Source of the DNA: Marinobacter profundi
GTDB taxonomy: Bacteria > Pseudomonadota > Gammaproteobacteria > Pseudomonadales > Oleiphilaceae
Direction: 5' to 3'
NCBI RefSeq assembly: GCF_002744715.1
Contig: NZ_KZ319369.1
Location: forward strand, 1 to 64,000
DNA: 64,000 bases
This document shows, piece after piece, positions 1 through 64,000 of this stretch. The stretch's first letter is position 1. Every line of letters starts with the position of its first letter. Under the pieces are notes generated by a model, which was not told where the DNA came from, ran no database searches, and saw only the letters and a program-made list of their open reading frames with translations. Both the position numbers and the translations under genes were made by a program.

Positions 1-160
1 ATTTGCCGGTTAAAACCAAGATCGGCAAAAATCAGCGCTTATTCAGACCTTCCATAGATATAATTTATAGCGCTGGTTCGGAAATTGATCAACGGGAGTT
101 TGCGGATGCAGCGCGCTATAATCGCCCCGGCCTGAATCCTCTGCAACCGGAAGGCAAGTT

Positions 161-925
161 ATGATCCGACTGAAGATGAGTCCCCTGGTGGAATCCGCCA
201 CCCTGCTGCGTCGCGCGGGCGTTGTGCTGGGTTCGGTCGGGTTGACCGCGCTTTACTCCCTGCTGGTTCTGCTGCGAGCCCTGTTTGGCCGCCTTGACCG
301 GCGCATTGTCGACCAGTACACCCGGGAGTGGTCGGCGGCGCTACTGCGCCTGGTGCGGGCGAATCTGACGGTCCGGGGCGCCGTGCCGGATTTTGCCGAC
401 GGCCGCCGTTATATCATCATGTGTACCCACGCCAGCCACTATGATATTCCGGCCAGTTTTGTGTCCTTGCCGGGCTCCATCCGGATGCTCGCGAAAAAGG
501 AGCTGTTCGGCATTCCGTTGCTGGGGCAGGCGATGCGGGCGGCGGAGTTTCCTTCAGTGGACCGGGCCAATCGTCACCGGGCCGTACAGGATCTGAAAAA
601 AGCCCGCGAGATGATGGAGAGCGGCATTGTTTTGTGGGCCGCGCCGGAGGGCACCCGGTCGCCGGATGGCCGGTTGTTGCCATTCAAGAAGGGCTGTTTC
701 CACCTGGCTCTGGATACCGAGGCGGTGATCGTGCCGGTTGCCATCCGTGGTATTCACCGGGTGTTGCCGGCGCGAACCTGGCAGATCAATCTTGGCCAGC
801 CGGTGGATGTCCGGGTGGGGCGGCCAATCGATACGGCAGGCAGGGATAAAGAGGCGTTGGCGGAGCTGATGCAGGAAGTCCGCAGCAGCCTCGAGGAACT
901 GCTGGGGAACGGCGAGGCGGAATAG
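161..925 (+). CDS. PlsC-family lysophospholipid acyltransferase (1-acylglycerol-3-phosphate acyltransferase type)
   Basis: A 254-residue protein that probably transfers a fatty acyl chain to a lysophospholipid at the inner face of the cytoplasmic membrane, as in phosphatidic acid synthesis. The N-terminus has a hydrophobic stretch at about residues 21-42 that could anchor it. The two hallmark acyltransferase blocks are visible: HX4D at residues 90-95 (HASHYD) and EGTRS at 163-167. Length fits the PlsC family. The ATG at 161 follows a purine-rich GGAAGG sequence; an in-frame ATG at 176 is possible. It stands alone, convergent with the cation exchanger gene. A genome usually has several paralogues, so whether this is the housekeeping PlsC cannot be told. 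Confidence 0.88.
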   Translation: MIRLKMSPLVESATLLRRAGVVLGSVGLTALYSLLVLLRALFGRLDRRIVDQYTREWSAALLRLVRANLTVRGAVPDFADGRRYIIMCTHASHYDIPASFVSLPGSIRMLAKKELFGIPLLGQAMRAAEFPSVDRANRHRAVQDLKKAREMMESGIVLWAAPEGTRSPDGRLLPFKKGCFHLALDTEAVIVPVAIRGIHRVLPARTWQINLGQPVDVRVGRPIDTAGRDKEALAELMQEVRSSLEELLGNGEAE

Positions 926-945
926 CGTCCGCCCCGCCCTCCGGG

Positions 946-1917
946 TCAGCGCAGTACCGTGGAAACCAGGTAGGCGGTATAGCCGACGTAGCTGGCCAGC
1001 AGGATTCCCCCCTCAAGCCGGTTGATGCGGCCTTTCGGGCGGATCAGCCCGTAGCCCATGAGGAACAGCAGGGCAGTCAGGGCGGTCATGACCGACCAGT
1101 CCCGGTACAGCACTTCCATGTCCACGGCGAGCGGGTGAATGGTGGCGGCCAGGCCTACCACCGCCAGGGTGTTGAAAATGCCGGAACCGAGGATGTTGCC
1201 CAGAATCAGGTCATGCTCATTTTTCTTGACCGAAGCCAGCGCAGCCGCCAGTTCCGGCAGCGAGGTGCCCACGGCCACCACAGTCAGACCGATAATCAGG
1301 TCACTGATACCCAGGCTCTGGGCGACCGTCACGGCGCCCCAGACCAGGATCCGCGAGCTGACCAGCAACAGGGCGAGCCCGGCAATCAGCCACAGGATGG
1401 CGGTTCTCAGCGGCATCGGGTGCGCCGCCAGTTCCTCTTCGGTTTCCCCGACCAGCACATCATCCTTGCCGCGGATACCCTGGAAAATCGACCAGCCCAT
1501 CACCACGCCGAACACCGCCAGCAGAATCCAGCCATCCAGGCGCGACAGCTCGCCGTCAATCAGCTGACTGCCGGCAATCAATGACAGTACAAACAGCAAC
1601 GGCAGTTCTTTGCGCAACACCTGCGAGTGCACGGCAATCGGAGCAATCAGTGCGGTCAGGCCGACGATCAGCGCAATGTTGGTGATGTTCGAGCCGTAGG
1701 CATTACCCAGGGCGAGACCGGGGTTGCCATCCGAAGCCGCCATGGCGGATACCGCCAGCTCCGGTGCCGAGGTGCCAAAGCCGATGATGACCATGCCGAT
1801 GAGCAGGGCGGGCATGCCGAGGTGCTTGGCGGTGGCTGCGGCGCCGTCCACAAACTTGTCCGCACTCCAGACCAGCAGAACCAGTCCGGCGATGATAGCA
1901 GTGACTGCCATTAACAT
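946..1917 (-). CDS. Calcium/sodium antiporter of the CaCA superfamily (CaxA/YrbG type)
   Basis: A 323-residue inner-membrane cation exchanger, probably swapping Ca2+ (or K+) for Na+ or H+. Two inverted alpha repeats are clear: GFGTSAPEL at residues 46-54 and AVGTSLPEL at 215-223, each with the acidic residue that binds cations, followed by GN-x-GSN-like motifs at 71-77 and 240-249. About ten hydrophobic segments flank an acidic cytoplasmic loop (about 150-168). The ATG at 1917 has GAGG seven bases upstream. The gene begins nine bases after the nhaD stop and in the same direction, so the two antiporters form an operon, which suits salt stress. The ion specificity is inferred from the family. 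Confidence 0.9.
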   Translation of the reverse strand: MLMAVTAIIAGLVLLVWSADKFVDGAAATAKHLGMPALLIGMVIIGFGTSAPELAVSAMAASDGNPGLALGNAYGSNITNIALIVGLTALIAPIAVHSQVLRKELPLLFVLSLIAGSQLIDGELSRLDGWILLAVFGVVMGWSIFQGIRGKDDVLVGETEEELAAHPMPLRTAILWLIAGLALLLVSSRILVWGAVTVAQSLGISDLIIGLTVVAVGTSLPELAAALASVKKNEHDLILGNILGSGIFNTLAVVGLAATIHPLAVDMEVLYRDWSVMTALTALLFLMGYGLIRPKGRINRLEGGILLASYVGYTAYLVSTVLR

Positions 1918-1926
1918 AGAAAAACC

Positions 1927-3177
1927 TCAGTTGATGAACCGGCCGAGCAGGAAAACCCCTGCATAGCCCAGGGTGTAAGCCAGGAAAAGGTGGCCAAGAT
2001 AACGTGCATAGGTGGCAAACGTCAGCCCCGGAATTTTACTCATGGCAACAATGCCGGCCGCCGAGCCAATGACCAGCAGCGAGCCGCCGACGCCAACTGC
2101 GTAGGTCAGCCCCATCCATTCGCCGGGCGACATCTCGATGCCGGCCTTGAGCAGGGCGGCGGTAAGCGGCACGTTGTCAATGATGGCGGAGAAGACGCCC
2201 ATCAGATAGTTCGCGGCGAGTGGCGGCATGACATCGTAGATGGCCACCAGCGAATGCAGAATGTCGATTTCCTTGAGCATGCCCACCAGCAGCAGGATGC
2301 CGAGGAAAAACAGCAGGGTTTCGAACTCGATCACCCGGATATACTCCAGGATCGGGTCCAGGTCGCTGTCGTCACTCATGAAGCGGGAAACCAGGAACAT
2401 GATCGACAGGCCGAACAAAAACATCAGTACTGGCGGCATGCTGAACAGCGCGTTGGCGGAGATGGTGGCCAGGATGGTGAGCAGGAACAGCGCGCCGATC
2501 ACAATATCGACCCGGCGCACGTCGTTTTTCTTGGTGGCCAGGGTCACGGTGCCGGTCATGCCGCCGGACAGCAGTACTGCCAGCAGGAAAACGGTAATCG
2601 AGGCCGGAATCGCGAGGGTCAGCAGGGTGAGGATTTCCACCTTGTCGGCGAGGAAGATCATCAGGGTGGTGACGTCACCGGTAATCAGTGATACGCCGCC
2701 GGAGTTGACCGCGAACACCACCAGGGTGATGAAACGCAAGCGTTTTTTCAGTTCCAGGTCCAGCGACAGGATGAGCGAGCATGAGACTAAAGTGGCGGTG
2801 ATATTGTCTGCCAAAGACGAGAAAATGAAACAGAACAGACCGGTCAGAAACAACAGTTTGCGCTCGCTTACCTGCCGGGGCATGATCAGATAGACCACAT
2901 TTTCAATCATACCTTTCTTGTTCAGGTAGGCGACGAACGTCATGGCCGCGACCAGGAACAGCCAGAGTCCGGCTATCTCGGCAATACTTTCCGTCAGCCC
3001 AGCCGATATCTTTGCGGTCTCCGCTTCACCGCCACTGAAAAGAAACAGCAGTACCCAGGACAGGGTGCCGAAGAACAGCGTAACCTTGGCCTTGTTGACG
3101 TGAGTGACTTCCTCGAAGATCACCCCGAGCAGGGCAAGGATGGCAAGGGCCAGCAGGGTGGATTCCAGGGCGGGCAT
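1927..3177 (-). CDS. nhaD: NhaD-type sodium/proton antiporter
   Basis: A 416-residue polytopic membrane protein of the ion transporter (IT) superfamily, matching NhaD antiporters of halophilic and marine gammaproteobacteria that export Na+ (Li+) at alkaline pH. It has about 12 hydrophobic segments and family-typical stretches such as SLADNITATLVS and AIIDNVPLTAALL, whose conserved Asp and Asn-rich breaks occur in the transport half-helices. A longer reading frame reaches 3321, but the N-terminus MPALEST, preceded by AGGA seven bases before the ATG at 3177, fits the family; the extra 48 residues would cross a 7-bp tandem repeat and look non-coding. It leads the operon with the CaCA exchanger. 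Confidence 0.9.
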   Translation of the reverse strand: MPALESTLLALAILALLGVIFEEVTHVNKAKVTLFFGTLSWVLLFLFSGGEAETAKISAGLTESIAEIAGLWLFLVAAMTFVAYLNKKGMIENVVYLIMPRQVSERKLLFLTGLFCFIFSSLADNITATLVSCSLILSLDLELKKRLRFITLVVFAVNSGGVSLITGDVTTLMIFLADKVEILTLLTLAIPASITVFLLAVLLSGGMTGTVTLATKKNDVRRVDIVIGALFLLTILATISANALFSMPPVLMFLFGLSIMFLVSRFMSDDSDLDPILEYIRVIEFETLLFFLGILLLVGMLKEIDILHSLVAIYDVMPPLAANYLMGVFSAIIDNVPLTAALLKAGIEMSPGEWMGLTYAVGVGGSLLVIGSAAGIVAMSKIPGLTFATYARYLGHLFLAYTLGYAGVFLLGRFIN

Positions 3178-3196
3178 AATCGGTCCTGATACAGTG

Positions 3197-3224
3197 GTCG
3201 TAGTTCGTAGTTCGTAGGTCGTAA
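3197..3224. repeat. Tandem heptamer repeat, four units
   Basis: Four consecutive 7-bp units of the form (G/T)TCGTA(G/A): GTCGTAG, TTCGTAG, TTCGTAG, GTCGTAA. The repeat lies about 20 bp upstream of the nhaD start, inside its likely 5' leader, in the 298-bp divergent gap between nhaD and mqo. No function is evident. The same gap contains a 7-bp inverted repeat (ATTATCC at about 3374-3380 and GGATAAT at 3392-3398) nearer mqo. Confidence 0.8.
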
Positions 3225-3475
3225 AGAGTGGCTGTAAATAGCCGGGACGCAAACGCGAGGCGGATTTTAGACCTTTGACCCGGCAGGGGCCAGTGGTCGT
3301 CGCACCAATAACCCGCGCCAACCAGTGCCGGTTGTTGTCACTGCGGTGTCAGGCAATTGAGAATCGCAATTTATTATCCGGTCAAAAAACGGGATAATCG
3401 CGCCAAAATTTCGAACAGGCCCCGCTGCTGATCGTGGCGAGGCGACAGGCTCAAAACTACTTAGGGTGATAACCA

Positions 3476-4960
3476 ATGGCCGCAAGACAGGCAGATGTGG
3501 TGCTGGTCGGAGGTGGCGTCATGAGCGCCACCCTCGGCATGATGCTCAGGCAGCTGGATCCTTCCCTGGACATCATCATGGTAGAGCGTCTCGATCACGT
3601 TGCCCATGAAAGCACCGACGGATGGAATAATGCGGGGACCGGGCACGCCGGCTACTGCGAACTGAACTACACCCCCGAAACCGACGATGGCGATGTGGCC
3701 ATCGAGCGGGCCCTGAAGATCAACGCATCGTTCGAAGTTTCCCTGCAGTTCTGGTCTTACCTGGTCGAGCAGGGCATGCTGCCGTCACCGTCTTCCTTTA
3801 TCAACCGCACACCCCACCAGAGCTTCGTCTGGGGTGACAAGGACGTGGCATTCCTCAAGCGCCGCTTCGAGAATCTGAGTGCCCACCATCTGTTCCGGGA
3901 AATGGAATACACCGAATCCCCGGATGAGCTGGCACAGTGGATGCCCCTGGTGGTCAAGCATCGCGATCCGATGCAGAAAGTGGCGGCGACCCGGGTGCGG
4001 CATGGCTCCGATGTGGATTTCGGCTCGCTGACCCGCAGCATGGTCAAGTATCTGGAGAGTACGCCCAATTTCGAGCTTATGCTCAACCATCCGGTCCATT
4101 ACCTGGCCCAACGGGATAACGGACGCTGGAAGGTGCGGGTCCGCGACCAGAAAACCGGTGAGACCAAGAAGCTGGAAGCCGGTTTCGTTTTCCTCGGCGC
4201 CGGTGGTGGTGCCCTGCCACTGCTGCAGAAATCCGGTATCGACGAAGCCAAAGGCTACGGCGGCTTCCCGGTCAGCGGCCAGTGGCTGGTCTGCCAGAAG
4301 CCGGAAATCGTGAGCCAGCACCACTCCAAGGTCTATGGCAAGGCACCCATCGGTGCGCCCCCGATGTCGGTTCCGCACCTGGACACCCGCATTATCAATG
4401 GCGAACCGGCGTTGCTGTTCGGGCCGTTTGCCGGTTTTACCACCCGCTTCCTGAAGCAGGGCTCGGTGTTTGACCTGTTCGGATCGGTCAAGCCCAACAA
4501 CCTGTGGCCGATGCTGTCGGTGAGCAAGAGCAACATGGACCTGACCCGCTACCTGATCGGCGAAGTGTTCCAGTCCCACAGCGAGCGGGTGGAATCCCTG
4601 CGCAATTTCTTCCCTGATGCCCAGGAAAGTGACTGGAAACTGCAGAATGCCGGCCAGCGGGTACAGATCATCAAGAAATCACCCGATGGCGGCGGCAAGC
4701 TGGAATTCGGCACCGAAATCGTCGCCGCCCAGGACGGTACCCTGGCTGCTCTGCTGGGCGCCTCACCGGGTGCGTCTACCGCCGCCGATGCGATGATCGA
4801 TGTGCTCAAACGCTGCTTTGCGGACAAGCTCAATACACCCGAGTGGCAGGAGCGGATGAAGGTCATGGTGCCGTCCTACGGCCAGTCCCTGGTGGAGGAT
4901 GAGGCGTTGCTGACCGAGGTCCGCCAACGGACCCTGGCGACGCTGAAGCTGGTGGACTAG
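3476..4960 (+). CDS. mqo: Malate:quinone oxidoreductase, FAD-dependent, membrane-associated
   Basis: A 494-residue peripheral membrane flavoprotein that oxidises malate to oxaloacetate and passes electrons to quinone, the TCA-cycle step that replaces NAD-malate dehydrogenase. The N-terminal Rossmann motif VVLVGGGVMSATL (residues 8-20) binds FAD, and the family signatures STDGWNNAGTGHAGYCELNYTP (in part) and the C-terminal VMVPSYGQ region are present. Length equals the usual 490-500. The ATG at 3476 follows AGGGTG by seven bases. It is a single-gene unit ending in a strong bidirectional terminator. No truncation is seen. Confidence 0.96.
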   Translation: MAARQADVVLVGGGVMSATLGMMLRQLDPSLDIIMVERLDHVAHESTDGWNNAGTGHAGYCELNYTPETDDGDVAIERALKINASFEVSLQFWSYLVEQGMLPSPSSFINRTPHQSFVWGDKDVAFLKRRFENLSAHHLFREMEYTESPDELAQWMPLVVKHRDPMQKVAATRVRHGSDVDFGSLTRSMVKYLESTPNFELMLNHPVHYLAQRDNGRWKVRVRDQKTGETKKLEAGFVFLGAGGGALPLLQKSGIDEAKGYGGFPVSGQWLVCQKPEIVSQHHSKVYGKAPIGAPPMSVPHLDTRIINGEPALLFGPFAGFTTRFLKQGSVFDLFGSVKPNNLWPMLSVSKSNMDLTRYLIGEVFQSHSERVESLRNFFPDAQESDWKLQNAGQRVQIIKKSPDGGGKLEFGTEIVAAQDGTLAALLGASPGASTAADAMIDVLKRCFADKLNTPEWQERMKVMVPSYGQSLVEDEALLTEVRQRTLATLKLVD

Positions 4961-4982
4961 GCCCCGCCGCTTCCTGGAGCGC

Positions 4983-5022
4983 AAAAAGCCCCGGCGTGCT
5001 GACCCGCACGCCGGGGCTTTTT
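4983..5022. terminator. Bidirectional intrinsic terminator between mqo and the outer-membrane barrel genes
   Basis: A perfect 17-bp stem (4983-4999 with 5006-5022) with loop TGACCC. The stem starts with five A and ends in a run of T, so it can stop transcription of mqo on the plus strand and of the barrel genes on the minus strand. Confidence 0.93.
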
Positions 5023-5038
5023 TGTGGTCGGAGTCACT

Positions 5039-5740
5039 TCAGAAAAACAGGGTGATTCCCGACGACAATTCGATATTGTGGGTCAGCTGGGACTCCCGGA
5101 TCAGGTCACTTTTGAACATGTGGTCCCGGAAGTCCACGTGTACCGTCAGCCAGTCCAGCAGGACCACCCGGAAGCCGGTGCCGAAGGTGGTGGTGAAGTT
5201 GCTCTCGCCGCCGAATTCGGTGTTGCCAACCCCGCCCACCAGGTAGAACGCCGAGTTGAACGTCAGTGAGTCGCTGAAAAATACCTCGCCGGGGAAGATG
5301 TTGTAGCCCACCAGAAAATCGTAATAGGTGTAGTCCCGGTCCGAGTCCGTCAGCAGGCGGACATTGCTGCCACTGAGTTCCTCGAAGGAAGTCAGGCCGG
5401 CCTCGGTCATGCCGTAATTGAACTGGATGAAGAAGTCCTCGGTGGCATGGAAGGCCGCGCTGACGCCCATCAGCGGTTCGCTGCTGAAGTTGTCGATGGT
5501 CATCATGCCGGCGAAGGCGCCGATTTCGAAGAACTCCGCGTCGATGTCGGCCTCCCGGATGGTCCGGGGCTGGATTTCGGGTGTGATGACCTGCACCGGT
5601 GCCGGCTTGTCGGCGGCATCGGTTTCCTGGGCGGCGGTCGGCGTGGCCAGCATCATGCTGCCGGCCAGCGCCAGGGCTGCACTGACGCCAACACTACGGT
5701 GGCCCGCTTTCAGAAGAAGGTGTTCAGACCGATTTTCCAT
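5039..5740 (-). CDS. Outer-membrane beta-barrel protein (OMP_myx-like)
   Basis: A 233-residue secreted protein. A signal peptide covers about residues 1-37 (cleavage near TAA/QE). The rest consists of alternating hydrophobic strands and ends in Leu-Phe-Phe, the C-terminal aromatic signature recognised by the BAM complex, so an eight- to ten-strand barrel is likely. It resembles the small barrels found as neighbouring pairs in myxobacterial gliding and sporulation loci (GltA/GltB type), a family assignment made by eye. The ATG at 5740 lies inside the 3' end of the SH3-barrel gene, giving a 31-nt overlap and translational coupling. It faces away from the TPR/ExbBD operon but is probably part of the same system. 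Confidence 0.75.
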   Translation of the reverse strand: MENRSEHLLLKAGHRSVGVSAALALAGSMMLATPTAAQETDAADKPAPVQVITPEIQPRTIREADIDAEFFEIGAFAGMMTIDNFSSEPLMGVSAAFHATEDFFIQFNYGMTEAGLTSFEELSGSNVRLLTDSDRDYTYYDFLVGYNIFPGEVFFSDSLTFNSAFYLVGGVGNTEFGGESNFTTTFGTGFRVVLLDWLTVHVDFRDHMFKSDLIRESQLTHNIELSSGITLFF

Positions 5741-6507
5741 TCGCTTAAACCTGTGCTGTCAGAATTGGAGTCCACCGAGTAGACACGGTACTCGGCACGG
5801 ATCAGGAAATTGCGCCCGATGTAGTAGCTGGCGCCGCCGCCAAAATGAACCGCATCGGCATCACCCAGCTCGCTGAGCAACACCTTCTGGCGGGCATCGA
5901 ACGAGAAGCGTGATACCCCGGCCACGGCATAGGGCGTCAGGTCCCAGCGATGGAAGGGCTCGAGGATCAGGTTCGCGCTGTAGTAATCGCTGGTCACCGA
6001 CTGGTTGTAGATCTTGCCGGCTTCGATTTCGGCCCCGGCCCAGGTCAGCGGGCGGAAGCCGAGGGTCAGGCTGAAGCTGGTGGATTTCTCGAACTGTCCG
6101 GTGGTGAAGCCTACCCGCCAGCTTGATGTCAGGTATTCGCCATGGCCGACTTCCGGGAGGTCGGCAGGGATGCCGGTTGGCTCCAGGGTGCGACCGAGCT
6201 GGGTTGCCTTGGTCCAGCCCTCCTCGCCGGAGGCGGCGCGCACCTTATACCAGTTGGTCTTGCGTTTGAGCAGCTCGACCTGTTCACCCTGCTCGATGAC
6301 GTGGAACACCGGGTAGCCGCGCCCGGGAGCTGTGTGGAGTTCGATGAACGGATCCACCACCTCCAGCACCGCGCCGTCGCCAGCCGTTCCGGCCTGGGCG
6401 CCCAGGCCGGGCAGGAGGAGCATGGCCATCAGCAGGGCGCGGGCATGTCCGCGCTTTCGCCCTGCCGGTGGCCTACTGTGTTCGGGTTTGTCTCTGAGTA
6501 CCGTCAT
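5710..6507 (-). CDS. SH3-domain outer-membrane beta-barrel protein
   Basis: A 265-residue envelope protein. Residues 1-39 form a signal peptide (cleavage near AQA/G). Residues about 46-104 look like a bacterial SH3 domain: a small beta fold with the stretch WYKVRAASGEEGW, typical of peptidoglycan- or peptide-binding SH3b modules. Residues about 125-265 are amphipathic strands ending in NTFF, the outer-membrane barrel signature. The protein would therefore span from the cell wall to the outer membrane. It is first in a two-gene unit with the second barrel and is divergent from the ten-gene operon, with a 384-bp shared control region. Ligand and partner are unknown. Confidence 0.75.
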   Translation of the reverse strand: MTVLRDKPEHSRPPAGRKRGHARALLMAMLLLPGLGAQAGTAGDGAVLEVVDPFIELHTAPGRGYPVFHVIEQGEQVELLKRKTNWYKVRAASGEEGWTKATQLGRTLEPTGIPADLPEVGHGEYLTSSWRVGFTTGQFEKSTSFSLTLGFRPLTWAGAEIEAGKIYNQSVTSDYYSANLILEPFHRWDLTPYAVAGVSRFSFDARQKVLLSELGDADAVHFGGGASYYIGRNFLIRAEYRVYSVDSNSDSTGLSEWKIGLNTFF

Positions 6508-6891
6508 TGTCCTGCCGTAACCGTTCCGGTCCCTGTGTAAAATAATGTTAAATCATGTAATTAATTGTTTTTGCAGAAAAAAATCACAAGTTGCTGGCGG
6601 ACTCTGACGATCAAACAGATGTTGGGCAAGGGTCTTGCAGTGATTTCTTGAGGAAAGTCACAGAAACGGCAACCGATACACTTGTGCTACTTGGCAGGCC
6701 CGCTCTCTGTGCTAGTTTGTTTAACGTTATTTAACGAATGAAACATCTTCAAAAAGAACGCTGACCTTCCAAGCGAACGGGCCATTCGAAAAGAGCCCGG
6801 GAAACGAGTCAGTGACTTCAAAAGTCAGTCCCCGGGTTGTTCATAGTCTGGAGCCAGTGGCCGTTTAACGGTCGGGCAGAGGAGCACGACG
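6508..6891. promoter_or_regulatory. Divergent control region between the barrel genes and the ten-gene envelope operon
   Basis: No gene is seen in these 384 bases. A possible plus-strand sigma-70 promoter is TTGGCA at 6691-6696 and TAGTTT at 6713-6718 with 16 bases between. Just downstream, TTTAACG occurs at 6720-6726 and 6730-6736, exactly ten bases apart, and again at 6864-6870. In the leader, CGGGC (6778-6782) can pair with GCCCG (6795-6799), or CCCGGG (6796-6801) can pair with CCCGGG (6831-6836) around an inner hairpin at 6813-6827; the two foldings exclude each other. An A+T-rich patch lies at about 6540-6590 nearest the minus-strand genes. Confidence 0.45.
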
Positions 6892-7581
6892 GTGACTGTT
6901 AGAATTCAGGGAACATGCGGCCGGTCTGGCCTGGCCGGACTGCGGGCAATGTGGCTGGTACTGCTGGCGCTGATGGTAAGCCTGCCGGCAACCGGAGCTA
7001 CCGCCGTAGAGGGTGATGAGCCTGCCAGTGAGGCTGTTGACGGTGCGGCGAAGCGCAGTGCCGCGGCGGCCACGATTGATCAGATTATTGAGACACCGCT
7101 GTCGGTGCGCAAAAGCCGTGAGCAGGCGCAGCGGGCGGTCAACGAACTGTCTCGGGATATTCAGGACCTGAAGCAGTCGGTGGTGGTACTGAACAAGGAT
7201 CTTCGCGTGCTCGAGGAGGATCTGCTGTTTCCGGCCAACACCCGGCTGAGCGTGTTCCTGTCGCTCAACGTCGGTGAATTCTTCCGCCTCGAAGGGGTCG
7301 AGCTGAAGGTGGACGGCGAAACCGTCACCAGTTACCTGTACAGCGACCGTGAGCGGGAAGCCCTCGCCAAGGGCGGCATGCACCGGCTGCACCTGGGTAA
7401 CCTCAGCGCCGGCGAGCACACCCTGTCTGCGTTCTTTATCGGGGCCGGCCCCAACGGTCGTGAATACAAGCGTGGCAGTACCCTCCGCTTCACCAAGGGC
7501 CAGGGGCCCAAGTACGTCGAGTTAAGCGTTGCCGACTCGGAAGCCCGTCAGCAGCCTGAATTCGCCGTGCGGGAGTGGTGA
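6892..7581 (+). CDS. Periplasmic coiled-coil protein, first gene of the envelope-machine operon
   Basis: A 229-residue protein of unknown function. A signal peptide spans about residues 1-38. Residues about 70-112 are heptad-like and charged (a likely coiled coil containing ELSRDIQDLKQS), and residues about 118-205 look like a compact beta-sandwich. It starts with GTG at 6892, supported by AGGAG seven bases upstream; no better start exists. The next gene begins four bases after its stop, so it is the promoter-proximal gene of the TPR-ExbBD-AgmX operon. I expect it to be a periplasmic scaffold. No catalytic motif is visible. Confidence 0.75.
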   Translation: MTVRIQGTCGRSGLAGLRAMWLVLLALMVSLPATGATAVEGDEPASEAVDGAAKRSAAAATIDQIIETPLSVRKSREQAQRAVNELSRDIQDLKQSVVVLNKDLRVLEEDLLFPANTRLSVFLSLNVGEFFRLEGVELKVDGETVTSYLYSDREREALAKGGMHRLHLGNLSAGEHTLSAFFIGAGPNGREYKRGSTLRFTKGQGPKYVELSVADSEARQQPEFAVREW

Positions 7582-7585
7582 GGTC

Positions 7586-9406
7586 ATGATGCGGAACTTC
7601 TTCGCCAGAACCCGCGCCGGCATCACCGGCGCAGCCTTCGGGGTCGCCGTGCTGGCGGCCACGCCGGCGGCTGCGGTGACCGCGGTGCAGGATCTCAAGT
7701 ACGGCGCCATCCTGTTCGAGTTCTACCAGCAGAATTATTTCGAGGCGCTGGTGGAATATGCCTGGGCAGAGGATCAGGGCGGTATTGTCAATCACGGCAC
7801 CTATCCGGAACTGCTGAAGGGTGGCGTCAGCCTGTCCTACGGTCTGGATGCCCAGGCTGAAGACATCTTCACCCGGGTGGCGGAAGGTAACGTGTCCGAA
7901 GAGGCCCGCAATCGCGCCTGGTTCTACCTGGGCAAGATGCAGTATCTGCGGGGCGATGCAGTCCGGGCAGCCCGCAACCTGGCAAACGTTCGTGGCGCGC
8001 TGCCGGAGGACGTGGATGCGGAATACCGTTACCTGGCCGCACTGGTCAACGTGAAGCTGGGTTATTACGAAGCCGGCCAGGCGGTGGCCGACAGCTTCGA
8101 TGATGACAGCCCGTTCGCACCTTATTTCTACTTCAACCTCGGTATTGCCTTTGGTGGCCAGCAGCAGCCGGACCGCGCCATTGCTGCGCTGGAGCGCGCG
8201 GTGTCCTTCGAGGACGAGAACGCGGAACTCCGCCGCCTGGCTGACCGGGCCCGCATGGCGTTGTCCTACCTCTATGCCGGTCGGGAGGATATGGCGAACT
8301 CCCGGCTCCAGCTGTCCCGGGTGCGTACCTCCGGTGCCTATTCCAACCGCGGCCTGCTGGGCGCCAGCTGGCTGGCGGTGAACGAGGGTGCTTTCCGTGA
8401 TGCCCTCGGCCCGCTCGATACCCTGGCGACCCGTTCCATAGCCTTGCCGGAAGTCCAGGAAGCCCTGTTGCTGCGACCCCATGTTTATGAGCAGCTGGGG
8501 CTGAATGGTCGTGCCGCCCAGGGCTTTATCGATGCCGACGGCAAGTTCCGTGAAGCGCTGAAATGGCTGGCCACCGCCCGCGATTCTCTGCAGGGTGCGG
8601 ACATCATGGAGCTGTTTGTCCAGAACCTGGACCAGGTGCTCGGCGAGAGCGACTGGTTCGGTCGCGCGCCGTCGGTGTCGGTCAACCATCTGTCGCCGTT
8701 CCTGGTGGAGCTGATGTCGGATCACAGCTTCCAGTCGGTCCTCAAGGACCTGCGGGACCTCTACGCCATCCGCAATAACCTGGAGGGCTGGAAGGCTCGC
8801 CAGGACGATTTTGACGTCATCCTGGCGGCGCGTACCGGCAGCCTGGATGGCGAAAGCCACAGCCAGAGTCTGTCCCGCCTGGGTCGCCAGGTCGACGAGG
8901 CCCGCCAGCGGCACGCAGCGCTGACCGCCCGGGCGGCACGGCTGTCAGGGGATGACCGGCAGCAGTTGCAGTGGCTGCTCGACGAGCTGGCGTTCGATAT
9001 CCGTCGTGGTGAAGGCATGCTGGAGAGCCTGCGGGGTAGCGGCCAGTCCCTTGGCAGTGCCCGCTTTGAGGCCGACGTGGTGCGGATGATGGCGGCAGTG
9101 GATGACAACGTCGCCCGTACCGATGCCCTGATTGCCCACCTCGAGGATGTCATGCTCACCCTGGTGTCCACCGAGCTGGATATCCATGAGCAGCGCCTCA
9201 AGCACTACCAGGTCGAGGCCCAGCTTGCCAAGGTGCGGATCCTTGACCGTTCCCTGCTGGAGCTGGATGGCTCTGAGGTTAACCCCGACGCTAACTCTGA
9301 ATTTAACCCCGAAGCCGCCCCCGCGAAGGCGCCGGCGGCAGAAGCCGTAACTTCGGCTAACCACGGCGATGACGCCGCGAAAGGAGAGGGTGACCATGCG
9401 ATATAG
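7586..9406 (+). CDS. Periplasmic tetratricopeptide-repeat protein
   Basis: A 606-residue protein with a signal peptide (residues 1-30, ending in ATPAAA) followed by helical repeats. Degenerate TPR units are visible at about residues 45-260 (for example YLAALVNVKLGYYEAGQAV and YFNLGIAFGGQQQPDRAIAAL). Residues about 430-560 are long charged helices, probably coiled coil, and the tail is low-complexity Ala/Pro/Glu. Two adjacent ATGs (7586 and 7589) follow GTGAGG; 7589 has the better spacing, but the difference is one residue. It overlaps the next gene by 11 nt. TPR arrays of this type act as periplasmic scaffolds in Glt-like machines. The specific role is inferred from context. Confidence 0.78.
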   Translation: MMRNFFARTRAGITGAAFGVAVLAATPAAAVTAVQDLKYGAILFEFYQQNYFEALVEYAWAEDQGGIVNHGTYPELLKGGVSLSYGLDAQAEDIFTRVAEGNVSEEARNRAWFYLGKMQYLRGDAVRAARNLANVRGALPEDVDAEYRYLAALVNVKLGYYEAGQAVADSFDDDSPFAPYFYFNLGIAFGGQQQPDRAIAALERAVSFEDENAELRRLADRARMALSYLYAGREDMANSRLQLSRVRTSGAYSNRGLLGASWLAVNEGAFRDALGPLDTLATRSIALPEVQEALLLRPHVYEQLGLNGRAAQGFIDADGKFREALKWLATARDSLQGADIMELFVQNLDQVLGESDWFGRAPSVSVNHLSPFLVELMSDHSFQSVLKDLRDLYAIRNNLEGWKARQDDFDVILAARTGSLDGESHSQSLSRLGRQVDEARQRHAALTARAARLSGDDRQQLQWLLDELAFDIRRGEGMLESLRGSGQSLGSARFEADVVRMMAAVDDNVARTDALIAHLEDVMLTLVSTELDIHEQRLKHYQVEAQLAKVRILDRSLLELDGSEVNPDANSEFNPEAAPAKAPAAEAVTSANHGDDAAKGEGDHAI

Positions 9407-12242
9407 TGTCGTCATGCTGGCCCTGGTGATCGGGGGCTGTGGCACCTTTGACGGTGGCAAGACCATCGGGCGCCTGCAGGAACGCAACCAGGAGCTGACC
9501 GATATTCCGCTGCCGCGGGTGATGCATGCAGACGTGCGGGAAGAATACCGCGAGCTGCTGAAGACCATCGAGGACCGCAAGCTCCAGGAGCAGATTGAGC
9601 GCCGGATTGCCAGTGTTTATATGCTGGAAGGTGACTACAACCAGTTGCGAGGCGTACTGCCCGGTGCCAACGGCTATTTCCCGGATGCCATTACCGCCTA
9701 CCACGACCTGCTGGAGAAGTACCCGGCTTCTGCCGAGAACGCCGAGGCCATGTACCAGCTGTCGAAGGCCTACGATCTGGATGGCCGCGACCAGGAAGCC
9801 AAGGCCATTCTGGAGCGCTTCATCGAAGATCACCCCGAGTCCGGTCGCCTCGCCGAGGTCTATTTCCGCAAGGGTGATATCCACTTCCGTCACGAGGAGT
9901 ACGAAGAGGCCGAGCAGGCGTACCGCTCGGTGGTTCGTATTGGCAAGGAATCCACCTTCCTCAACAACTCCTGGTACCTGCTGGGCTGGTCCCAGTACAA
10001 GCTGGCGGATTACGACAACAGCCTGATGTCCTTCTCCCAGGTGCTTGACCGGCTGGTGCCGGAGGACGGCAAGGTGGAGAAGCTCGACAACGTCAACCGC
10101 TCCCTGGTCGATGACACCATGCGCATCATGAGTGTCGGCCTGGCCTACGCCGGCGGTGCCAGCAAGATTGACAGCATGTTTGCCAACCGGCCGGAGAGTG
10201 CCAAATACACCTGGATCCTCTACTCCAGCCTGGGCAAGCATTACCTGGAAAAGGAACGCTACGAGGATTCCGCGTCGTCGTTCCGCGCGTTCGTGGTGCA
10301 GAACCCGGACTCCGACCGGGCACCGGAAATGCACGCCGAGATGATCCGTGCCTATGTCGACGGCGAGTTCTCCCAGCAGGTACTGCCGGAGAAGGAAAGC
10401 TACGTCCGCAACTACGGCGTGGCGTCCGAGTTCTGGCGCACCAAGCCGGCGGACATCAAGGCCAAGGTCATCCCCAACCTCAAGGTCTACATCGACGAGC
10501 TGGCCCGCCATTACCACGCCACCGGCCAGCGGCTGAAGCGTGAACTCGCCGAGGGAACGGTGAAAGCCGCGGCCCAGGTGGCGATGGCCAGCGAACAACG
10601 CACCAGCTTCCTAAAGGCGGCCGGGTTCTACGGTGAGTTCGAACAGACCTTCCCGGACGATCCGAAAGTGCCGGAAATGGTCTACATGCGTGCGGAAGCG
10701 GCGTTTGACGGTGGCGATTACCCCGCCGCCATCGCCGGCTACGAACGCAGTGCCTATGAGTTCCGTCACCCGAAGTACGGTCCTGATGCCGGTTATGCCG
10801 CCATCATCGCCTACCAGAAAGAAGTCGAGCGGATGATTGCCGCCGGCGGTGACGGCAGCGCCGAACTGGTGGCCTGGCGCAGCAAGGGGGTCGACAGCCA
10901 GCTGCGGTTTGTCCAGGAATACCGTGACGACGAACGCTCCGGCGCCGTGCTGGCCAAGACGTCCGAAGAGCTGTTCGCCCTTGGCCGTTACGAGAAGGCC
11001 CTGGAAGTGGCGACCGGTATCGTCAGCCGCGACGGCAAGGTGGATCCGGAGCTGAACCGCACCGCCTGGGGCGTGATTGCCCACAGCCAGTACGAACTGG
11101 GCGATTTTGCGGCCGCCGAAGAAGGCTACCGCAACCAGCTCCGTTACGTTGCTGCTGGCAGCAAGGAGCATAAGGACGTGACCGAGCGGATGGCTGTCAC
11201 CATTTACAAACAGGGCGAGCAGGCGCTGGCGGCCAAGGACCTCAAGGGTGCGGTGGACCAGTTCCTGCGCATCAAGGCGGTGGCACCGGCAACCGATGTG
11301 CGGGTAATTGCCCAGTTTGATGCGGCAACCCATCTGATGACCCTGGAGGACTGGGACCGTGCGCTCACTGAAATGAACGAGCTGCGCCGGTTGTTCCCCA
11401 ACCACAAGCTGGCGGCCGACCTGTCCCAGAAGATTGCCTGGGCCTACGAGCAGGACGAACAGTGGCTGCGGGCTGCCCGCGAGTATGAGGACATCTACCG
11501 CAGCCACGGCAAGGCCGAGGTGCGCCGCGACGCCCTGTTCCTGTCTGCGGAGCTGTATGAGAAGGCCGGTGAGGACCAGCAGGCTCTGGAGTACTTCAAG
11601 AAGTGGGCCTTCGACTACGAAGAACCCTACGACACCCGCATGGAAGCCCGTTACCACGTCGCCTACCTGTACAAGCAGATGGACGATCTCAACCGGCATC
11701 TGTACTGGCTGCGCCGGGTGATCGATGGCCACAACAAGGCACCGTCCAACTGGCAGAGCGACCGTTCTGCCTGGCTGGCGGCCTGGGCCAACAATGAATA
11801 CGGCGACTACTGGCGCATCGAATTTGACCGGGTGAAGCTCCGTCATCCGCTGAACGCCAGTATTCCGCGCAAGAACGAAAAGCTGAAGAACGCCCTCGAT
11901 CGGTACCAGCAGGCGGCCGAATACCAGGTGCTCGACCAGACCACCCGGGCGTCATTCAATATTGCCGACCTTTATGGCCAGTTCGCGCGGGAGCTGATGG
12001 ATGCGCCGCGCCCTGCCGGCCTGAGTTCGCTCGAGGCCATGCAATACGAACTGATTCTGGAGGAGCAGGCCATCCCGTTCGAGGAGCTGGCCATCGAGGT
12101 TCACCAGGCCAACATCGAGCGCTCCTGGAGTGGCATGTTCAACAGCTGGATCGGGAAGAGCTTTGCCGCCATGGCCAAGCTCAACCCGGCCCGATTTGAT
12201 AAACAGGAAGTACAGGTGGCTTATGGCGATGGTATCCGTTAA
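9396..12242 (+). CDS. Large TPR lipoprotein
   Basis: A 948-residue predicted lipoprotein. The lipobox VIGGC places the acylated Cys at residue 15, so the mature protein is anchored in the outer or inner membrane facing the periplasm. Most of the chain is TPR-like helix pairs, such as AMYQLSKAYDLDGRDQEAK and YLLGWSQYKLADYDNSLMSF, with many further units to about residue 800. A longer frame begins at 9369, but the ATG at 9396, after AAGGAGAGGG, gives the lipoprotein signal directly and overlaps the previous gene by 11 nt. It is comparable in build to the giant TPR components of the myxobacterial Glt system. The sorting signal after Cys is Gly-Thr, compatible with outer-membrane sorting. Confidence 0.8.
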   Translation: MRYSVVMLALVIGGCGTFDGGKTIGRLQERNQELTDIPLPRVMHADVREEYRELLKTIEDRKLQEQIERRIASVYMLEGDYNQLRGVLPGANGYFPDAITAYHDLLEKYPASAENAEAMYQLSKAYDLDGRDQEAKAILERFIEDHPESGRLAEVYFRKGDIHFRHEEYEEAEQAYRSVVRIGKESTFLNNSWYLLGWSQYKLADYDNSLMSFSQVLDRLVPEDGKVEKLDNVNRSLVDDTMRIMSVGLAYAGGASKIDSMFANRPESAKYTWILYSSLGKHYLEKERYEDSASSFRAFVVQNPDSDRAPEMHAEMIRAYVDGEFSQQVLPEKESYVRNYGVASEFWRTKPADIKAKVIPNLKVYIDELARHYHATGQRLKRELAEGTVKAAAQVAMASEQRTSFLKAAGFYGEFEQTFPDDPKVPEMVYMRAEAAFDGGDYPAAIAGYERSAYEFRHPKYGPDAGYAAIIAYQKEVERMIAAGGDGSAELVAWRSKGVDSQLRFVQEYRDDERSGAVLAKTSEELFALGRYEKALEVATGIVSRDGKVDPELNRTAWGVIAHSQYELGDFAAAEEGYRNQLRYVAAGSKEHKDVTERMAVTIYKQGEQALAAKDLKGAVDQFLRIKAVAPATDVRVIAQFDAATHLMTLEDWDRALTEMNELRRLFPNHKLAADLSQKIAWAYEQDEQWLRAAREYEDIYRSHGKAEVRRDALFLSAELYEKAGEDQQALEYFKKWAFDYEEPYDTRMEARYHVAYLYKQMDDLNRHLYWLRRVIDGHNKAPSNWQSDRSAWLAAWANNEYGDYWRIEFDRVKLRHPLNASIPRKNEKLKNALDRYQQAAEYQVLDQTTRASFNIADLYGQFARELMDAPRPAGLSSLEAMQYELILEEQAIPFEELAIEVHQANIERSWSGMFNSWIGKSFAAMAKLNPARFDKQEVQVAYGDGIR

Positions 12243-13101
12243 TTCCGTGCGCACCGCCGGAGTGCTGGCGGTTCTGCTGGTATCCGGTTGCGCAACTCTG
12301 ATGCCGCAGGGCACAGGCGAGACTGGCCAGACGACACAGACGCGCCCGGCAGAGCCGGCAGTGGTGGCCGCGGTTGTTCCCGTTACCGATACCTCGGCCA
12401 CCCTGCCCGTGCAGGAATATTCGGCGGACGGCAAGAAGGTCGCCTATGTGGCAGCGCCGAATCCCTACCTGGCGGCGCCTTCCGAGGTGCCGCCGGCAGC
12501 CGTGGCGGCATTCCGCACAGCCAGCCAGTTGATGGCCGATGAAAAGTACCGGGATGCCCGCAAGGCGTTCTGGGCGATGACCAATGACTATCCGACCTTG
12601 TCCGGTCCCTGGGTCAAGCTGGGCGAAATCGCCGACCTGCGGGAAGACCCGGAGCGGGCCGAGAAGGCATTCCGCAAGGCCCTCGAAATCAATCCCGAGA
12701 ACGTCAATGCCTATATGGCGCTGGCGCTCCACCAGCGTCGCAAAGGGGATTTTGCCGGCGCCCGGGAAACCTACCTGACAGCCCTGGGGCTGTGGAAGGA
12801 TTTCCCCGGCGCTCACCTTAATCTGGCGATTCTCTATGACCTATACCTGAACCAGCCGGAACAGGCACAGCCCCATTACGAAGCCTACGACTTCCTGACC
12901 GGAGGCAACGACCCGAAGGTTGGCAACTGGCTGATTGAAGTGCGTCGCCGCACCGGGATTGAAACCAGTTTTATCGATAACCCACCCCCCGCACCGGAAC
13001 CTGAACTGGCACCGGAGCAACCGGCGGCAGAGCAACCGGCGGCCGAAGAACCCGTAGCGGCAGAAGCCGGCACCAACAGCGGGCCCGCAGAGCAAGGCTA
13101 G
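12223..13101 (+). CDS. TPR lipoprotein with Pro/Ala/Glu-rich tail
   Basis: A 292-residue lipoprotein with lipobox LVSGC (Cys23). After a low-complexity linker, three or four TPR units occupy about residues 95-225, including WVKLGEIADLREDPERAEK and AYMALALHQRRKGDFAGA. The C-terminal 45 residues are Pro/Ala/Glu repeats (PEQPAAEQPAAEEP). The chosen ATG at 12223 lies 20 nt inside the upstream TPR lipoprotein gene and has AGGTGG close by; 12229 is a possible alternative. This arrangement points to coupled translation of the two TPR lipoproteins. Function is inferred from the operon only. Confidence 0.8.
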   Translation: MAMVSVNSVRTAGVLAVLLVSGCATLMPQGTGETGQTTQTRPAEPAVVAAVVPVTDTSATLPVQEYSADGKKVAYVAAPNPYLAAPSEVPPAAVAAFRTASQLMADEKYRDARKAFWAMTNDYPTLSGPWVKLGEIADLREDPERAEKAFRKALEINPENVNAYMALALHQRRKGDFAGARETYLTALGLWKDFPGAHLNLAILYDLYLNQPEQAQPHYEAYDFLTGGNDPKVGNWLIEVRRRTGIETSFIDNPPPAPEPELAPEQPAAEQPAAEEPVAAEAGTNSGPAEQG

Positions 13102-13110
13102 GAGAACACC

Positions 13111-13422
13111 ATGCGAACACACAGCATGCGACCGGCTTCCCCCCTGGTCGCGGTCACGGCTCTTTTGTCCCTGATGTTTGTCGGGGAGGCATTCGGCCAG
13201 GACAAGATCGACCTCGAAAGCACCTTTGTGGGGGATAAGGAGCAGCCGTCGGTGAGCTATTTCATTCCCTGGAAGCCACCCGAAGGCCCGGAAAAACTCT
13301 ACCGTTCCATCACCTCGGTATCCGGCAAGGTGTTTGAGGTGGTCGACCGGGATGTGCATTCAAGAACCATGCAGTTTTATGACGAACTTTCTCTGGAACA
13401 GCCCTCCGGGCCAACCAGATAA
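13111..13422 (+). CDS. Small exported protein of unknown function in the envelope-machine operon
   Basis: A 103-residue protein with an N-terminal signal peptide (about residues 1-29, ending GEAFGQ). The mature part of about 74 residues carries SYFIPWKPPEGP and a Glu/Asp-rich end, with no family I recognise. AGGAG six bases before the ATG at 13111 overlaps the stop codon of the TPR lipoprotein, so it is clearly in the operon. It sits immediately before the proton-channel genes. It could be a periplasmic accessory subunit; nothing in the sequence shows more. Confidence 0.7.
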   Translation: MRTHSMRPASPLVAVTALLSLMFVGEAFGQDKIDLESTFVGDKEQPSVSYFIPWKPPEGPEKLYRSITSVSGKVFEVVDRDVHSRTMQFYDELSLEQPSGPTR

Positions 13423-13498
13423 ACGCCCAGGCAATACGAAAACTGACGTAACCAGCAAATAACCAACCAGACAAGCAGCTAGCTGTGGAGTGATAACC

Positions 13499-14164
13499 AT
13501 GAACCTGTACTCGACAATTGTTTCTTTCTTCCAGGAAGGCGGTGCCTTTATGTTCCCGATCGCCCTGGTCCTGATGGTGGGCCTGGCCATTGCGGTTGAA
13601 CGCTGGCTGTTCCTCAAACGGGCCTACAGCGCCAACAAGGCCGCCTACAGCACACTGCTGCCGCTGGTTAACAGCAGCAAGTTCGACGAAGCAGAAAAGG
13701 TCGCGGAAAACAACGGTTCTGCAATTGGCCGGCTGATTGCGGTGGGTCTCGATACCATGCGCTCTTCGCCCCGTCGTGACGATATCCATGCCGCCATGCA
13801 GGAAGGTGTGATGGAAAGCATTCCCCGGCTTTCCAAGCGCACCAACTACCTGTCCATCCTGGCCAACGTGTCCACCCTGCTGGGACTGCTCGGTACCATC
13901 ATCGGTCTGATCGCGGCGTTTACCGCGGTTGCCAACGCCGACCCGGCTGACAAGGCCACCCTGCTGTCCCAGTCGATCTCCGTAGCCATGAACACCACCG
14001 CCTTCGGTCTGATTGCGGCGATTCCGCTGCTGCTGATCCACTCCCTGCTGCAGAACAAGACGCTGGAAATTGTCGAGAGTATCGAAATGGCCGGTGTGAA
14101 GTTCCTCAACTCCATCGTGCGCAGCAACCGTGGCTCCGTGGCCACCCGCGAGTCAGACGCCTGA
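13499..14164 (+). CDS. MotA/TolQ/ExbB-family proton channel
   Basis: A 221-residue inner-membrane protein forming the channel half of a proton-driven motor with ExbD/TolR partners. Three membrane segments are visible: about 14-34, 115-138 (TLLGLLGTIIGLIAAF) and 155-180 (ISVAMNTTAFGLIAAIPLLL), with the large cytoplasmic loop between the first two, as in TolQ and ExbB. Length matches the family. A GTG at 13490 is in frame, but it is itself part of the Shine-Dalgarno sequence (GGAG, 13487-13490) for the ATG at 13499, which I chose. Two ExbD genes follow. TolQ, ExbB and AglR are all possible relatives; the neighbours favour an AglR-type motor. Confidence 0.92.
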   Translation: MNLYSTIVSFFQEGGAFMFPIALVLMVGLAIAVERWLFLKRAYSANKAAYSTLLPLVNSSKFDEAEKVAENNGSAIGRLIAVGLDTMRSSPRRDDIHAAMQEGVMESIPRLSKRTNYLSILANVSTLLGLLGTIIGLIAAFTAVANADPADKATLLSQSISVAMNTTAFGLIAAIPLLLIHSLLQNKTLEIVESIEMAGVKFLNSIVRSNRGSVATRESDA

Positions 14165-14183
14165 TCAACAGTGGTGCAAAACT

Positions 14184-14714
14184 ATGTTTGCAAAACGAAG
14201 AGAGCCTGAAGAGTCCGACATCGATATCACTGCGTTCATGAACCTGATGATCGTGTTGGTGCCGGTGCTGCTGATGAGCATGGTGTTCAACCATATTTCC
14301 ATCCTGGAGCTCAATCTGCCGGACCTTACCGGTGCCCAGACCGCCAGCGCGGAAGAAAACCGCCAGCTGGAAGTGGTGGTGCGGGAGTCGGGGATCGAAG
14401 TCTATTACCCCAGTGGCCGGCTGGTAAAAGCCATCGACAACATCAAGTCAGAGGATGGCAGTGAAGACCGCCACGATTTCCAGACCCTGTCCAAAGTGCT
14501 GCAGGAAATCAAGCGCCAGCTGGCGGCCAAGAACATTGCCAAGCGCGATGCGCTGCTGCTGTCCGAGGCGGGCGTCACCTACCAGTCCCTGGTGAGCACC
14601 ATGGATACGCTGCGGGCAGCCAAGACGGTGGTGGTGGCCGAGGCAGTGGATGTTGAGCTGTTCCCGGAGATTTCCCTGGGTGATGCACCCAAGAAGAAGG
14701 GGGCCAAATCATGA
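14184..14714 (+). CDS. ExbD/TolR-family protein with Asn in place of the channel Asp
   Basis: A 176-residue inner-membrane protein: short cytoplasmic N-terminus, one membrane helix (about 20-38, MNLMIVLVPVLLMSMV), and a periplasmic domain to the end. In ExbD and TolR the helix carries one essential Asp that moves protons; aligning DITAFMNLMIVL with the usual pattern puts Asn20 at that place. The true start is taken as ATG 14184 because a longer frame from 14130 overlaps the channel gene without a ribosome site. It overlaps the second ExbD gene by four bases (ATGA). It may be a structural subunit of a hetero-dimeric stator, as in motors with two unlike TolR proteins. Confidence 0.88.
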   Translation: MFAKRREPEESDIDITAFMNLMIVLVPVLLMSMVFNHISILELNLPDLTGAQTASAEENRQLEVVVRESGIEVYYPSGRLVKAIDNIKSEDGSEDRHDFQTLSKVLQEIKRQLAAKNIAKRDALLLSEAGVTYQSLVSTMDTLRAAKTVVVAEAVDVELFPEISLGDAPKKKGAKS

Positions 14715-15214
14715 GCGGGAAAATTACCTCGTTCGGCCTGCAGACCAGCCGCCATCAGTTCATGAAGCCGGCCAAGCTGAACCTGGTGTCGCTGATGGAC
14801 ATCTTCACCATCCTGGTGTTCTTCCTGCTGCTGAACTCCGGCACTAACGAAATCCTGCGGGTCAACGACATTACCCTGCCGGATTCCACTGCCCAGGAAC
14901 AGCCCAGGGAAACCACGGTGGTGATGATTACCGATGAAGAAATCCTGGTGGATGGCCGGCCGGTGGCGGCGATGGTGGATGTGGTCAACAGCAACGGCCT
15001 GATCGACGGGCTGATGGCGGAGCTGAAGTTCCAGGCCTCCAAGCGCACCGAGTTGACCGAAGAAGAGAAGCAACTCGGTCGCCAGGTGACCATCCTCGGT
15101 GACCAGGAAATTCCATACGAGATCCTCAAGCGGGTCATGCTGACCTGCGCGAAAGCGAACTATCGCGATCTCTCCATGGCCGTTTCACGGGTTTCCGGAA
15201 GCAGCGGCGCCTAA
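14711..15214 (+). CDS. ExbD/TolR-family protein with conserved channel Asp
   Basis: A 167-residue ExbD/TolR protein. The membrane helix at about residues 29-44 (MDIFTILVFFLLL) carries Asp30 at the proton-binding position, preceded by KLNLVSL, which aligns well with TolR. The periplasmic domain ends with a TolR-like fold segment (IPYEILKRVMLTCAKANYRDLSMAV). It starts with an ATG that overlaps the stop of the first ExbD gene, so equal expression is likely. The pair (one Asn, one Asp) would leave one protonatable site per heterodimer. Confidence 0.9.
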   Translation: MSGKITSFGLQTSRHQFMKPAKLNLVSLMDIFTILVFFLLLNSGTNEILRVNDITLPDSTAQEQPRETTVVMITDEEILVDGRPVAAMVDVVNSNGLIDGLMAELKFQASKRTELTEEEKQLGRQVTILGDQEIPYEILKRVMLTCAKANYRDLSMAVSRVSGSSGA

Positions 15215-15229
15215 GCCCGGGGGATATCG

Positions 15230-16177
15230 ATGACGACACTGACAACTACACCCTATGAGTTTGCCATGCCGTGGGAGGCCAGTGGTGAAGAGGACAGTCG
15301 CTTCAAGCGCATCCTCAAGCGCCTGTTGCTGCTGTTCCTCCTGCTGGCCCTGGTGTTTCCGTGGCTGCCGCTGCCGGAGATCGACCGGGAGGAGAAGGAG
15401 CGGATTCCGCCCAGTCTCGCCAAGGTGCTGATCGAGCAGCGCACGGTGGCCCCGCCACCGCCGCCGCCCCCCGAGCCGGTGGCCCAGGAAAAGACCGAGC
15501 AGCCCAAGCCGGAAGCCACCCCCAAGCCGGCTCCGAAGAAGGAAGTGCAGGCGGCGCGGGAGAAGGTTTCCAAGATGGGCGTCGCGGCGTTCTCCAATGA
15601 GCTGTCCTCGCTGCGCAGCTCACTGGACGTAGCGAAGCTGCAGGCCCGTAACACCAACGTCACCACCGGCGCCGCGGCCAAGGCCGCCCGCAATGTGCTG
15701 GGTGCCACCTCGGCCACCAAGACCAGTGGTGGGGTGAACAGCTCGGTGATGAACAGCACCGGAACCGGCACCCAGCTGGCCAGCCATTCGGCTACTGCGG
15801 TGGACAGCCCGATCGGTGGCGGCACCGGAGGTGTCGGTGGCGGCGGCAGTGGCAGCGGTGGTGGGAAGAAGGGCTCCACCGTGGACGGCGGCCGCGACAT
15901 GGAGTCCATCCGCCGGGTGTTCGAGCAGCACAAGGGCGCGATCTACGCCTTGTATAACCGGGCCCTGCGGAGCGATCCCAGCCTGAAAGGCAAGTTTGTG
16001 TTCCACATCGTGATCCAGCCGGACGGCAGTATCTCCAGCATCAAGCTGGTGGACAGCCAGCTGGGTGACCAGATGCTGGAAATGAAACTGCTGGCACGGA
16101 TTCAGATGATCTCCTTCGGACCGGAGGACGTCGCTGCCACACCGGTGAATTACAAGTTTGATTTCATGCCTGGCTGA
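15230..16177 (+). CDS. TonB-like energy transducer with AgmX/PglI-type C-terminal domain
   Basis: A 315-residue protein with TonB-like layout: cytoplasmic N-terminus, one membrane helix at about 28-47, a Pro-rich spacer (polyproline then PKPEATPKPAPKK at about 75-106), a helical part, a Gly/Ser-rich hinge (about 195-215), and a C-terminal domain (about 222-315). That domain contains VFEQHKGAIYALYNRALR and IQPDGSISSIKLVDS, a pattern I recognise from AgmX/PglI tails of myxobacterial gliding proteins and from related TonB-like proteins. It follows the ExbB-ExbD-ExbD trio and would couple their motor to periplasmic or outer-membrane parts. Partner identity is inferred. Confidence 0.82.
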   Translation: MTTLTTTPYEFAMPWEASGEEDSRFKRILKRLLLLFLLLALVFPWLPLPEIDREEKERIPPSLAKVLIEQRTVAPPPPPPPEPVAQEKTEQPKPEATPKPAPKKEVQAAREKVSKMGVAAFSNELSSLRSSLDVAKLQARNTNVTTGAAAKAARNVLGATSATKTSGGVNSSVMNSTGTGTQLASHSATAVDSPIGGGTGGVGGGGSGSGGGKKGSTVDGGRDMESIRRVFEQHKGAIYALYNRALRSDPSLKGKFVFHIVIQPDGSISSIKLVDSQLGDQMLEMKLLARIQMISFGPEDVAATPVNYKFDFMPG

Positions 16178-16188
16178 CAGGCGACTGG

Positions 16189-16210
16189 TGCCCCGGTTTG
16201 AACCGGGGCA
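16189..16210 (+). other. Intercistronic hairpin
   Basis: A perfect 10-bp inverted repeat (TGCCCCGGTT at 16189-16198 and AACCGGGGCA at 16201-16210) in the 74-bp gap between the TonB-like gene and the di-heme lipoprotein gene. There is no T run, so it is more likely an RNA-stability or processing element than a terminator. Confidence 0.7.
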
Positions 16211-16251
16211 CCGCCAAGGTTTCTGTGGTTCAGGAGCTGGAGAGGAAAGTC

Positions 16252-19170
16252 ATGAACACATTGCGCAGGAAAGTGACCGGTCTGGGATTCGCCGGCCTGG
16301 CATTGCTTGGACTGAGCGGCTGCTTTGAAGGCGAGCTCAGTGAGAACGAACAGAGCATCATGTCGGATCAGCCGTTCGCCTACGTGGTGCGGGACTATCC
16401 GGACATGGGCGATACTTCGTCGCTGAACTTGCGGCCGCCGCTGGATCCGCGGGCCCCCTATGCCTTCAATCCGGGGGCGAAGCTGATGGTGCGCGACCGG
16501 ATTGCCCTGAGTTCCTCCGAGCGCAATATCCTCGACCGCTACTTTGGCGGCAGCGGCTACGACGTCAAGGACCTGGACGTGTCGGCCGATGGCGAGCGGA
16601 TGGTGTTTGCCGCCCATGGCCCTGCCGGTAACGCCTCACACAGCACCTGGAACATCTACGAATACACCTTTGCCAGCGGCGAGATCCGGCGCATCTTTGC
16701 CGATGACGACGTGGCCAATGCCGGCGAAGACACCAACCCGACCTACACCAACGAAGGCCGGATCATTTTCTCCTCGTCCCGCCAGCATGGTCGTGGTGAC
16801 TGGCGCCTGCTGGACCTGCGGGAGTATCTGGAAGACTTCAATGAGCCGGCGTCGCTGCTGCACTCGGTAAACCGGGATGGCAGCAACCTGGCGCAGATCA
16901 CCTTTGGCCAGTTCCACGACATCGAGCCGGGTACCATGAACGACGGCCATGTGGTGTTTATCCGCTTCGGTCGCATCTACGAGACCCTGCAGGACTGTAC
17001 CCTGGAGAACATTGATAACCCCAACTTCAACACCCATCCCCACGGTGGCGGCTACGGTCAGGGCAATGGCAACGGTTTCCCCTCCGGGCTGGAAGAGCCG
17101 AAAGAGTGGACCGTAGAGGACAAGTGCGGCGCCTCGCTGGCCGGCCAGGTGGAAGGTGAACGGGTTTTTGTCGAAGACGTGCTCAGCATGTACCGCATCA
17201 CCCCCAGTGGCGGCAACGTACACCGCTACTTTGGCAGCCTGAGCGAGGAATTCTCCGATGCCTCATTCATCCACTACATGGATCCGATCCCGCTGGATGA
17301 CGGCAACCTGCTGACCATCATGCGCCACGTCTACAACCCGATCTATGGTGGCGACGTGGTCAAGGTGAACAGTGCCAACTTCTTTGCGGTGGGCAAGCCG
17401 GTGGCCGAATCGGTGATCGGCGAGGCGGAAGAATCCATGACTCCGGGTCTGGTGAACTTCTATCCCAGCCAGGTTTCGCCAGCGGGCTGGTACAGCGCCG
17501 TTGCGCCCTATGGTGACGGTACCGGCCGTCTGCTGGCCAGCTGGGCCCAGTGCCTGGTGACCGACAGCACCATTACCGGCGCCTGCGAGGGTTCCTCGAC
17601 CGTTGATAACCTCGGCGAACCGCAATACGGCATCTGGATGGTGGATCCGGCGCAGAATACCCGGCTGCCGGTGGTGCGTGGTCACCAGAATGCGCTGTAC
17701 ACCGACGTGGTGATTGCCGACCGCAACGAACTGGCCCGCCCCTACACCGGCAACCAGCACAATCTGGACCTGGAAGAGAATACCGCGCTGTTTCACATCC
17801 GCAGCGTCTACGACATGGACGGCGCCGATATGGCGGCGTTGTACGACGGCGGCATCGAAACCCGCCGTGATCCGTCCCTGACCCATCCCGATGACCGTTC
17901 CGAGCGGTTTATCCGGGTCCTGGGCAAGCGCAGCATTCCACCGCTGCTGGAGCAGGCCATCCTCTCCGACCCGATTCTCAACCCGGCGGAAGGCCCGCAG
18001 CCGCCGCTCGGGCTGACTCCGCTGATCGGCTCCGGTGATCGCAATCTTTATGACATCCTGTCCTACGCCATGGTGGAGCCGGACGGCTCGGCGATGGTGA
18101 AGGTGCCGGCGGATACCAGCTTCACCTTCGAAGTGGTCAACAAGTATGGCAAGCGGGTCGACCTGATTGCTGCCCCCGACTACAACTACAACTACCTGAT
18201 CCAGCACCCCCAGTCCCTGCTGCTGGAAAATGGCGAAGTGCTGAAGTGTTACGGTTGCCATGACCCGGAAGTGGACATTCCCCACGCCCGGACGGACGTG
18301 GAACTGGCCTCGGCCAACCCGGGGGCGCCGGCCGCTGCCATGCCGTTCCCCAATGCCAACCCGATGATCATCGCCCAGAACTGGAAAGACACCATGGCGG
18401 AGGCGCTGGTGGACTCGCTCAGTTATCTGCCCACCACCTGGGCCGACGACATGCGTTACGAGGATTTCTGGAGCAACCCGCCGGATGCCAGCTTGGCCTT
18501 CAGCAATCCCTATTCCGGGCTGACGACCCCGGTGCCGGCAAACGATCCGTCGTGCCTGACCAACTGGACGAGTAACTGCAAGGCCACCATCAACTACGTC
18601 GAGCACATCCAGCCGATCTGGAATGCCTGCCGGGTGGACCCGAACCAGAACGTGGTGACCTCGTGCCAGAACTGCCATCGCGCGGCCGAGAGCAAGTCCT
18701 GCGCTGCAGGAGTCGGCGGCGGCGGCCCCGGCACCGGCCTGATGCTGGGCTCGGGCAACGCGTCCTGGGACGGTCGCCAGCTGGAGTCGTATGTCGAGCT
18801 GTTCAAACCGGATTATTACATCCGCGAGACCACGACCGGAGACTGGGTGGAAGTGGATGAGACCAATCTCGATGCCGAGTGTCCGGACGGTATCCAGGGT
18901 GACATGACGGTGTTGCCGGATCCGGGAGTGTGCTTTGCCCGTCGCCTGATGAGCGCCCGTGGCGCCATTGCCAGTGCCCGTTTCTTCAGCCTGTTTGATA
19001 ACGACCCGGACGACGACGAGTACCAGGTGGAAACCACCGGCACCGAGGCGATCCGCCAGAGTCATATGGGCATGCTGAGCAGGGCCGAACTGAGGCTGAT
19101 CGCCGAGTGGCTGGACACCGGTGCCCATCTCTTCAACGATCCCGACAAATTCGAGTTCCCGGTGGAATAA
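16252..19170 (+). CDS. HzsA-like di-heme lipoprotein
   Basis: A 972-residue predicted lipoprotein (LGLSGC, Cys24). Two c-type heme motifs are present: CYGCH at 666-670 and CQNCH at 805-809, the second after the pattern INYVEHIQPIWNAC found in cytochrome-like modules. The middle (about 100-460) has beta-propeller-like repeats such as PTYTNEGRIIFSSSRQHGRGD and MNDGHVVFIRFGR, which recall the alpha subunit of hydrazine synthase and its many non-anammox relatives. There is no reason to propose hydrazine chemistry here. The ATG at 16252 follows GAGAGGAAAG; a longer frame from 16198 would translate the hairpin. Being inside a proton-motor operon, it may be a surface or periplasmic redox protein served by the machine. 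Function is unknown. Confidence 0.72.
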   Translation: MNTLRRKVTGLGFAGLALLGLSGCFEGELSENEQSIMSDQPFAYVVRDYPDMGDTSSLNLRPPLDPRAPYAFNPGAKLMVRDRIALSSSERNILDRYFGGSGYDVKDLDVSADGERMVFAAHGPAGNASHSTWNIYEYTFASGEIRRIFADDDVANAGEDTNPTYTNEGRIIFSSSRQHGRGDWRLLDLREYLEDFNEPASLLHSVNRDGSNLAQITFGQFHDIEPGTMNDGHVVFIRFGRIYETLQDCTLENIDNPNFNTHPHGGGYGQGNGNGFPSGLEEPKEWTVEDKCGASLAGQVEGERVFVEDVLSMYRITPSGGNVHRYFGSLSEEFSDASFIHYMDPIPLDDGNLLTIMRHVYNPIYGGDVVKVNSANFFAVGKPVAESVIGEAEESMTPGLVNFYPSQVSPAGWYSAVAPYGDGTGRLLASWAQCLVTDSTITGACEGSSTVDNLGEPQYGIWMVDPAQNTRLPVVRGHQNALYTDVVIADRNELARPYTGNQHNLDLEENTALFHIRSVYDMDGADMAALYDGGIETRRDPSLTHPDDRSERFIRVLGKRSIPPLLEQAILSDPILNPAEGPQPPLGLTPLIGSGDRNLYDILSYAMVEPDGSAMVKVPADTSFTFEVVNKYGKRVDLIAAPDYNYNYLIQHPQSLLLENGEVLKCYGCHDPEVDIPHARTDVELASANPGAPAAAMPFPNANPMIIAQNWKDTMAEALVDSLSYLPTTWADDMRYEDFWSNPPDASLAFSNPYSGLTTPVPANDPSCLTNWTSNCKATINYVEHIQPIWNACRVDPNQNVVTSCQNCHRAAESKSCAAGVGGGGPGTGLMLGSGNASWDGRQLESYVELFKPDYYIRETTTGDWVEVDETNLDAECPDGIQGDMTVLPDPGVCFARRLMSARGAIASARFFSLFDNDPDDDEYQVETTGTEAIRQSHMGMLSRAELRLIAEWLDTGAHLFNDPDKFEFPVE

Positions 19171-19187
19171 CAAGAAGGAAAACGACC

Positions 19188-19865
19188 GTGACAGTAGCAA
19201 TGAGCCAGACTGACGTCATCTACCTGGACAGCTGGGCGCTGCCGGACTTCGAGCTGGAGCGCCAGGGCTGGGGTATCCCGCCGCGGGAATCCTGGCAGGT
19301 GGACCGCAAGTTCCGCCAGATCCATGCCGCGCGCAAGAGCAGCACCCTGTTCAAACGCTTTAACCGGCATTACCTGGCGATCTCCCGCCACCGCGGCCGC
19401 AGGGAACTGCCGGAGCAGGTCATCGACCTGGCGTTTGTCGAAGCCGAGGCCCGCGAGGTGCGGGATTTCAAGGCCAGGTTGTGGTTGCTGGCGGCCTGCC
19501 TGCTCACCATTCCGGTGGCGTTCACCGGCCTGATGCCGGTGGCACCGCTGTGGATGTTACCGCCGGTGCTGATTGCGGTGGCGCTGGTGGCCGTTGCCCT
19601 GCGGCTGCGCAAACATCATTACGAGTTCCGCGCCCTCAACAGTGACGTGGTGGTCTTTACCGTGGATGCCGGCGTGCCGGCCAAGGAAGACGCCGAGGCC
19701 TTTGTCCGCGACCTGTCGCTCAGCATCGCGGATGCCCAGCGGGTACTGCCTGCGGGCAAACAGCGGATTCCGGTGGCGGTGGCGGAAATGCGCCGGCTGG
19801 CAGAGCAGGGAATCATCAGCAAGGACGACTACGAAGCCATCAAACGCAACTGGTTCCGCAGCTGA
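19188..19865 (+). CDS. Two-TM membrane protein with SHOCT-like C-terminus, last gene of the envelope operon
   Basis: A 225-residue protein. Residues 1-95 are soluble and basic; two membrane helices follow (about 97-116 and 119-140) with a very short turn, so both ends lie in the cytoplasm; the C-terminal 27 residues (EMRRLAEQGIISKDDYEAIK) match the short SHOCT oligomerisation motif. GTG at 19188, with AAGGA about eight bases before, is preferred over ATG 19200, which lacks a ribosome site. It begins 17 bases after the di-heme lipoprotein stop. The hairpin at 19915-19945 ends the operon region. The role is unknown; SHOCT tails often occur in membrane-associated accessory proteins. Confidence 0.7.
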   Translation: MTVAMSQTDVIYLDSWALPDFELERQGWGIPPRESWQVDRKFRQIHAARKSSTLFKRFNRHYLAISRHRGRRELPEQVIDLAFVEAEAREVRDFKARLWLLAACLLTIPVAFTGLMPVAPLWMLPPVLIAVALVAVALRLRKHHYEFRALNSDVVVFTVDAGVPAKEDAEAFVRDLSLSIADAQRVLPAGKQRIPVAVAEMRRLAEQGIISKDDYEAIKRNWFRS

Positions 19866-19914
19866 CGCCTGCGGCCTCTACCCCGTGTTGCGGGTGGGGG
19901 GGTGAGGGAAGGGT

Positions 19915-19945
19915 GCCGGTTTGCCCGCGCAAGCGGGAAACCGGC
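19915..19945. terminator. Hairpin after the envelope operon (weak terminator)
   Basis: GCCGGTTT plus CCCGC (19915-19928, one bulged G) pairs with GCGGG plus AAACCGGC (19933-19945) around loop GCAA. Only TT follows, so termination may rely on Rho or on the adjacent REP-like structure. Confidence 0.5.
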
Positions 19946-19950
19946 TTAAA

Positions 19951-20014
19951 GGGACAGACCCAAGGTCAGTCCCTGTCGACTGTTCCACTCAGGGACTGAC
20001 CTCAGGTCTGTCCC
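19951..20014. repeat. REP-like compound palindrome
   Basis: Two 25-nt arms (19951-19975 and 19990-20014) are inverted copies with two mismatches. Each arm is itself an imperfect palindrome: GGGACAGACC then GGTCAGTCCC. The unit can form one long hairpin or two small ones. Extragenic palindromes with GGGACAGACC-type cores are common after genes in this group of bacteria and may be moved by RAYT transposases; no transposase is in the window. It lies between two convergent genes. Confidence 0.75.
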
Positions 20015-20029
20015 CGTTGGCGGTCCAGG

Positions 20030-20275
20030 CTACAGCTTGGCGAAGGCCGCGTCGAAATCGGCAGCGGCGGCATCGGTAAACTCGAAAGTTTGCCGGATAT
20101 ACGCCAGGGTGCTCTTTTCGGTCTCGGTAACGCCGGGACCATCCTGGGCGGATTTGAACAAATCGGCCACTTCATCCTTGGAAAGCTTGCCCTCACCGCG
20201 GCCAGTCGTGTGCTTGCGGGCGAGATCCAGCAGTTCTTTTTCGTATTTTTGACCGTCTATCGTTTCGTAAGCCAT
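20030..20275 (-). CDS. Small conserved-looking protein of unknown function
   Basis: An 81-residue acidic cytoplasmic protein, mostly helical (MAYETIDGQKYEKELLDLARK, followed by KLSKDEVADLFKSAQDG). The second part looks like a helix-loop-helix but lacks a full EF-hand calcium loop. The ATG at 20275 has GGAG ten bases upstream; a TTG two codons earlier is less likely. It is a single gene, convergent with the envelope operon. I do not recognise the family. Confidence 0.65.
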   Translation of the reverse strand: MAYETIDGQKYEKELLDLARKHTTGRGEGKLSKDEVADLFKSAQDGPGVTETEKSTLAYIRQTFEFTDAAAADFDAAFAKL

Positions 20276-20445
20276 AACCAAACAACTCCATTTGACATCT
20301 GATCAGCACTAACCCGAACGATTCGCTGCCCGGGCCGGCAGTGAGGGCGAAAGCACGGACCACAAAACCGAACGTTCATTAACATCCAAGCACACAGACC
20401 ATGGTTGCGCAAATTTTGACCTTGCCGGGCCCGTGCTGGGGCTGA

Positions 20446-22020
20446 TCAGTGCTCGGGAAAGCTCGTCCAACCCTCCAGCCAGCTCTTCGATGCCACCGGA
20501 CTGATTGCACCAAAGTACACCGCAGACTCATCAAAAAACTCGCTTTGTGGCGGCGGGGTCGCGGTCTGCATGTGCTTCATCAGCACCTTCGGCACAAAAC
20601 TTGGATTAACCTCGTCAGCGGCGCTGGCGAACAGCGCGGATTCCACTTGCGATTCGTTCCTGTTGCGGGCGGTTCCCAGCCACGCCTGCTCGTCAAAGCC
20701 GAAGTCATCATCCTCGGCTTCGTGGTCGATCTGGCCTAGGTGCCCGATACTGGCGAACAGGTTGTTGCTGAAGGTCAGCAGTGAGCGGCTGGTCAGTGAC
20801 AGGGCGTCATCCCGGGTGTCGAGCGCCTCGATACCGAAGCTGTCGATCAGCATGTTATGGAAATGGCCGCCGCTGCCTTCCCGCAGCACAATCGCCCGGT
20901 GTTTCTTCTCGGACACCCCCGCGCCCACCAGCGTGACATTGTAGAAGCTGGGTTCGGAGCGGGGCAGGGCTTCGTGTTTTTTGCCGTTGTTGTCACCCTC
21001 GAAGGCATTGTCGCCGGTGGCCTTGTGTTGCTGGATGACGGCAAACTGGACGTTACCGGTCCAGCCCCAGTCCCAGTCGATACTGTCGTCACCGGCACCG
21101 GTCACCACAATGTTCTTGAGGTCGACACTGCCGCCGAACATCTCGATGCCATCATCCAGTGAGCGATGCACCTGGACGTTGCGCACAATGGTGTTCTTGC
21201 CGCAGCCGCCAAGCGTTAGGCCATTGAGTTCGTTGTCCTTGTAGACCTCGAAACCGGCAAACTCGATCCGGGTGAATTCGATGACGCCACAGGAGTGCTC
21301 CCCATCCTGGCCGCCAAACGCGCCCCGGGCCTCCCCTTCGGGCAGGCCTTCAATGGCGGCACCCGGCTGGTTGACCGGCGCCTTGCCGAGCAAGACCACT
21401 CCACCCCAGTCGCCCCGGCCGCGGCTGCCTTTGGCCTCGGCACTGGTGAACACAACCGGGCTCTCGGCCTTGCCGCGGGCAAACAGTTTGGCCGACGGCG
21501 TGACAATCAGCGCCGCGCCGTTCTCGCCTTCAATGGTGACGCCGGGCTCTATGGTCAGGCTGGCGTTTTCGACGTAAACGGTGTCTGTAAGGACGTAGCG
21601 CTTTCCGGATGCCCAGGTGGTGTCTGCGACGATGTCCGAATCGATGCGGACCACCCGGTTCTCAAAGGCCGTGAAGCCCACGGCGACGCCCGCCATCGCG
21701 GCGACTGCCAGTACCGCCGGGAAATTGCGGCGGAGCCAGCTTCTGTTCTCAGAGCGCTCGGCTGGGGTAATCGCCAGCCGGTTGATGCTTTCTTTCACCA
21801 TCAACGGCTGGTTGTCATCGTTGGCCCGGATTTCCCTCACCAGCGCCTTGAGCTCTTTTGAACCGGATTGCTCGACGCGCCGCAGCACGTCCTGGCGATA
21901 GGCCGGCTCCTTCAGCAGGGTGTTCAGGTGCACGAACTCGATGCCGGGGCAGCCGCCTTTATCAATGCGACGCTTCAGGCGCCAGAGTTTTTCGACAAGT
22001 AGGGAAGAATCTCCAGACAT
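20446..22020 (-). CDS. Membrane-anchored beta-helix protein with N-terminal cytoplasmic domain
   Basis: A 524-residue protein with an unusual layout: residues 1-98 are soluble, charged and helical with no signal peptide, residues 101-119 form a single membrane helix (PAVLAVAAMAGVAVGFTAF), and residues about 130-510 are periplasmic. The periplasmic part shows right-handed parallel beta-helix features, with repeats such as NTIVRNVQVHRSLDDGIEMFGG and NIVVTGAGDDSIDWDWGW, which resemble domains in large surface proteins. The topology (cytoplasmic N-domain, one TM, extracytoplasmic sensor-like domain) is like an anti-sigma factor, but no sigma gene is adjacent. The start at 22020 is the first ATG and has only a weak GAGAG upstream. 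Function is unknown. Confidence 0.72.
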   Translation of the reverse strand: MSGDSSLLVEKLWRLKRRIDKGGCPGIEFVHLNTLLKEPAYRQDVLRRVEQSGSKELKALVREIRANDDNQPLMVKESINRLAITPAERSENRSWLRRNFPAVLAVAAMAGVAVGFTAFENRVVRIDSDIVADTTWASGKRYVLTDTVYVENASLTIEPGVTIEGENGAALIVTPSAKLFARGKAESPVVFTSAEAKGSRGRGDWGGVVLLGKAPVNQPGAAIEGLPEGEARGAFGGQDGEHSCGVIEFTRIEFAGFEVYKDNELNGLTLGGCGKNTIVRNVQVHRSLDDGIEMFGGSVDLKNIVVTGAGDDSIDWDWGWTGNVQFAVIQQHKATGDNAFEGDNNGKKHEALPRSEPSFYNVTLVGAGVSEKKHRAIVLREGSGGHFHNMLIDSFGIEALDTRDDALSLTSRSLLTFSNNLFASIGHLGQIDHEAEDDDFGFDEQAWLGTARNRNESQVESALFASAADEVNPSFVPKVLMKHMQTATPPPQSEFFDESAVYFGAISPVASKSWLEGWTSFPEH

Positions 22021-22295
22021 TTGCTACCGCTCTCTTAAAAAATGGTAAGCAAGAGTCTAGGAAGGTTTGATGACTGTCCTGTGAAACCTGTCGTTGCAGA
22101 CGGGTCGTTGGCGGTTCAGGTCAAGCCCGCCGGTCGGTATGATGCAGTTCACATAATGGGTCTGGTGGCGATGTTCCGCAGGGGGTGGCGGCGGCATTCC
22201 GCCGGCGAATCTGGGATAATTGACGGCCTTGCCCCAGGCCCACCGTCGAATGTGAGCCCGACGCTGAATTGATGCCACATAGAAAGGATTTGTTT

Positions 22296-22814
22296 ATGAA
22301 AATCAGTAGTATTCTTTGTGTTTCCGCGCTTTCTCTTGGCCTTTCGGTGCTTGCCCCCGTTGCACTGGCCGATCGTGGAGCGAGTCCGGGTGAGCGCCTC
22401 GCTGATGAGATTGTCGGGGACATCATCGACCGTACCGCGGATGCGGCGCGGGATGAGGTTCGTCGCCAGATCGGTATTGACCCGCTGGAGCGTGGTTATG
22501 GCGACCATGAGCGCTCCCACCGTGCCCCTTCGAGGCTATCCGATGAAACCCGCCGTGAGCTGTATGCCCTGGATGAAGAGCATGACCGCAAGATTTCCCA
22601 ACTCGAACGCGAGCTGGAGCAAAAGCTGAACAAGGCGGAAGCCGAGTTTCGCCGGGAAGCGGCAAGGGAAGACAAGCCGGAGAAAATTGCCGAGAAGCGC
22701 GACAAGCTGCGCGAAAAAGTCGACAAAGCCCACGACAAGTTTGAAGAAAAAGTGCGCGAAGAGAATGATCGTTTCGACCGCAAGCGCAACAATCTTCTGT
22801 CCAAACACGATTGA
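22296..22814 (+). CDS. Secreted coiled-coil protein
   Basis: A 172-residue protein with a clear signal peptide (residues 1-25, cleavage ALA/DR). The mature part is highly charged; residues about 80-172 are an almost continuous Glu/Lys/Arg-rich helix (ELEQKLNKAEAEFRREAARE), a long coiled coil. The ATG at 22296 is supported by AAAGGA seven bases upstream. The next gene, a lipoprotein that also has a coiled-coil region, starts 62 bases after the stop, so they may act together in the periplasm. No family is recognised. Confidence 0.72.
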   Translation: MKISSILCVSALSLGLSVLAPVALADRGASPGERLADEIVGDIIDRTADAARDEVRRQIGIDPLERGYGDHERSHRAPSRLSDETRRELYALDEEHDRKISQLERELEQKLNKAEAEFRREAAREDKPEKIAEKRDKLREKVDKAHDKFEEKVREENDRFDRKRNNLLSKHD

Positions 22815-22876
22815 TGACCAAGTCCAATCACCGGCCAGTGACCTGGCCGGTAGTCCCGATCATGGAGTTTCCCCTA

Positions 22877-23755
22877 ATGATGCGCAACGTTTTCAAACTG
22901 GCCGCCGTGTGGCTGTCACTGTTCTTGCTTACCGCCTGTAGCGGACCTGAAACCCCCCAGGAAGTCACCGAGGCCTTCTGGCAGGCGGTCATGGAAGATG
23001 ATGCCGATGGCGTGGCCCGTTACTCCACCATGGCCACCCCGGCCGAGTACCCGCAGCTGGAAGCTGACTGGTCGGCTGCAAGCCTGGCGCTGGGCCGCAC
23101 CGTTATCGAAGAGCGTGAGGCTACCGTGGTGACGGTCTTCAAGGGGATCGAGGGAGCCGGCGACGAAGGCCGGGAAGTGGCGACCTATCTGGTCCTGCGG
23201 GATGAGCAATGGAAAGTAGACTACCAGCCCACCGCGGATGCCTTCGCGGCCCGCTCGGCCCTGCAGAAGTTTGTGGGCGAGCTCGGCCGGCTGAGTGACC
23301 AGATCAAATCCAGTTTCAGCCGCTCGTCCGATGCCCTGGCAGAACGGATGGACGACATGGCCAGCGAAATGCGGGCCCTGTCAGACTCCGCCACCGCAGA
23401 AGCCAGCGCCGCACTGGAAGAATACAGCGAGCGGCTGCGGAAACACATCGAGGAGCTCACCGAGTCCCTCGAAGAGGCGCTGAAGGACGAAAAACAGGCC
23501 AGCCCCCAGGACCGCGAACTGCTGGAAACCTCCATCCGCGACCTGAACACCCGCAACGCGCAACTGGAAGACCCGGATTTCGAGTCCATTGCCGCCAGCA
23601 GCACCACCGTTGCAGAAACCCGCGTGCGCCTCCAGGCGCTGGATCAGCAGGTCTTTGCCGATTACGAGGAGGACTGGCAGGAGTGGGTCGAGGACATCGA
23701 ACAGGACGTCAACGACCTGCTTGAGGATATCCGGGCGGGGTTGCGGAAAGGTTAA
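22877..23755 (+). CDS. Lipoprotein with NTF2/DUF4878-like N-domain and coiled coil
   Basis: A 292-residue lipoprotein (LLTAC, Cys21). Residues about 28-122 (EVTEAFWQAVMEDDADGVA, then YLVLRDEQWKVDYQP) resemble the DUF4878/NTF2-like fold found in small bacterial lipoproteins. Residues about 140-290 form acidic coiled-coil helices (EEYSERLRKHIEELTESLEE). The double ATG at 22877/22880 follows GGAG; a longer frame from 22811 would remove the lipoprotein signal from the N-terminus. It ends before a strong bidirectional terminator shared with tmRNA. Function unknown. Confidence 0.75.
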   Translation: MMRNVFKLAAVWLSLFLLTACSGPETPQEVTEAFWQAVMEDDADGVARYSTMATPAEYPQLEADWSAASLALGRTVIEEREATVVTVFKGIEGAGDEGREVATYLVLRDEQWKVDYQPTADAFAARSALQKFVGELGRLSDQIKSSFSRSSDALAERMDDMASEMRALSDSATAEASAALEEYSERLRKHIEELTESLEEALKDEKQASPQDRELLETSIRDLNTRNAQLEDPDFESIAASSTTVAETRVRLQALDQQVFADYEEDWQEWVEDIEQDVNDLLEDIRAGLRKG

Positions 23756-23777
23756 TAGAAAACTGCGCTCGAGAAAC

Positions 23778-23809
23778 GAGAAAAGCCCCTGAAATCAGGG
23801 GCTTTTCTC
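23778..23809. terminator. Bidirectional terminator between the lipoprotein gene and ssrA
   Basis: A perfect 15-bp stem (23778-23792 with 23795-23809) with A-rich and T-rich flanks. It serves the plus-strand lipoprotein gene and the minus-strand tmRNA gene. Confidence 0.93.
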
Positions 23810-23817
23810 TTGGAAGG

Positions 23818-24184
23818 TGGTGGAGACGGCGGGAATTGAACCCGCGTCCGCCAGCACTAGGCCTTGAGATCTACATGCTTAGTGTCCTTCTATTGATTTA
23901 ACCTCAGGCGACCCGAAGGCCAGGGTGCGAGAGGCGAGCTCTTTGAATCTTAGCCGTTAACCAGTGAGCTCTGGTTAGCGGAGCATCCTATTAGCGATGA
24001 CGTCCTGGAATGTAGCTACTGAGTTATAGGCATCTCAGCCAGGACGACTGGAACGGCTTACGCCGCCAGTGCGTAGTTTTCGTCGTTTGCGACTATTAAA
24101 TTGCAGCTTTGGATTTACGAGATTGGCTGCCATCTCGACATGCACCCAAGGGTTCGTCACCAGCGTCGAAGCCAAGTCGTCCCC
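23818..24184 (-). ncRNA. ssrA: tmRNA (transfer-messenger RNA)
   Basis: A 367-nt one-piece tmRNA on the minus strand. The 5' end GGGGACG pairs with CGTCTCC near the 3' end, which finishes in ACCA, forming the alanine-type acceptor stem. The T-arm contains GGGTTCAATTCCC. The tag reading frame at 24058-24090 encodes ANDENYALAA and a TAA stop. It rescues stalled ribosomes with SmpB, whose gene lies about 1.5 kb upstream on the same strand. It has its own promoter (24194-24223) and a shared terminator (23778-23809). Confidence 0.97.
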
Positions 24185-24193
24185 TCTTGACTG

Positions 24194-24223
24194 AGTATAT
24201 GTGGGTGGCTACCGAAACTTCAA
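24194..24223 (-). promoter_or_regulatory. Sigma-70 promoter of ssrA
   Basis: On the minus strand: -35 TTGAAG (24223-24218), 18-bp spacer, -10 TATACT (24199-24194), nine bases before the tmRNA 5' end at 24184. Confidence 0.82.
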
Positions 24224-24267
24224 GGGCCGTGCCGTTAAAAGCCAAAATCAGGGCTGCGCAGTTGTAC

Positions 24268-25683
24268 CTACCCGGCGTCCTGCTTGCCGGTCACGCTGCC
24301 GTGGCGGGTTGCCCGTTCCAGCAGTTCGGCAAAGCTCTCGCGGAAGTAGCCGGTGAGGGCTTCCGGGTCCGCCTGGATGCTTTTATCGAGGGTGATGCCG
24401 AACTGGACGGTCCCTGCGTAGCTCAGCACGCTCATGCCGATTCCGATGTCGCCGCTTTGCGGTACCCAGAACATGGGCTGCTTGAGCCGGGCACCGGCCA
24501 GGTACACCGGTTCTTTCGGGCCCGGAACGTTGGTCAGCACGGCTGAGGCCTTGTGGCTGAGCAATTTCATGGCCCGACGTTCTAGCATGTCCGGGCCCTG
24601 GCCAAACAGGTCCAGCAGGCTGTAGGTCACCTGGGCCTGGTAGGAGCGTTTCAGCCGGTTCATGTTCTCCTGCACCTGGCGAAAGCGCATGATCGGATCC
24701 GTCACTTCCACCGGTAGGGTAACCAGCACCAGACCGAACTGGTTGCCGAGGGTCTCGATGGGCTTGTTCAGCGGGCGCAGGTTGAACGGCACCGCCACCC
24801 GGATGCCGCAGGGGGGGATGGCTTCACCGGTTGCCAGGAAGTGCCGGTGAACGGCCGCGGTGACCACGCTCAACAGCACGTCGTTCACGGTGCCGTTCAG
24901 GGAGCGGGCACACAGCTTGACCTCGGCCAGGCTCAGTGGCGTGGCCCAGGCCACCCGTTTGCGACCGCTGAGTGCCCGTTTCAGTCCGGTCCGGGGTTCG
25001 AAGGGGGCGAGGCCCAGCTTGACCAGGTCCAGGGCAATGTTGCCGGCTGCGCTGGCCAGTTTGATGGGGTAGTCCGGCTCGCGGGCGACGGATTGCATGA
25101 ACAGTCGGCCTTGCTCAAGGGCGGTCTGGCCGCTGTCGATGACCCGGCGGGCAAACTGCTGCAGGCCCAGGGTGCGGGATCGTGCGGCCTCCTTGATCGG
25201 TACGATGTGGTGGACCTTGGCGTCGGGCGTCGGGTCGGTCAGTGACAACAGTACCCGTACCAGGGAGATGCCATCGGCAATGCAGTGGTGGATCCGGATC
25301 AGCAGGGCGCAGCCACCGTCATAGCGGTCGATGTAGTGCATCTGCCAAAGTGGCCGGTTAAAGTCCAGGGGCGTGCTGTTGAGGTCGCTGACCAGTTGCT
25401 GCAGATCCTGCTGGGTGCCCTTGCCGGGGAGGGCGATGGTATGGATATGATTGTCGATATCGAACAGCGGGTCGTCCTGCCAGAACACCTTGTCGCCTTG
25501 TTGCACGACCCGCTGGCGGAAACGGCGGAAACACAGGAAGCGTTCGTTGAACACCCGTTTCAGCCGCTTGAGCGTGATTGGTTGGTCGAGAATCAGTACA
25601 CCCGAGATCATCATGGGGTTCTCGACGCTTTCCATACGCAACCAGGCGCGGTCAACGGCGGACATTGGAGTCTGCTGTGGCAA
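24268..25683 (-). CDS. Wax ester synthase/diacylglycerol acyltransferase (WS/DGAT) family protein
   Basis: A 471-residue membrane-associated O-acyltransferase that joins acyl-CoA to a fatty alcohol or diacylglycerol, making storage wax or triacylglycerol. The catalytic HHxxxDG motif is at residues 132-138 (HHCIADG), and the later LNGTVNDVLL and NVPGPKEPVY blocks are typical. I chose a TTG start at 25683 because GGGAGGG lies six bases before it, and the resulting N-terminus (QQTPMSAVDRAWLRME) fits the family; ATG 25665 would leave the ribosome site 24 bases away. It follows smpB by 25 bases and is probably co-transcribed. Marinobacter species commonly have several such enzymes. Which substrate it prefers cannot be read. 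Confidence 0.88.
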   Translation of the reverse strand: MPQQTPMSAVDRAWLRMESVENPMMISGVLILDQPITLKRLKRVFNERFLCFRRFRQRVVQQGDKVFWQDDPLFDIDNHIHTIALPGKGTQQDLQQLVSDLNSTPLDFNRPLWQMHYIDRYDGGCALLIRIHHCIADGISLVRVLLSLTDPTPDAKVHHIVPIKEAARSRTLGLQQFARRVIDSGQTALEQGRLFMQSVAREPDYPIKLASAAGNIALDLVKLGLAPFEPRTGLKRALSGRKRVAWATPLSLAEVKLCARSLNGTVNDVLLSVVTAAVHRHFLATGEAIPPCGIRVAVPFNLRPLNKPIETLGNQFGLVLVTLPVEVTDPIMRFRQVQENMNRLKRSYQAQVTYSLLDLFGQGPDMLERRAMKLLSHKASAVLTNVPGPKEPVYLAGARLKQPMFWVPQSGDIGIGMSVLSYAGTVQFGITLDKSIQADPEALTGYFRESFAELLERATRHGSVTGKQDAG

Positions 25684-25708
25684 GATGATCCCTCCCTTCA
25701 GGCTCAGC

Positions 25709-26191
25709 TCAGGCCCCGTTGGCCTCGCGAATGACCCGCTGCTTCTGCCGGTTCCAGTCACGCTCCTTCTCGGTGGCGCGTTTATCGAACAGCTTCTTGC
25801 CTTTTACCAGGGCAATCTCGCACTTCACCTTGTTGTTTTTCCAGTACAGCGCAAGCGGAATGCAGGTGTAGCCGCTCTGGTTCACCTTGCCGATCAGCTT
25901 GGCGATTTCCTTGCCATGCAGCAGCAGCTTGCGGGTGCGGGTCGGGTCCGCAATGACGTGGGTCGATGCGGTACTCAGCGGCATAATGTGGGACCCCAAC
26001 AGCCAGGCTTCGCCGTCCTTTAGCAGCACGTAGGCATCGGTGAGCTGGCCCTTGCCGGCGCGCAGTGATTTCACTTCCCAGCCGAGCAGCGCGAGCCCCG
26101 CCTCGAAGCGTTCCTCGATATGGTACTCGTGTTTGGCCTTTTTGTTCAGGGCGATGGTGTTGCTGGGGGTTCCGGGCTTCTTTTTGCTCAT
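25709..26191 (-). CDS. smpB: SsrA-binding protein SmpB
   Basis: A 160-residue RNA-binding protein that delivers tmRNA to stalled ribosomes. Family blocks are intact: [29 protein letters not shown] near the N-terminus (in part), the [11 protein letters not shown]-like segment, and the basic C-terminal helix [15 protein letters not shown] that enters the mRNA channel. Length is standard. Its partner ssrA lies downstream on the same strand, separated by the acyltransferase gene. The Shine-Dalgarno sequence is weak. Confidence 0.97.
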
Positions 26192-26369
26192 GTATCGGTA
26201 ATCCGGGGTTCGGATGATGAATGCGGCCGGTAGTCACGGTTCCGGCAAAGCCGCCATTGTAGCCCAGGAGGGGCAAGGCGGTCACGAAATCGGCAGATTG
26301 TGCGGCGATGGTCGTCCCGGTTTGATGACTTCCGCTACAATACCGATTCCATATGATTCAGGGTTCGGA

Positions 26370-27977
26370 ATGCCGACACCATACGAGACAGCCATCGGGT
26401 CGTGGACCCGGCGATCCACTTTTTTCTGGGCAGCGACGGGGGCGACCGTCGGGCTCAGCAACCTGTGGCAGTTTCCCTACCTGGCCCGCAGTCATGGTGG
26501 CGGCGCCTTCATTCTGATCTACCTGGCCTGCCTGCTGCTGGTGACCCTGCCGCTGATGTTGACGGAAACCGCTATTGGCCGCCATTCCCGTCATGGCATC
26601 GTGCTGGCGATGGACGGTCTCATCCGCAGTGCCCGCCAGCCCCGCTGGTGGATGTGGGCCGGTCGCCTCAGCATCCTGTCGGCGTTCCTGGTGCTGTCGT
26701 TTACCGTGGTGATCGGTGCCATCTGCCTGGCCTATGTGTTCTATGGTGCGCTCGGGCGCTTCAGCCCGGGCGACGAACTGGGAGCGGCAGCCCTGCTCAA
26801 CGATCTGGTAGCCAATCCCTCCGACTACCGCGAGTTCATGGCCTGGCACGGTTTCTTCATCGTGCTGGTACTGTGGGTTTCGGTGCAGGGTGTGGTGGGC
26901 GGTCTCGAGCGTGCGCTGCGGGTGGTGGTGCCGGGGTTCCTGGTCCTGCTGCTGGCATTGCTCCTGTTCAGCGCCCGCCATGGGGATGTGCCGGCGGCGC
27001 TGCAGCACATGCTGTCGTTCCGCACCGACGATGTGACCTGGGCCAGCCTGCGGGCGGCGTTGTTTCATGCCTTCTTCACCCTCGGCCTGGGCATGGGGGT
27101 CTGGGCGATCTTCGGGTCCTATATGCCGGCGATTGCACCGCTCAAACGGTCTGTGGTTGCAGTGGTCCTGATGGATACCCTGATTGCGGTGATGGCGGGG
27201 CTGGTGTTGTATGCCCTGGTGTTGCCCCATGCGCCCGCGTCGGGGGAACAAGGCTTCGCCCTGCTGTTCCTGGCCTTGCCGGTCAGCCTGGCGGAACTGC
27301 CGGGCAGCCAGTTTGTCACAGCGGCGTTGTTCCTGTTTGTGGTGCTGGTGGCGTGGACCACCTCGCTGGCCCTGCTTGAACCGGTGGTGGGCTGGTTTCG
27401 CGAATGGACCGGGGCGCCCCGTGGCTGGAGCGTCTTTATTATTGGTTCATTTACCTGGTTTGTCGGTCTTGGCTCGATGTTTTCCTTCAACATCTGGTCC
27501 GATCGGGTGCTGTTGGGCGGTACCCTGTTCCGGTGGCTGGAGATCATTGCCAGTGGTTTGCTGATTCCGGTGGTCAGCATCCTGCTGGCGGTGTTTGTCG
27601 GCTGGATCCTTACCCGCAGCCTGGCATTCCGGCTGATCGGCAAAGCTCCCGGGCTGCTGGCCCGGATCTGGTATTGGGTGCTGCGGGTGGTGTTGCCCCT
27701 GGTGGTTGCCATGATTGGTGTGTCCTACAGCTACGCATCGCTGCGGAACCTTTGTGACAACGGCTCGTCCGGCGTCTGGTGCCAGCCGGTGGAAGTCACC
27801 ATGCCGGGCTTGCGGGAACCGTTCAATGCCAGTGGGGAAGCTGCAGAAACGCGCAAGGGTGGTCCGGGCATCGACACCCCGGGGCCGCTGGATCAGCGCC
27901 GTCCGCCGCGCCGGCCGGCCCCGGACCGTGAGGAAAATGCCCCCAACCCGGAGCAGATGCTTTATCATAGTGCGTGA
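26370..27977 (+). CDS. Neurotransmitter:sodium symporter (NSS/SNF) family transporter
   Basis: A 535-residue inner-membrane protein with about 12 hydrophobic segments, probably a Na+-driven amino-acid transporter. The TM1 signature is recognisable as ATVGLSNLWQFPY (residues 25-37), but the usual Arg of the RFPY motif, part of the extracellular gate in LeuT, is Gln34. A long Pro/Arg-rich cytoplasmic tail ends the protein. A longer frame from 26214 exists; the ATG at 26370 has AGGG about six bases upstream and gives a family-like N-terminus. It is divergent from smpB and occupies the place between smpB and ratA that is often empty or different in relatives, so it may be an insertion. Confidence 0.88.
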   Translation: MPTPYETAIGSWTRRSTFFWAATGATVGLSNLWQFPYLARSHGGGAFILIYLACLLLVTLPLMLTETAIGRHSRHGIVLAMDGLIRSARQPRWWMWAGRLSILSAFLVLSFTVVIGAICLAYVFYGALGRFSPGDELGAAALLNDLVANPSDYREFMAWHGFFIVLVLWVSVQGVVGGLERALRVVVPGFLVLLLALLLFSARHGDVPAALQHMLSFRTDDVTWASLRAALFHAFFTLGLGMGVWAIFGSYMPAIAPLKRSVVAVVLMDTLIAVMAGLVLYALVLPHAPASGEQGFALLFLALPVSLAELPGSQFVTAALFLFVVLVAWTTSLALLEPVVGWFREWTGAPRGWSVFIIGSFTWFVGLGSMFSFNIWSDRVLLGGTLFRWLEIIASGLLIPVVSILLAVFVGWILTRSLAFRLIGKAPGLLARIWYWVLRVVLPLVVAMIGVSYSYASLRNLCDNGSSGVWCQPVEVTMPGLREPFNASGEAAETRKGGPGIDTPGPLDQRRPPRRPAPDREENAPNPEQMLYHSA

Positions 27978-28015
27978 AACTCGAGTCGCACTATTAACTC
28001 AGGACTGCAGCATTA

Positions 28016-28462
28016 ATGCCCCATCAGATCGATAAATCCGCCTTGGTGATGCACTCGGCAGAGCGCATGTTCCACATCGTCAATGATGTTGCCCGTTACC
28101 CGGAGTTTCTGCCCTGGTGTGCCGGTACGGAAATCCACCAGCAGACGGATTCGGAAGTCATGGCATCCATCGAGATTGCCAAGGGAGGTGTCCGCCACCG
28201 CCTCACCACCCGCAATCAGTTGCTGGTGCCGGCGGGTATCGAGATGACCCTGGTTGACGGGCCGTTTCGTGATCTGGCGGGGCGCTGGCATTTCCAGTCG
28301 CTGGATGCCAACGCCTGCAAGGTTGTTCTCAGCCTGCAGTTCGAATTCTCCGGGTCGCTGGCGCGCATGGCGTTTGGCACGGTGTTCAGCCAAGCCGCAA
28401 ATACCATGGTGGATGCCTTCTGTCGCCGCGCTGACGAGGTGTATCGCGGGGTAACCGCATGA
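28016..28462 (+). CDS. ratA: RatA/COQ10-type START-domain protein
   Basis: A 148-residue polyketide-cyclase/START-fold protein of the RatA/COQ10 family. Family features include MFHIVNDVARYPEFLPWC near the N-terminus and FSQAANTMVDAFCRRA near the end. RatA was described as blocking ribosome subunit joining; the relatives bind ubiquinone, so the true role here is open. The last four bases overlap the rnfH start (ATGA), the usual pairing. AGGA lies about 11 bases upstream. Confidence 0.92.
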   Translation: MPHQIDKSALVMHSAERMFHIVNDVARYPEFLPWCAGTEIHQQTDSEVMASIEIAKGGVRHRLTTRNQLLVPAGIEMTLVDGPFRDLAGRWHFQSLDANACKVVLSLQFEFSGSLARMAFGTVFSQAANTMVDAFCRRADEVYRGVTA

Positions 28463-28743
28463 TCCGGGTCGAGGTTGCCTATGCGACGCCGGAGCGACAG
28501 GAAATCCGCCAGCTGGAAGTGCCGGACGACGCAACTGCTTACGATGCCGTGGTGCTCTCGGGAATTACCGGGGTGTTTCCGGAAATCGATCCGGAGAGCA
28601 ATGACATGGGGGTGTTTGGCAAGGTGGTCAAGGAGCCGAAGACTCACACGCTGCGGGAGGGTGACCGGGTCGAGATATACCGGCCATTGAAGATCGATCC
28701 GAAACAGGCCCGGTTGAACCGGGCCCGAAAGAAGGAAATCTGA
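28459..28743 (+). CDS. rnfH: RnfH/RatB-family ubiquitin-like protein
   Basis: A 94-residue beta-grasp protein of the RnfH (RatB) family. Typical blocks are IRVEVAYATPERQEI, GVFGKVVKEPKTHTLREGDRVEIYRPL and a basic C-terminus. It overlaps ratA by four bases. Its function is not settled; it does not act with an rnf operon here. It is convergent with bamE, with 15 bases between stops. Confidence 0.92.
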   Translation: MIRVEVAYATPERQEIRQLEVPDDATAYDAVVLSGITGVFPEIDPESNDMGVFGKVVKEPKTHTLREGDRVEIYRPLKIDPKQARLNRARKKEI

Positions 28744-28758
28744 GCCGAGGCTTTGCCG

Positions 28759-29085
28759 TCAGTAAGCCGGGGTTTCTTTCAGCAGCTCTGCCTCGTGGTG
28801 GGTGTAACGGTCGTTTTCGTAATAGACGACCACCCGCTGCTCCCGGATGTCTCCGCCGCCCTTCTGGAACGTATAGATGTAGTATTCCTGTGACGGATCC
28901 ACCGGGCTGATCATGATGGGCGTTCCGAGAACCGAGTGGACCTGGCTGCGACTCATGCCGGCGGCCAGTTGAGTCAGCTCTTCTTCGGTCAGGATGTTGC
29001 CCTGCTGTACGTTGATCTTGTACACGCCGGGAAACGCACAGCCTGCCATAATGAGAGTGAGAATGAGAGCTGTGAGCTTTTGCAT
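28759..29085 (-). CDS. bamE: Outer membrane assembly lipoprotein BamE (SmpA/OmlA)
   Basis: A 108-residue lipoprotein of the BAM complex that folds outer-membrane barrels. Lipobox LIMAGC places the acylated Cys at residue 16; the segment GNILTEEELTQLAAGMSRSQVHSVLGTP is characteristic of BamE (in part). It is divergent from fur, as in pseudomonads. A hyphenated dyad CCTGCCC-C-GGGCAGG at 29116-29130 lies in the shared promoter region. Confidence 0.95.
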   Translation of the reverse strand: MQKLTALILTLIMAGCAFPGVYKINVQQGNILTEEELTQLAAGMSRSQVHSVLGTPIMISPVDPSQEYYIYTFQKGGGDIREQRVVVYYENDRYTHHEAELLKETPAY

Positions 29086-29115
29086 CGGTGGGGGAAATCC
29101 TCTATCTTGAAATCG

Positions 29116-29130
29116 CCTGCCCCGGGCAGG
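29116..29130. promoter_or_regulatory. Dyad symmetry in the bamE-fur divergent promoter region
   Basis: CCTGCCC and GGGCAGG flank one central C. A second short palindrome, GGTTAACC, lies at about 29139-29146. Neither matches a Fur box (GATAATGATAATCATTATC-like). The dyad could be an operator or an RNA hairpin. Confidence 0.4.
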
Positions 29131-29205
29131 TGTGACACGGGTTAACCGTTAAATGCGGCTTCATCATACCGGAAGCCGGGGACACACCAAAGAGTGAAGA
29201 GCAAC

Positions 29206-29616
29206 ATGTCATCTGAAAACGCCGAATTACGCAAAGTCGGTCTGAAAGTCACACTTCCGAGGGTGAAGATCTTCAACATCCTTGAAAGCGCAACTGAACA
29301 TCATCTCAGTGCGGAAGATGTGTACAAGAAACTGCTGGAGCAGGGGGATGACGTGGGTCTGGCGACGGTCTACCGGGTTCTGACCCAGTTCGAGGCCGCG
29401 GGCCTGGTGCTGCGCCATAACTTCGAAGGCGGTCACGCGGTTTTCGAAATGGCCCGTGACGACCATCACGACCACATGGTCTGTACCCAGACTGGAGAAG
29501 TGGTCGAGTTTGTCGATTCGGTCATTGAAGAGCGCCAGAAGAAAATCGCTGCAGAACATGGCTTTGAAATTGTTGATCACAGCCTGATTCTCTACGTCAA
29601 GCCCATCGGTAAGTAA
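29206..29616 (+). CDS. fur: Ferric uptake regulator Fur
   Basis: A 136-residue metal-dependent repressor of iron uptake genes. The N-terminal winged helix contains LKVTLPRVKIFNIL and LATVYRVLTQFEAAGLV; the metal-binding region has the His-rich HHDHMVC segment. As in Pseudomonas Fur, the second Cys of the usual CxxC is missing (CTQTG). A GTG at 29194 is in frame, but ATG 29206 gives the family N-terminus (MSSENAELRKVGLK). No Fur box is evident upstream. Confidence 0.96.
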   Translation: MSSENAELRKVGLKVTLPRVKIFNILESATEHHLSAEDVYKKLLEQGDDVGLATVYRVLTQFEAAGLVLRHNFEGGHAVFEMARDDHHDHMVCTQTGEVVEFVDSVIEERQKKIAAEHGFEIVDHSLILYVKPIGK

Positions 29617-29733
29617 GTCCCGCCGCAGTTCAGGTTCGGGGTTGCTGCCCCGGGCCCTCCCTTGCTCCGTCGTTTGCTGTCAGCCAGACCCGGATGGTAA
29701 TGGCCTGCCAGCCATCTACCTGTCGCCCTCAGG

Positions 29734-29759
29734 CAAAAAAAGGCGGGCAAATGCCCGCC
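29734..29759 (-). terminator. Terminator of recN
   Basis: On the minus strand GGCGGGC (29759-29753), loop ATTT, GCCCGCC (29748-29742), then seven T. It may weakly act on fur in the other direction. Confidence 0.88.
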
Positions 29760-29812
29760 GGAAAGCTCTCAGGGTCGAGAGGGGAATGTGTGCTCTTTTG
29801 CAGTGGCCGCCC

Positions 29813-31492
29813 TCAGTGGTGGGTGGCCTGGCCCTTGCTGAACATTTCCCTGGCGTGGGCAATGGTCTGTTCGGTCATGTCCACCCCGCCCAGCATTCGC
29901 GCTACTTCGCTGATGCGGCGCTGGTCGTCAAGTGATTCGATGCGGGAGAAGGTGGCATCCTGCTCGGTAAATTTGCTGACAAACAGGTGTTGATGGCTCT
30001 GGGCGGCTACCTGGGGCAGGTGGGTGACGCAGAGTACCTGGCCATTGCTGCCCAGGGCCCGCAGCAACCGGCCGACCACTTCCGCAGTACCGCCGCCGAT
30101 ACCCACATCCACCTCGTCAAACACCAGGGTCGGGGTGGTGGACGTCTGGGCAACCACCACCTGGATGGCCAGGCTGATCCGTGACAATTCACCGCCTGAG
30201 GCAACCTTGGCCAGCGGCCGGGCCGGCTGACCCGGGTTGGCGCTCACCAGGAACTCGATGTCTTCAAGGCCATGTGGCGCCGGCTCAGTGCTATTGTCGC
30301 GGTTCAGGTGGGTGACAAACTGCATCGACGGCATGCCCAGCTGTGCCAGTTCGCTGGCAATGCGCTGATCCAGCTCGGTGGCTGCGGCCTGGCGCACGAC
30401 CGACAGTTCGCTGGCCAGGGTGTCATAAGCCTGTCGCTGTTTCGCCAGTTCCTCCTCCAGCTGTTCGATGCTGCCTTCGCCCTGGTCGAGGGCGGCGAGT
30501 TCTTCGGCGAGCTTGCTGTGCAGCTCCGGCAGCTCCTCCGGATTGATGCGGTGCTTGCGCGCCATCTGGTAGATCGCGCTGAGGCGCTCTTCCACCTCTG
30601 CGAGGCGGGCCGGGTCAGCATCATAGTCTTCGACAAACCGGCGCAGATTGTCGCCGGCCTCACTGACCTGGATCTGGGCGTCGGTCAGCATCTGGATGGT
30701 TTCTGCCAGCGCCGGTACCTCCGTGGGGAGTTGCTCAAGCTGGTTGAGGGCCTGGCGTAACAGGTCGGCGGCGCTGTTGTCATCCTCGGTGCACAGCAGG
30801 GCGGCCTGGTGGCTGTTGTGAAGCACTGTGTCGGCGTGGCTGAGCTGTTCCTGCTCCTGTTCCAGTTGCGCCTGTTCGCCTGCTTCCAGGGCCAGGCGGT
30901 CGAGCTCTTCCACCTGATAGCGGAGCAGCTGCAGACGAGCTTCCGCTTCGTCGGCGTTCTGCTGGCGTTCGCTGAGACGGGTACGACTCCGCTGCCAGAT
31001 TTTCCAAGCCTCCCGGGTCCGGGCGGCGAGCTCTTCGGCCCCGGCAAATTCGTCGACCAGCTTGCGGTGGGTGTCTTTGCGCAATAGAGACTGGTGCTGA
31101 TGCTGGCTGTGGATGTCCATCAGCAGGCTGCCCAGGTCCCGGAGGTGGTTGAGGGGGCAGGGCTGGCCATTGATATAGGCGCGGGAGCGACCATCCCGGC
31201 TGATAACCCGACGCAGGATGCAGTCGGTTTCGTCATCCAGTTCGTGTTCTTCGAGCCAGGCTCTGGCTTCGGCGATGCGGGAGACGTCAAACGAAGCCGT
31301 GATGTCAGCGCGCTTGGCGCCGTGCCTGACGGCGCCGGCATCCGCCCGGCCGCCCATGGTCAGCCCCAGCGCGTCCAGCACGATGGACTTGCCGGCGCCG
31401 GTTTCGCCGGTCAGTGCGGTCATGCCGGCATTGAATTGCAGCTCTACCCTTTCGGCAATGGCGTAGTTTGAGACCGTGAGTTGCATGAGCAT
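29813..31492 (-). CDS. recN: DNA repair protein RecN
   Basis: A 559-residue SMC-like ATPase for double-strand-break repair. Walker A is GETGAGKS at residues 29-36; Walker B/D-loop is TLVFDEVDVGIGGG near residue 460; the middle (about 150-370) is a long Glu/Gln/Arg-rich coiled coil. Three ATGs are possible (31501, 31492, 31486). ATG 31492 has GGGAG nine bases upstream and the best family N-terminus (MLMQLTVSNYAIAE). Two LexA-type boxes overlap its promoter, so it belongs to the SOS response. Confidence 0.96.
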   Translation of the reverse strand: MLMQLTVSNYAIAERVELQFNAGMTALTGETGAGKSIVLDALGLTMGGRADAGAVRHGAKRADITASFDVSRIAEARAWLEEHELDDETDCILRRVISRDGRSRAYINGQPCPLNHLRDLGSLLMDIHSQHQHQSLLRKDTHRKLVDEFAGAEELAARTREAWKIWQRSRTRLSERQQNADEAEARLQLLRYQVEELDRLALEAGEQAQLEQEQEQLSHADTVLHNSHQAALLCTEDDNSAADLLRQALNQLEQLPTEVPALAETIQMLTDAQIQVSEAGDNLRRFVEDYDADPARLAEVEERLSAIYQMARKHRINPEELPELHSKLAEELAALDQGEGSIEQLEEELAKQRQAYDTLASELSVVRQAAATELDQRIASELAQLGMPSMQFVTHLNRDNSTEPAPHGLEDIEFLVSANPGQPARPLAKVASGGELSRISLAIQVVVAQTSTTPTLVFDEVDVGIGGGTAEVVGRLLRALGSNGQVLCVTHLPQVAAQSHQHLFVSKFTEQDATFSRIESLDDQRRISEVARMLGGVDMTEQTIAHAREMFSKGQATHH

Positions 31493-31548
31493 GCGGATCA
31501 TCTCCCGTTTGCGATTGGCGGGCGCCGGCCTGGCACCCTCACAAAATA

Positions 31549-31601
31549 CTGGTTGTGCATACAGTGACTGTGAATATATACAGGCTTTTGCCGGTTTGCA
31601 A
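31549..31601 (-). promoter_or_regulatory. SOS promoter of recN with two LexA boxes
   Basis: A perfect LexA box CTGT-N8-ACAG lies at 31568-31583; a second with one mismatch (CTGG-N8-ACAG) lies at 31549-31564. On the minus strand a promoter overlaps the first: -35 TTGCAA (31601-31596), 17 bp, -10 TATATT (31578-31573) inside the box. LexA binding would cover the -10 element. Confidence 0.87.
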
Positions 31602-31625
31602 ACTCCAAATTAGTGGGCGGCAGCG

Positions 31626-31653
31626 CTTGAAACTGCTCAAACGGGCCCCATAT
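31626..31653 (+). promoter_or_regulatory. Heat-shock (sigma-32) promoter of grpE
   Basis: CTTGAAA (31626-31632), 13 bp, CCCCATAT (31646-31653): both elements fit the sigma-32 consensus. It lies about 100 bp upstream of grpE, beside the divergent recN SOS promoter. Confidence 0.9.
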
Positions 31654-31760
31654 CGGTTCGCAAGTTGTGTCAGTCCGGCCAGAGTTGTCCGGACGCCGTC
31701 ATTAACCGGTCTTGCCCGCACAGGGGTGCCAGGGCCGCCGTCAATAATCAGGAGTAGCTG

Positions 31761-32342
31761 ATGAGCGCTGACGAAAACCGTAACGAACAGGTCGAGGAAG
31801 AACTGAAAGGGGCGGCCGGGGAAAATCCTGGCGTTGAAGAGGGCGAGGCGACTGCCGGTTCCGCAGGCGAAGAAAGTGAAGTGGCTGTGCTGAAGGCACA
31901 GGTCCAGGAATTCCAGGACCAGATGCTGCGCTCCCAGGCGGAAATGCAGAATGTCCGCAGACGTGCCGAAATTGATGTTGAGAAGGCGCACAAGTACGCC
32001 CTCGAGAAGTTCGTGAAGGAGCTCCTGCCGGTGGTGGACAGTCTGGAAAAGGCGGTGGAGAGTACTGCCGGCAGCGAGGACGCTGGCGAGTTGGTGGCGT
32101 CCATTCGCGAAGGGGTGGAGATGACCCTGGGCCTGCTGATGAGCAGTCTGAAAAAGTTCAATGTCGAGCAGCTTGACCCGGTGGGTGAGCCGTTCGACCC
32201 GCAGTGCCACGAAGCCATGTCCATGGTACCGGCGCCGGGTGCTGAACCGAACAGCGTGGTTGCAGTGGTGCAGAAAGGCTATCTGCTCAATGAACGCCTG
32301 GTGCGCCCGGCGATGGTCGTCGTCGCCAAGGCGGCAGATTGA
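31761..32342 (+). CDS. grpE: Nucleotide exchange factor GrpE
   Basis: A 193-residue cytoplasmic co-chaperone that releases ADP from DnaK. The acidic N-terminus precedes a coiled coil (about 38-90, containing EMQNVRRRAEIDVEKAHKYA) and a C-terminal beta domain ending in LNERLVRPAMVVVAK. AGGAG is six bases before the ATG. It leads the chaperone cluster grpE-dnaK-dnaJ and is preceded by a sigma-32 promoter. Confidence 0.97.
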   Translation: MSADENRNEQVEEELKGAAGENPGVEEGEATAGSAGEESEVAVLKAQVQEFQDQMLRSQAEMQNVRRRAEIDVEKAHKYALEKFVKELLPVVDSLEKAVESTAGSEDAGELVASIREGVEMTLGLLMSSLKKFNVEQLDPVGEPFDPQCHEAMSMVPAPGAEPNSVVAVVQKGYLLNERLVRPAMVVVAKAAD

Positions 32343-32361
32343 TCAAAAGTTAACGAACAGG

Positions 32362-32389
32362 CTTGAAAAGCAGAGCAAAGCGCCAATAT
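32362..32389 (+). promoter_or_regulatory. Possible second sigma-32 promoter, for dnaK
   Basis: CTTGAAA (32362-32368), 12 bp, CGCCAATAT (32381-32389). The -35 element is perfect; the -10 element departs from CCCCATNT. It sits in the 133-bp gap between grpE and dnaK. Confidence 0.5.
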
Positions 32390-32475
32390 AGGCAGTAAAC
32401 AGAGCGCGGGCCGGGGCAGCTCCCGGCAGCAAAGCAAATTGCCGGAACCGGATTGAAAACGAATCGGAGTGAATA

Positions 32476-34401
<1,926 letters not shown>

Positions 34402-34423
34402 TTCGGGCGTACTTCAGGCAGTC

Positions 34424-34460
34424 GGAAAACGCGGGGGGAACTTCCCGCGTTTTCCTTGTT
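34424..34460 (+). terminator. Terminator/attenuator between dnaK and dnaJ
   Basis: A perfect 12-bp stem (GGAAAACGCGGG, 34424-34435, with CCCGCGTTTTCC, 34444-34455), followed by TTGTTTT. It could lower dnaJ transcription relative to dnaK. Confidence 0.8.
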
Positions 34461-34482
34461 TTATCAACAAGGTTTTCAGAGC

Positions 34483-35607
34483 ATGGCCAAGCGCGATTAT
34501 TACGAAGTTCTCGGGGTATCCCGGGACGCGGACGAGAAGGAAATCAAACGGGCTTATCGTAAGCTCGCGATGAAGTATCACCCCGACCGTAACCCGGACG
34601 ATGAGGAAGCCGAGAACAAGTTCAAGGAGGCGAGCGAAGCTTACGAAATCCTGACGGATTCCTCCAAGCGTGCGGCATACGACCAGTTCGGCCACGCCGG
34701 TGTCGATGGCCAGGCCGGTGGCGGCTTTGGTGGTGGCAGCGGCAGTTTCTCCGACATATTTGGCGACGTCTTCGGCGACATCTTTGGTGGAGGCGGTCGC
34801 GGCCGCAACACCCGGGGCGCGGACCTGCGTTACACCCTGGAGCTTGACCTGGAAGAAGCCGTCAAGGGCAAGACCGTCCAGATTCGCATTCCCGGCCATA
34901 AGGAATGTGATGCCTGCGAGGGCAGCGGGGCGGAAAAGGGCTCCCGGCCAGAAACCTGCGGTACCTGTAATGGTATGGGGCAGGTGCGGATGCAGCAGGG
35001 ATTCTTTACCGTGCAGCAGGCGTGTCCGACCTGTCGCGGGTCCGGCCAGATCATCAAGAACCCCTGTAAGGTCTGTCATGGTCAGGGTCGGGTTCAGGAA
35101 GAGAAAACCCTGTCGGTCAAGGTGCCCCCCGGGGTCGATACCGGTGACCGGATCCGTCTCTCCGGAGAGGGCGAAATGGGCATGGATGGTGGCCCGTCCG
35201 GTGACCTGTACGTGCAGATTGCGGTGCGTGAGCACGCTATCTTTACCCGCGATGGCCGTAACCTCTACTGTGAAGTACCGATCAGCATCGTGGATGCCGC
35301 CCTCGGTGGCGAGCTGGAAGTGCCGACACTGGATGGCCGGGTGAAGCTGAAGATCCCCGCGGAAACCCAGACCGGCAAGTTGTTCCGCCTGCGTAACAAG
35401 GGCGTCAGTCCGGTGCGTGGTGGCCCGGCAGGGGATTTGCTGTGCCGGGTGATTGTGGAAACTCCGGTTAATCTGACCAAGCGCCAGAAGGAACTGCTGG
35501 ACGAGTTCCAGCAAACCCTCGATGCCGGCAGCGGCACCCAGCATGCGCCGAAGAAAACCTCGTGGTTTGAGGGCGTGAAGCACTTCTTCGACGAAATGAA
35601 ATTCTGA
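34483..35607 (+). CDS. dnaJ: Chaperone protein DnaJ (Hsp40)
   Basis: A 374-residue type I J-protein that stimulates DnaK. The J domain has HPD at residues 33-35; a Gly/Phe-rich region covers about 76-108; four zinc-binding CxxCxGxG motifs begin at Cys142, 159, 181 and 195. The ATG at 34483 gives [11 protein letters not shown]; an upstream in-frame start at 34456 lies in the terminator hairpin and is rejected. Confidence 0.97.
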
Positions 35608-35626
35608 CAGAGCGTCAGCCAATTAA

Positions 35627-36439
<813 letters not shown>

Positions 36440-36499
36440 CAAGCCGAAGGTAACAAGGTAAGTAGAAACCGTCGCCTGGCTGGTTCGGGGCTTTTTGCA

Positions 36500-36528
36500 T
36501 GGACAGAATCCGCCCTGTTTTTTATAAT
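36500..36528 (+). promoter_or_regulatory. Sigma-70 promoter of the carAB-greA operon
   Basis: -35 TGGACA (36500-36505), 17 bp, -10 TATAAT (36523-36528). An inverted repeat CCGCC/GGCGG (about 36511-36515 and 36530-36534) brackets the -10 element and could be an operator. Confidence 0.82.
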
Positions 36529-36622
36529 GAGGCGGTTTAACTGCACCAAGCGTAGCTTTGACAACGCTGAGGAACTGCGGAAACCGGAGCTTTCCAATCC
36601 CGGATTCCGGTTCCCTGACAAC

Positions 36623-36662
36623 AAAAAGCGGGACGGAGTGAATGACTCCCTCTCGCTTTTTT
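36623..36662 (+). terminator. Terminator-like attenuator hairpin in the carA leader
   Basis: AAAAAGCG at 36623-36630 pairs with CGCTTTTT (about 36654-36661); the upper stem GGAGT/ACTCC closes a GAATG loop. It sits about 90 nt downstream of the expected start of transcription and 117 nt before carA, so full-length operon mRNA must read through it. No regulatory leader peptide could be assigned with confidence. The whole 36440-36778 stretch holds no gene. Confidence 0.72.
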
Positions 36663-36778
36663 GCGACCTGAATTTGCGCTTGCGTTCCTGTTCGTGACGT
36701 TGGGGGTCAGGGTTCTGTGCCACAAGAACCCGGCCCGATTCGGAACTAACGATACGCCACTCGATGAGGATACAAGCC

Positions 36779-37909
36779 TTGAGCACACCAGCAATCCTTG
36801 CACTCGCAGACGGAAGCCTGTTTTACGGCACCGCCATTGGCGCTGAAGGAGAAACCAGCGGCGAGGTGGTTTTCAACACCGCCATGACCGGCTACCAGGA
36901 AATCCTGACCGATCCGTCCTATTCCCGCCAGATCGTTACCCTGACATACCCCCACATCGGTAACACCGGCGTGAATGCCGAAGACGTGGAATCCGACCGC
37001 ATCCACGCGGCGGGCCTGATCATCCGCGACCTGCCGTTACTGGCCAGCAGCTGGCGCAGCACCGGCTCCCTGGACGACTACCTGCGATCAAACAACATTG
37101 TTGGTATCGCCGACATCGATACCCGTCGGCTCACCCGTATTCTCCGTGACAAAGGCTCCCAGAACGGTGCGGTGGTTGCCGGCCCGAACGCTACCGCGGA
37201 GCGGGCCCTGGAGCTGGCGAAGGCCTTCCCCGGCCTGAAGGGGATGGACCTGGCCAAGGAAGTGACCGCCGACAAGGTCTGGACCTGGAGCCAGACTGAA
37301 TGGAGCCTGGGTGAAGGTTACGGCGAACTTGCAGAGCCCCGTTTCAAGGTGGTGGCCTGGGATTACGGTGTGAAGCTCAACATCCTGCGCATGCTGGCGG
37401 CGCGCGGGTGCGATATCACGGTGGTTCCGGCCCAGACCCCGGCTGCCGAGGTGCTGGCAATGAATCCGGACGGTGTGTTCCTGTCCAATGGTCCGGGGGA
37501 TCCCGAGCCCTGCGACTATGCGATCCAGGCGATTCGTGAGGTGCTGGAAACCGAGATTCCGGTGTTCGGCATCTGTCTCGGCCACCAGTTGCTGGCCCTG
37601 GCCAGTGGCGCCAAAACCATGAAAATGGGACACGGTCACCACGGCGCCAACCATCCGGTGCAGGACCTGAAAACCGGTACGGTGATGATTACCAGCCAGA
37701 ACCATGGGTTTGCCGTGGACGAGAGCACCCTGCCGGCGAACCTGGAGGCGACCCACAAATCCCTGTTCGACGGCACCTTGCAGGGGATCCGTCGTACCGA
37801 TAAGGCCGCTTTCAGCTTCCAGGGGCATCCGGAAGCCAGTCCCGGTCCCCACGACGTGGCGCCGCTGTTTGACGAGTTCATCCGGTCGATGGAAGCCCGC
37901 TCCGCCTGA
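36779..37909 (+). CDS. carA: Carbamoyl-phosphate synthase small subunit
   Basis: A 376-residue glutamine amidotransferase subunit supplying ammonia to CarB for arginine and pyrimidine synthesis. The nucleophile is Cys266 in [10 protein letters not shown], with the partner His-Glu in [12 protein letters not shown] take a TTG start at 36779: GAGGA ends eight bases before it and the N-terminus ([13 protein letters not shown]) matches the family. An ATG at 36764 is in frame but overlaps that ribosome site. It is followed by carB and greA as in Pseudomonas. Confidence 0.95.
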
Positions 37910-37984
37910 CGGCGAACGGACCGGATCATCAGCGCTGCCAAGGCGCTGCCAGAATTTAAAAGTTGCTGACAGGTTTACCAAGAC

Positions 37985-40900
37985 ATGCCAAAGCGTACCG
38001 ACATTAAAAGCATTCTGATCCTGGGCGCCGGCCCTATCGTGATCGGGCAGGCGTGCGAGTTTGACTACTCCGGAGCCCAGGCCTGCAAGGCGCTGCGGGA
38101 AGAGGGTTACCGGGTTATCCTGGTCAACTCCAACCCGGCCACCATCATGACCGATCCGGCGATGGCGGACGCCACTTACATCGAGCCGATCACCTGGAAA
38201 ACCGTCGCCAAGATCATCGAGAAAGAAAAGCCGGATGCCCTGCTGCCGACCATGGGCGGTCAGACCGCGCTGAACTGCGCGCTGGATCTGGAAAAGCACG
38301 GTGTGCTGCAGGAGCACGGTGTTGAGATGATCGGTGCCAACGCCGACACCATCGATAAAGCCGAAGACCGCAACCGTTTCGACCAGGCGATGAAGAAAAT
38401 CGGCCTGGAATGTCCGCGCGCAGCGATCGCGCACACCATGGAAGAAGCCTGGAAAATCTCCGAAGACATCGGTTTTCCGTGCATCATCCGGCCCTCCTTC
38501 ACCATGGGCGGCTCCGGTGGCGGTATCGCCTATAACAAGGACGAGTTCGAGGAAATCTGCACCCGTGGTCTGGACCTGTCGCCAACCAACGAGCTGCTGA
38601 TCGACGAGTCCCTGATCGGCTGGAAAGAGTACGAGATGGAAGTTGTCCGGGACAAGAACGACAACTGCATCATCGTTTGCTCCATCGAGAACTTCGATGC
38701 CATGGGCGTGCACACCGGTGACTCCATCACGGTGGCGCCGGCACAGACCCTTACCGACAAGGAATACCAGATCATGCGGAACGCCTCGCTGGCGGTGTTG
38801 CGTGAGATCGGGGTTGAAACCGGCGGTTCCAACGTCCAGTTCGGCATTAATCCGGACACCGGCCGCATGGTGGTCATCGAGATGAACCCGCGGGTGTCCC
38901 GCTCCTCGGCTCTGGCATCGAAGGCGACCGGTTTCCCCATTGCCAAGGTGGCGGCCAAGCTGGCGGTAGGTTACACCCTGGATGAGCTGCGCAACGAGAT
39001 CACCGGTGGCGTTACCCCGGCGTCGTTCGAGCCAAGCATTGATTATGTGGTTACCAAGATCCCCCGCTTCACCTTCGAAAAATTCCCCCAGGCGGATGCC
39101 CGCCTGACCACCCAGATGAAGTCGGTGGGCGAGGTGATGGCGATTGGTCGCACGTTCCAGGAATCCATGCAGAAAGCCCTGCGCGGTCTGGAAGTGGGCT
39201 CTGAGGGTTTCGACGAGCAGTTGGACGAGCTGGACTCGGAGAATTCCCGTGAGACCCTGACCCGCGAGCTCAACGTGCCGGGCGCCGAGCGGGTCTGGTA
39301 CATCGGTGATGCGTTCCGTGCCGGTCTTACCGTCGAAGAAGTGTTCCAGCACACCAAGGTGGATCCCTGGTACCTGGTGCAGATTGAAGACCTCATTCGT
39401 GAAGAGCAGGCGCTGAAGTCGGCCGGCAAGGCAGACATTGACCAGGCCACGCTGTTCCGTCTCAAGCGCAAGGGCTTCTCCGATGCCCGGCTGGCCAAGC
39501 TGCTGGGCATTTCCGAGGTGAGCCTGCGCAAGCTGCGTCATGACCTTGGCATCCGCCCGGTCTACAAGCGTGTGGATACCTGTGCCGCCGAGTTCGCGTC
39601 CGACACGGCCTACATGTACTCCACCTACGAGGAAGAGTGCGAGGCCGAGCCAACTGACCGCGAAAAGATTGTCGTGATCGGCGGTGGCCCCAACCGGATC
39701 GGGCAGGGTATCGAGTTCGACTACTGCTGTGTTCACGCGGCCCTGGCCATGCGTGAAGACGGTTACGAAACCATCATGATCAACTGCAACCCGGAGACTG
39801 TGTCGACCGACTACGACACCTCCGACCGGTTGTATTTCGAGCCGATCACCCTGGAAGACGTGCTGGAAATCATCAACGTCGAAAAGCCCAAGGGTGTGAT
39901 CGTGCAGTATGGCGGCCAGACTCCATTGAAACTGGCCCGTGGCCTGGAAGCCGCCGGTGTGCCCATTATCGGTACCAGCCCGGATGCCATCGACCGTGCC
40001 GAGGACCGCGAGCGGTTCCAGCAGATGATTGTCCGTCTGGGCCTGTTGCAGCCCCAGAACGCAACCGTACGCAGCCACGAAGAAGGTATCCTCGCAGCGC
40101 GTGAAATCGGCTATCCGCTGGTGGTGCGTCCGTCCTACGTGCTCGGTGGCCGCGCCATGGAGATCGTCTACGATGAGACCGAGCTGGTGCGTTACATGCG
40201 CAACGCCGTGCTGGTTTCCAACGACAGCCCGGTGCTGCTGGATCACTTCCTCAATGCGGCGATCGAGGTGGATATCGATGCCATCTGCGACGGCAAGGAC
40301 GTGGTGATTGGCGGTATCATGCAGCACATTGAGCAGGCCGGCGTACACTCCGGTGACTCCGCCTGTTCCCTGCCCCCCTACACCTTGCCGAAAGACGTGC
40401 AGGACGAGATGCGCGACGCCGTCCGCAAGATGGCGATCGAGCTCGATGTTATCGGCCTGATGAACGTCCAGCTGGCCTGGCAGGATGGCAAGATCTACGT
40501 CATCGAAGTGAATCCGCGTGCTTCCCGGACGGTACCGTTCGTTTCCAAGGCGATCGGTGTCTCCCTGGCCGCGATCGCTGCCCGGGTCATGGCTGGTAAG
40601 TCGCTGGCGGAGCAGGGTTTCACCAAGGAAATCGTGCCCAGCTATTATGCGGTGAAAGAATCGGTCTTCCCGTTCAACAAGTTCCCCGCGGTGGACCCGA
40701 TTCTCGGCCCGGAAATGAAATCCACTGGCGAAGTCATGGGTCTCGGTGACAGCTTCGACGAAGCATTTGCCAAGGCCGCGCTGGCGGTGGGTGAGCGGTT
40801 GCCGACCCAGGGTACCGCGTTTATGTCAGTTCGCGATGTGGACAAGCCGGGCGCCGCCAAGGTGGCCAGTGACCTGATTGACGCGGGTTTCAAGGTGATC

Positions 40901-41203
40901 GCCACCACCGGCACCGCGAAGGCCCTCCGTGAGGCGGGGCTGGAGGTCGAGCTGGTGAACAAGGTCCGTGAAGGTCGCCCGCACATCGTGGATGCCATCA
41001 AGAACGGCCAGGTGCAGCTGATCATCAACACCACCGAGGGCCGCAAGGCGATCTCGGACTCGGCGCAGATTCGCCAGTCCGCGCTGCAGACCAAGGTAAC
41101 CTACACAACGACGCTGGCGGGCGGCGAAGCATTCTGCCGCGCCATCAAGTTTGGTCCGGAGCGCACCGTACGTCGCCTCCAGGACCTGCACGCAGGAAAG
41201 TGA
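37985..41203 (+). CDS. carB: Carbamoyl-phosphate synthase large subunit
   Basis: A 1072-residue enzyme that makes carbamoyl phosphate from bicarbonate, ammonia and two ATP. Two homologous ATP-grasp halves are visible ([17 protein letters not shown] near residue 13 and [17 protein letters not shown] near 566), followed by the C-terminal allosteric MGS domain ([17 protein letters not shown]). Length is normal. A large reading frame on the opposite strand is a shadow of its codon bias. Confidence 0.98.
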
Positions 41204-41207
41204 GACT

Positions 41208-41687
41208 ATGGCTGACAGAGTACCGATGACAAAGGTGGGTGAATCCCGCCTCCGTGAGGAGCTTCAGCGGCTGAAGTCCCAGGACCGGCCGCGGGTGATT
41301 GCGGCGATTGCCGACGCCCGTGAGCATGGCGACCTGAAAGAGAACGCTGAATACCATGCTGCTCGTGAGCAGCAGAGTTTCATCGAAGGTCGGATCCAGG
41401 AAATCGAGGGCAAGCTGTCTGCGGCCCAGGTGATTGACGTCACCGGTATCGAAAACACCGGCAAGGTGATTTTCGGCACCACTGTGCATCTGCTGAACAT
41501 GGATACCGATGCGCAGGTGGTCTACCAGATCGTCGGCGAGGACGAGGCCGACATCAAGGCTGGCAAGATTTCCGTGTCATCGCCGATTGCCCGTGCCCTG
41601 ATCGGCAAGAACGAGGGTGACGTGGTGGCTATCCGGGTGCCGTCCGGTACCGTGGAGTACGAAATCGAGCAAGTCGAGTACCTGTGA
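41208..41687 (+). CDS. greA: Transcription elongation factor GreA
   Basis: A 159-residue factor that rescues backtracked RNA polymerase. The N-terminal coiled coil has [20 protein letters not shown] with the tip acidic residues; the C-terminal FKBP-like domain ends [14 protein letters not shown] 41208 is four bases after the carB stop and gives an N-terminus of family length. It completes the carA-carB-greA operon. Confidence 0.97.
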
Positions 41688-41692
41688 TGTCA

Positions 41693-41767
41693 GCGCCCGG
41701 GCCAGGCCCGGGCGCTCTATCCCGGGCACAAAAAAGCCGGCGACAGTCTTCTGTAGCCGGCTTTTTT
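41693..41767. terminator. Double hairpin and bidirectional terminator between greA and yhbY
   Basis: First a G+C-rich stem (GCGCCCGGGC and GCCCGGGCGC, 41693-41715), then a terminator: 41730-41746 pairs with 41751-41767, with six A before and six T after. It serves greA and, on the other strand, yhbY. Confidence 0.9.
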
Positions 41768-41779
41768 GTTGGGCGGCGG

Positions 41780-42091
41780 TCAGCCTTGATGGCGCAGCAG
41801 GTTGGACAGTTTGGGGTTGGGCTTCTTGGCCCGTCGCAGGATGACGGCGATCTTGCCGATGGTCTGCACCAGTTCCGCGCCGGCGCTCTCGCAGAGGGCG
41901 CTGATGGCTTCCTGGCGGGCCTCGCGGTCCTGGCTGGCGACCTTGATCTTGATGAGTTCATGATCATTGAGGGCGCGCTCCAGTTCCTCCTGCAGCCCCT
42001 CGGACAGGCCTTTGTCGCCCACAATGATCACCGGCTTGAGGTTGTGGGCAATGGCCCGGTACTGGCGGCGCTGTTCAGGCGAAAGACTCAT
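41780..42091 (-). CDS. yhbY: CRM-domain RNA-binding protein YhbY
   Basis: A 103-residue single CRM-domain protein that binds the 50S ribosomal precursor. The loop GDKGLSEG corresponds to the conserved GxxG RNA-binding element. ATG 42091 (MSLSPEQRRQYRAIAHNL) is chosen over a start eight codons upstream. It usually stands divergent from rlmE-ftsH; here only ftsH follows. Confidence 0.94.
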   Translation of the reverse strand: MSLSPEQRRQYRAIAHNLKPVIIVGDKGLSEGLQEELERALNDHELIKIKVASQDREARQEAISALCESAGAELVQTIGKIAVILRRAKKPNPKLSNLLRHQG

Positions 42092-42482
42092 GATGCAATC
42101 TCTTAATGGTCGCAATTAACAAAACGTCAGCGGCCAAGTAGCCGCCTAACCCGTATAATCGCGGGATTGTATCATGTACCGGTGGCCGTTGAATGGCAGA
42201 ATTCACCTACCCGGTCGCGGTGCCTCCGGGAACGTTTTGGTGTCTCCGGAGTCTGAACAGGACGGGAAACCAGGTGGATGTGCCAGATAAACGGATGCCG
42301 GCATTGCATTTTCCGTTTGGTCGCCCCATATGGTTATCAGGGTGCGGTTGTTATCCCCAGGCTCAGGTTGCTGTGGTGGACCTTACGGATAGGCCATTTC
42401 TGGTGGATAAGCGTAGAATTAGTGTAAGGTGTCCAAAAGGCCCGCGGAATTTGCGGGGCCTTCAATTCACAGGTGACGATCC
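42092..42482. other. Gene-free gap between yhbY and ftsH where rlmE is expected
   Basis: 391 bases without a convincing gene. The only sizeable frame (97 codons from 42193) lacks a family pattern and a clear ribosome site. TATAAT at 42154-42159 is a good -10 hexamer without a good -35. A hairpin AAGGCCCGC/GCGGGGCCTT (42437-42462) lies just before ftsH. No RlmE-like sequence remains in any frame. Confidence 0.7.
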
Positions 42483-44429
<1,947 letters not shown>

Positions 44430-44471
44430 TCCGTCCGGGATCAGCATCCGCGAATACTGCCTGATCCACTG

Positions 44472-44500
44472 CGCCGCCCCTTCGGGCGGCGTTGTTTTTT
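44472..44500 (+). terminator. Terminator after ftsH
   Basis: An 8-bp stem CGCCGCCC/GGGCGGCG (44472-44479 and 44484-44491) with loop CTTC, then TTGTTTTTT. It separates ftsH from the folP-glmM pair. Confidence 0.85.
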
Positions 44501-44527
44501 GTACTCCAGTCACGCCGAGGTTTACAC

Positions 44528-45361
44528 GTGAAGATGAATTTTGCTGGCCGCCAGATCGATCTGTCCCGTTGTCATGTGATGGGGATTCTCAACGTTACCC
44601 CTGACTCCTTTTCCGATGGCGGCCGGTTCAACCGGCTTGACGTGGCGCTCGATCGGGCGCGCCAGATCGTGGATGAAGGTGCGGCCTTCGTGGATATCGG
44701 TGGTGAGTCCACCCGCCCGGGCTCGGCGCCGGTTTCGGTGCAGGAAGAGCTCGACCGGGTCTGCCCGGTGGTCGAAGCGGTGGCGCGGGAGTTCGACACG
44801 GTCATTTCAGTGGATACCAGCTCGCCGGAAGTGATCCGGGAGTCGGTCAGGGTCGGCGCGGGGCTGATCAACGATGTCCGTTCGCTGCAACGGGACGGTG
44901 CGTTGGCCGCGGCCGTCGAGGCGGGTGTTCCGGTGTGCCTGATGCACATGAAGGGAGAGCCGAAAACCATGCAGGCGCAGCCGGAGTACCGCAATGTGTT
45001 GCGGGAGGTGAGTAGTTTTCTGATGGAGCGGGTGCGTGTTGCGGAGCAGGCCGGCATTGCCCCGGAAAACATTCTGCTGGACCCGGGATTTGGCTTTGGC
45101 AAGACCCTGGAGCACAATCTGCAGCTGCTGGCCGCCCAGGACCAGCTCCGGGTGCTGGGGTATCCCTTGCTGATCGGCATGTCCCGCAAGACCATGCTCG
45201 GCCAGATTACCGGTCGCGATGTTGCGGAACGGTTGCCCGCGAGCCTCGCGGTGGCGACAATATCCGCCCTGAAGGGTGCGTCCGTCATTCGTGTGCATGA
45301 TGTTCGTGAAACCGTGGATGCCGTAAAAGTGGTAGCGGCAATGGAGGAAGTTGGTCGATGA
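44528..45361 (+). CDS. folP: Dihydropteroate synthase
   Basis: A 277-residue TIM-barrel enzyme joining p-aminobenzoate to a pterin in folate synthesis; the sulfonamide target. Signatures NVTPDSFSD (22-30) and GGESTRPGS are intact. I chose GTG at 44528, which has GAGG eight bases upstream; ATG 44534 is two codons later. Its stop overlaps the glmM start (ATGA), a conserved pairing. Confidence 0.96.
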
Positions 45362-46701
45362 GCGACAGGAAATATTTTGGTACAGACGGTATCCGCGGGC
45401 GGGTTGGCGAGGCGCCGATTACCCCGGAATTCATGCTCCACCTGGGTTGGGCGGCCGGCCAGGCATTCAAGCGTGACGGCCAGCGTAACAGCGTGCTGAT
45501 CGGCAAGGACACCCGGCTCTCGGGTTACATGTTCGAGTCGGCGCTGGAAGCCGGGCTTGCCGCAGCCGGCGTTGACGTCAAGCTGCTGGGTCCGATGCCA
45601 ACGCCGGCTATTGCCTACCTGACCCGCACCTTCCGTGCCTCGGCGGGTATCGTAATCAGTGCGTCCCACAACCCCCATCACGATAACGGCATCAAGTTTT
45701 TCTCCGCTGCCGGTACCAAGCTTGATGATGCGCTCGAGGCTGAAATCGAGCGCTGGCTGGACCAGCCGATCCGGGTCTGTGAGTCCTCCGAGCTTGGCAA
45801 GGCCAGCCGGATCGACGATGCCCCCGGCCGTTACGTTGAATTCTGCAAGAGCACGGTGCCGAACGAGTTCACCCTCGAGGGCATGACCATCGTGCTGGAC
45901 TGCGCCCATGGCGCCACCTATCACGTAGCGCCCAAGGTTTTCCGGGAGTTGGGCGCGAAGGTCCATGTCATTGGCGCAGACCCTGACGGGCTGAACATCA
46001 ACCTCAATGTGGGGTCCACTCACCTGGAGGCGTTGAAGGAGGCCGTTGCCGCACGGAAAGCGGACCTCGGCATTGCATTTGATGGTGATGGCGACCGTGT
46101 CCTGATGGTGGACCGCGATGGCTCGGAAATCGACGGCGACGAGCTGTTGTACATCATTGCGTCCCAGCGCCAGGCGGCAGGCACCCTCAAGGGTGGCGTG
46201 GTGGGTACGCTGATGACCAATCTTGGCGTGGAGTTGGCACTGCGGGATCGGGATATCCCCTTCGAGCGAGCGAAGGTGGGAGACCGTTATGTCATGGAGC
46301 GCCTTGTCGAGCGGGGCTGGGTGCTCGGGGGTGAGGGTTCCGGACACCTGGTGATCCGTGATTGTACGACCACCGGGGACGGTATCGTGTCGGCATTGCA
46401 GGTGTTGCTGGCGGTGTGGCGTTCCGGTCAGACCATGGCGGAGTTGCGCCAGGGCATGACCAAGTTGCCCCAGACAATGATCAATGTCCGGGTGGTGCAG
46501 CGCTTCGATCCACTGGCTCGCCAGGATATCCGCGATGCGGTGGCGGCCGCCGAGAAGCAGCTGGGGACGGCGGGCCGGGTGCTGCTGCGGGCTTCCGGTA
46601 CGGAACCACTGATCCGGGTCATGGCGGAAGGTCGCGATGCCGCGGTGATTCGCCGGGTGGCCGCCGATCTTGCCGCGGTTGTCGAGGCGTCAAAGGCATG
46701 A
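45358..46701 (+). CDS. glmM: Phosphoglucosamine mutase
   Basis: A 447-residue enzyme converting glucosamine-6-phosphate to glucosamine-1-phosphate for peptidoglycan and LPS. The phosphoserine loop SASHNP has the active Ser103; the metal loop DGDGDR and the sugar-binding GEGSGH motif follow. It is translationally coupled to folP by a four-base overlap. Confidence 0.97.
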
Positions 46702-46719
46702 AAATGCCAATAAATTCGG

Positions 46720-46748
46720 TTGTGTGGTCGGGTCGACTGCTGTATAGT
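46720..46748 (+). promoter_or_regulatory. Sigma-70 promoter of tpiA-secG
   Basis: -35 TTGTGT (46720-46725), 17 bp, -10 TATAGT (46743-46748), about 29 bp before the tpiA ATG. It allows tpiA and secG expression independent of glmM. Confidence 0.7.
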
Positions 46749-46776
46749 TCGGCCTCCCTTAAGTCAGGGGGCAGTC

Positions 46777-47559
46777 ATGCGCCGTAAAATTGTAGCCGGA
46801 AACTGGAAGATGAACGGGTCTGAGGATCTGGTTCGAAATCTGGTTAATGACGTCAGTAACGGCATGGCATCGCTTGAAAATTGCGTGGAGGTTGTTATCA
46901 TTCCGCCCGCGCTGTATGTTCGCGATGTCCTGTCCCTTGTCGGGCAGCGCGAAGCGGCGGTCGCCACGGGTGTGCAAAATGTTGCGCCCTGGGACGCAGG
47001 TGCCTACACCGGAGAAATTTCCGCTGCGATGGCGGCAGATGTCGGGTGTCGATATGCTCTTGTAGGTCACTCTGAACGCAGGCAGTTGTTCGGTGAAACC
47101 GACGAGTTGGTTGCCGAGAAGGTCCGGAAGGTGCTTGCCAGCGGTCTTGCAGTCATTGTCTGTGTCGGCGAGACTCTGGCAGAGCGCGAGCAGGGAGTGG
47201 CGGAGCGTGTCGTGGCCCGCCAGGTTCGTGCGGCGCTGGCGGAGGTTGAGTCCGCCGACTGGCCAAAAGTGATCGTGGCGTATGAGCCGGTCTGGGCAAT
47301 TGGCACCGGAAAGACGGCGACAGCGGCAGATGCGCAGGCCATGCATCAGGCCATTCGCAAAGAGCTTTCTGGGCTTGGTGCGCCGGAATCTGACGTTTCC
47401 GTACTTTACGGGGGCAGTGTAAAGCCGGATAATGCCGCCGAGCTGTTTGCTCAGCCGGATATTGATGGCGGGTTGATTGGCGGGGCATCGCTGATTGCCG
47501 ATGATTTTCTGGGTATCTGCCAGGCTGCAAGAGATGCGGTAGCAGGTACTGACGCTTAA
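46777..47559 (+). CDS. tpiA: Triosephosphate isomerase
   Basis: A 260-residue glycolytic enzyme interconverting dihydroxyacetone phosphate and glyceraldehyde-3-phosphate. Active-site residues are visible: Lys11 (GNWKMNG), His98 (VGHSERR) and Glu170 (YEPVWAIGTG). ATG 46777 has AGGGG six bases upstream; a longer frame from 46720 would begin in the promoter. secG follows 28 bases after the stop. Confidence 0.97.
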   Translation: MRRKIVAGNWKMNGSEDLVRNLVNDVSNGMASLENCVEVVIIPPALYVRDVLSLVGQREAAVATGVQNVAPWDAGAYTGEISAAMAADVGCRYALVGHSERRQLFGETDELVAEKVRKVLASGLAVIVCVGETLAEREQGVAERVVARQVRAALAEVESADWPKVIVAYEPVWAIGTGKTATAADAQAMHQAIRKELSGLGAPESDVSVLYGGSVKPDNAAELFAQPDIDGGLIGGASLIADDFLGICQAARDAVAGTDA

Positions 47560-47587
47560 GAATTGCAGGATATTGCAGAGAGCTGTT

Positions 47588-47959
47588 ATGGATTGGTTGG
47601 AAACACTGGTTGTCGTTGTGCACGTCGTTATTGCGGTGGCGCTGGTGGGTCTGGTGCTGATCCAGCAAGGTAAGGGCGCGGATGCCGGTGCTGCCTTTGG
47701 TGGTGGTGCTTCGCAGACCGTTTTCGGTAGTCAGGGTAGCGGCAGCTTCCTGACCCGGATGACCACCTTCCTGGCAATTGTGTTCTTTGTGACAAGTTTT
47801 TCACTGGCTGTTTTTGCCAAGCAGCGTGCTGAAGTGGCAGGCGAGGCGGGTATTCCGGTTGTTCAGGAAGTTCCTGCGGACGCTGTCGAGAATGCCGCTG
47901 GCGAGCAGTCTGGTGAGACCGAGAGCGGGGGCGATTCCTCAGTCCCCGAGCTCGAGTGA
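47588..47959 (+). CDS. secG: Preprotein translocase subunit SecG
   Basis: A 123-residue inner-membrane subunit of the SecYEG channel. Two TM helices (about 4-22 and 53-72) flank the conserved GKGADAGAAFGGG loop; the acidic tail is low complexity. It lies between tpiA and tRNA-Leu, as in many gammaproteobacteria. An upstream in-frame start at 47573 is less likely. Confidence 0.95.
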   Translation: MDWLETLVVVVHVVIAVALVGLVLIQQGKGADAGAAFGGGASQTVFGSQGSGSFLTRMTTFLAIVFFVTSFSLAVFAKQRAEVAGEAGIPVVQEVPADAVENAAGEQSGETESGGDSSVPELE

Positions 47960-47966
47960 GGTTGTT

Positions 47967-48051
47967 GCCCAAGTGGTGGAACTGGTAGACACGCTATCTT
48001 GAGGGGGTAGTGGCGAAAGCCGTGCCGGTTCGAGTCCGGCCTTGGGCACCA
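47967..48051 (+). tRNA. tRNA-Leu (anticodon GAG)
   Basis: An 85-nt class II tRNA with CCA encoded. Acceptor GCCCAAG pairs with CTTGGGC; the anticodon stem CTATC/GGTAG holds loop TTGAGGG with GAG at 48001-48003; the variable arm is long, as for leucine; the T-arm carries GGTTCGAGTCC. It follows secG, the usual place. Confidence 0.97.
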
Positions 48052-48057
48052 TATCTG

Positions 48058-48087
48058 ACGGCTTGGTTTATCCAAGCCGTTTTTTTT
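48058..48087 (+). terminator. Terminator after tRNA-Leu
   Basis: A perfect 9-bp stem ACGGCTTGG/CCAAGCCGT (48058-48066 and 48072-48080) followed by seven further T. Confidence 0.93.
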
Positions 48088-48096
48088 GGTCAGTCC

Positions 48097-48125
48097 TTGA
48101 CCACTGGCGTCGGCGTCCTTATACT
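48097..48125 (+). promoter_or_regulatory. Strong sigma-70 promoter upstream of rimP
   Basis: -35 TTGACC (48097-48102), 17 bp, -10 TATACT (48120-48125). It lies directly after the tRNA-Leu terminator and about 255 bp before rimP. Confidence 0.82.
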
Positions 48126-48131
48126 CCGGCG

Positions 48132-48276
48132 ATTATTGCGACTGGTTCTGGCTTTCCGTTGGGAATGCCGGAGCTGTCGGGACAGGCCAGGTGTCTGTCA
48201 GCAGGGGGCGGGTTGCATTGCATTATCCCCTGCGAGTTCTTGCAACAAAGAGCCCCGTGATGAAGGGGCTTTTTGC
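48132..48276 (+). ncRNA. Candidate small RNA or attenuated leader of rimP-nusA-infB
   Basis: The interval from the expected transcription start to an intrinsic terminator (AGCCCC at 48251-48256, GGGGCT at 48265-48270, then T5). It is rich in small hairpins, for example GCAGGGG with CCCCTGC, and CTGTC with GACAG. No open reading frame with a ribosome site is seen. It would make an RNA of about 145 nt. Other members of this group often have tRNA-fMet here; none is present. It may be an independent small RNA or the leader through which rimP is transcribed. Confidence 0.5.
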
Positions 48277-48281
48277 TTAAG

Positions 48282-48338
48282 GGGCCTGGCGCATCAGGCC
48301 CTCGTGCATAAAAAGGGCTGATCTACAGCCCTTTTTTT
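48282..48338 (+). terminator. Two further hairpins before rimP
   Basis: GGGCCTG/CAGGCCC (48282-48288 and 48295-48301), then AAAAAGGGCTG with CAGCCC and seven T (48310-48338), a strong intrinsic terminator. Both follow the terminator at 48251-48275. Only 42 bases then remain before rimP, with no clear promoter. Confidence 0.85.
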
Positions 48339-48380
48339 GTTTTCGGGGCCGGAAAAATCAGTAATGGAGACGGGATAACC

Positions 48381-48842
48381 TTGTCAGCCAAGCTTAGACA
48401 ACTTGAAGAAATCCTGCGGCCGGTGGTTGAAGGCCTGGGCTATGAATACTGGGGGTTGGAATTCCGCTCCCAGGGGCATCAGTCGTTGCTGCGGATTTTC
48501 ATTGATGATGCCGAGAACGGTATCAGTGTGGACGACTGCGAAAAAGTCAGTCGCCAGGCCAGCGGCGTGCTGGATGTGGAGGACCCCATCCAGACTGAAT
48601 ACACCCTGGAGGTTTCGTCCCCGGGTATGGACCGTCCGCTGTTTCGTCTGGAGCAATATGAAGCGTTTGCCGGCCACCAGGTCCAGGTCCGGCTGCGTAT
48701 GGCGTTCGAAGGGCGCCGCAAGTTTTCCGGACTGTTGAAAGGTATTGAAGGTCAGGACGTGGTGGTCATTGTCGACGACCATGAGTACCTGCTGCCGTTC
48801 GACAGCATCGATAAAGCCAATATCGTACCGGTTTTTGAATAA
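48381..48842 (+). CDS. rimP: Ribosome maturation factor RimP
   Basis: A 153-residue factor needed for 30S subunit maturation. Family blocks [14 protein letters not shown] and [13 protein letters not shown] are intact. It starts with TTG at 48381; GGAGA lies ten bases upstream, and the N-terminus ([12 protein letters not shown]) matches relatives. It leads the rimP-nusA-infB-rbfA-truB cluster. Confidence 0.96.
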
Positions 48843-48872
48843 GTCATCTGACTGTAAGGGCAGGGCAATCCA

Positions 48873-50366
48873 ATGAGTAAAGAGATCTTGCTGGTTGTTG
48901 AATCCGTCTCGAATGAGAAGGGTGTCGATAAGGAGGTCATCTTCGAGGCCATCGAGCTTGCGCTCGCGACCGCGGCCAAGAAACGTTACGAAGACGAAGA
49001 AGCAGATATCCGGGTTGCCATCGACCGCCGCACCGGAGAATACGAGACGTTCCGTCGCTGGCTGGTAGTGGACAACGATGCCGTTCCTGCCCTTGGTACC
49101 GAGCTGACGCTGCAGGAAGCCGAGGAAATCGACACGGCACTCAAGCCGGGCGATATCCACGAGGAAAAGGTGGAGTCGGAAGCGTTCGGGCGGATTGGTG
49201 CCCAGGCAGCCAAGCAGATTATCTTCCAGAAAGTCCGTGAAGCCGAGCGCTCCAAGATTGTCGACAGCTATCGTGACCGGGTAGGTGAGCTGGTCTCCGG
49301 TACCGTCAAGAAAGTGACTCGCGACAACGTTATCGTGGATCTGGGCAACAACGCCGAGGCGCTGCTGCCACGGGACCAGCTGATTCCTCGCGAAACTTTC
49401 CGCATGGGTGACCGGGTGCGTTCCCTGTTGCTGGAAATCCGGACGGACCACCGTGGTCCGCAGCTCATTCTCAGTCGCACCAATCCGCAGATGCTGATCG
49501 AATTGTTCCGCATCGAAGTTCCGGAAATTGCCGAGGAGCTGATCGAGATCCGCGGCGCCGCCCGTGACCCGGGCTCCCGCGCGAAGATTGCGGTCAAGAC
49601 CAACGATCGCCGTATCGATCCGGTCGGAGCTTGCGTTGGTATGCGGGGCTCCCGTGTTCAGGCTGTGTCCAACGAACTGGGCGGTGAGCGCGTCGATATC
49701 GTGCTGTGGGACGACAATCCCGCACAGCTGGTGATCAATGCCATGGCGCCGGCGGAAGTCGCGTCCATCGTGATGGACGAAGATCGTCACACCATGGATG
49801 TGGCGGTTGCCGAGGACAATCTGGCTCAGGCCATCGGTCGTAACGGCCAGAATGTCAGGTTGGCCAGTGAGCTGACCAGCTGGACCCTGAACGTGATGAC
49901 CGAGGAAGAAGCCGGTGAGCGCCAGGAGCAGGAATACCAGCGTCTGCTGGAGCATTTCACCGCTAACCTGGACGTGGACGAAGAATTTGCCGGCATCCTG
50001 ATCGAAGAAGGCTTCACTTCCATTGAGGAAGTGGCCTATGTGCCGATGGAAGAGATGCTGGCTATTGAAGGCTTTGATGAAGAAACCGTCAGCGAGCTGC
50101 GCCGTCGCGCCAAGGATGTCCTGTTGAACCAGGCCCTGGCCAGCGAGGAGGCCCTGGAAGGCGCTGAGCCGGCAGAAGACCTGCTGGCAATGGATGGTAT
50201 GGACCGGGGGCTGGCGTTCAAGCTTGCCGGTATCGGTGTCCGGACCATGGAAGATCTTGCCGAGCAGTCTGTGGATGACCTGCTCGAAATTGAAGGTATG
50301 GATGAAGAGCGTGCCGGTCAGCTGATTATGACCGCGCGTGCACCCTGGTTTGAAGGCCAGGCTTAA
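48873..50366 (+). CDS. nusA: Transcription termination/antitermination factor NusA
   Basis: A 497-residue RNA polymerase-binding factor. Order of domains: N-terminal RNAP-binding (1-125), S1 (about 135-200), KH1 and KH2 (about 200-345, with [15 protein letters not shown]), and two acidic C-terminal repeats (about 365-495), the type with autoinhibitory function in enterobacteria. It acts at pauses, terminators and antitermination. It could regulate its own leader hairpins upstream of rimP. Confidence 0.97.
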
Positions 50367-50383
50367 TCGGGAGGAGGACCAGT

Positions 50384-52951
50384 ATGGCTGAAGTAACGGT
50401 AAAACAACTGGCCGCAGATGTAGGCGCTCCCGTGGATCGTTTGCTGCGTCAGATTGTCGAGGCTGGCCTTAAAGCCCGCTCCGAAAACGACTCGGTCACC
50501 AGTGATGAGAAGCAGCAGTTGCTGGCTTTTCTGAAGAAGAGTCATGGTGAACAGGACGCGGAACCGCGGAAAATTACGCTCAAGCGCAAAACGACCACGA
50601 CCCTTAAAACGGGTGGTGCGGCTGGGCGTGCCAAGACAGTGAATGTGGAAGTGCGCAAGCGCCGCACGTACATCAAGCGTGCTGAAGTGCAGCCCGAGCC
50701 CGAGGTGGAAGCACCGCAGGCGGAAGAGCCGGTAGTTGACGCGGTACCTCAGGAGCCGGTTACCGAGGCTCCGGCGGTGACTGCCGAGGCGGCAGCGGAC
50801 GTTCAGGCTGAAGCCGTCGCGGCGGAAGAAACCGCAGCGCAGGGCGAAGCAGCGGCCGAGCCGGCAGTCACTGCCGGGCAGGCCGGTGATGCAGTGCTGG
50901 CGCCGGAAGATATGCCGATTCCTCCTGCGGAGGATGGTGAAGGCAAAGATCGCAAGCCGAAGAAGAAGAAAGAAAAAGAGAAGATTCGCGAGCGTGTCGA
51001 AGAGACCGAGGAAGGCAAGCCCAAGAAGAAGTCTGCCGGGCACCGCGGTCCTCGCAGTCGGCCCGTTGAAGAGCCTTTGATCATCTCCGAGGATGAAGAC
51101 GACTCCACGCTTCGTAAGCCGCTGCGTGCGAAAAAGAAACCCAAAGAGAAGCGTCATGGCTTCGAGAGGCCGACCAAACCAATGGTCAGAGAAGTAGAGA
51201 TTCCGGAAACCATCACCGTTGGCGACCTTGCCCAGCGGATGGCGGTCAAGGCAGGCGATGTCATCAAGACCCTGATGGGTATGGGTGTCATGGCTACCAT
51301 TAATCAGGCCCTGGACCAGGAAACTGCGGTCCTGGTGACCGAAGAACTTGGTCACACGCCGAAAGCGGTCAGCGAAGACGCTTTCGAGGAAGAGGTGCTG
51401 AGCGAATTCCACTTTGAGGGTGGCGACAAGGTACGGCGGGCGCCGGTGGTGAGTGTCATGGGGCACGTTGACCACGGCAAGACCTCCCTGCTCGACTACA
51501 TCCGGCGCACCAAGGTAGCTGCCGGTGAGTCCGGTGGTATTACCCAGCACATCGGTGCTTACCACGTCGAAACCGATCACGGCATGGTGTCCTTCCTGGA
51601 CACCCCGGGCCACGCCGCGTTTACCGCCATGCGGGCGCGCGGTGCCCAGTGTACCGATATCGTTATCCTGGTGGTGGCGGCCGACGACGGCGTTATGCCG
51701 CAGACCAAGGAAGCGGTGCAGCATGCCCGTTCCGCCGGTGTGCCTATCGTGGTTGCCATCAACAAGATGGACAAGGAAGAAGCCGATCCGGACCGGATCA
51801 AGAACGAGCTGGCGGCATTGGAAGTCATTCCGGAAGACTGGGGCGGCGACGTCCAGTTTGTTCCGGTGTCCGCGCACACCGGCCAGGGGATCGATGACCT
51901 GCTGGAAGCGGTGCTGCTGCAAGCGGAAATCCTCGAGCTGGTTGCGGTAAAAGACGCACCGGCCAAGGGTGTTGTGGTGGAGTCGAGCCTCGAGCGTGGT
52001 CGCGGTTCCGTCGCCACAGTACTGGTTCAGAACGGTACCCTGCGCCAGGGTGACATGGTTGTTGCGGGATCCTTCTTCGGCAAGGTCCGTGCGATGACCG
52101 ACGAGGCCGGCAAGCAGGTCAAGGAAGCCGGGCCCTCCATTCCGGTGGAAATTCTCGGTCTCAACGGTACTCCGGATGCCGGCGACGAGTTCTTTGCCGT
52201 GGCTGATGAGCGCAAGGCGAAGGAACTGGCCGAGTTCCGCCAGACCCGTGAGCGCGAACAGCGCTTGCAGCGCCAGCAGGCTGCCAAGCTGGAGAACCTG
52301 TTCGAGAACATGGGCAAGGACGAGGTCAAGACTCTGAATGTGGTCATGAAGACCGACGTTCGCGGGTCCCTGGAGGCCATTACCAAGGCCCTGCAGGACC
52401 TGGGTAACGACGAGGTTCAGGTCAAGATTATCTCCTCCGGTGTGGGCGGTATCGCCGAGACCGATGTCAGCCTGGCAATGGCGACCGGCGCGGTAATCTT
52501 CGGCTTTAACGTGCGTGCCGACAACGCGGCCAAGCGCCTGGTTGAACAGGAAGGCCTGGATCTGCGCTACTACAGCATTATCTATAACCTGATCGACGAC
52601 GTGAAAGCCGCCCTCACCGGCATGCTGGCGCCGGAGTTCCGGGAAGATATCGTGGGTATTGCCGATGTGCGTGACGTCTTCCGTTCACCGAAGTTCGGCC
52701 AGGTGGCCGGCTGTATGGTGACCGAGGGTACCGTATACCGGAACAAGCCGATCCGTGTCCTGCGGGACAACGTGGTTATCTTCGAGGGCGAGCTGGAATC
52801 CCTGCGTCGCTTCAAGGATGACGTTGCCGAAGTCCGCAACGGTATGGAATGTGGTATCGGCGTGAAGGGTTACGACGTCAAGGTCGGTGACCAGATCGAG
52901 GTGTTCGATCGCGTCAAGGTCGAGCGCAAGCTCGAATCCACGGGGGCCTGA
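50384..52951 (+). CDS. infB: Translation initiation factor IF-2
   Basis: An 855-residue GTPase that brings initiator tRNA to the ribosome. A small N-terminal IF2N domain (1-50) is followed by a long charged Ala/Glu/Lys linker (about 60-280), a second IF2N-like segment, the G domain with GHVDHGKT at 360-367, DTPGHAAF and NKMD, and C-terminal domains III and IV. AGGAGGA precedes the ATG. Its stop overlaps the rbfA start. Confidence 0.97.
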
Positions 52952-53367
52952 TGCCAAGAGAGTTCAGCCGAATTGATCGCATCGGCGATCAGATGCAGCG
53001 CGAACTGGCGATGCTGATCCAGCGGGAGATCAAGGACCCGCGGGTCGGCATGGTCACGGTTAATGCGGTCAAGGTCAGTCGTGATCTCGGTTATGCCGAT
53101 ATCTATGTGTCGTTGCTGACCACGGAGGAGTTGACGGAAGACTCTCCCGAGGTCCGGGACTCGCTCGCCGTGCTCAACAAGGCGGCGGGCTTCCTGCGTG
53201 GCCAGGTCGGGCGGGCCATGAAGTTGCGGATGGTTCCCCATCTGCGCTTCCACTTCGATGCCCTGCTTGGCCAGAGCCGCCGGATGGATTCACTGATCCG
53301 CGAAGCGGTGGGTGAAAAGCCGCCGGTCGCGGCCGACCGGGATGACGATGCGGAGCAGGATTCTTGA
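52951..53367 (+). CDS. rbfA: 30S ribosome-binding factor RbfA
   Basis: A 138-residue KH-like protein for 16S rRNA maturation and cold adaptation. Family blocks [20 protein letters not shown] and the C-terminal LRFHFD-like segment are present. The ATG shares one base with the infB stop (TGATG). Its tail overlaps truB by four bases. Confidence 0.96.
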
Positions 53368-54284
53368 GTCGCCGCCGCAAAGGTCGTGATGTCAATGGCA
53401 TCCTGGTGATCGACAAGCCCGCCGGGGTGACCTCCAACGGCATCCTGCAGCAGGTCAAGCGCTTGTATGGCGCAGCCAAGGCCGGTCACACCGGGGCGCT
53501 GGATCCGCTGGCTACGGGGGTGTTGCCCCTGTGCTTTGGTGAGGCCACCAAGTTCTCGCAGATGATGCTCGACAGCGACAAGGCCTACATCGCAACGGCC
53601 CGTCTGGGGGTCAAGACCGAAACCGGGGACAGCGAAGGTGCGGTGGTCGAGGAGCGCCCGGTGCCCGCAGGGCTGGGCACTGACCTCCTGGAGCCGGTGC
53701 TTGACCGGTTCCGGGGCGACATCCAGCAAGTGCCGTCGATGTATTCTGCGCTCAAGCACAAGGGGCGGCCGTTGTACGAGTACGCCCGGGAAGGTATCGA
53801 AGTGGAGCGTCCGGCACGGCCGGTCACCATTTTCGAGCTGACGTTGCTGGACGTGCGGGACAACGAGCTGGATATTGCCGTCAGCTGCACCAAGGGAACC
53901 TATATCCGTTCCCTGGTGGAGGACATTGGCGAGGCGCTGGGTTGCGGCGCTCACGTGACTGCGTTGCGCCGCACCATGGCGTCAGGTTTTACCCTTACAG
54001 ATGCCCATCCGGTGGCGGAACTTGAAGCCATGCGGGAGCGCGGCGAAAGTCTGGACGGCCTGCTGGTGGCGCCGGATGCGGCGCTGTCCATGTTCCCGGA
54101 GCAGGCGCTGAGCGGCGGGTTTTTGGAGTCGATATTAAACGGACAACCGGTTAGAATACCGGGTCAGCCCGTGGAAGGGTTCGTGCGCCTGTATGGCGAC
54201 GGGCACTTTGTCGGGCTGGCAGAAGCGTTCCCGGAAGGGGAGAGCACCAAGCTGGTGCCTCGCCGACTGGTGAAGAGCAGCTGA
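53364..54284 (+). CDS. truB: tRNA pseudouridine(55) synthase TruB
   Basis: A 306-residue enzyme making pseudouridine 55 in the T-loop of tRNAs. The catalytic Asp47 is in [12 protein letters not shown]; the KxTxTG-like [10 protein letters not shown] block and C-terminal PUA-like region follow. A TTG start at 53364 overlaps the rbfA stop (TTGA); GGAG lies eight bases upstream, and [14 protein letters not shown] matches relatives. Confidence 0.96.
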
Positions 54285-54373
54285 TCCGGTCTTACCGGGC
54301 AGGCTGCCTAGCCGGGCTGTAGAGATGCGTGGTCCGGCCGTACACGATTGCATCGCAAACCATGAGGTGAGTT

Positions 54374-54643
54374 ATGGCACTTTCTGCCAATGAGAAAGCA
54401 CAGATCGTTAAGGATTTTCAGCAAGGTGAAGGCGATACCGGTTCTCCTGAAGTTCAGGTTGCACTGCTGAGCGCCAACATCAACAAGCTGCAGGATCACT
54501 TCAAGGCCAACAAGCAGGATCACCATTCCCGCCGCGGCCTGATCCGGATGGTTAACCAGCGTCGTAAGCTGCTGGACTACCTGAAGCGCAAGAACGCTGA
54601 CCGTTACCTGGAACTGATCCAGCGTCTGGGTCTGCGTCGCTAA
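54374..54643 (+). CDS. rpsO: 30S ribosomal protein S15
   Basis: An 89-residue ribosomal protein that binds 16S rRNA helices 20-22. The helix bundle pattern ([20 protein letters not shown] and [21 protein letters not shown], in part) is intact and length is standard. GAGGTGAG precedes the ATG. pnp follows, a universal pairing. Confidence 0.98.
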
Positions 54644-55044
54644 TCCGGTCGTCTGAACGACCTGTCGGCCGGCTTCCGGGTGTTCCCGGTGGCCAGCCAA
54701 CAACCTGCAGGGGTCTCCGGATGCCTGCGGGTTGTGCTTCTCTCCCGCACAGTATCCGGGACTCAGCCGAGAACGGATGCGTTGCACTTAATGCTGCAGT
54801 TGGTTTGTCAGTAGTACCGAAGGAATCCCTGTCGTAATGGAAAGCCGAAATTGATAGCAGGTTGTTGAAAGGCCCGGTGCCGGCGGTCGACCGGATCGCG
54901 ATCGGTTCCGGGGTTTTGCAACAGCCTGTTAGCTTTCAGACGGGTCCTCTTCGAATACTGCCACAACCTGCCTGCAGGCAAGCCGGTTTCACCGCAGGGG
55001 CGGCGGACCGGGTAAATTTTGCGAAGATAACTTCAGGAGTTGTT
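54644..55044 (+). other. rpsO-pnp intergenic region with leader hairpin
   Basis: 401 bases without a gene. A long imperfect hairpin at 54859-54927 (arms AGGTTGTTGAAAGG-CCCGG and CCGGGGTTTTGCAACAGCCT) resembles the RNase III-processed leader of pnp in enterobacteria, which serves autoregulation. A small stem CCGGG/CCCGG at 54676-54689 follows rpsO without a T run. No convincing promoter was found. Confidence 0.6.
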
Positions 55045-57171
55045 GTGGATCTGAATCTCAATCCCATCAAGAAATCGTTTGAACTCGGCGGCAAGACCGT
55101 CACCCTCGAAACTGGCCGTATTGCCCGTCAGGCGACCGGTGCCGTTCTGGTGACTGTCGATGACATTTCGGTACTGGGTACCGTGGTCGGCGCCAAAGAG
55201 CCCAAGCCAGGTCAGGGATTCTTCCCGCTGACCGTAAACTACACCGAGAAAACCTACGCCGTTGGCAAGATCCCGGGTGGTTTCTTCAAGCGCGAAGGCC
55301 GTCCTTCCGAGAAAGAAACCCTGACTTCCCGCCTGATCGACCGGCCGATCCGTCCGCTGTTCCCGAACGGCTACATGAACGAAGTGCAGGTTGTGCTGAC
55401 CGTGATGTCCGCCAACAAGACCCAGGACGCCGACATTGCCGCCATGCTGGCCGCTTCTGCTGCCCTGGCGATCTCCGGCATTCCCTTCGATGGTCCGATT
55501 GGCGCCTCCCGTGTGGCGTTCACCAACGAGCGCGGTTACTTCCTGAACCCGACCTTTGAAGAGCTGGAAACCTCCCTGCTGGACATGGTCGTGGCCGGTA
55601 CCGAAGACGCGGTTCTGATGGTTGAATCCGAAGCCAAGGGCCTGACCGAAGACCAGATGCTGGGTGCCGTGCTGTTCGCGCACCAGGAAATGCAGACTGC
55701 AATTACCGCGATCAAGGAATTTGCCGCCGAGAATGGCAAGCCGCGCTGGGACTGGCAGCCGGAAGCCGAGAATACCGAGCTGCTGAACGCCATCAAGGGC
55801 GAATTTGCCGGCGCCATTGAAGAGGCTTACAGCATTCGCGACAAGATGGCGCGTTACGCTCGCCTGGGCGAGATCAAGACCGCTGCCGTTGAGAAGTTCG
55901 CCGCCGAGGCAGAAGGTCAGCCGACTGCCGACGAGGTCAAGAAGTACTTTGGCAAGATCGAGAAAAACGTTGTTCGCCAGCAGGTTATTGACGGCAAGCC
56001 GCGTATTGATGGCCGGGACAACAAGACCGTTCGTCCGATCGCCATTGAAGTGGGCGTGCTGCCGAGCACTCACGGTTCTGCGCTGTTCACCCGCGGTGAG
56101 ACCCAGGCCATCGTGACTGCTACCCTGGGCACCGCCCGCGACATGCAGATCATTGATGCACTGGAAGGCGAGCGCAAGGATCCGTTCCTGTTCCACTACA
56201 ACTTCCCTCCGTACTCCGTAGGTGAAGCTGGCCGTATGGGCAGCCCGGGTCGTCGTGAGATTGGTCACGGTCGTCTGGCGAAGCGCGGTGTTGCCGCCGT
56301 CATGCCGACCATCGAGGAGTTCCCGTACACCATTCGTGCGGTGTCCGAGATCACCGAATCTAACGGCTCCAGCTCCATGGCATCTGTCTGTGGTTCCAGC
56401 CTGGCGTTGATGGATGCCGGTGTGCCGCTGAAGGCGCCGGTTGCCGGTATCGCCATGGGTCTGGTCAAGGAAGGCGACAAGTTTGCCGTTCTGACCGACA
56501 TTCTGGGTGACGAAGACCACCTCGGCGACATGGACTTCAAGGTTGCCGGTACCAAAGACGGTGTTACTGCCCTGCAGATGGACATCAAGATCAACGGCAT
56601 CACCGACGAGATCATGGAGATCGCCCTGGAGCAGGCCCACGCCGCGCGTCTGCACATCTTGGACGAGATGAACAAGGTTATTGCCGAGCCGCGTGCCGAG
56701 CTGTCCGCCCGTGCGCCGAGCATTACCGCCATCAAGATCAACCCGGAGAAGATCCGCGACGTTATCGGCAAGGGCGGTTCCACCATCCGTTCGATCTGTG
56801 ACGAGACCGGTGCTTCCATCGATCTGGATGACGACGGCAATGTGAAGATTTACGCCGATAACCAGGAAGCAGCACAGGCTGCGGTCAAGCGGGTGATGGA
56901 AATCACCGCAGAGATCGAAGTGGGTGCTATCTACAAGGGCCGCGTCGAGCGCATCGTGGACTTCGGTGCCTTCGTCAACCTGCTGCCTGGCAAAGATGGT
57001 CTGGTACACATTTCCCAGATCTCTGACCGTCGCATCGAGAATGTCACTGACGAGCTGAGCGAAGGTCAGGAAGTTCTGGTCAAGGTACTGGATGTGGATA
57101 ACCGTGGCCGCGTGAAGCTGTCCATGAAGGAAATCAAGGAAGGCGACCAGCCGACCGATTTCGGAGCCTGA
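55045..57171 (+). CDS. pnp: Polyribonucleotide nucleotidyltransferase (PNPase)
   Basis: A 708-residue 3'-5' exoribonuclease of RNA decay. Two RNase PH domains (about 10-140 and 325-480, the second with [23 protein letters not shown] in part), a KH domain (about 555-615, [13 protein letters not shown]) and an S1 domain (about 625-690) are in order. GTG at 55045 with AGGAG five bases upstream is the start; a longer frame from 54862 would translate the leader hairpin. Confidence 0.97.
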
Positions 57172-57195
57172 TAGCGTTACGCTAACCGGCTGAAG

Positions 57196-57231
57196 AAAAC
57201 CCGCCTTTCCTTCCGGATTGGCGGGTTTTTT
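57196..57231. terminator. Terminator after pnp
   Basis: AAAACCCGCC (57196-57205) pairs with GGCGGGTTTT (57220-57229), loop 14 nt, ending in six T. It may also act for the minus-strand hydrolase gene. Confidence 0.9.
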
Positions 57232-57237
57232 GTTGTT

Positions 57238-57289
57238 GGGGGTTGTGCTCTGAGGTTGTGGACTGAGGTTGTGTCCTTAGATTGTGGCG
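57238..57289. repeat. Tandem 13-bp repeat, four degenerate units
   Basis: Units at 57238, 57251, 57264 and 57277; the middle two are TGAGGTTGTGGAC and TGAGGTTGTGTCC, the outer ones diverged. It lies between pnp and the hydrolase gene, both ending there. No function is apparent. Confidence 0.7.
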
Positions 57290-57332
57290 AGGGTGCTGCC
57301 GTCGGGCGCCGCTTGCCTGTGACAGCGCCGGC

Positions 57333-58223
57333 CTAGTTGGTGGCGTTCCGGAGGAAATCCAGCAACGCCTCTTTATAGGCAGGTATGACAAACGTCGCGG
57401 CATGAGGGGTATCGGTCTGCAGAAACGCTTTCGGCTGTCCGGCCGCCTCATACAGCGCCTGGCCGTGATGGAAGGGAATGATGCCGTCCCTCGCGCTGTG
57501 GATGACCAGCACTGGCACCGGACTGATGTCAGCGATGAGCTCGGAGCCTTCGTACTCGGCCGGGATGGTCCAGCTCAGTGGAGCCTGCAGTGGCCAGGTG
57601 AGCCAGAACAGGCCGAGCTTTTCCCGGGCAATATTGCGAAAGCCGGAGAAGGTTCCATCCAGCGCCAGCGCCTCCACCGGGGGCTGTTCGTCGCGGAGGG
57701 TCCACTCCCGCACCAGCGGGATGGCGAGCGCCCCGCCAAGGCTCTGGCCGAGGATGATCAGGGGGGTGTCGCCTCTGGCAGGGCGCCGGGCAAGCCAGCG
57801 CAGGCCGGTTTCAACATCGTGCAGGGCGCCCTCGATGTCAGTGGCGCCGGAGGACTTGCCGTAGCCACGATAGTCGATGGTGAAGACGTTATAGCCTTCA
57901 GGGGGCAGCCAGGCGACGTTGAGTATGTGGCTGCTGATGTTCTGGGCGTTGCCATGGAGGAAATAGATCGTACCCTTGGCGTTGCCCTCAGGACCTTGAG
58001 CGGGCAGCCACCAACCGTGCAGCGTTTCGCCATCGGCCGTGTCGAGGTAGATGTCCTGGTAGCTTAGGTTGAGCCGGTCCGGGGTAATGTAGGTTACGTT
58101 GTCCGGATAGAAGAACACGCTGCTGCAGCTGGCCAGCAGCGTGCTCAGCACCACCAGTGCGCCCTGCAGGCGGTATCGGATGGCGCAGCGTGTCAGAAGT
58201 AGGCGTGCAATCCGGCCTGCCAT
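57333..58223 (-). CDS. Alpha/beta-hydrolase lipoprotein
   Basis: A 296-residue predicted lipoprotein (LLASC, Cys33) with an alpha/beta-hydrolase fold. The nucleophile elbow is GQSLGG (Ser161); Asp246 (SARDGIIP) and His274 (TPHAATF) complete a likely triad; FLHGNAQN forms the oxyanion region. It may be an esterase or peptidase at the periplasmic side; relatives of the BEM46/YfhR group have unknown substrates. Its start lies within the 3' end of the DUF4105 gene (31-nt overlap), so translation is coupled. Confidence 0.85.
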   Translation of the reverse strand: MAGRIARLLLTRCAIRYRLQGALVVLSTLLASCSSVFFYPDNVTYITPDRLNLSYQDIYLDTADGETLHGWWLPAQGPEGNAKGTIYFLHGNAQNISSHILNVAWLPPEGYNVFTIDYRGYGKSSGATDIEGALHDVETGLRWLARRPARGDTPLIILGQSLGGALAIPLVREWTLRDEQPPVEALALDGTFSGFRNIAREKLGLFWLTWPLQAPLSWTIPAEYEGSELIADISPVPVLVIHSARDGIIPFHHGQALYEAAGQPKAFLQTDTPHAATFVIPAYKEALLDFLRNATN

Positions 58224-60061
58224 AGGCTCTGGTACCTGTCGAAGTGATCTTCCCGGGTGAATTCGGCAAACAGGCTGAAGTCCCGGCCAAAGTGCCAGCT
58301 GCCTTTGAGGTAGGCCTGGTCCTGGCGGTGCTGGCTGGACACTATCCAGGCTTTGGTCTTGAGACCGCCGGCCAGGCTGAACCGGTTGTTCTGGTGGAGC
58401 ACGCCCAAATCGGCACCGGGCGCAACATCGTAGCCCCGACGCAGGTCGTCATCAATCTCCAGGTCAGCGGTGCCGATCGCAAACGCCTGGGTGTTTGCGC
58501 CAAGGCTCCAGCTGCCCCCTGCGCCGCCTTCCAGGTAGGGGGCCAGCACTCGCTCGCCACCGGCGTCGGTGCGTCGGCCGCCAAAGCCGACCTGCCAGGA
58601 CAGCGGCGAAAAGAACTGGTCTCGCGGTGACAGGGAGCGGATCTCCACCCCGGTGAGTTGTTCGACCTGCAGTTCGTCGTTGTCCGTGTAGTAGCGGGCA
58701 TCCAGGCGCAGGAACTGGAGTTGCGCGCCGCTGCGGTAACCCGCCGGGGGATCCAGGACATCGTGATAGGCCGGCCGCAAGGTCAGTTGGCTGAAGTTGC
58801 GGTTGCCGTGGCGCCCGCCGCCGAGGCTCAGGCGGAAGGTGTCATGACCCTGGTCATCGCGGATTTCCGGCTCGGGTGGAGTTTCGGGCCCGGCGATCCC
58901 ATGAATCTTGCTGCGCGCCCGGAGCAGGTCGTGAGACAGCGGTGCTGCATGTTCCCTGGGCCAGCCTTCAACCTCTGTCTGGTAACGCACATAGTCGTAG
59001 GTGGCGTCGAGCAGGCGCGCCCGCTGGGAGGGCGGCAGGTTCTGAACTTCCGTGTCATCGACGTGAACGTAACCGTTCGCCACTGCTGCGGCAATAGTCT
59101 GGTGACGGTCCGGCAGGGTTGCCAGGCTGTAGCTCACCGAGGTAGCCGCCGATGGCCGGTAAAACACGCCTGCCACCAGCGCTTTGTCAACCACCCAGCG
59201 TACGGTGTCGGAGGGGATGGCGTGAGTACTCACTTCGCCGAGCAGGTCTGTACCCGGGCGGGCGACGTCGATAAGCGCCAGCAGTCGGTAGGCACAGTTT
59301 TCGTCAAAGAAGTAGTAATCGAAATTGCGATCGCGGATCTCCCAGGCATGATCCAGCAGCAGGGCAACTTCCTTCGGGGTGAGGTTCAGCTGGTATTCCC
59401 AGAGGTCCCGGTGCTCGATATCCGAGTACAGGCGGATTTTCTCGTAGTACGGCTGAATGGTGGTAATGCCCGGGTAGCCGCCGAAGATGCCCTTGTAGGC
59501 AAACAGGATTTCGCTGTCGTGGGCGGCGGCATCGGCGGCATAGGAAATGGTGTTGGCCAGTAGCAGGTTGGTTTCGTCGTCATCCTGGGGCGGATCCAGC
59601 CGCAGGAAGGTATGACCGAACATGGACGACGGGCTGTTGAGATAGGACGCCGCGAATACCAGGGTGACGGTCTCGGTGTTGAGTTCTGCCGTCCAGGCGT
59701 CGAGTTCCGGGCATGCTACCGGGGTGTCAGGCAGCGCCAGTTTTTCCCGCAGCCACTGGTCGCGGGCGGGGAAGCGGCAGCGGGCATGGTCATCGCCGCC
59801 TCCGGGCTGGCGGATGGCGGCCAGGGTTGCCTCCAGCTCGGCGGCGGGGGAGTGTTTGCCCTCCGGGCTGAGGAAAAAGTCCGCGTCATCGGCCTGGCTG
59901 GTATAGCCGCCGCCAAAGGTGTTCGACTGGTAGTGGCCGAGCGTGAGCCAGGCAGGATCGAGATGAAGGGGTCGGGATTCCGGAGTGGTCTGGGCCAGGG
60001 CGTGGTGGCTGCCCGCAGCCAGCCAGAAACAGGCCAGCCCGTAGCGAAGCGAAGCGTGCAT
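58193..60061 (-). CDS. DUF4105 (Lnb N-terminal periplasmic) protease-like domain plus outer-membrane barrel
   Basis: A 622-residue envelope protein with signal peptide (1-23). Residues about 130-300 carry the Lnb/DUF4105 pattern: NSPSSMFGHTFLRL with His and FFDENCAYRLL with Cys, a papain-like arrangement. The C-terminal part (about 400-622) is strand-rich and ends HAYF, so it is likely an outer-membrane barrel. It is second in a unit DUF3015-DUF4105-hydrolase. The substrate is unknown. Confidence 0.82.
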   Translation of the reverse strand: MHASLRYGLACFWLAAGSHHALAQTTPESRPLHLDPAWLTLGHYQSNTFGGGYTSQADDADFFLSPEGKHSPAAELEATLAAIRQPGGGDDHARCRFPARDQWLREKLALPDTPVACPELDAWTAELNTETVTLVFAASYLNSPSSMFGHTFLRLDPPQDDDETNLLLANTISYAADAAAHDSEILFAYKGIFGGYPGITTIQPYYEKIRLYSDIEHRDLWEYQLNLTPKEVALLLDHAWEIRDRNFDYYFFDENCAYRLLALIDVARPGTDLLGEVSTHAIPSDTVRWVVDKALVAGVFYRPSAATSVSYSLATLPDRHQTIAAAVANGYVHVDDTEVQNLPPSQRARLLDATYDYVRYQTEVEGWPREHAAPLSHDLLRARSKIHGIAGPETPPEPEIRDDQGHDTFRLSLGGGRHGNRNFSQLTLRPAYHDVLDPPAGYRSGAQLQFLRLDARYYTDNDELQVEQLTGVEIRSLSPRDQFFSPLSWQVGFGGRRTDAGGERVLAPYLEGGAGGSWSLGANTQAFAIGTADLEIDDDLRRGYDVAPGADLGVLHQNNRFSLAGGLKTKAWIVSSQHRQDQAYLKGSWHFGRDFSLFAEFTREDHFDRYQSLWQAGLHAYF

Positions 60062-60153
60062 GGAAACTCGGTTGGTTCGGAGTGGATCCGTCGAAGCTAC
60101 CCGGCACCGGGAAGGTGCCAGGCATGCTCCTGCTCAGGCAGTACCGGCCGGGA

Positions 60154-60618
60154 TCAGGCCGCGACGTACTTGCTCAGGGTTGCGTCCTGCTCAAGCAGCG
60201 CAACGATCGCGTCTACGGCTTCACCGGAGGTGGTGTCGGAAGACGGGAAGATGGCGGCAAAGTTGTCCTGCAGAACCTTGCGGAATGCGTCGCGGTCGGT
60301 CGCCTCGACGCCCAGCAGAACGGCCAGGGTGTCCAGGTTCTCGCCGGAGCCGCGGGACATGTCACGGGCTACCTTGTCGATGTTGCTGTCCATGTACATG
60401 GCCATGGATTGCACAGACTGGTTGGTCTGGCAGCCCAGGGTGCCGGTGGTCATGCCGAACGTCTGGTTACCAAAGGTACCGTTGGTGGTTGCTGCCAGAA
60501 CGTGAGGGGCAATACCGGACTGGCCCTTCCAGATCATGGCGCCAACGCCGCAGCCCGGCTGGGCAAAGGCCATGGAGGATGCACCCAGAAGAATTACACC
60601 TGCGATCAGTTTTTTCAT
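60154..60618 (-). CDS. DUF3015 family secreted protein
   Basis: A 154-residue protein with a signal peptide (MKKLIAGVILLGASSMAFA). Two Cys are present in the mature part (PGCGVGAMIWKG and GTLGCQTNQS) and may form a disulfide. It fits the DUF3015 family, whose function is unknown. AAGGAG seven bases before the ATG at 60618 decides the start against a frame that extends to 60942. A possible promoter (TTGGCC, 16 bp, TATACT at 60744-60739) overlaps the livF terminator. DUF4105 follows 92 bases downstream. Confidence 0.85.
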   Translation of the reverse strand: MKKLIAGVILLGASSMAFAQPGCGVGAMIWKGQSGIAPHVLAATTNGTFGNQTFGMTTGTLGCQTNQSVQSMAMYMDSNIDKVARDMSRGSGENLDTLAVLLGVEATDRDAFRKVLQDNFAAIFPSSDTTSGEAVDAIVALLEQDATLSKYVAA

Positions 60619-60754
60619 TATTAACTCCTTGCTGTGGTTAGCTCTCGTCGCAATCGCACTGAATCCGGCGCGGGCCGGCATCCAGGGCGTTAACGGCCCT
60701 GACTGGTTTCCATCAGAGGCAGGTAGACCGTTGTTGAGAGTATAGTCGAGAAAT

Positions 60755-60800
60755 AAAAAAGGCCAACCATTCCCTATGTTACGGAATGTGTTGGCCTTTT
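60755..60800. terminator. Terminator of the liv operon
   Basis: AAAAAAGGCCAAC (60755-60767) pairs with GTTGGCCTTTT (60790-60800), with an inner ATTCC/GGAAT pair. It follows livF on the minus strand and ends in T6. Confidence 0.88.
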
Positions 60801-60814
60801 CTGAGACCGAAAGG

Positions 60815-61522
60815 TCAGCCTCCGAGGTAGGCGTTCTGGACGTCCGGATTGGCCAGCAGGTTGGCCCCGGTATCGTGCAGCCGGATTCGCCCGGTTTCGA
60901 GCACATAGCCACGGTCCGCCAGGCCAAGGGCCTGGTGGGCATTCTGTTCCACCAGGAACACGGTCATGCCTTCGTCGCGGAGTTGACCGATGATCTCGAA
61001 GATCTGTTTGATCACCAGTGGTGCCAGGCCAAGGGATGGCTCGTCGAGGATGATCATGCTCGGCTTGCTCATCAGGGCACGGCCAATGGCGAGCATCTGC
61101 TGCTCGCCGCCGGACATGGTGCCGGCGCGCTGGTGTTCCCGCTCCTTGAGGCGGGGAAACAGCTCATAGACGTAGGCCTGGCTCTTGCGGATTTCTGCTT
61201 TGGTGTTGAAGAACCCCCCCATATGGAGGTTTTCTTCCACGGTCAGTCCGGAAAAGATCCGCCGGCCTTCCGGCACAATGGCGATTCCGGAACGCATGAT
61301 GCTGGCGGTCGGCTCACGGGTGATATCGCGCCCTTCGAGGATGACCCGGCCAGAGGTCGCCTGGGGCGAACCGCAGACCGTCATCAGCAGGGTGGTCTTG
61401 CCGGCGCCATTGGCACCGATCAGCGACACGATTTCCCCCCGGTTCACTTCCACCGACACCCCGTGCAGGGCCTCGATCTTCCCGTAATGGGTATGGACAT
61501 CTTCCAGTGCTAGCATGGACAT
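60815..61522 (-). CDS. livF: Branched-chain amino acid ABC transporter ATP-binding protein LivF
   Basis: A 235-residue ATPase subunit energising Leu/Ile/Val uptake. Walker A GANGAGKT (about 37-44), signature TMSGGEQQMLAIGRAL and Walker B MIILDEPSLGLAP are intact. GAGG eight bases before the ATG lies in the livG end; the genes are three bases apart. It is the last gene of the operon. Confidence 0.95.
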   Translation of the reverse strand: MSMLALEDVHTHYGKIEALHGVSVEVNRGEIVSLIGANGAGKTTLLMTVCGSPQATSGRVILEGRDITREPTASIMRSGIAIVPEGRRIFSGLTVEENLHMGGFFNTKAEIRKSQAYVYELFPRLKEREHQRAGTMSGGEQQMLAIGRALMSKPSMIILDEPSLGLAPLVIKQIFEIIGQLRDEGMTVFLVEQNAHQALGLADRGYVLETGRIRLHDTGANLLANPDVQNAYLGG

Positions 61523-61525
61523 AAC

Positions 61526-62281
61526 TCAGGCCTCACCCAGGTAAGCTTTGATCACATCGTCATTGTTGCGGACTTCTTCCGGCGTACCGCTGGCCAGTGG
61601 GCGTCCCTGGTTGATGACGTTGATGCGGTCCGAGATTTCCATGACCAGGCTCATGTCGTGCTCGATCAGCACCACCGAGACGTTGTAATCCTCTTTGAGG
61701 CTGACAATCAGCTGGTTGAGGTCACGGGTTTCGGCCGGGTTCAGGCCCGCCGCGGGCTCGTCGAGCATCAGCAGCCGCGGTTCGGTAACCATGCAGCGGG
61801 CGATTTCAAGCCGCCGTTGCTGGCCGTAGGCCAGGTTGCCGGCCTCCCGGTTGGCCAGGTCGATCAATCCCACACGTTCCAGCCAGTAGGCGGCGCGGTC
61901 AAGGGACTTCTGTTCCCGCTTGCGGTAATTGGGGGTTTTCAGCAACCCGGAGATAAGGTTGGTGTTGAGGTGACGGTGCTGGGCAACCAGCAGGTTTTCC
62001 ACCACTGTCATTTTGCCAAACAGGCGCACGTGCTGGAACGTGCGCACCATGCCCATGCGGGATATCCGGTAATCCGGCTTGCCCTGGATCTCCTGGCCGT
62101 CAAAGATGATCTGGCCACCCGTCGGCTTGTAAAAACCGCTCATGCAGTTGAATACGGTGGTTTTACCCGCACCGTTGGGGCCAATGATGGAAACGATTTC
62201 CCGCTCCTGGACGTCCAGTGACACCTGATCGACTGCCAGGAGGCCGCCAAAGCGCATGGACAGATTCTTGACTTCAAGCAT
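61526..62281 (-). CDS. livG: Branched-chain amino acid ABC transporter ATP-binding protein LivG
   Basis: A 251-residue ATPase subunit. Walker A GPNGAGKT, signature LAYGQQRRLEIAR and Walker B LMLDEPAAGLNP are present; the C-terminal extension SGTPEEVRNNDDVIKAYLGEA is typical for LivG. GGAG precedes the ATG. Six bases separate it from livM. Confidence 0.95.
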   Translation of the reverse strand: MLEVKNLSMRFGGLLAVDQVSLDVQEREIVSIIGPNGAGKTTVFNCMSGFYKPTGGQIIFDGQEIQGKPDYRISRMGMVRTFQHVRLFGKMTVVENLLVAQHRHLNTNLISGLLKTPNYRKREQKSLDRAAYWLERVGLIDLANREAGNLAYGQQRRLEIARCMVTEPRLLMLDEPAAGLNPAETRDLNQLIVSLKEDYNVSVVLIEHDMSLVMEISDRINVINQGRPLASGTPEEVRNNDDVIKAYLGEA

Positions 62282-62287
62282 CGTCCG

Positions 62288-63559
62288 TCACTCCTGTTTC
62301 TTGAGTTCAATGTGGGTGCGACGCATGGGCATCAGGCCCTGCGGACGCCAGACCATCATCAGTACCATGGCGGCACCGAAGATCAGCATGCGGTATTCGG
62401 AGAACTCCCGCGCCAGTTCCGGCAGGATGGTGACCGCGATGGCGGCCAGAATGACGCCGATCTGGGAGCCCATACCCCCGAGAACCACGATCGCCAGAAT
62501 GATGGCGGACTCAAGAAACACAAAGGATTCCGGGCTGATGAAGCCCTGCTTGGAGGCAAACACCGTGCCGGCAAAACCGGCAAAGAAGGCGCCGATGGTG
62601 AACGCCGACAGCTTGACCGCGGTACGGCTGAGGCCGAGTGAGCGGGCGGCGATTTCGTCTTCCCGCAGCGCTTCCCAGGCCCGGCCTACCGGCATCCGCA
62701 TCAGGCGGCGGATCACCAGCGCGGTAATTACCGCCAGCACCAGGGCGATGAGGTAGAGGAAGATCACCTTGTGTTCGCTGCTGTAGGCAATGCCAAAGGT
62801 TTCGTGGAACGAGGTATTGCCTTCCTCCCGGACCCGTCGGCCAAACTCCATGCCGAACAGGGTCGGATCGGGAATGCCGCCAATGCCGTTGGGGCCACCG
62901 GTGAGCTGGGTCCAGTTGTTGAGCAGGATACGAATGATTTCACCGAAGCCGAGGGTCACGATGGCCAGGTAGTCGCCTCGCAGCCGCAGCACCGGGAACC
63001 CGAGCAGGAATCCGAAGGTAGCGGCCAGCAGGGCGCCTATTGGCAACGCCAGCCAGAACGATACGCCGAAGTACTGCGAGAGCAGGGCAAAGGTGTAGGC
63101 GCCAACGGCGTAGAAGGCCACATAACCGAGGTCCAGCAGGCCGGCAAGGCCGACGACCACGTTCAGGCCGAGGGCCAGCATGATGTAGATCAGCACCAGC
63201 GTACTGAGGTCAACCGCGCCACGGGACGCCACAAATGGCCAGATCAGTCCGGCAATGATCAGCAGCGTGAGGAAGGCGCTTTTCAGGCGCTCCCATTTGG
63301 CCTGAGGCATCGGCTCGCGGTTGGCGAACGGGCTGATGGGCGGGAGTTTGCCCAGGGTGCCCATGATGCGGTCGCGGAACAGTTGGAACAGGAACACCGC
63401 CACCGCGGCCAGCAGGACCGAGATCACTGTGGTGGTGTTGGCGCCGGTCAGCACCACATTGGTGCCCCAGGCTTCCAGGTTGAGCCCGAGAATCGGGTAG
63501 GAAATGACGAGTGTAACAACGGCACAAAACAGTGCGTGCCTGAGATTTTGAGTAGCCAT
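62288..63559 (-). CDS. livM: Branched-chain amino acid ABC transporter permease LivM
   Basis: A 423-residue permease with about ten TM helices. The permease block around [24 protein letters not shown] is recognisable, as is [14 protein letters not shown]. Length is as in enterobacterial LivM, with an extra N-terminal TM region. Its ATG shares a base with the livH stop. Confidence 0.95.
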
Positions 63560-64000
63560 CAGATCTTCTCCACCTCCGGTTTGCCGAGCAGGCCGGTGGG
63601 TTTGAAGAGCAAAATCAGGATCAGCAGGCCGAAGGACACGACGTCCTTGTATTCACCACTGAGATACCCCGAGGTCATGCTCTCGGAGACCCCGAGAATC
63701 AGCCCGCCGAGCATGGCGCCGGGTATGCTGCCAATGCCGCCCAGGACCGCTGCGGTGAACGCCTTCAGGCCGGCAATGAAACCGAACAGGGGATCGATGG
63801 AGCCGTAGTACATACCCAGCAGCAGGCCGGCAACGGCCGCGAGCGCGGCGCCAATGACGAAGGTGGCGGCGATGATGCGGTTGGTGTCGATGCCGAGCAG
63901 GCTGGCCATGCCGATGTCCTGGGACACTGCCCGACAGGCGCGGCCGGTGCGGGAGCGGGAAATAAACAGCGACAGCAGCGTCATGCAGATCAGCGTGGTC
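63559..64000 (-). CDS. livH: Branched-chain amino acid ABC transporter permease LivH (partial, cut by window end)
   Basis: The last 146 or so codons of a permease; the 5' part lies beyond the window. Conserved stretches are [23 protein letters not shown] and a C-terminal [17 protein letters not shown]. It couples to livM by an overlapping stop and start (TGATG). The substrate-binding protein gene (livK/livJ) is not in the window. Confidence 0.93.

Follow-up and report, generated by a model that had tools for sequence, protein, structure and literature searches.

Thirteen genes at positions 5039 to 19865 of the window (the whole 64,000-nucleotide stretch of Marinobacter profundi DNA analyzed here) encode what we consider, on balance, to be one trans-envelope machine of the Glt-core type whose outer-membrane load is a heme redox complex. 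The locus comprises two divergent outer-membrane barrel genes (B2-B1) and an 11-gene operon encoding an ExbB protein, two ExbD proteins, a TonB-like protein, three TPR proteins, a coiled-coil protein, a small secreted protein, the heme lipoprotein PROP, and g13. The labels PROP, B1, B2, CC, T1 to T3, s7, D1, D2, Ton, x405, x850, and x540 were coined in this analysis. The original prediction described twelve linked genes. All of the parts that it named are present as open reading frames, but the region holds 13 genes, and gene 12, PROP, was overlooked; the link to redox chemistry was missed as a result.

The barrel pair is divergent from the core operon across a single gap (6508..6891), in which conserved blocks stand out when four genomes of the genus are aligned. 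No regulator was identified in the gap; six consensus patterns, with one mismatch allowed, had no match in the gap of the window. A single LexA-like, a single Crp-like, and several sigma-E-like matches were seen in the gap of three relatives, at differing positions. Sigma-70-like sites numbered 0 compared with 2.9 in shuffles, and terminator-like sites were not in excess (11 compared with 11.4). The final operon gene, g13 (19188..19865, plus strand), encodes a small membrane protein with a weak SHOCT match (14 bits, under the cutoff) and also closes the cluster in L029, L205, L206, L207, and L208. Co-conservation across the genus, a check proposed with the original prediction, was observed: the same arrangement recurs in these five other genomes of the genus, with the loci of L206 to L208 ending early where the fetched stretch stops. 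It also recurs with variations in other families, and by its recurrence within and outside the genus the gene arrangement goes beyond chance.

The predicted motor genes were recovered as described. An ExbB/TolQ/MotA-type proton channel (13499..14164, plus strand; PF01618, MotA_ExbB, 95 bits) is followed by two ExbD/TolR proteins over the PF02472 cutoff, D1 (ExbD1; 14184..14714, plus strand; 41 bits) and D2 (ExbD2; 14711..15214, plus strand; 57 bits). In D1, Asn (codon 14241-14243) replaces the membrane Asp, and the Asn is found in 19/19 family members, window included (L020 was read by eye). D2 retains the Asp (codon 14798-14800), as do 18/18 family members (6 were read by eye). Row 19 of that comparison, L084, holds a different ExbD, which has the Asp too but was left out of the count. 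We infer that D1 and D2 pair and that ExbB with this pair, one member of which has the proton-carrying Asp, would form a proton-driven motor of the 5:2 type. The TonB-like transducer, Ton (15230..16177, plus strand), has a proline-rich stretch and the expected AgmX/PglI C-terminal domain (NF033768, 62.6 bits; cutoff, 40).

Between the barrels and the motor lie the genes for the periplasmic parts, all on the plus strand. CC (6892..7581) is predicted to be a periplasmic coiled coil (helix 70-112) joined to a beta-sandwich (strands 117-228; AlphaFold2 pLDDT, 81.8). Its fold had no PDB match at an E value of ≤0.001, which does not make the fold new. Of the three TPR proteins originally proposed, the two lipoproteins were over the cutoff, while T1 (7586..9406), a TPR-like periplasmic protein whose family is conserved in the loci, had sub-cutoff TPR matches only. 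T2 (9396..12242; 948 residues; TPR_16, 84 bits) and T3 (12229..13101) each have a lipobox, read by eye. By analogy, T1 is perhaps a putative GltC counterpart, and T2, which is GltD-like by type and order, is a putative GltD counterpart; T3 is GltE-like by order, with 26.8 bits against the GltE model (cutoff, 225). T2 also exceeds the cutoff of the YbgF model (101.3 versus 90.1 bits, in four stretches), a score that the TPRs alone may explain. In the gltF position is a small secreted protein, s7 (13111..13422), which had no match in Pfam or NCBIfam and carries a Pro-Trp motif that is conserved in 20/20 aligned members (read by eye).

PROP (16252..19170, plus strand) starts 74 bases past the Ton gene in the same gene run. 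It is a propeller lipoprotein that matches HZS_alpha (PF18582, 27.2 bits; cutoff, 26.6) and has two c-heme sites (CxxCH codons 18247-18261 and 18664-18678). As a single sequence it matched nothing in the PDB up to an E value of 1; the PROP family profile alone reached hydrazine synthase alpha (5c2v_A; E = 9.8e-17). The predicted model of PROP aligned with 5c2v_A with a Z score of 29.8 over 606 residues, and its propeller aligned with TolB with a Z score of about 25. The model has the hydrazine-synthase-alpha fold, with a TolB-like propeller and two c-heme sites, and the earlier statement that tolB is absent therefore needs a gloss. The His residues of both CxxCH motifs are kept in 67/67 PROP rows, as is His938 (equivalent to HZS-alpha His772), and His652 is kept in 66/67; these rows come from two mutually nonindependent alignments (15 and 52 rows). 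Bis-His ligation is predicted at both sites, by His652 with His670 and by His809 with His938. Alignments A1 and A3 are made up of chosen, near-full-length PROPs. Neither includes L061, a full-length PROP with a single CxxCH, which counts against a redox load.

The two barrels, both encoded on the minus strand, were confirmed to different degrees. B1 (5039..5740), which ends in FF, scored 163 bits against TIGR04565 (OMP_myx_plus; cutoff, 60), a model matched by 19/19 aligned B1 family members; OMP_b-brl was matched at an E value of ≤0.01 in 17/19 members, the window copy not among them. B2 (5710..6507) combines an SH3 domain (SH3_3, 36.9 bits, over the cutoff) with a barrel that fell just below the OMP_b-brl cutoff (26.2 versus 28.7 bits) and scored 20.6 bits against TIGR04565 (cutoff, 60). 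The presence of a TonB-like transducer together with ExbB and ExbDs might indicate an importer, in which opening of B1 or B2 by the motor would let in a metal, heme, or redox-active compound to be reduced or oxidized by PROP. In parts of a survey of flavinylation clusters (PMC8238504), the iron transporter VIT1 is reported in 25 DUF3570 clusters elsewhere, which would fit such a role. We nevertheless judge import to be rather unlikely, as the cluster contains no TonB-dependent receptor among its Pfam matches, in agreement with the original prediction, and the barrels are small (233 residues for B1 and 265 for B2, signal included) and match OMP_b-brl-type families.

The distribution of PROP links it to the core, for which CC served as the marker. 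Among 274 sampled gammaproteobacterial genomes, PROP was found in 39 and CC in 59; the PROP count began at 43, and the four genomes with the weakest matches (G085, G099, G118, and G221; E values of 1e-4 to 1e-3) were removed before co-occurrence was assessed. CC accompanies PROP in 38/39 genomes and in 26/27 PROP families, and the Fisher P values for this co-occurrence ignore phylogeny. In G091, the sole exception, PROP is broken, and the 19.5 kb fetched contain no barrel match. PROP and CC share a contig, no more than 25 kb apart, in 29/38 genomes; in the other 9 they lie on separate contigs. In a named set consisting of the best 80 of at least 552 confirmed stretches, and hence skewed to relatives of the query, B2 was the first family gene 3′ of PROP in 77 of the 78 loci that have one. 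PROP, B1, and B2 are a conserved triad. Row counts over named and G loci are nonindependent, since some contigs, judged by their equal lengths, are evidently in both sets (e.g., L132/L055). These results bear on the possibility that PROP is an independent periplasmic cytochrome, tied to the machine by no more than a common promoter. PROP is missing from 21 of the 59 genomes that have the core, and core genes were found in the fetched stretch of only 16 of the 42 named loci (again among the best 80 of at least 552) with 9 kb on both sides, as would be expected of an independent protein. The near-constant company of CC across genomes and families and the adjacency of B2 argue against it, and we regard an independent cytochrome as very improbable.

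The genomes with CC and no PROP also weigh against a heme redox complex as the load; 9 of the 21 lack DUF3570 too. The search for PROP in CC genomes used one sequence and that for CC a profile, so that a number of PROPs may have gone undetected. A redox-less paralogue of the core in the same genome likewise counts against it, as do the 16/42 figure above and the lack of DUF3570 and Tat partners in this genome. In a T2 tree, paralogues of the redox-less type found in the genus were split from the other 23 rows with support of 100/100. As support for a redox load we counted the place of PROP in the gene run of Ton with the barrel pair divergent from it, the co-occurrence of PROP and CC, the adjacency of B2, the T2 tree, the heme ligands, the membership of B1 in OMP_myx_plus, and a Fibrobacter cluster described below.

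In most relatives the locus also encodes DUF3570, a Tat protein, and two more heme proteins. The heme partners are x405, with one CxxCH in 75/75 sequences, and x850, with two in 71/72; the partner x540 has an RR motif in 52/62, and its profile matched nothing in the PDB up to an E value of 10. In the genome studied here, DUF3570 had 0 matches and the Tat partner was not found, and the one ApbE lies away from the locus on contig C2. Compared with that of the relatives, the present locus is reduced. Within the genus, PROP is present in 66/124 genomes in two forms, sorted by PROP length (22 genomes with one form and 44 with the other, a single genome having both; a partial copy in G766 was dropped, and two PROP pieces in G036 and in G752 were each taken as one span). 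In the genus, the full and reduced forms seem to substitute for one another, as though serving a common purpose. PROP had no match among plasmid records, and spread by plasmids was rejected. The conserved partners, which include heme proteins and an RR-motif protein, could alternatively be cargo: the machine might use proton force to bring PROP, and in relatives other heme and Tat proteins, to the surface. In keeping with this idea, T2 weakly matches the type IX secretion model PorW/SprE (46 of 250 bits). However, the core without PROP in 21/59 genomes speaks against it and, to our knowledge, lipoproteins are normally displayed on the surface without such a motor; we consider dedicated assembly or export unlikely.

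We prefer the reading in which the machine works on a heme complex as its load. The motor would move the TonB-like protein, whose AgmX/PglI tail may extend to the coiled-coil and TPR proteins of the periplasm; from there, the TPR lipoproteins would pass the motion on to B1 and B2. These barrels may hold or pass the diheme lipoprotein, and the force could insert, position, or open the PROP-barrel complex, so that PROP would exchange electrons with a substrate beyond or close to the outer membrane. What the data show is the gene content, co-occurrence, adjacency, conservation of heme ligands, and predicted fold; a single complex, the orientation of PROP, the effect of the force, and the substrate are inferred. 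If this is true, inner-membrane proton force would be coupled to outer-membrane redox chemistry, a coupling for which we know of no precedent. We also propose, tentatively, that such loci make up a new class of trans-envelope machines, in which a proton-driven Glt-type motor is devoted to redox chemistry at the outer membrane and the machine is built on an HZS-alpha-fold cytochrome lipoprotein; the locus would be full in many gammaproteobacteria and reduced to a heme-only form here. The literature that we searched offered no answer as to the function of the gammaproteobacterial Glt-type core. The conserved link of this core to PROP and the two barrels offers a specific clue to the load of the motor and raises the question of whether a proton motor controls an outer-membrane cytochrome. 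Further, the counts above place the hydrazine-synthase-alpha fold in 39/274 sampled gammaproteobacterial genomes and 66/124 of the genus; the most recent survey of HZS-alpha-type proteins (PMC12758564) never uses the word Gammaproteobacteria in its main text.

Comparison with hydrazine synthase alpha (5C2V) shows the propeller, middle heme domain, and C-terminal heme domain in the same order in PROP, with the equivalent of His772 kept. In contrast, PROP is a lipoprotein, no beta or gamma subunit is encoded among the 13 genes, and the equivalent of Tyr591 is absent in 67/67 rows. Tyr591, four residues past the CxxCH His, is the proximal Tyr of the catalytic heme of hydrazine synthase according to parts of the literature on that enzyme, and hydrazine synthesis was rejected because no row has Tyr at +4. 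The flavinylation clusters with DUF3570, ApbE, thioredoxin, and DUF4266 (Meheust 2021, PMC8238504) are similar in that DUF3570, a thioredoxin-like gene, and sometimes ApbE adjoin PROP in relatives; they differ in that the genome here lacks DUF3570, and the main text of that paper mentions neither ExbB nor TPR. A regular expression for [ST]GA[ST] matched only 13/66 and 5/13 DUF3570 proteins of these loci. Flavinylation as a general theme was rejected, as DUF3570 is absent here and the motif is missing from 53/66 and 8/13 of these proteins.

The original prediction also held that the set is neither Tol-Pal nor TonB-ExbB-ExbD, and this was upheld by the equivalog models. Against the TonB system models, ExbB scored 49.9 of 206 bits and D1 scored 20 to 21 bits (ExbD cutoffs, 123 to 216), and D2 had no match to the ExbD equivalogs; scores against the Tol models were 58 of 221 bits for TolQ and 23 and 21 of 127 bits for TolR. 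With these cutoffs unreached, a standard Ton or Tol system was rejected. The locus resembles Tol-Pal in its TolQ/TolR-type motor, the TolB-like propeller of PROP, and the score of T2 over the YbgF cutoff, but differs in the TolQ/TolR scores and in having no Pal-like match in Pfam, the absence of pal having been predicted.

The closest likeness is to the Glt-type core. One ExbB, two ExbDs, a TonB-like protein, and TPR proteins are clustered here, and parts of Luciano 2011 (PMC3169522) describe a gltC-D-E-G and aglR-Q-S core that is clustered in gammaproteobacteria, with a function called unknown in 2011 and two Marinobacter among the cases of duplication. The gene types, the clustering in one region, and the presence and duplication in Marinobacter are the same as here, so the core itself, in print since 2011, is not new. 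The main text of that paper contains neither "cytochrome" nor "barrel", and the heme lipoprotein link is therefore not described there. The proposed parallel with the Agl-Glt and Agl-Nfs machines of Myxococcus xanthus holds at this core level and, by gene types, extends to the motor, the TonB-like transducer with its AgmX/PglI tail, the TPR proteins, the barrels (the B1 family is named for myxobacteria), and the secreted protein in the gltF position. It would allow for a role in gliding, adhesion, or coat assembly, in which the machine moves adhesins or glycans on the surface and PROP is an accessory, and parts of Wartel 2013 propose that the core may be basal transport machinery. The likeness does not extend to gliding as such, which was rejected. 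Compared via NCBIfam models, cluster proteins scored far below cutoff for GltG (39 of 650 bits) and GltE (27 of 225), matched no Agl model, and included no GltJ over the cutoff; the best GltJ score in the genome was 27 of 450 bits, for a paralogue on C2. The membrane Asp is reported for AglQ as well as AglS (parts of PMC9389320), whereas D1 has Asn. The operon includes PROP, which has heme sites and no adhesin domain among its Pfam matches, and motility by the core alone is judged unlikely in parts of Luciano 2011. We accordingly hold a gliding or adhesion role to be decidedly improbable. Since the core travels with an outer-membrane heme protein in many relatives, the data suggest instead that the machine serves redox chemistry at the cell surface. 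A comparable cluster of TPR, ExbB, ExbD, ExbD, and TonB genes in Fibrobacter, likened here by gene types, rises on cellulose according to parts of PMC6851124.

The cluster comprises 13 genes, all of them open reading frames of the window. Two outer-membrane barrels, B1 and B2 (5039-6507, minus strand), diverge from an operon-like plus-strand run (6892-19865) in which neighbors overlap or are separated by gaps of <100 bases throughout. The original prediction listed 12 genes; its gene list is correct and each part matches an open reading frame, but the count was one short, gene 12 having been overlooked. Pfam and NCBIfam searches confirmed ExbB, two ExbD proteins (D1 and D2), the AgmX/PglI tail of the TonB-like transducer (Ton), and two of the three TPR proteins, both lipoproteins; the remaining one gave matches below the cutoff only. 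B1 falls clearly within TIGR04565 (OMP_myx_plus; 163 bits versus a cutoff of 60), a family matched by 19/19 aligned B1 family members. The interval separating the barrel pair from the core operon (6508-6891) contains blocks conserved in four genomes of the genus. A protein encoded at 20446-22020 (minus strand), with a Beta_helix match under the cutoff, adjoins the cluster and lies outside it. The small secreted protein s7 (13111-13422) has a Pro-Trp motif in 20/20 members. Because s7 occupies the position of gltF in Myxococcus and GltF is said, in part of a review (PMC9389320), to resemble a TonB box, s7 may by analogy be a part gripped by Ton.

Gene 12 encodes the lipoprotein PROP (16252-19170), which has PD40 and HZS_alpha domains together with two CxxCH heme sites. 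A 15-sequence PROP profile found hydrazine synthase alpha (5c2v_A; E, 9.8e-17) in collinear propeller, middle, and C-terminal pieces, of which only the middle and C-terminal pieces were individually significant. With an AlphaFold2 model of PROP (mean pLDDT, 73.8; pTM, 0.75; 192/972 residues with pLDDT of <50), the top Foldseek match was again 5c2v (E, 3.8e-21; TM, 0.43 and 0.52). The two structures aligned with a Z of 29.8 across 606 residues (rmsd, 6.3), and TolB came next, with a Z of about 25 for the propeller alone. Two or three CxxCH sites are present in 36/42 PROP rows; among the other six, five are truncated or interrupted copies and one, L061, is full length with a single site. In two alignments of 15 and 52 rows, which have the window protein and some genomes in common, both CxxCH histidines and His938 are conserved in 67/67 rows and His652 in 66/67. 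His938 aligns with HZS-alpha His772, the distal ligand of heme alpha-II (HMMER alignment; offset worked out by hand). The equivalent of hydrazine synthase Tyr591 is absent in 67/67 rows, and hydrazine synthesis by PROP is therefore unlikely. A 2025 survey (PMC12758564) describes, in the sections drawn on here, distant HZS-alpha homologues in Planctomycetota and Desulfobacterota and mentions >600 structural hits whose hosts are unnamed there; "Gammaproteobacteria" has 0 occurrences in its main text. Its clade I homologues are reported to lack a distal His equivalent to His772. Two genomes of the genus carry PROP in two frames (G036, C1:2644885-2647493; G752, C1:36826-39443), reflecting decay or assembly error.

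In a class sample of 274 genomes (own genome included), a search with the window PROP protein alone matched 43 genomes, of which 39 were retained after removal of the four with the weakest matches (E, 1e-4 to 1e-3). The periplasmic coiled-coil protein CC, a marker of the Glt-type core, was found by profile search in 59/274 genomes, DUF3570 in 70/274, and x540, a Tat protein encoded near PROP in relatives, in 34/274. PROP and CC occur together in 38/39 PROP genomes and 26/27 families (Fisher p, 3e-30 over 274 genomes, uncorrected for kinship). DUF3570 accompanies PROP in 37/39 genomes, the exceptions being the window's own genome and G091, and PROP is present in 31/34 x540 genomes. The sole PROP genome without CC is G091, in which PROP is broken into two frames, x540 and the heme proteins x405 and x850 are still present, and no barrel or core match lies within the 19.5 kb examined; this locus (L083) resembles one that has lost the machine naturally. 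A strict link is countered by the 21/59 CC genomes without a PROP match, 9 of which also lack DUF3570, and by the absence of CC from 21/70 DUF3570 genomes. That the machine, the heme lipoprotein, and the barrels belong together is well supported by their linkage, with mere co-regulation as a less likely alternative.

Within the genus, PROP is present in 66/124 genomes and falls into two length types, the window type in 22 genomes and the other in 44 (a partial copy in G766 was left out). Only G735 has both (1 observed versus 7.8 expected; one-sided p, 3.4e-4, uncorrected for kinship). x540 was sought in 37 genus genomes, the window's own among them, and the 14 that carry it are exactly those of the other type. 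G018, of that type, has a single locus containing ApbE, x540-x850-x405, and PROP-B2-B1-TlpA-DUF3570-CC-T1-T2-T3-s7-ExbB-D1-D2-Ton (T1 to T3 being the TPR proteins). Window-type loci (L029 and L205-L208) are reduced to B1-B2, the core, PROP, and the last operon gene, g13; the stretches for L206, L207, and L208 are too short to take in every part.

Scanning named genomes gave at least 552 confirmed stretches. Record titles of the best 80 loci of these name gammaproteobacteria or merely Proteobacteria/Pseudomonadota, except for L131, from a Rhodospirillaceae MAG. Steroidobacter, Povalibacter, Peristeroidobacter, Woeseia, Candidatus Thiodiazotropha, Sedimenticola, Thiogranum, and tubeworm endosymbionts are included. 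These best 80 of at least 552, many of which end at contig ends, contain B2 (78 loci), B1 and x405 (75 each), x850 (72), DUF3570 (69), x540 (66), TlpA (54), CC and T1 (29 each), T2 (23), and ApbE (13). Where 9 kb is available on both sides (42 of the best 80), B2, x405, and x850 are present in 42/42 loci, B1, x540, and DUF3570 in 41/42, TlpA in 25/42, and core genes in only 16/42. In a phylum sample, 34/398 genomes had a PROP match at an E of ≤0.001, and all 11 matches spanning most of PROP fall in the window's class. The exported protein x850 (L053:5729-8248) combines a concanavalin-A-like domain with two CxxCH sites; it adjoins x405 and x540 in most of the best 80 loci of at least 552 and is possibly a glycan-binding heme protein. 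x540 (L053:8268-9848 and relatives) has a twin-arginine motif and no Pfam or PDB match; 17 other aligned sequences are 66-77% identical to that of L053, and it may be a distant DUF1501-type protein.

A second Glt-type core cluster, without barrels or PROP, is located on contig C2 of the window's own genome (L018, about 128000-136500). It is flanked by a putative CoxE/vWA protein gene on one side and a putative acyl-CoA-synthetase-like gene on the other. Similar genes flank the core in L024, L026, and L030. In a 27-row T2 tree, four redox-less genus clusters separate from the other 23 rows with 100/100 support. Among those 23, L023 and L028 have no adjacent redox gene and L021 has ApbE only; the genomes of L023 and L021 carry PROP at other loci (L215 and L211, respectively), and the genome of L028 (G051) has no PROP match.

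The best-supported reading is a proton-driven trans-envelope machine whose outer-membrane end consists of the heme lipoprotein and two barrels. We infer its force transmission, orientation, substrate, and benefit, and less likely alternatives are an importer, a machine for export or assembly, and a surface-transport machine. In the portions of earlier work considered here, Luciano et al. (2011) reported that gammaproteobacteria, Marinobacter among them, have the core complex and called its function unknown (PMC3169522), Wartel et al. (2013) suggested a basal transport machinery (PMC3858216), Meheust et al. (2021) described DUF3570/ApbE clusters (PMC8238504), and a 2025 force-transducer study described TPR and vWA proteins at other TolQ/TolR loci (PMC12204202). 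ExbB and TPR have 0 occurrences in the main text of Meheust et al., as do AgmX and Glt in the force-transducer study. No core-cytochrome link was found in open-license literature listings.

In D1, Asn replaces the membrane Asp of ExbD proteins in 19/19 family members, window included (18 by regex and L020 by eye), and D2 retains the Asp in 18/18 (12 by regex and 6 by eye); both counts take in the redox-less paralogues. If D1 and D2 pair, one axle helix alone would carry the proton-binding Asp. In contrast, AglQ and AglS are both said, in part of a review (PMC9389320), to carry the membrane Asp.
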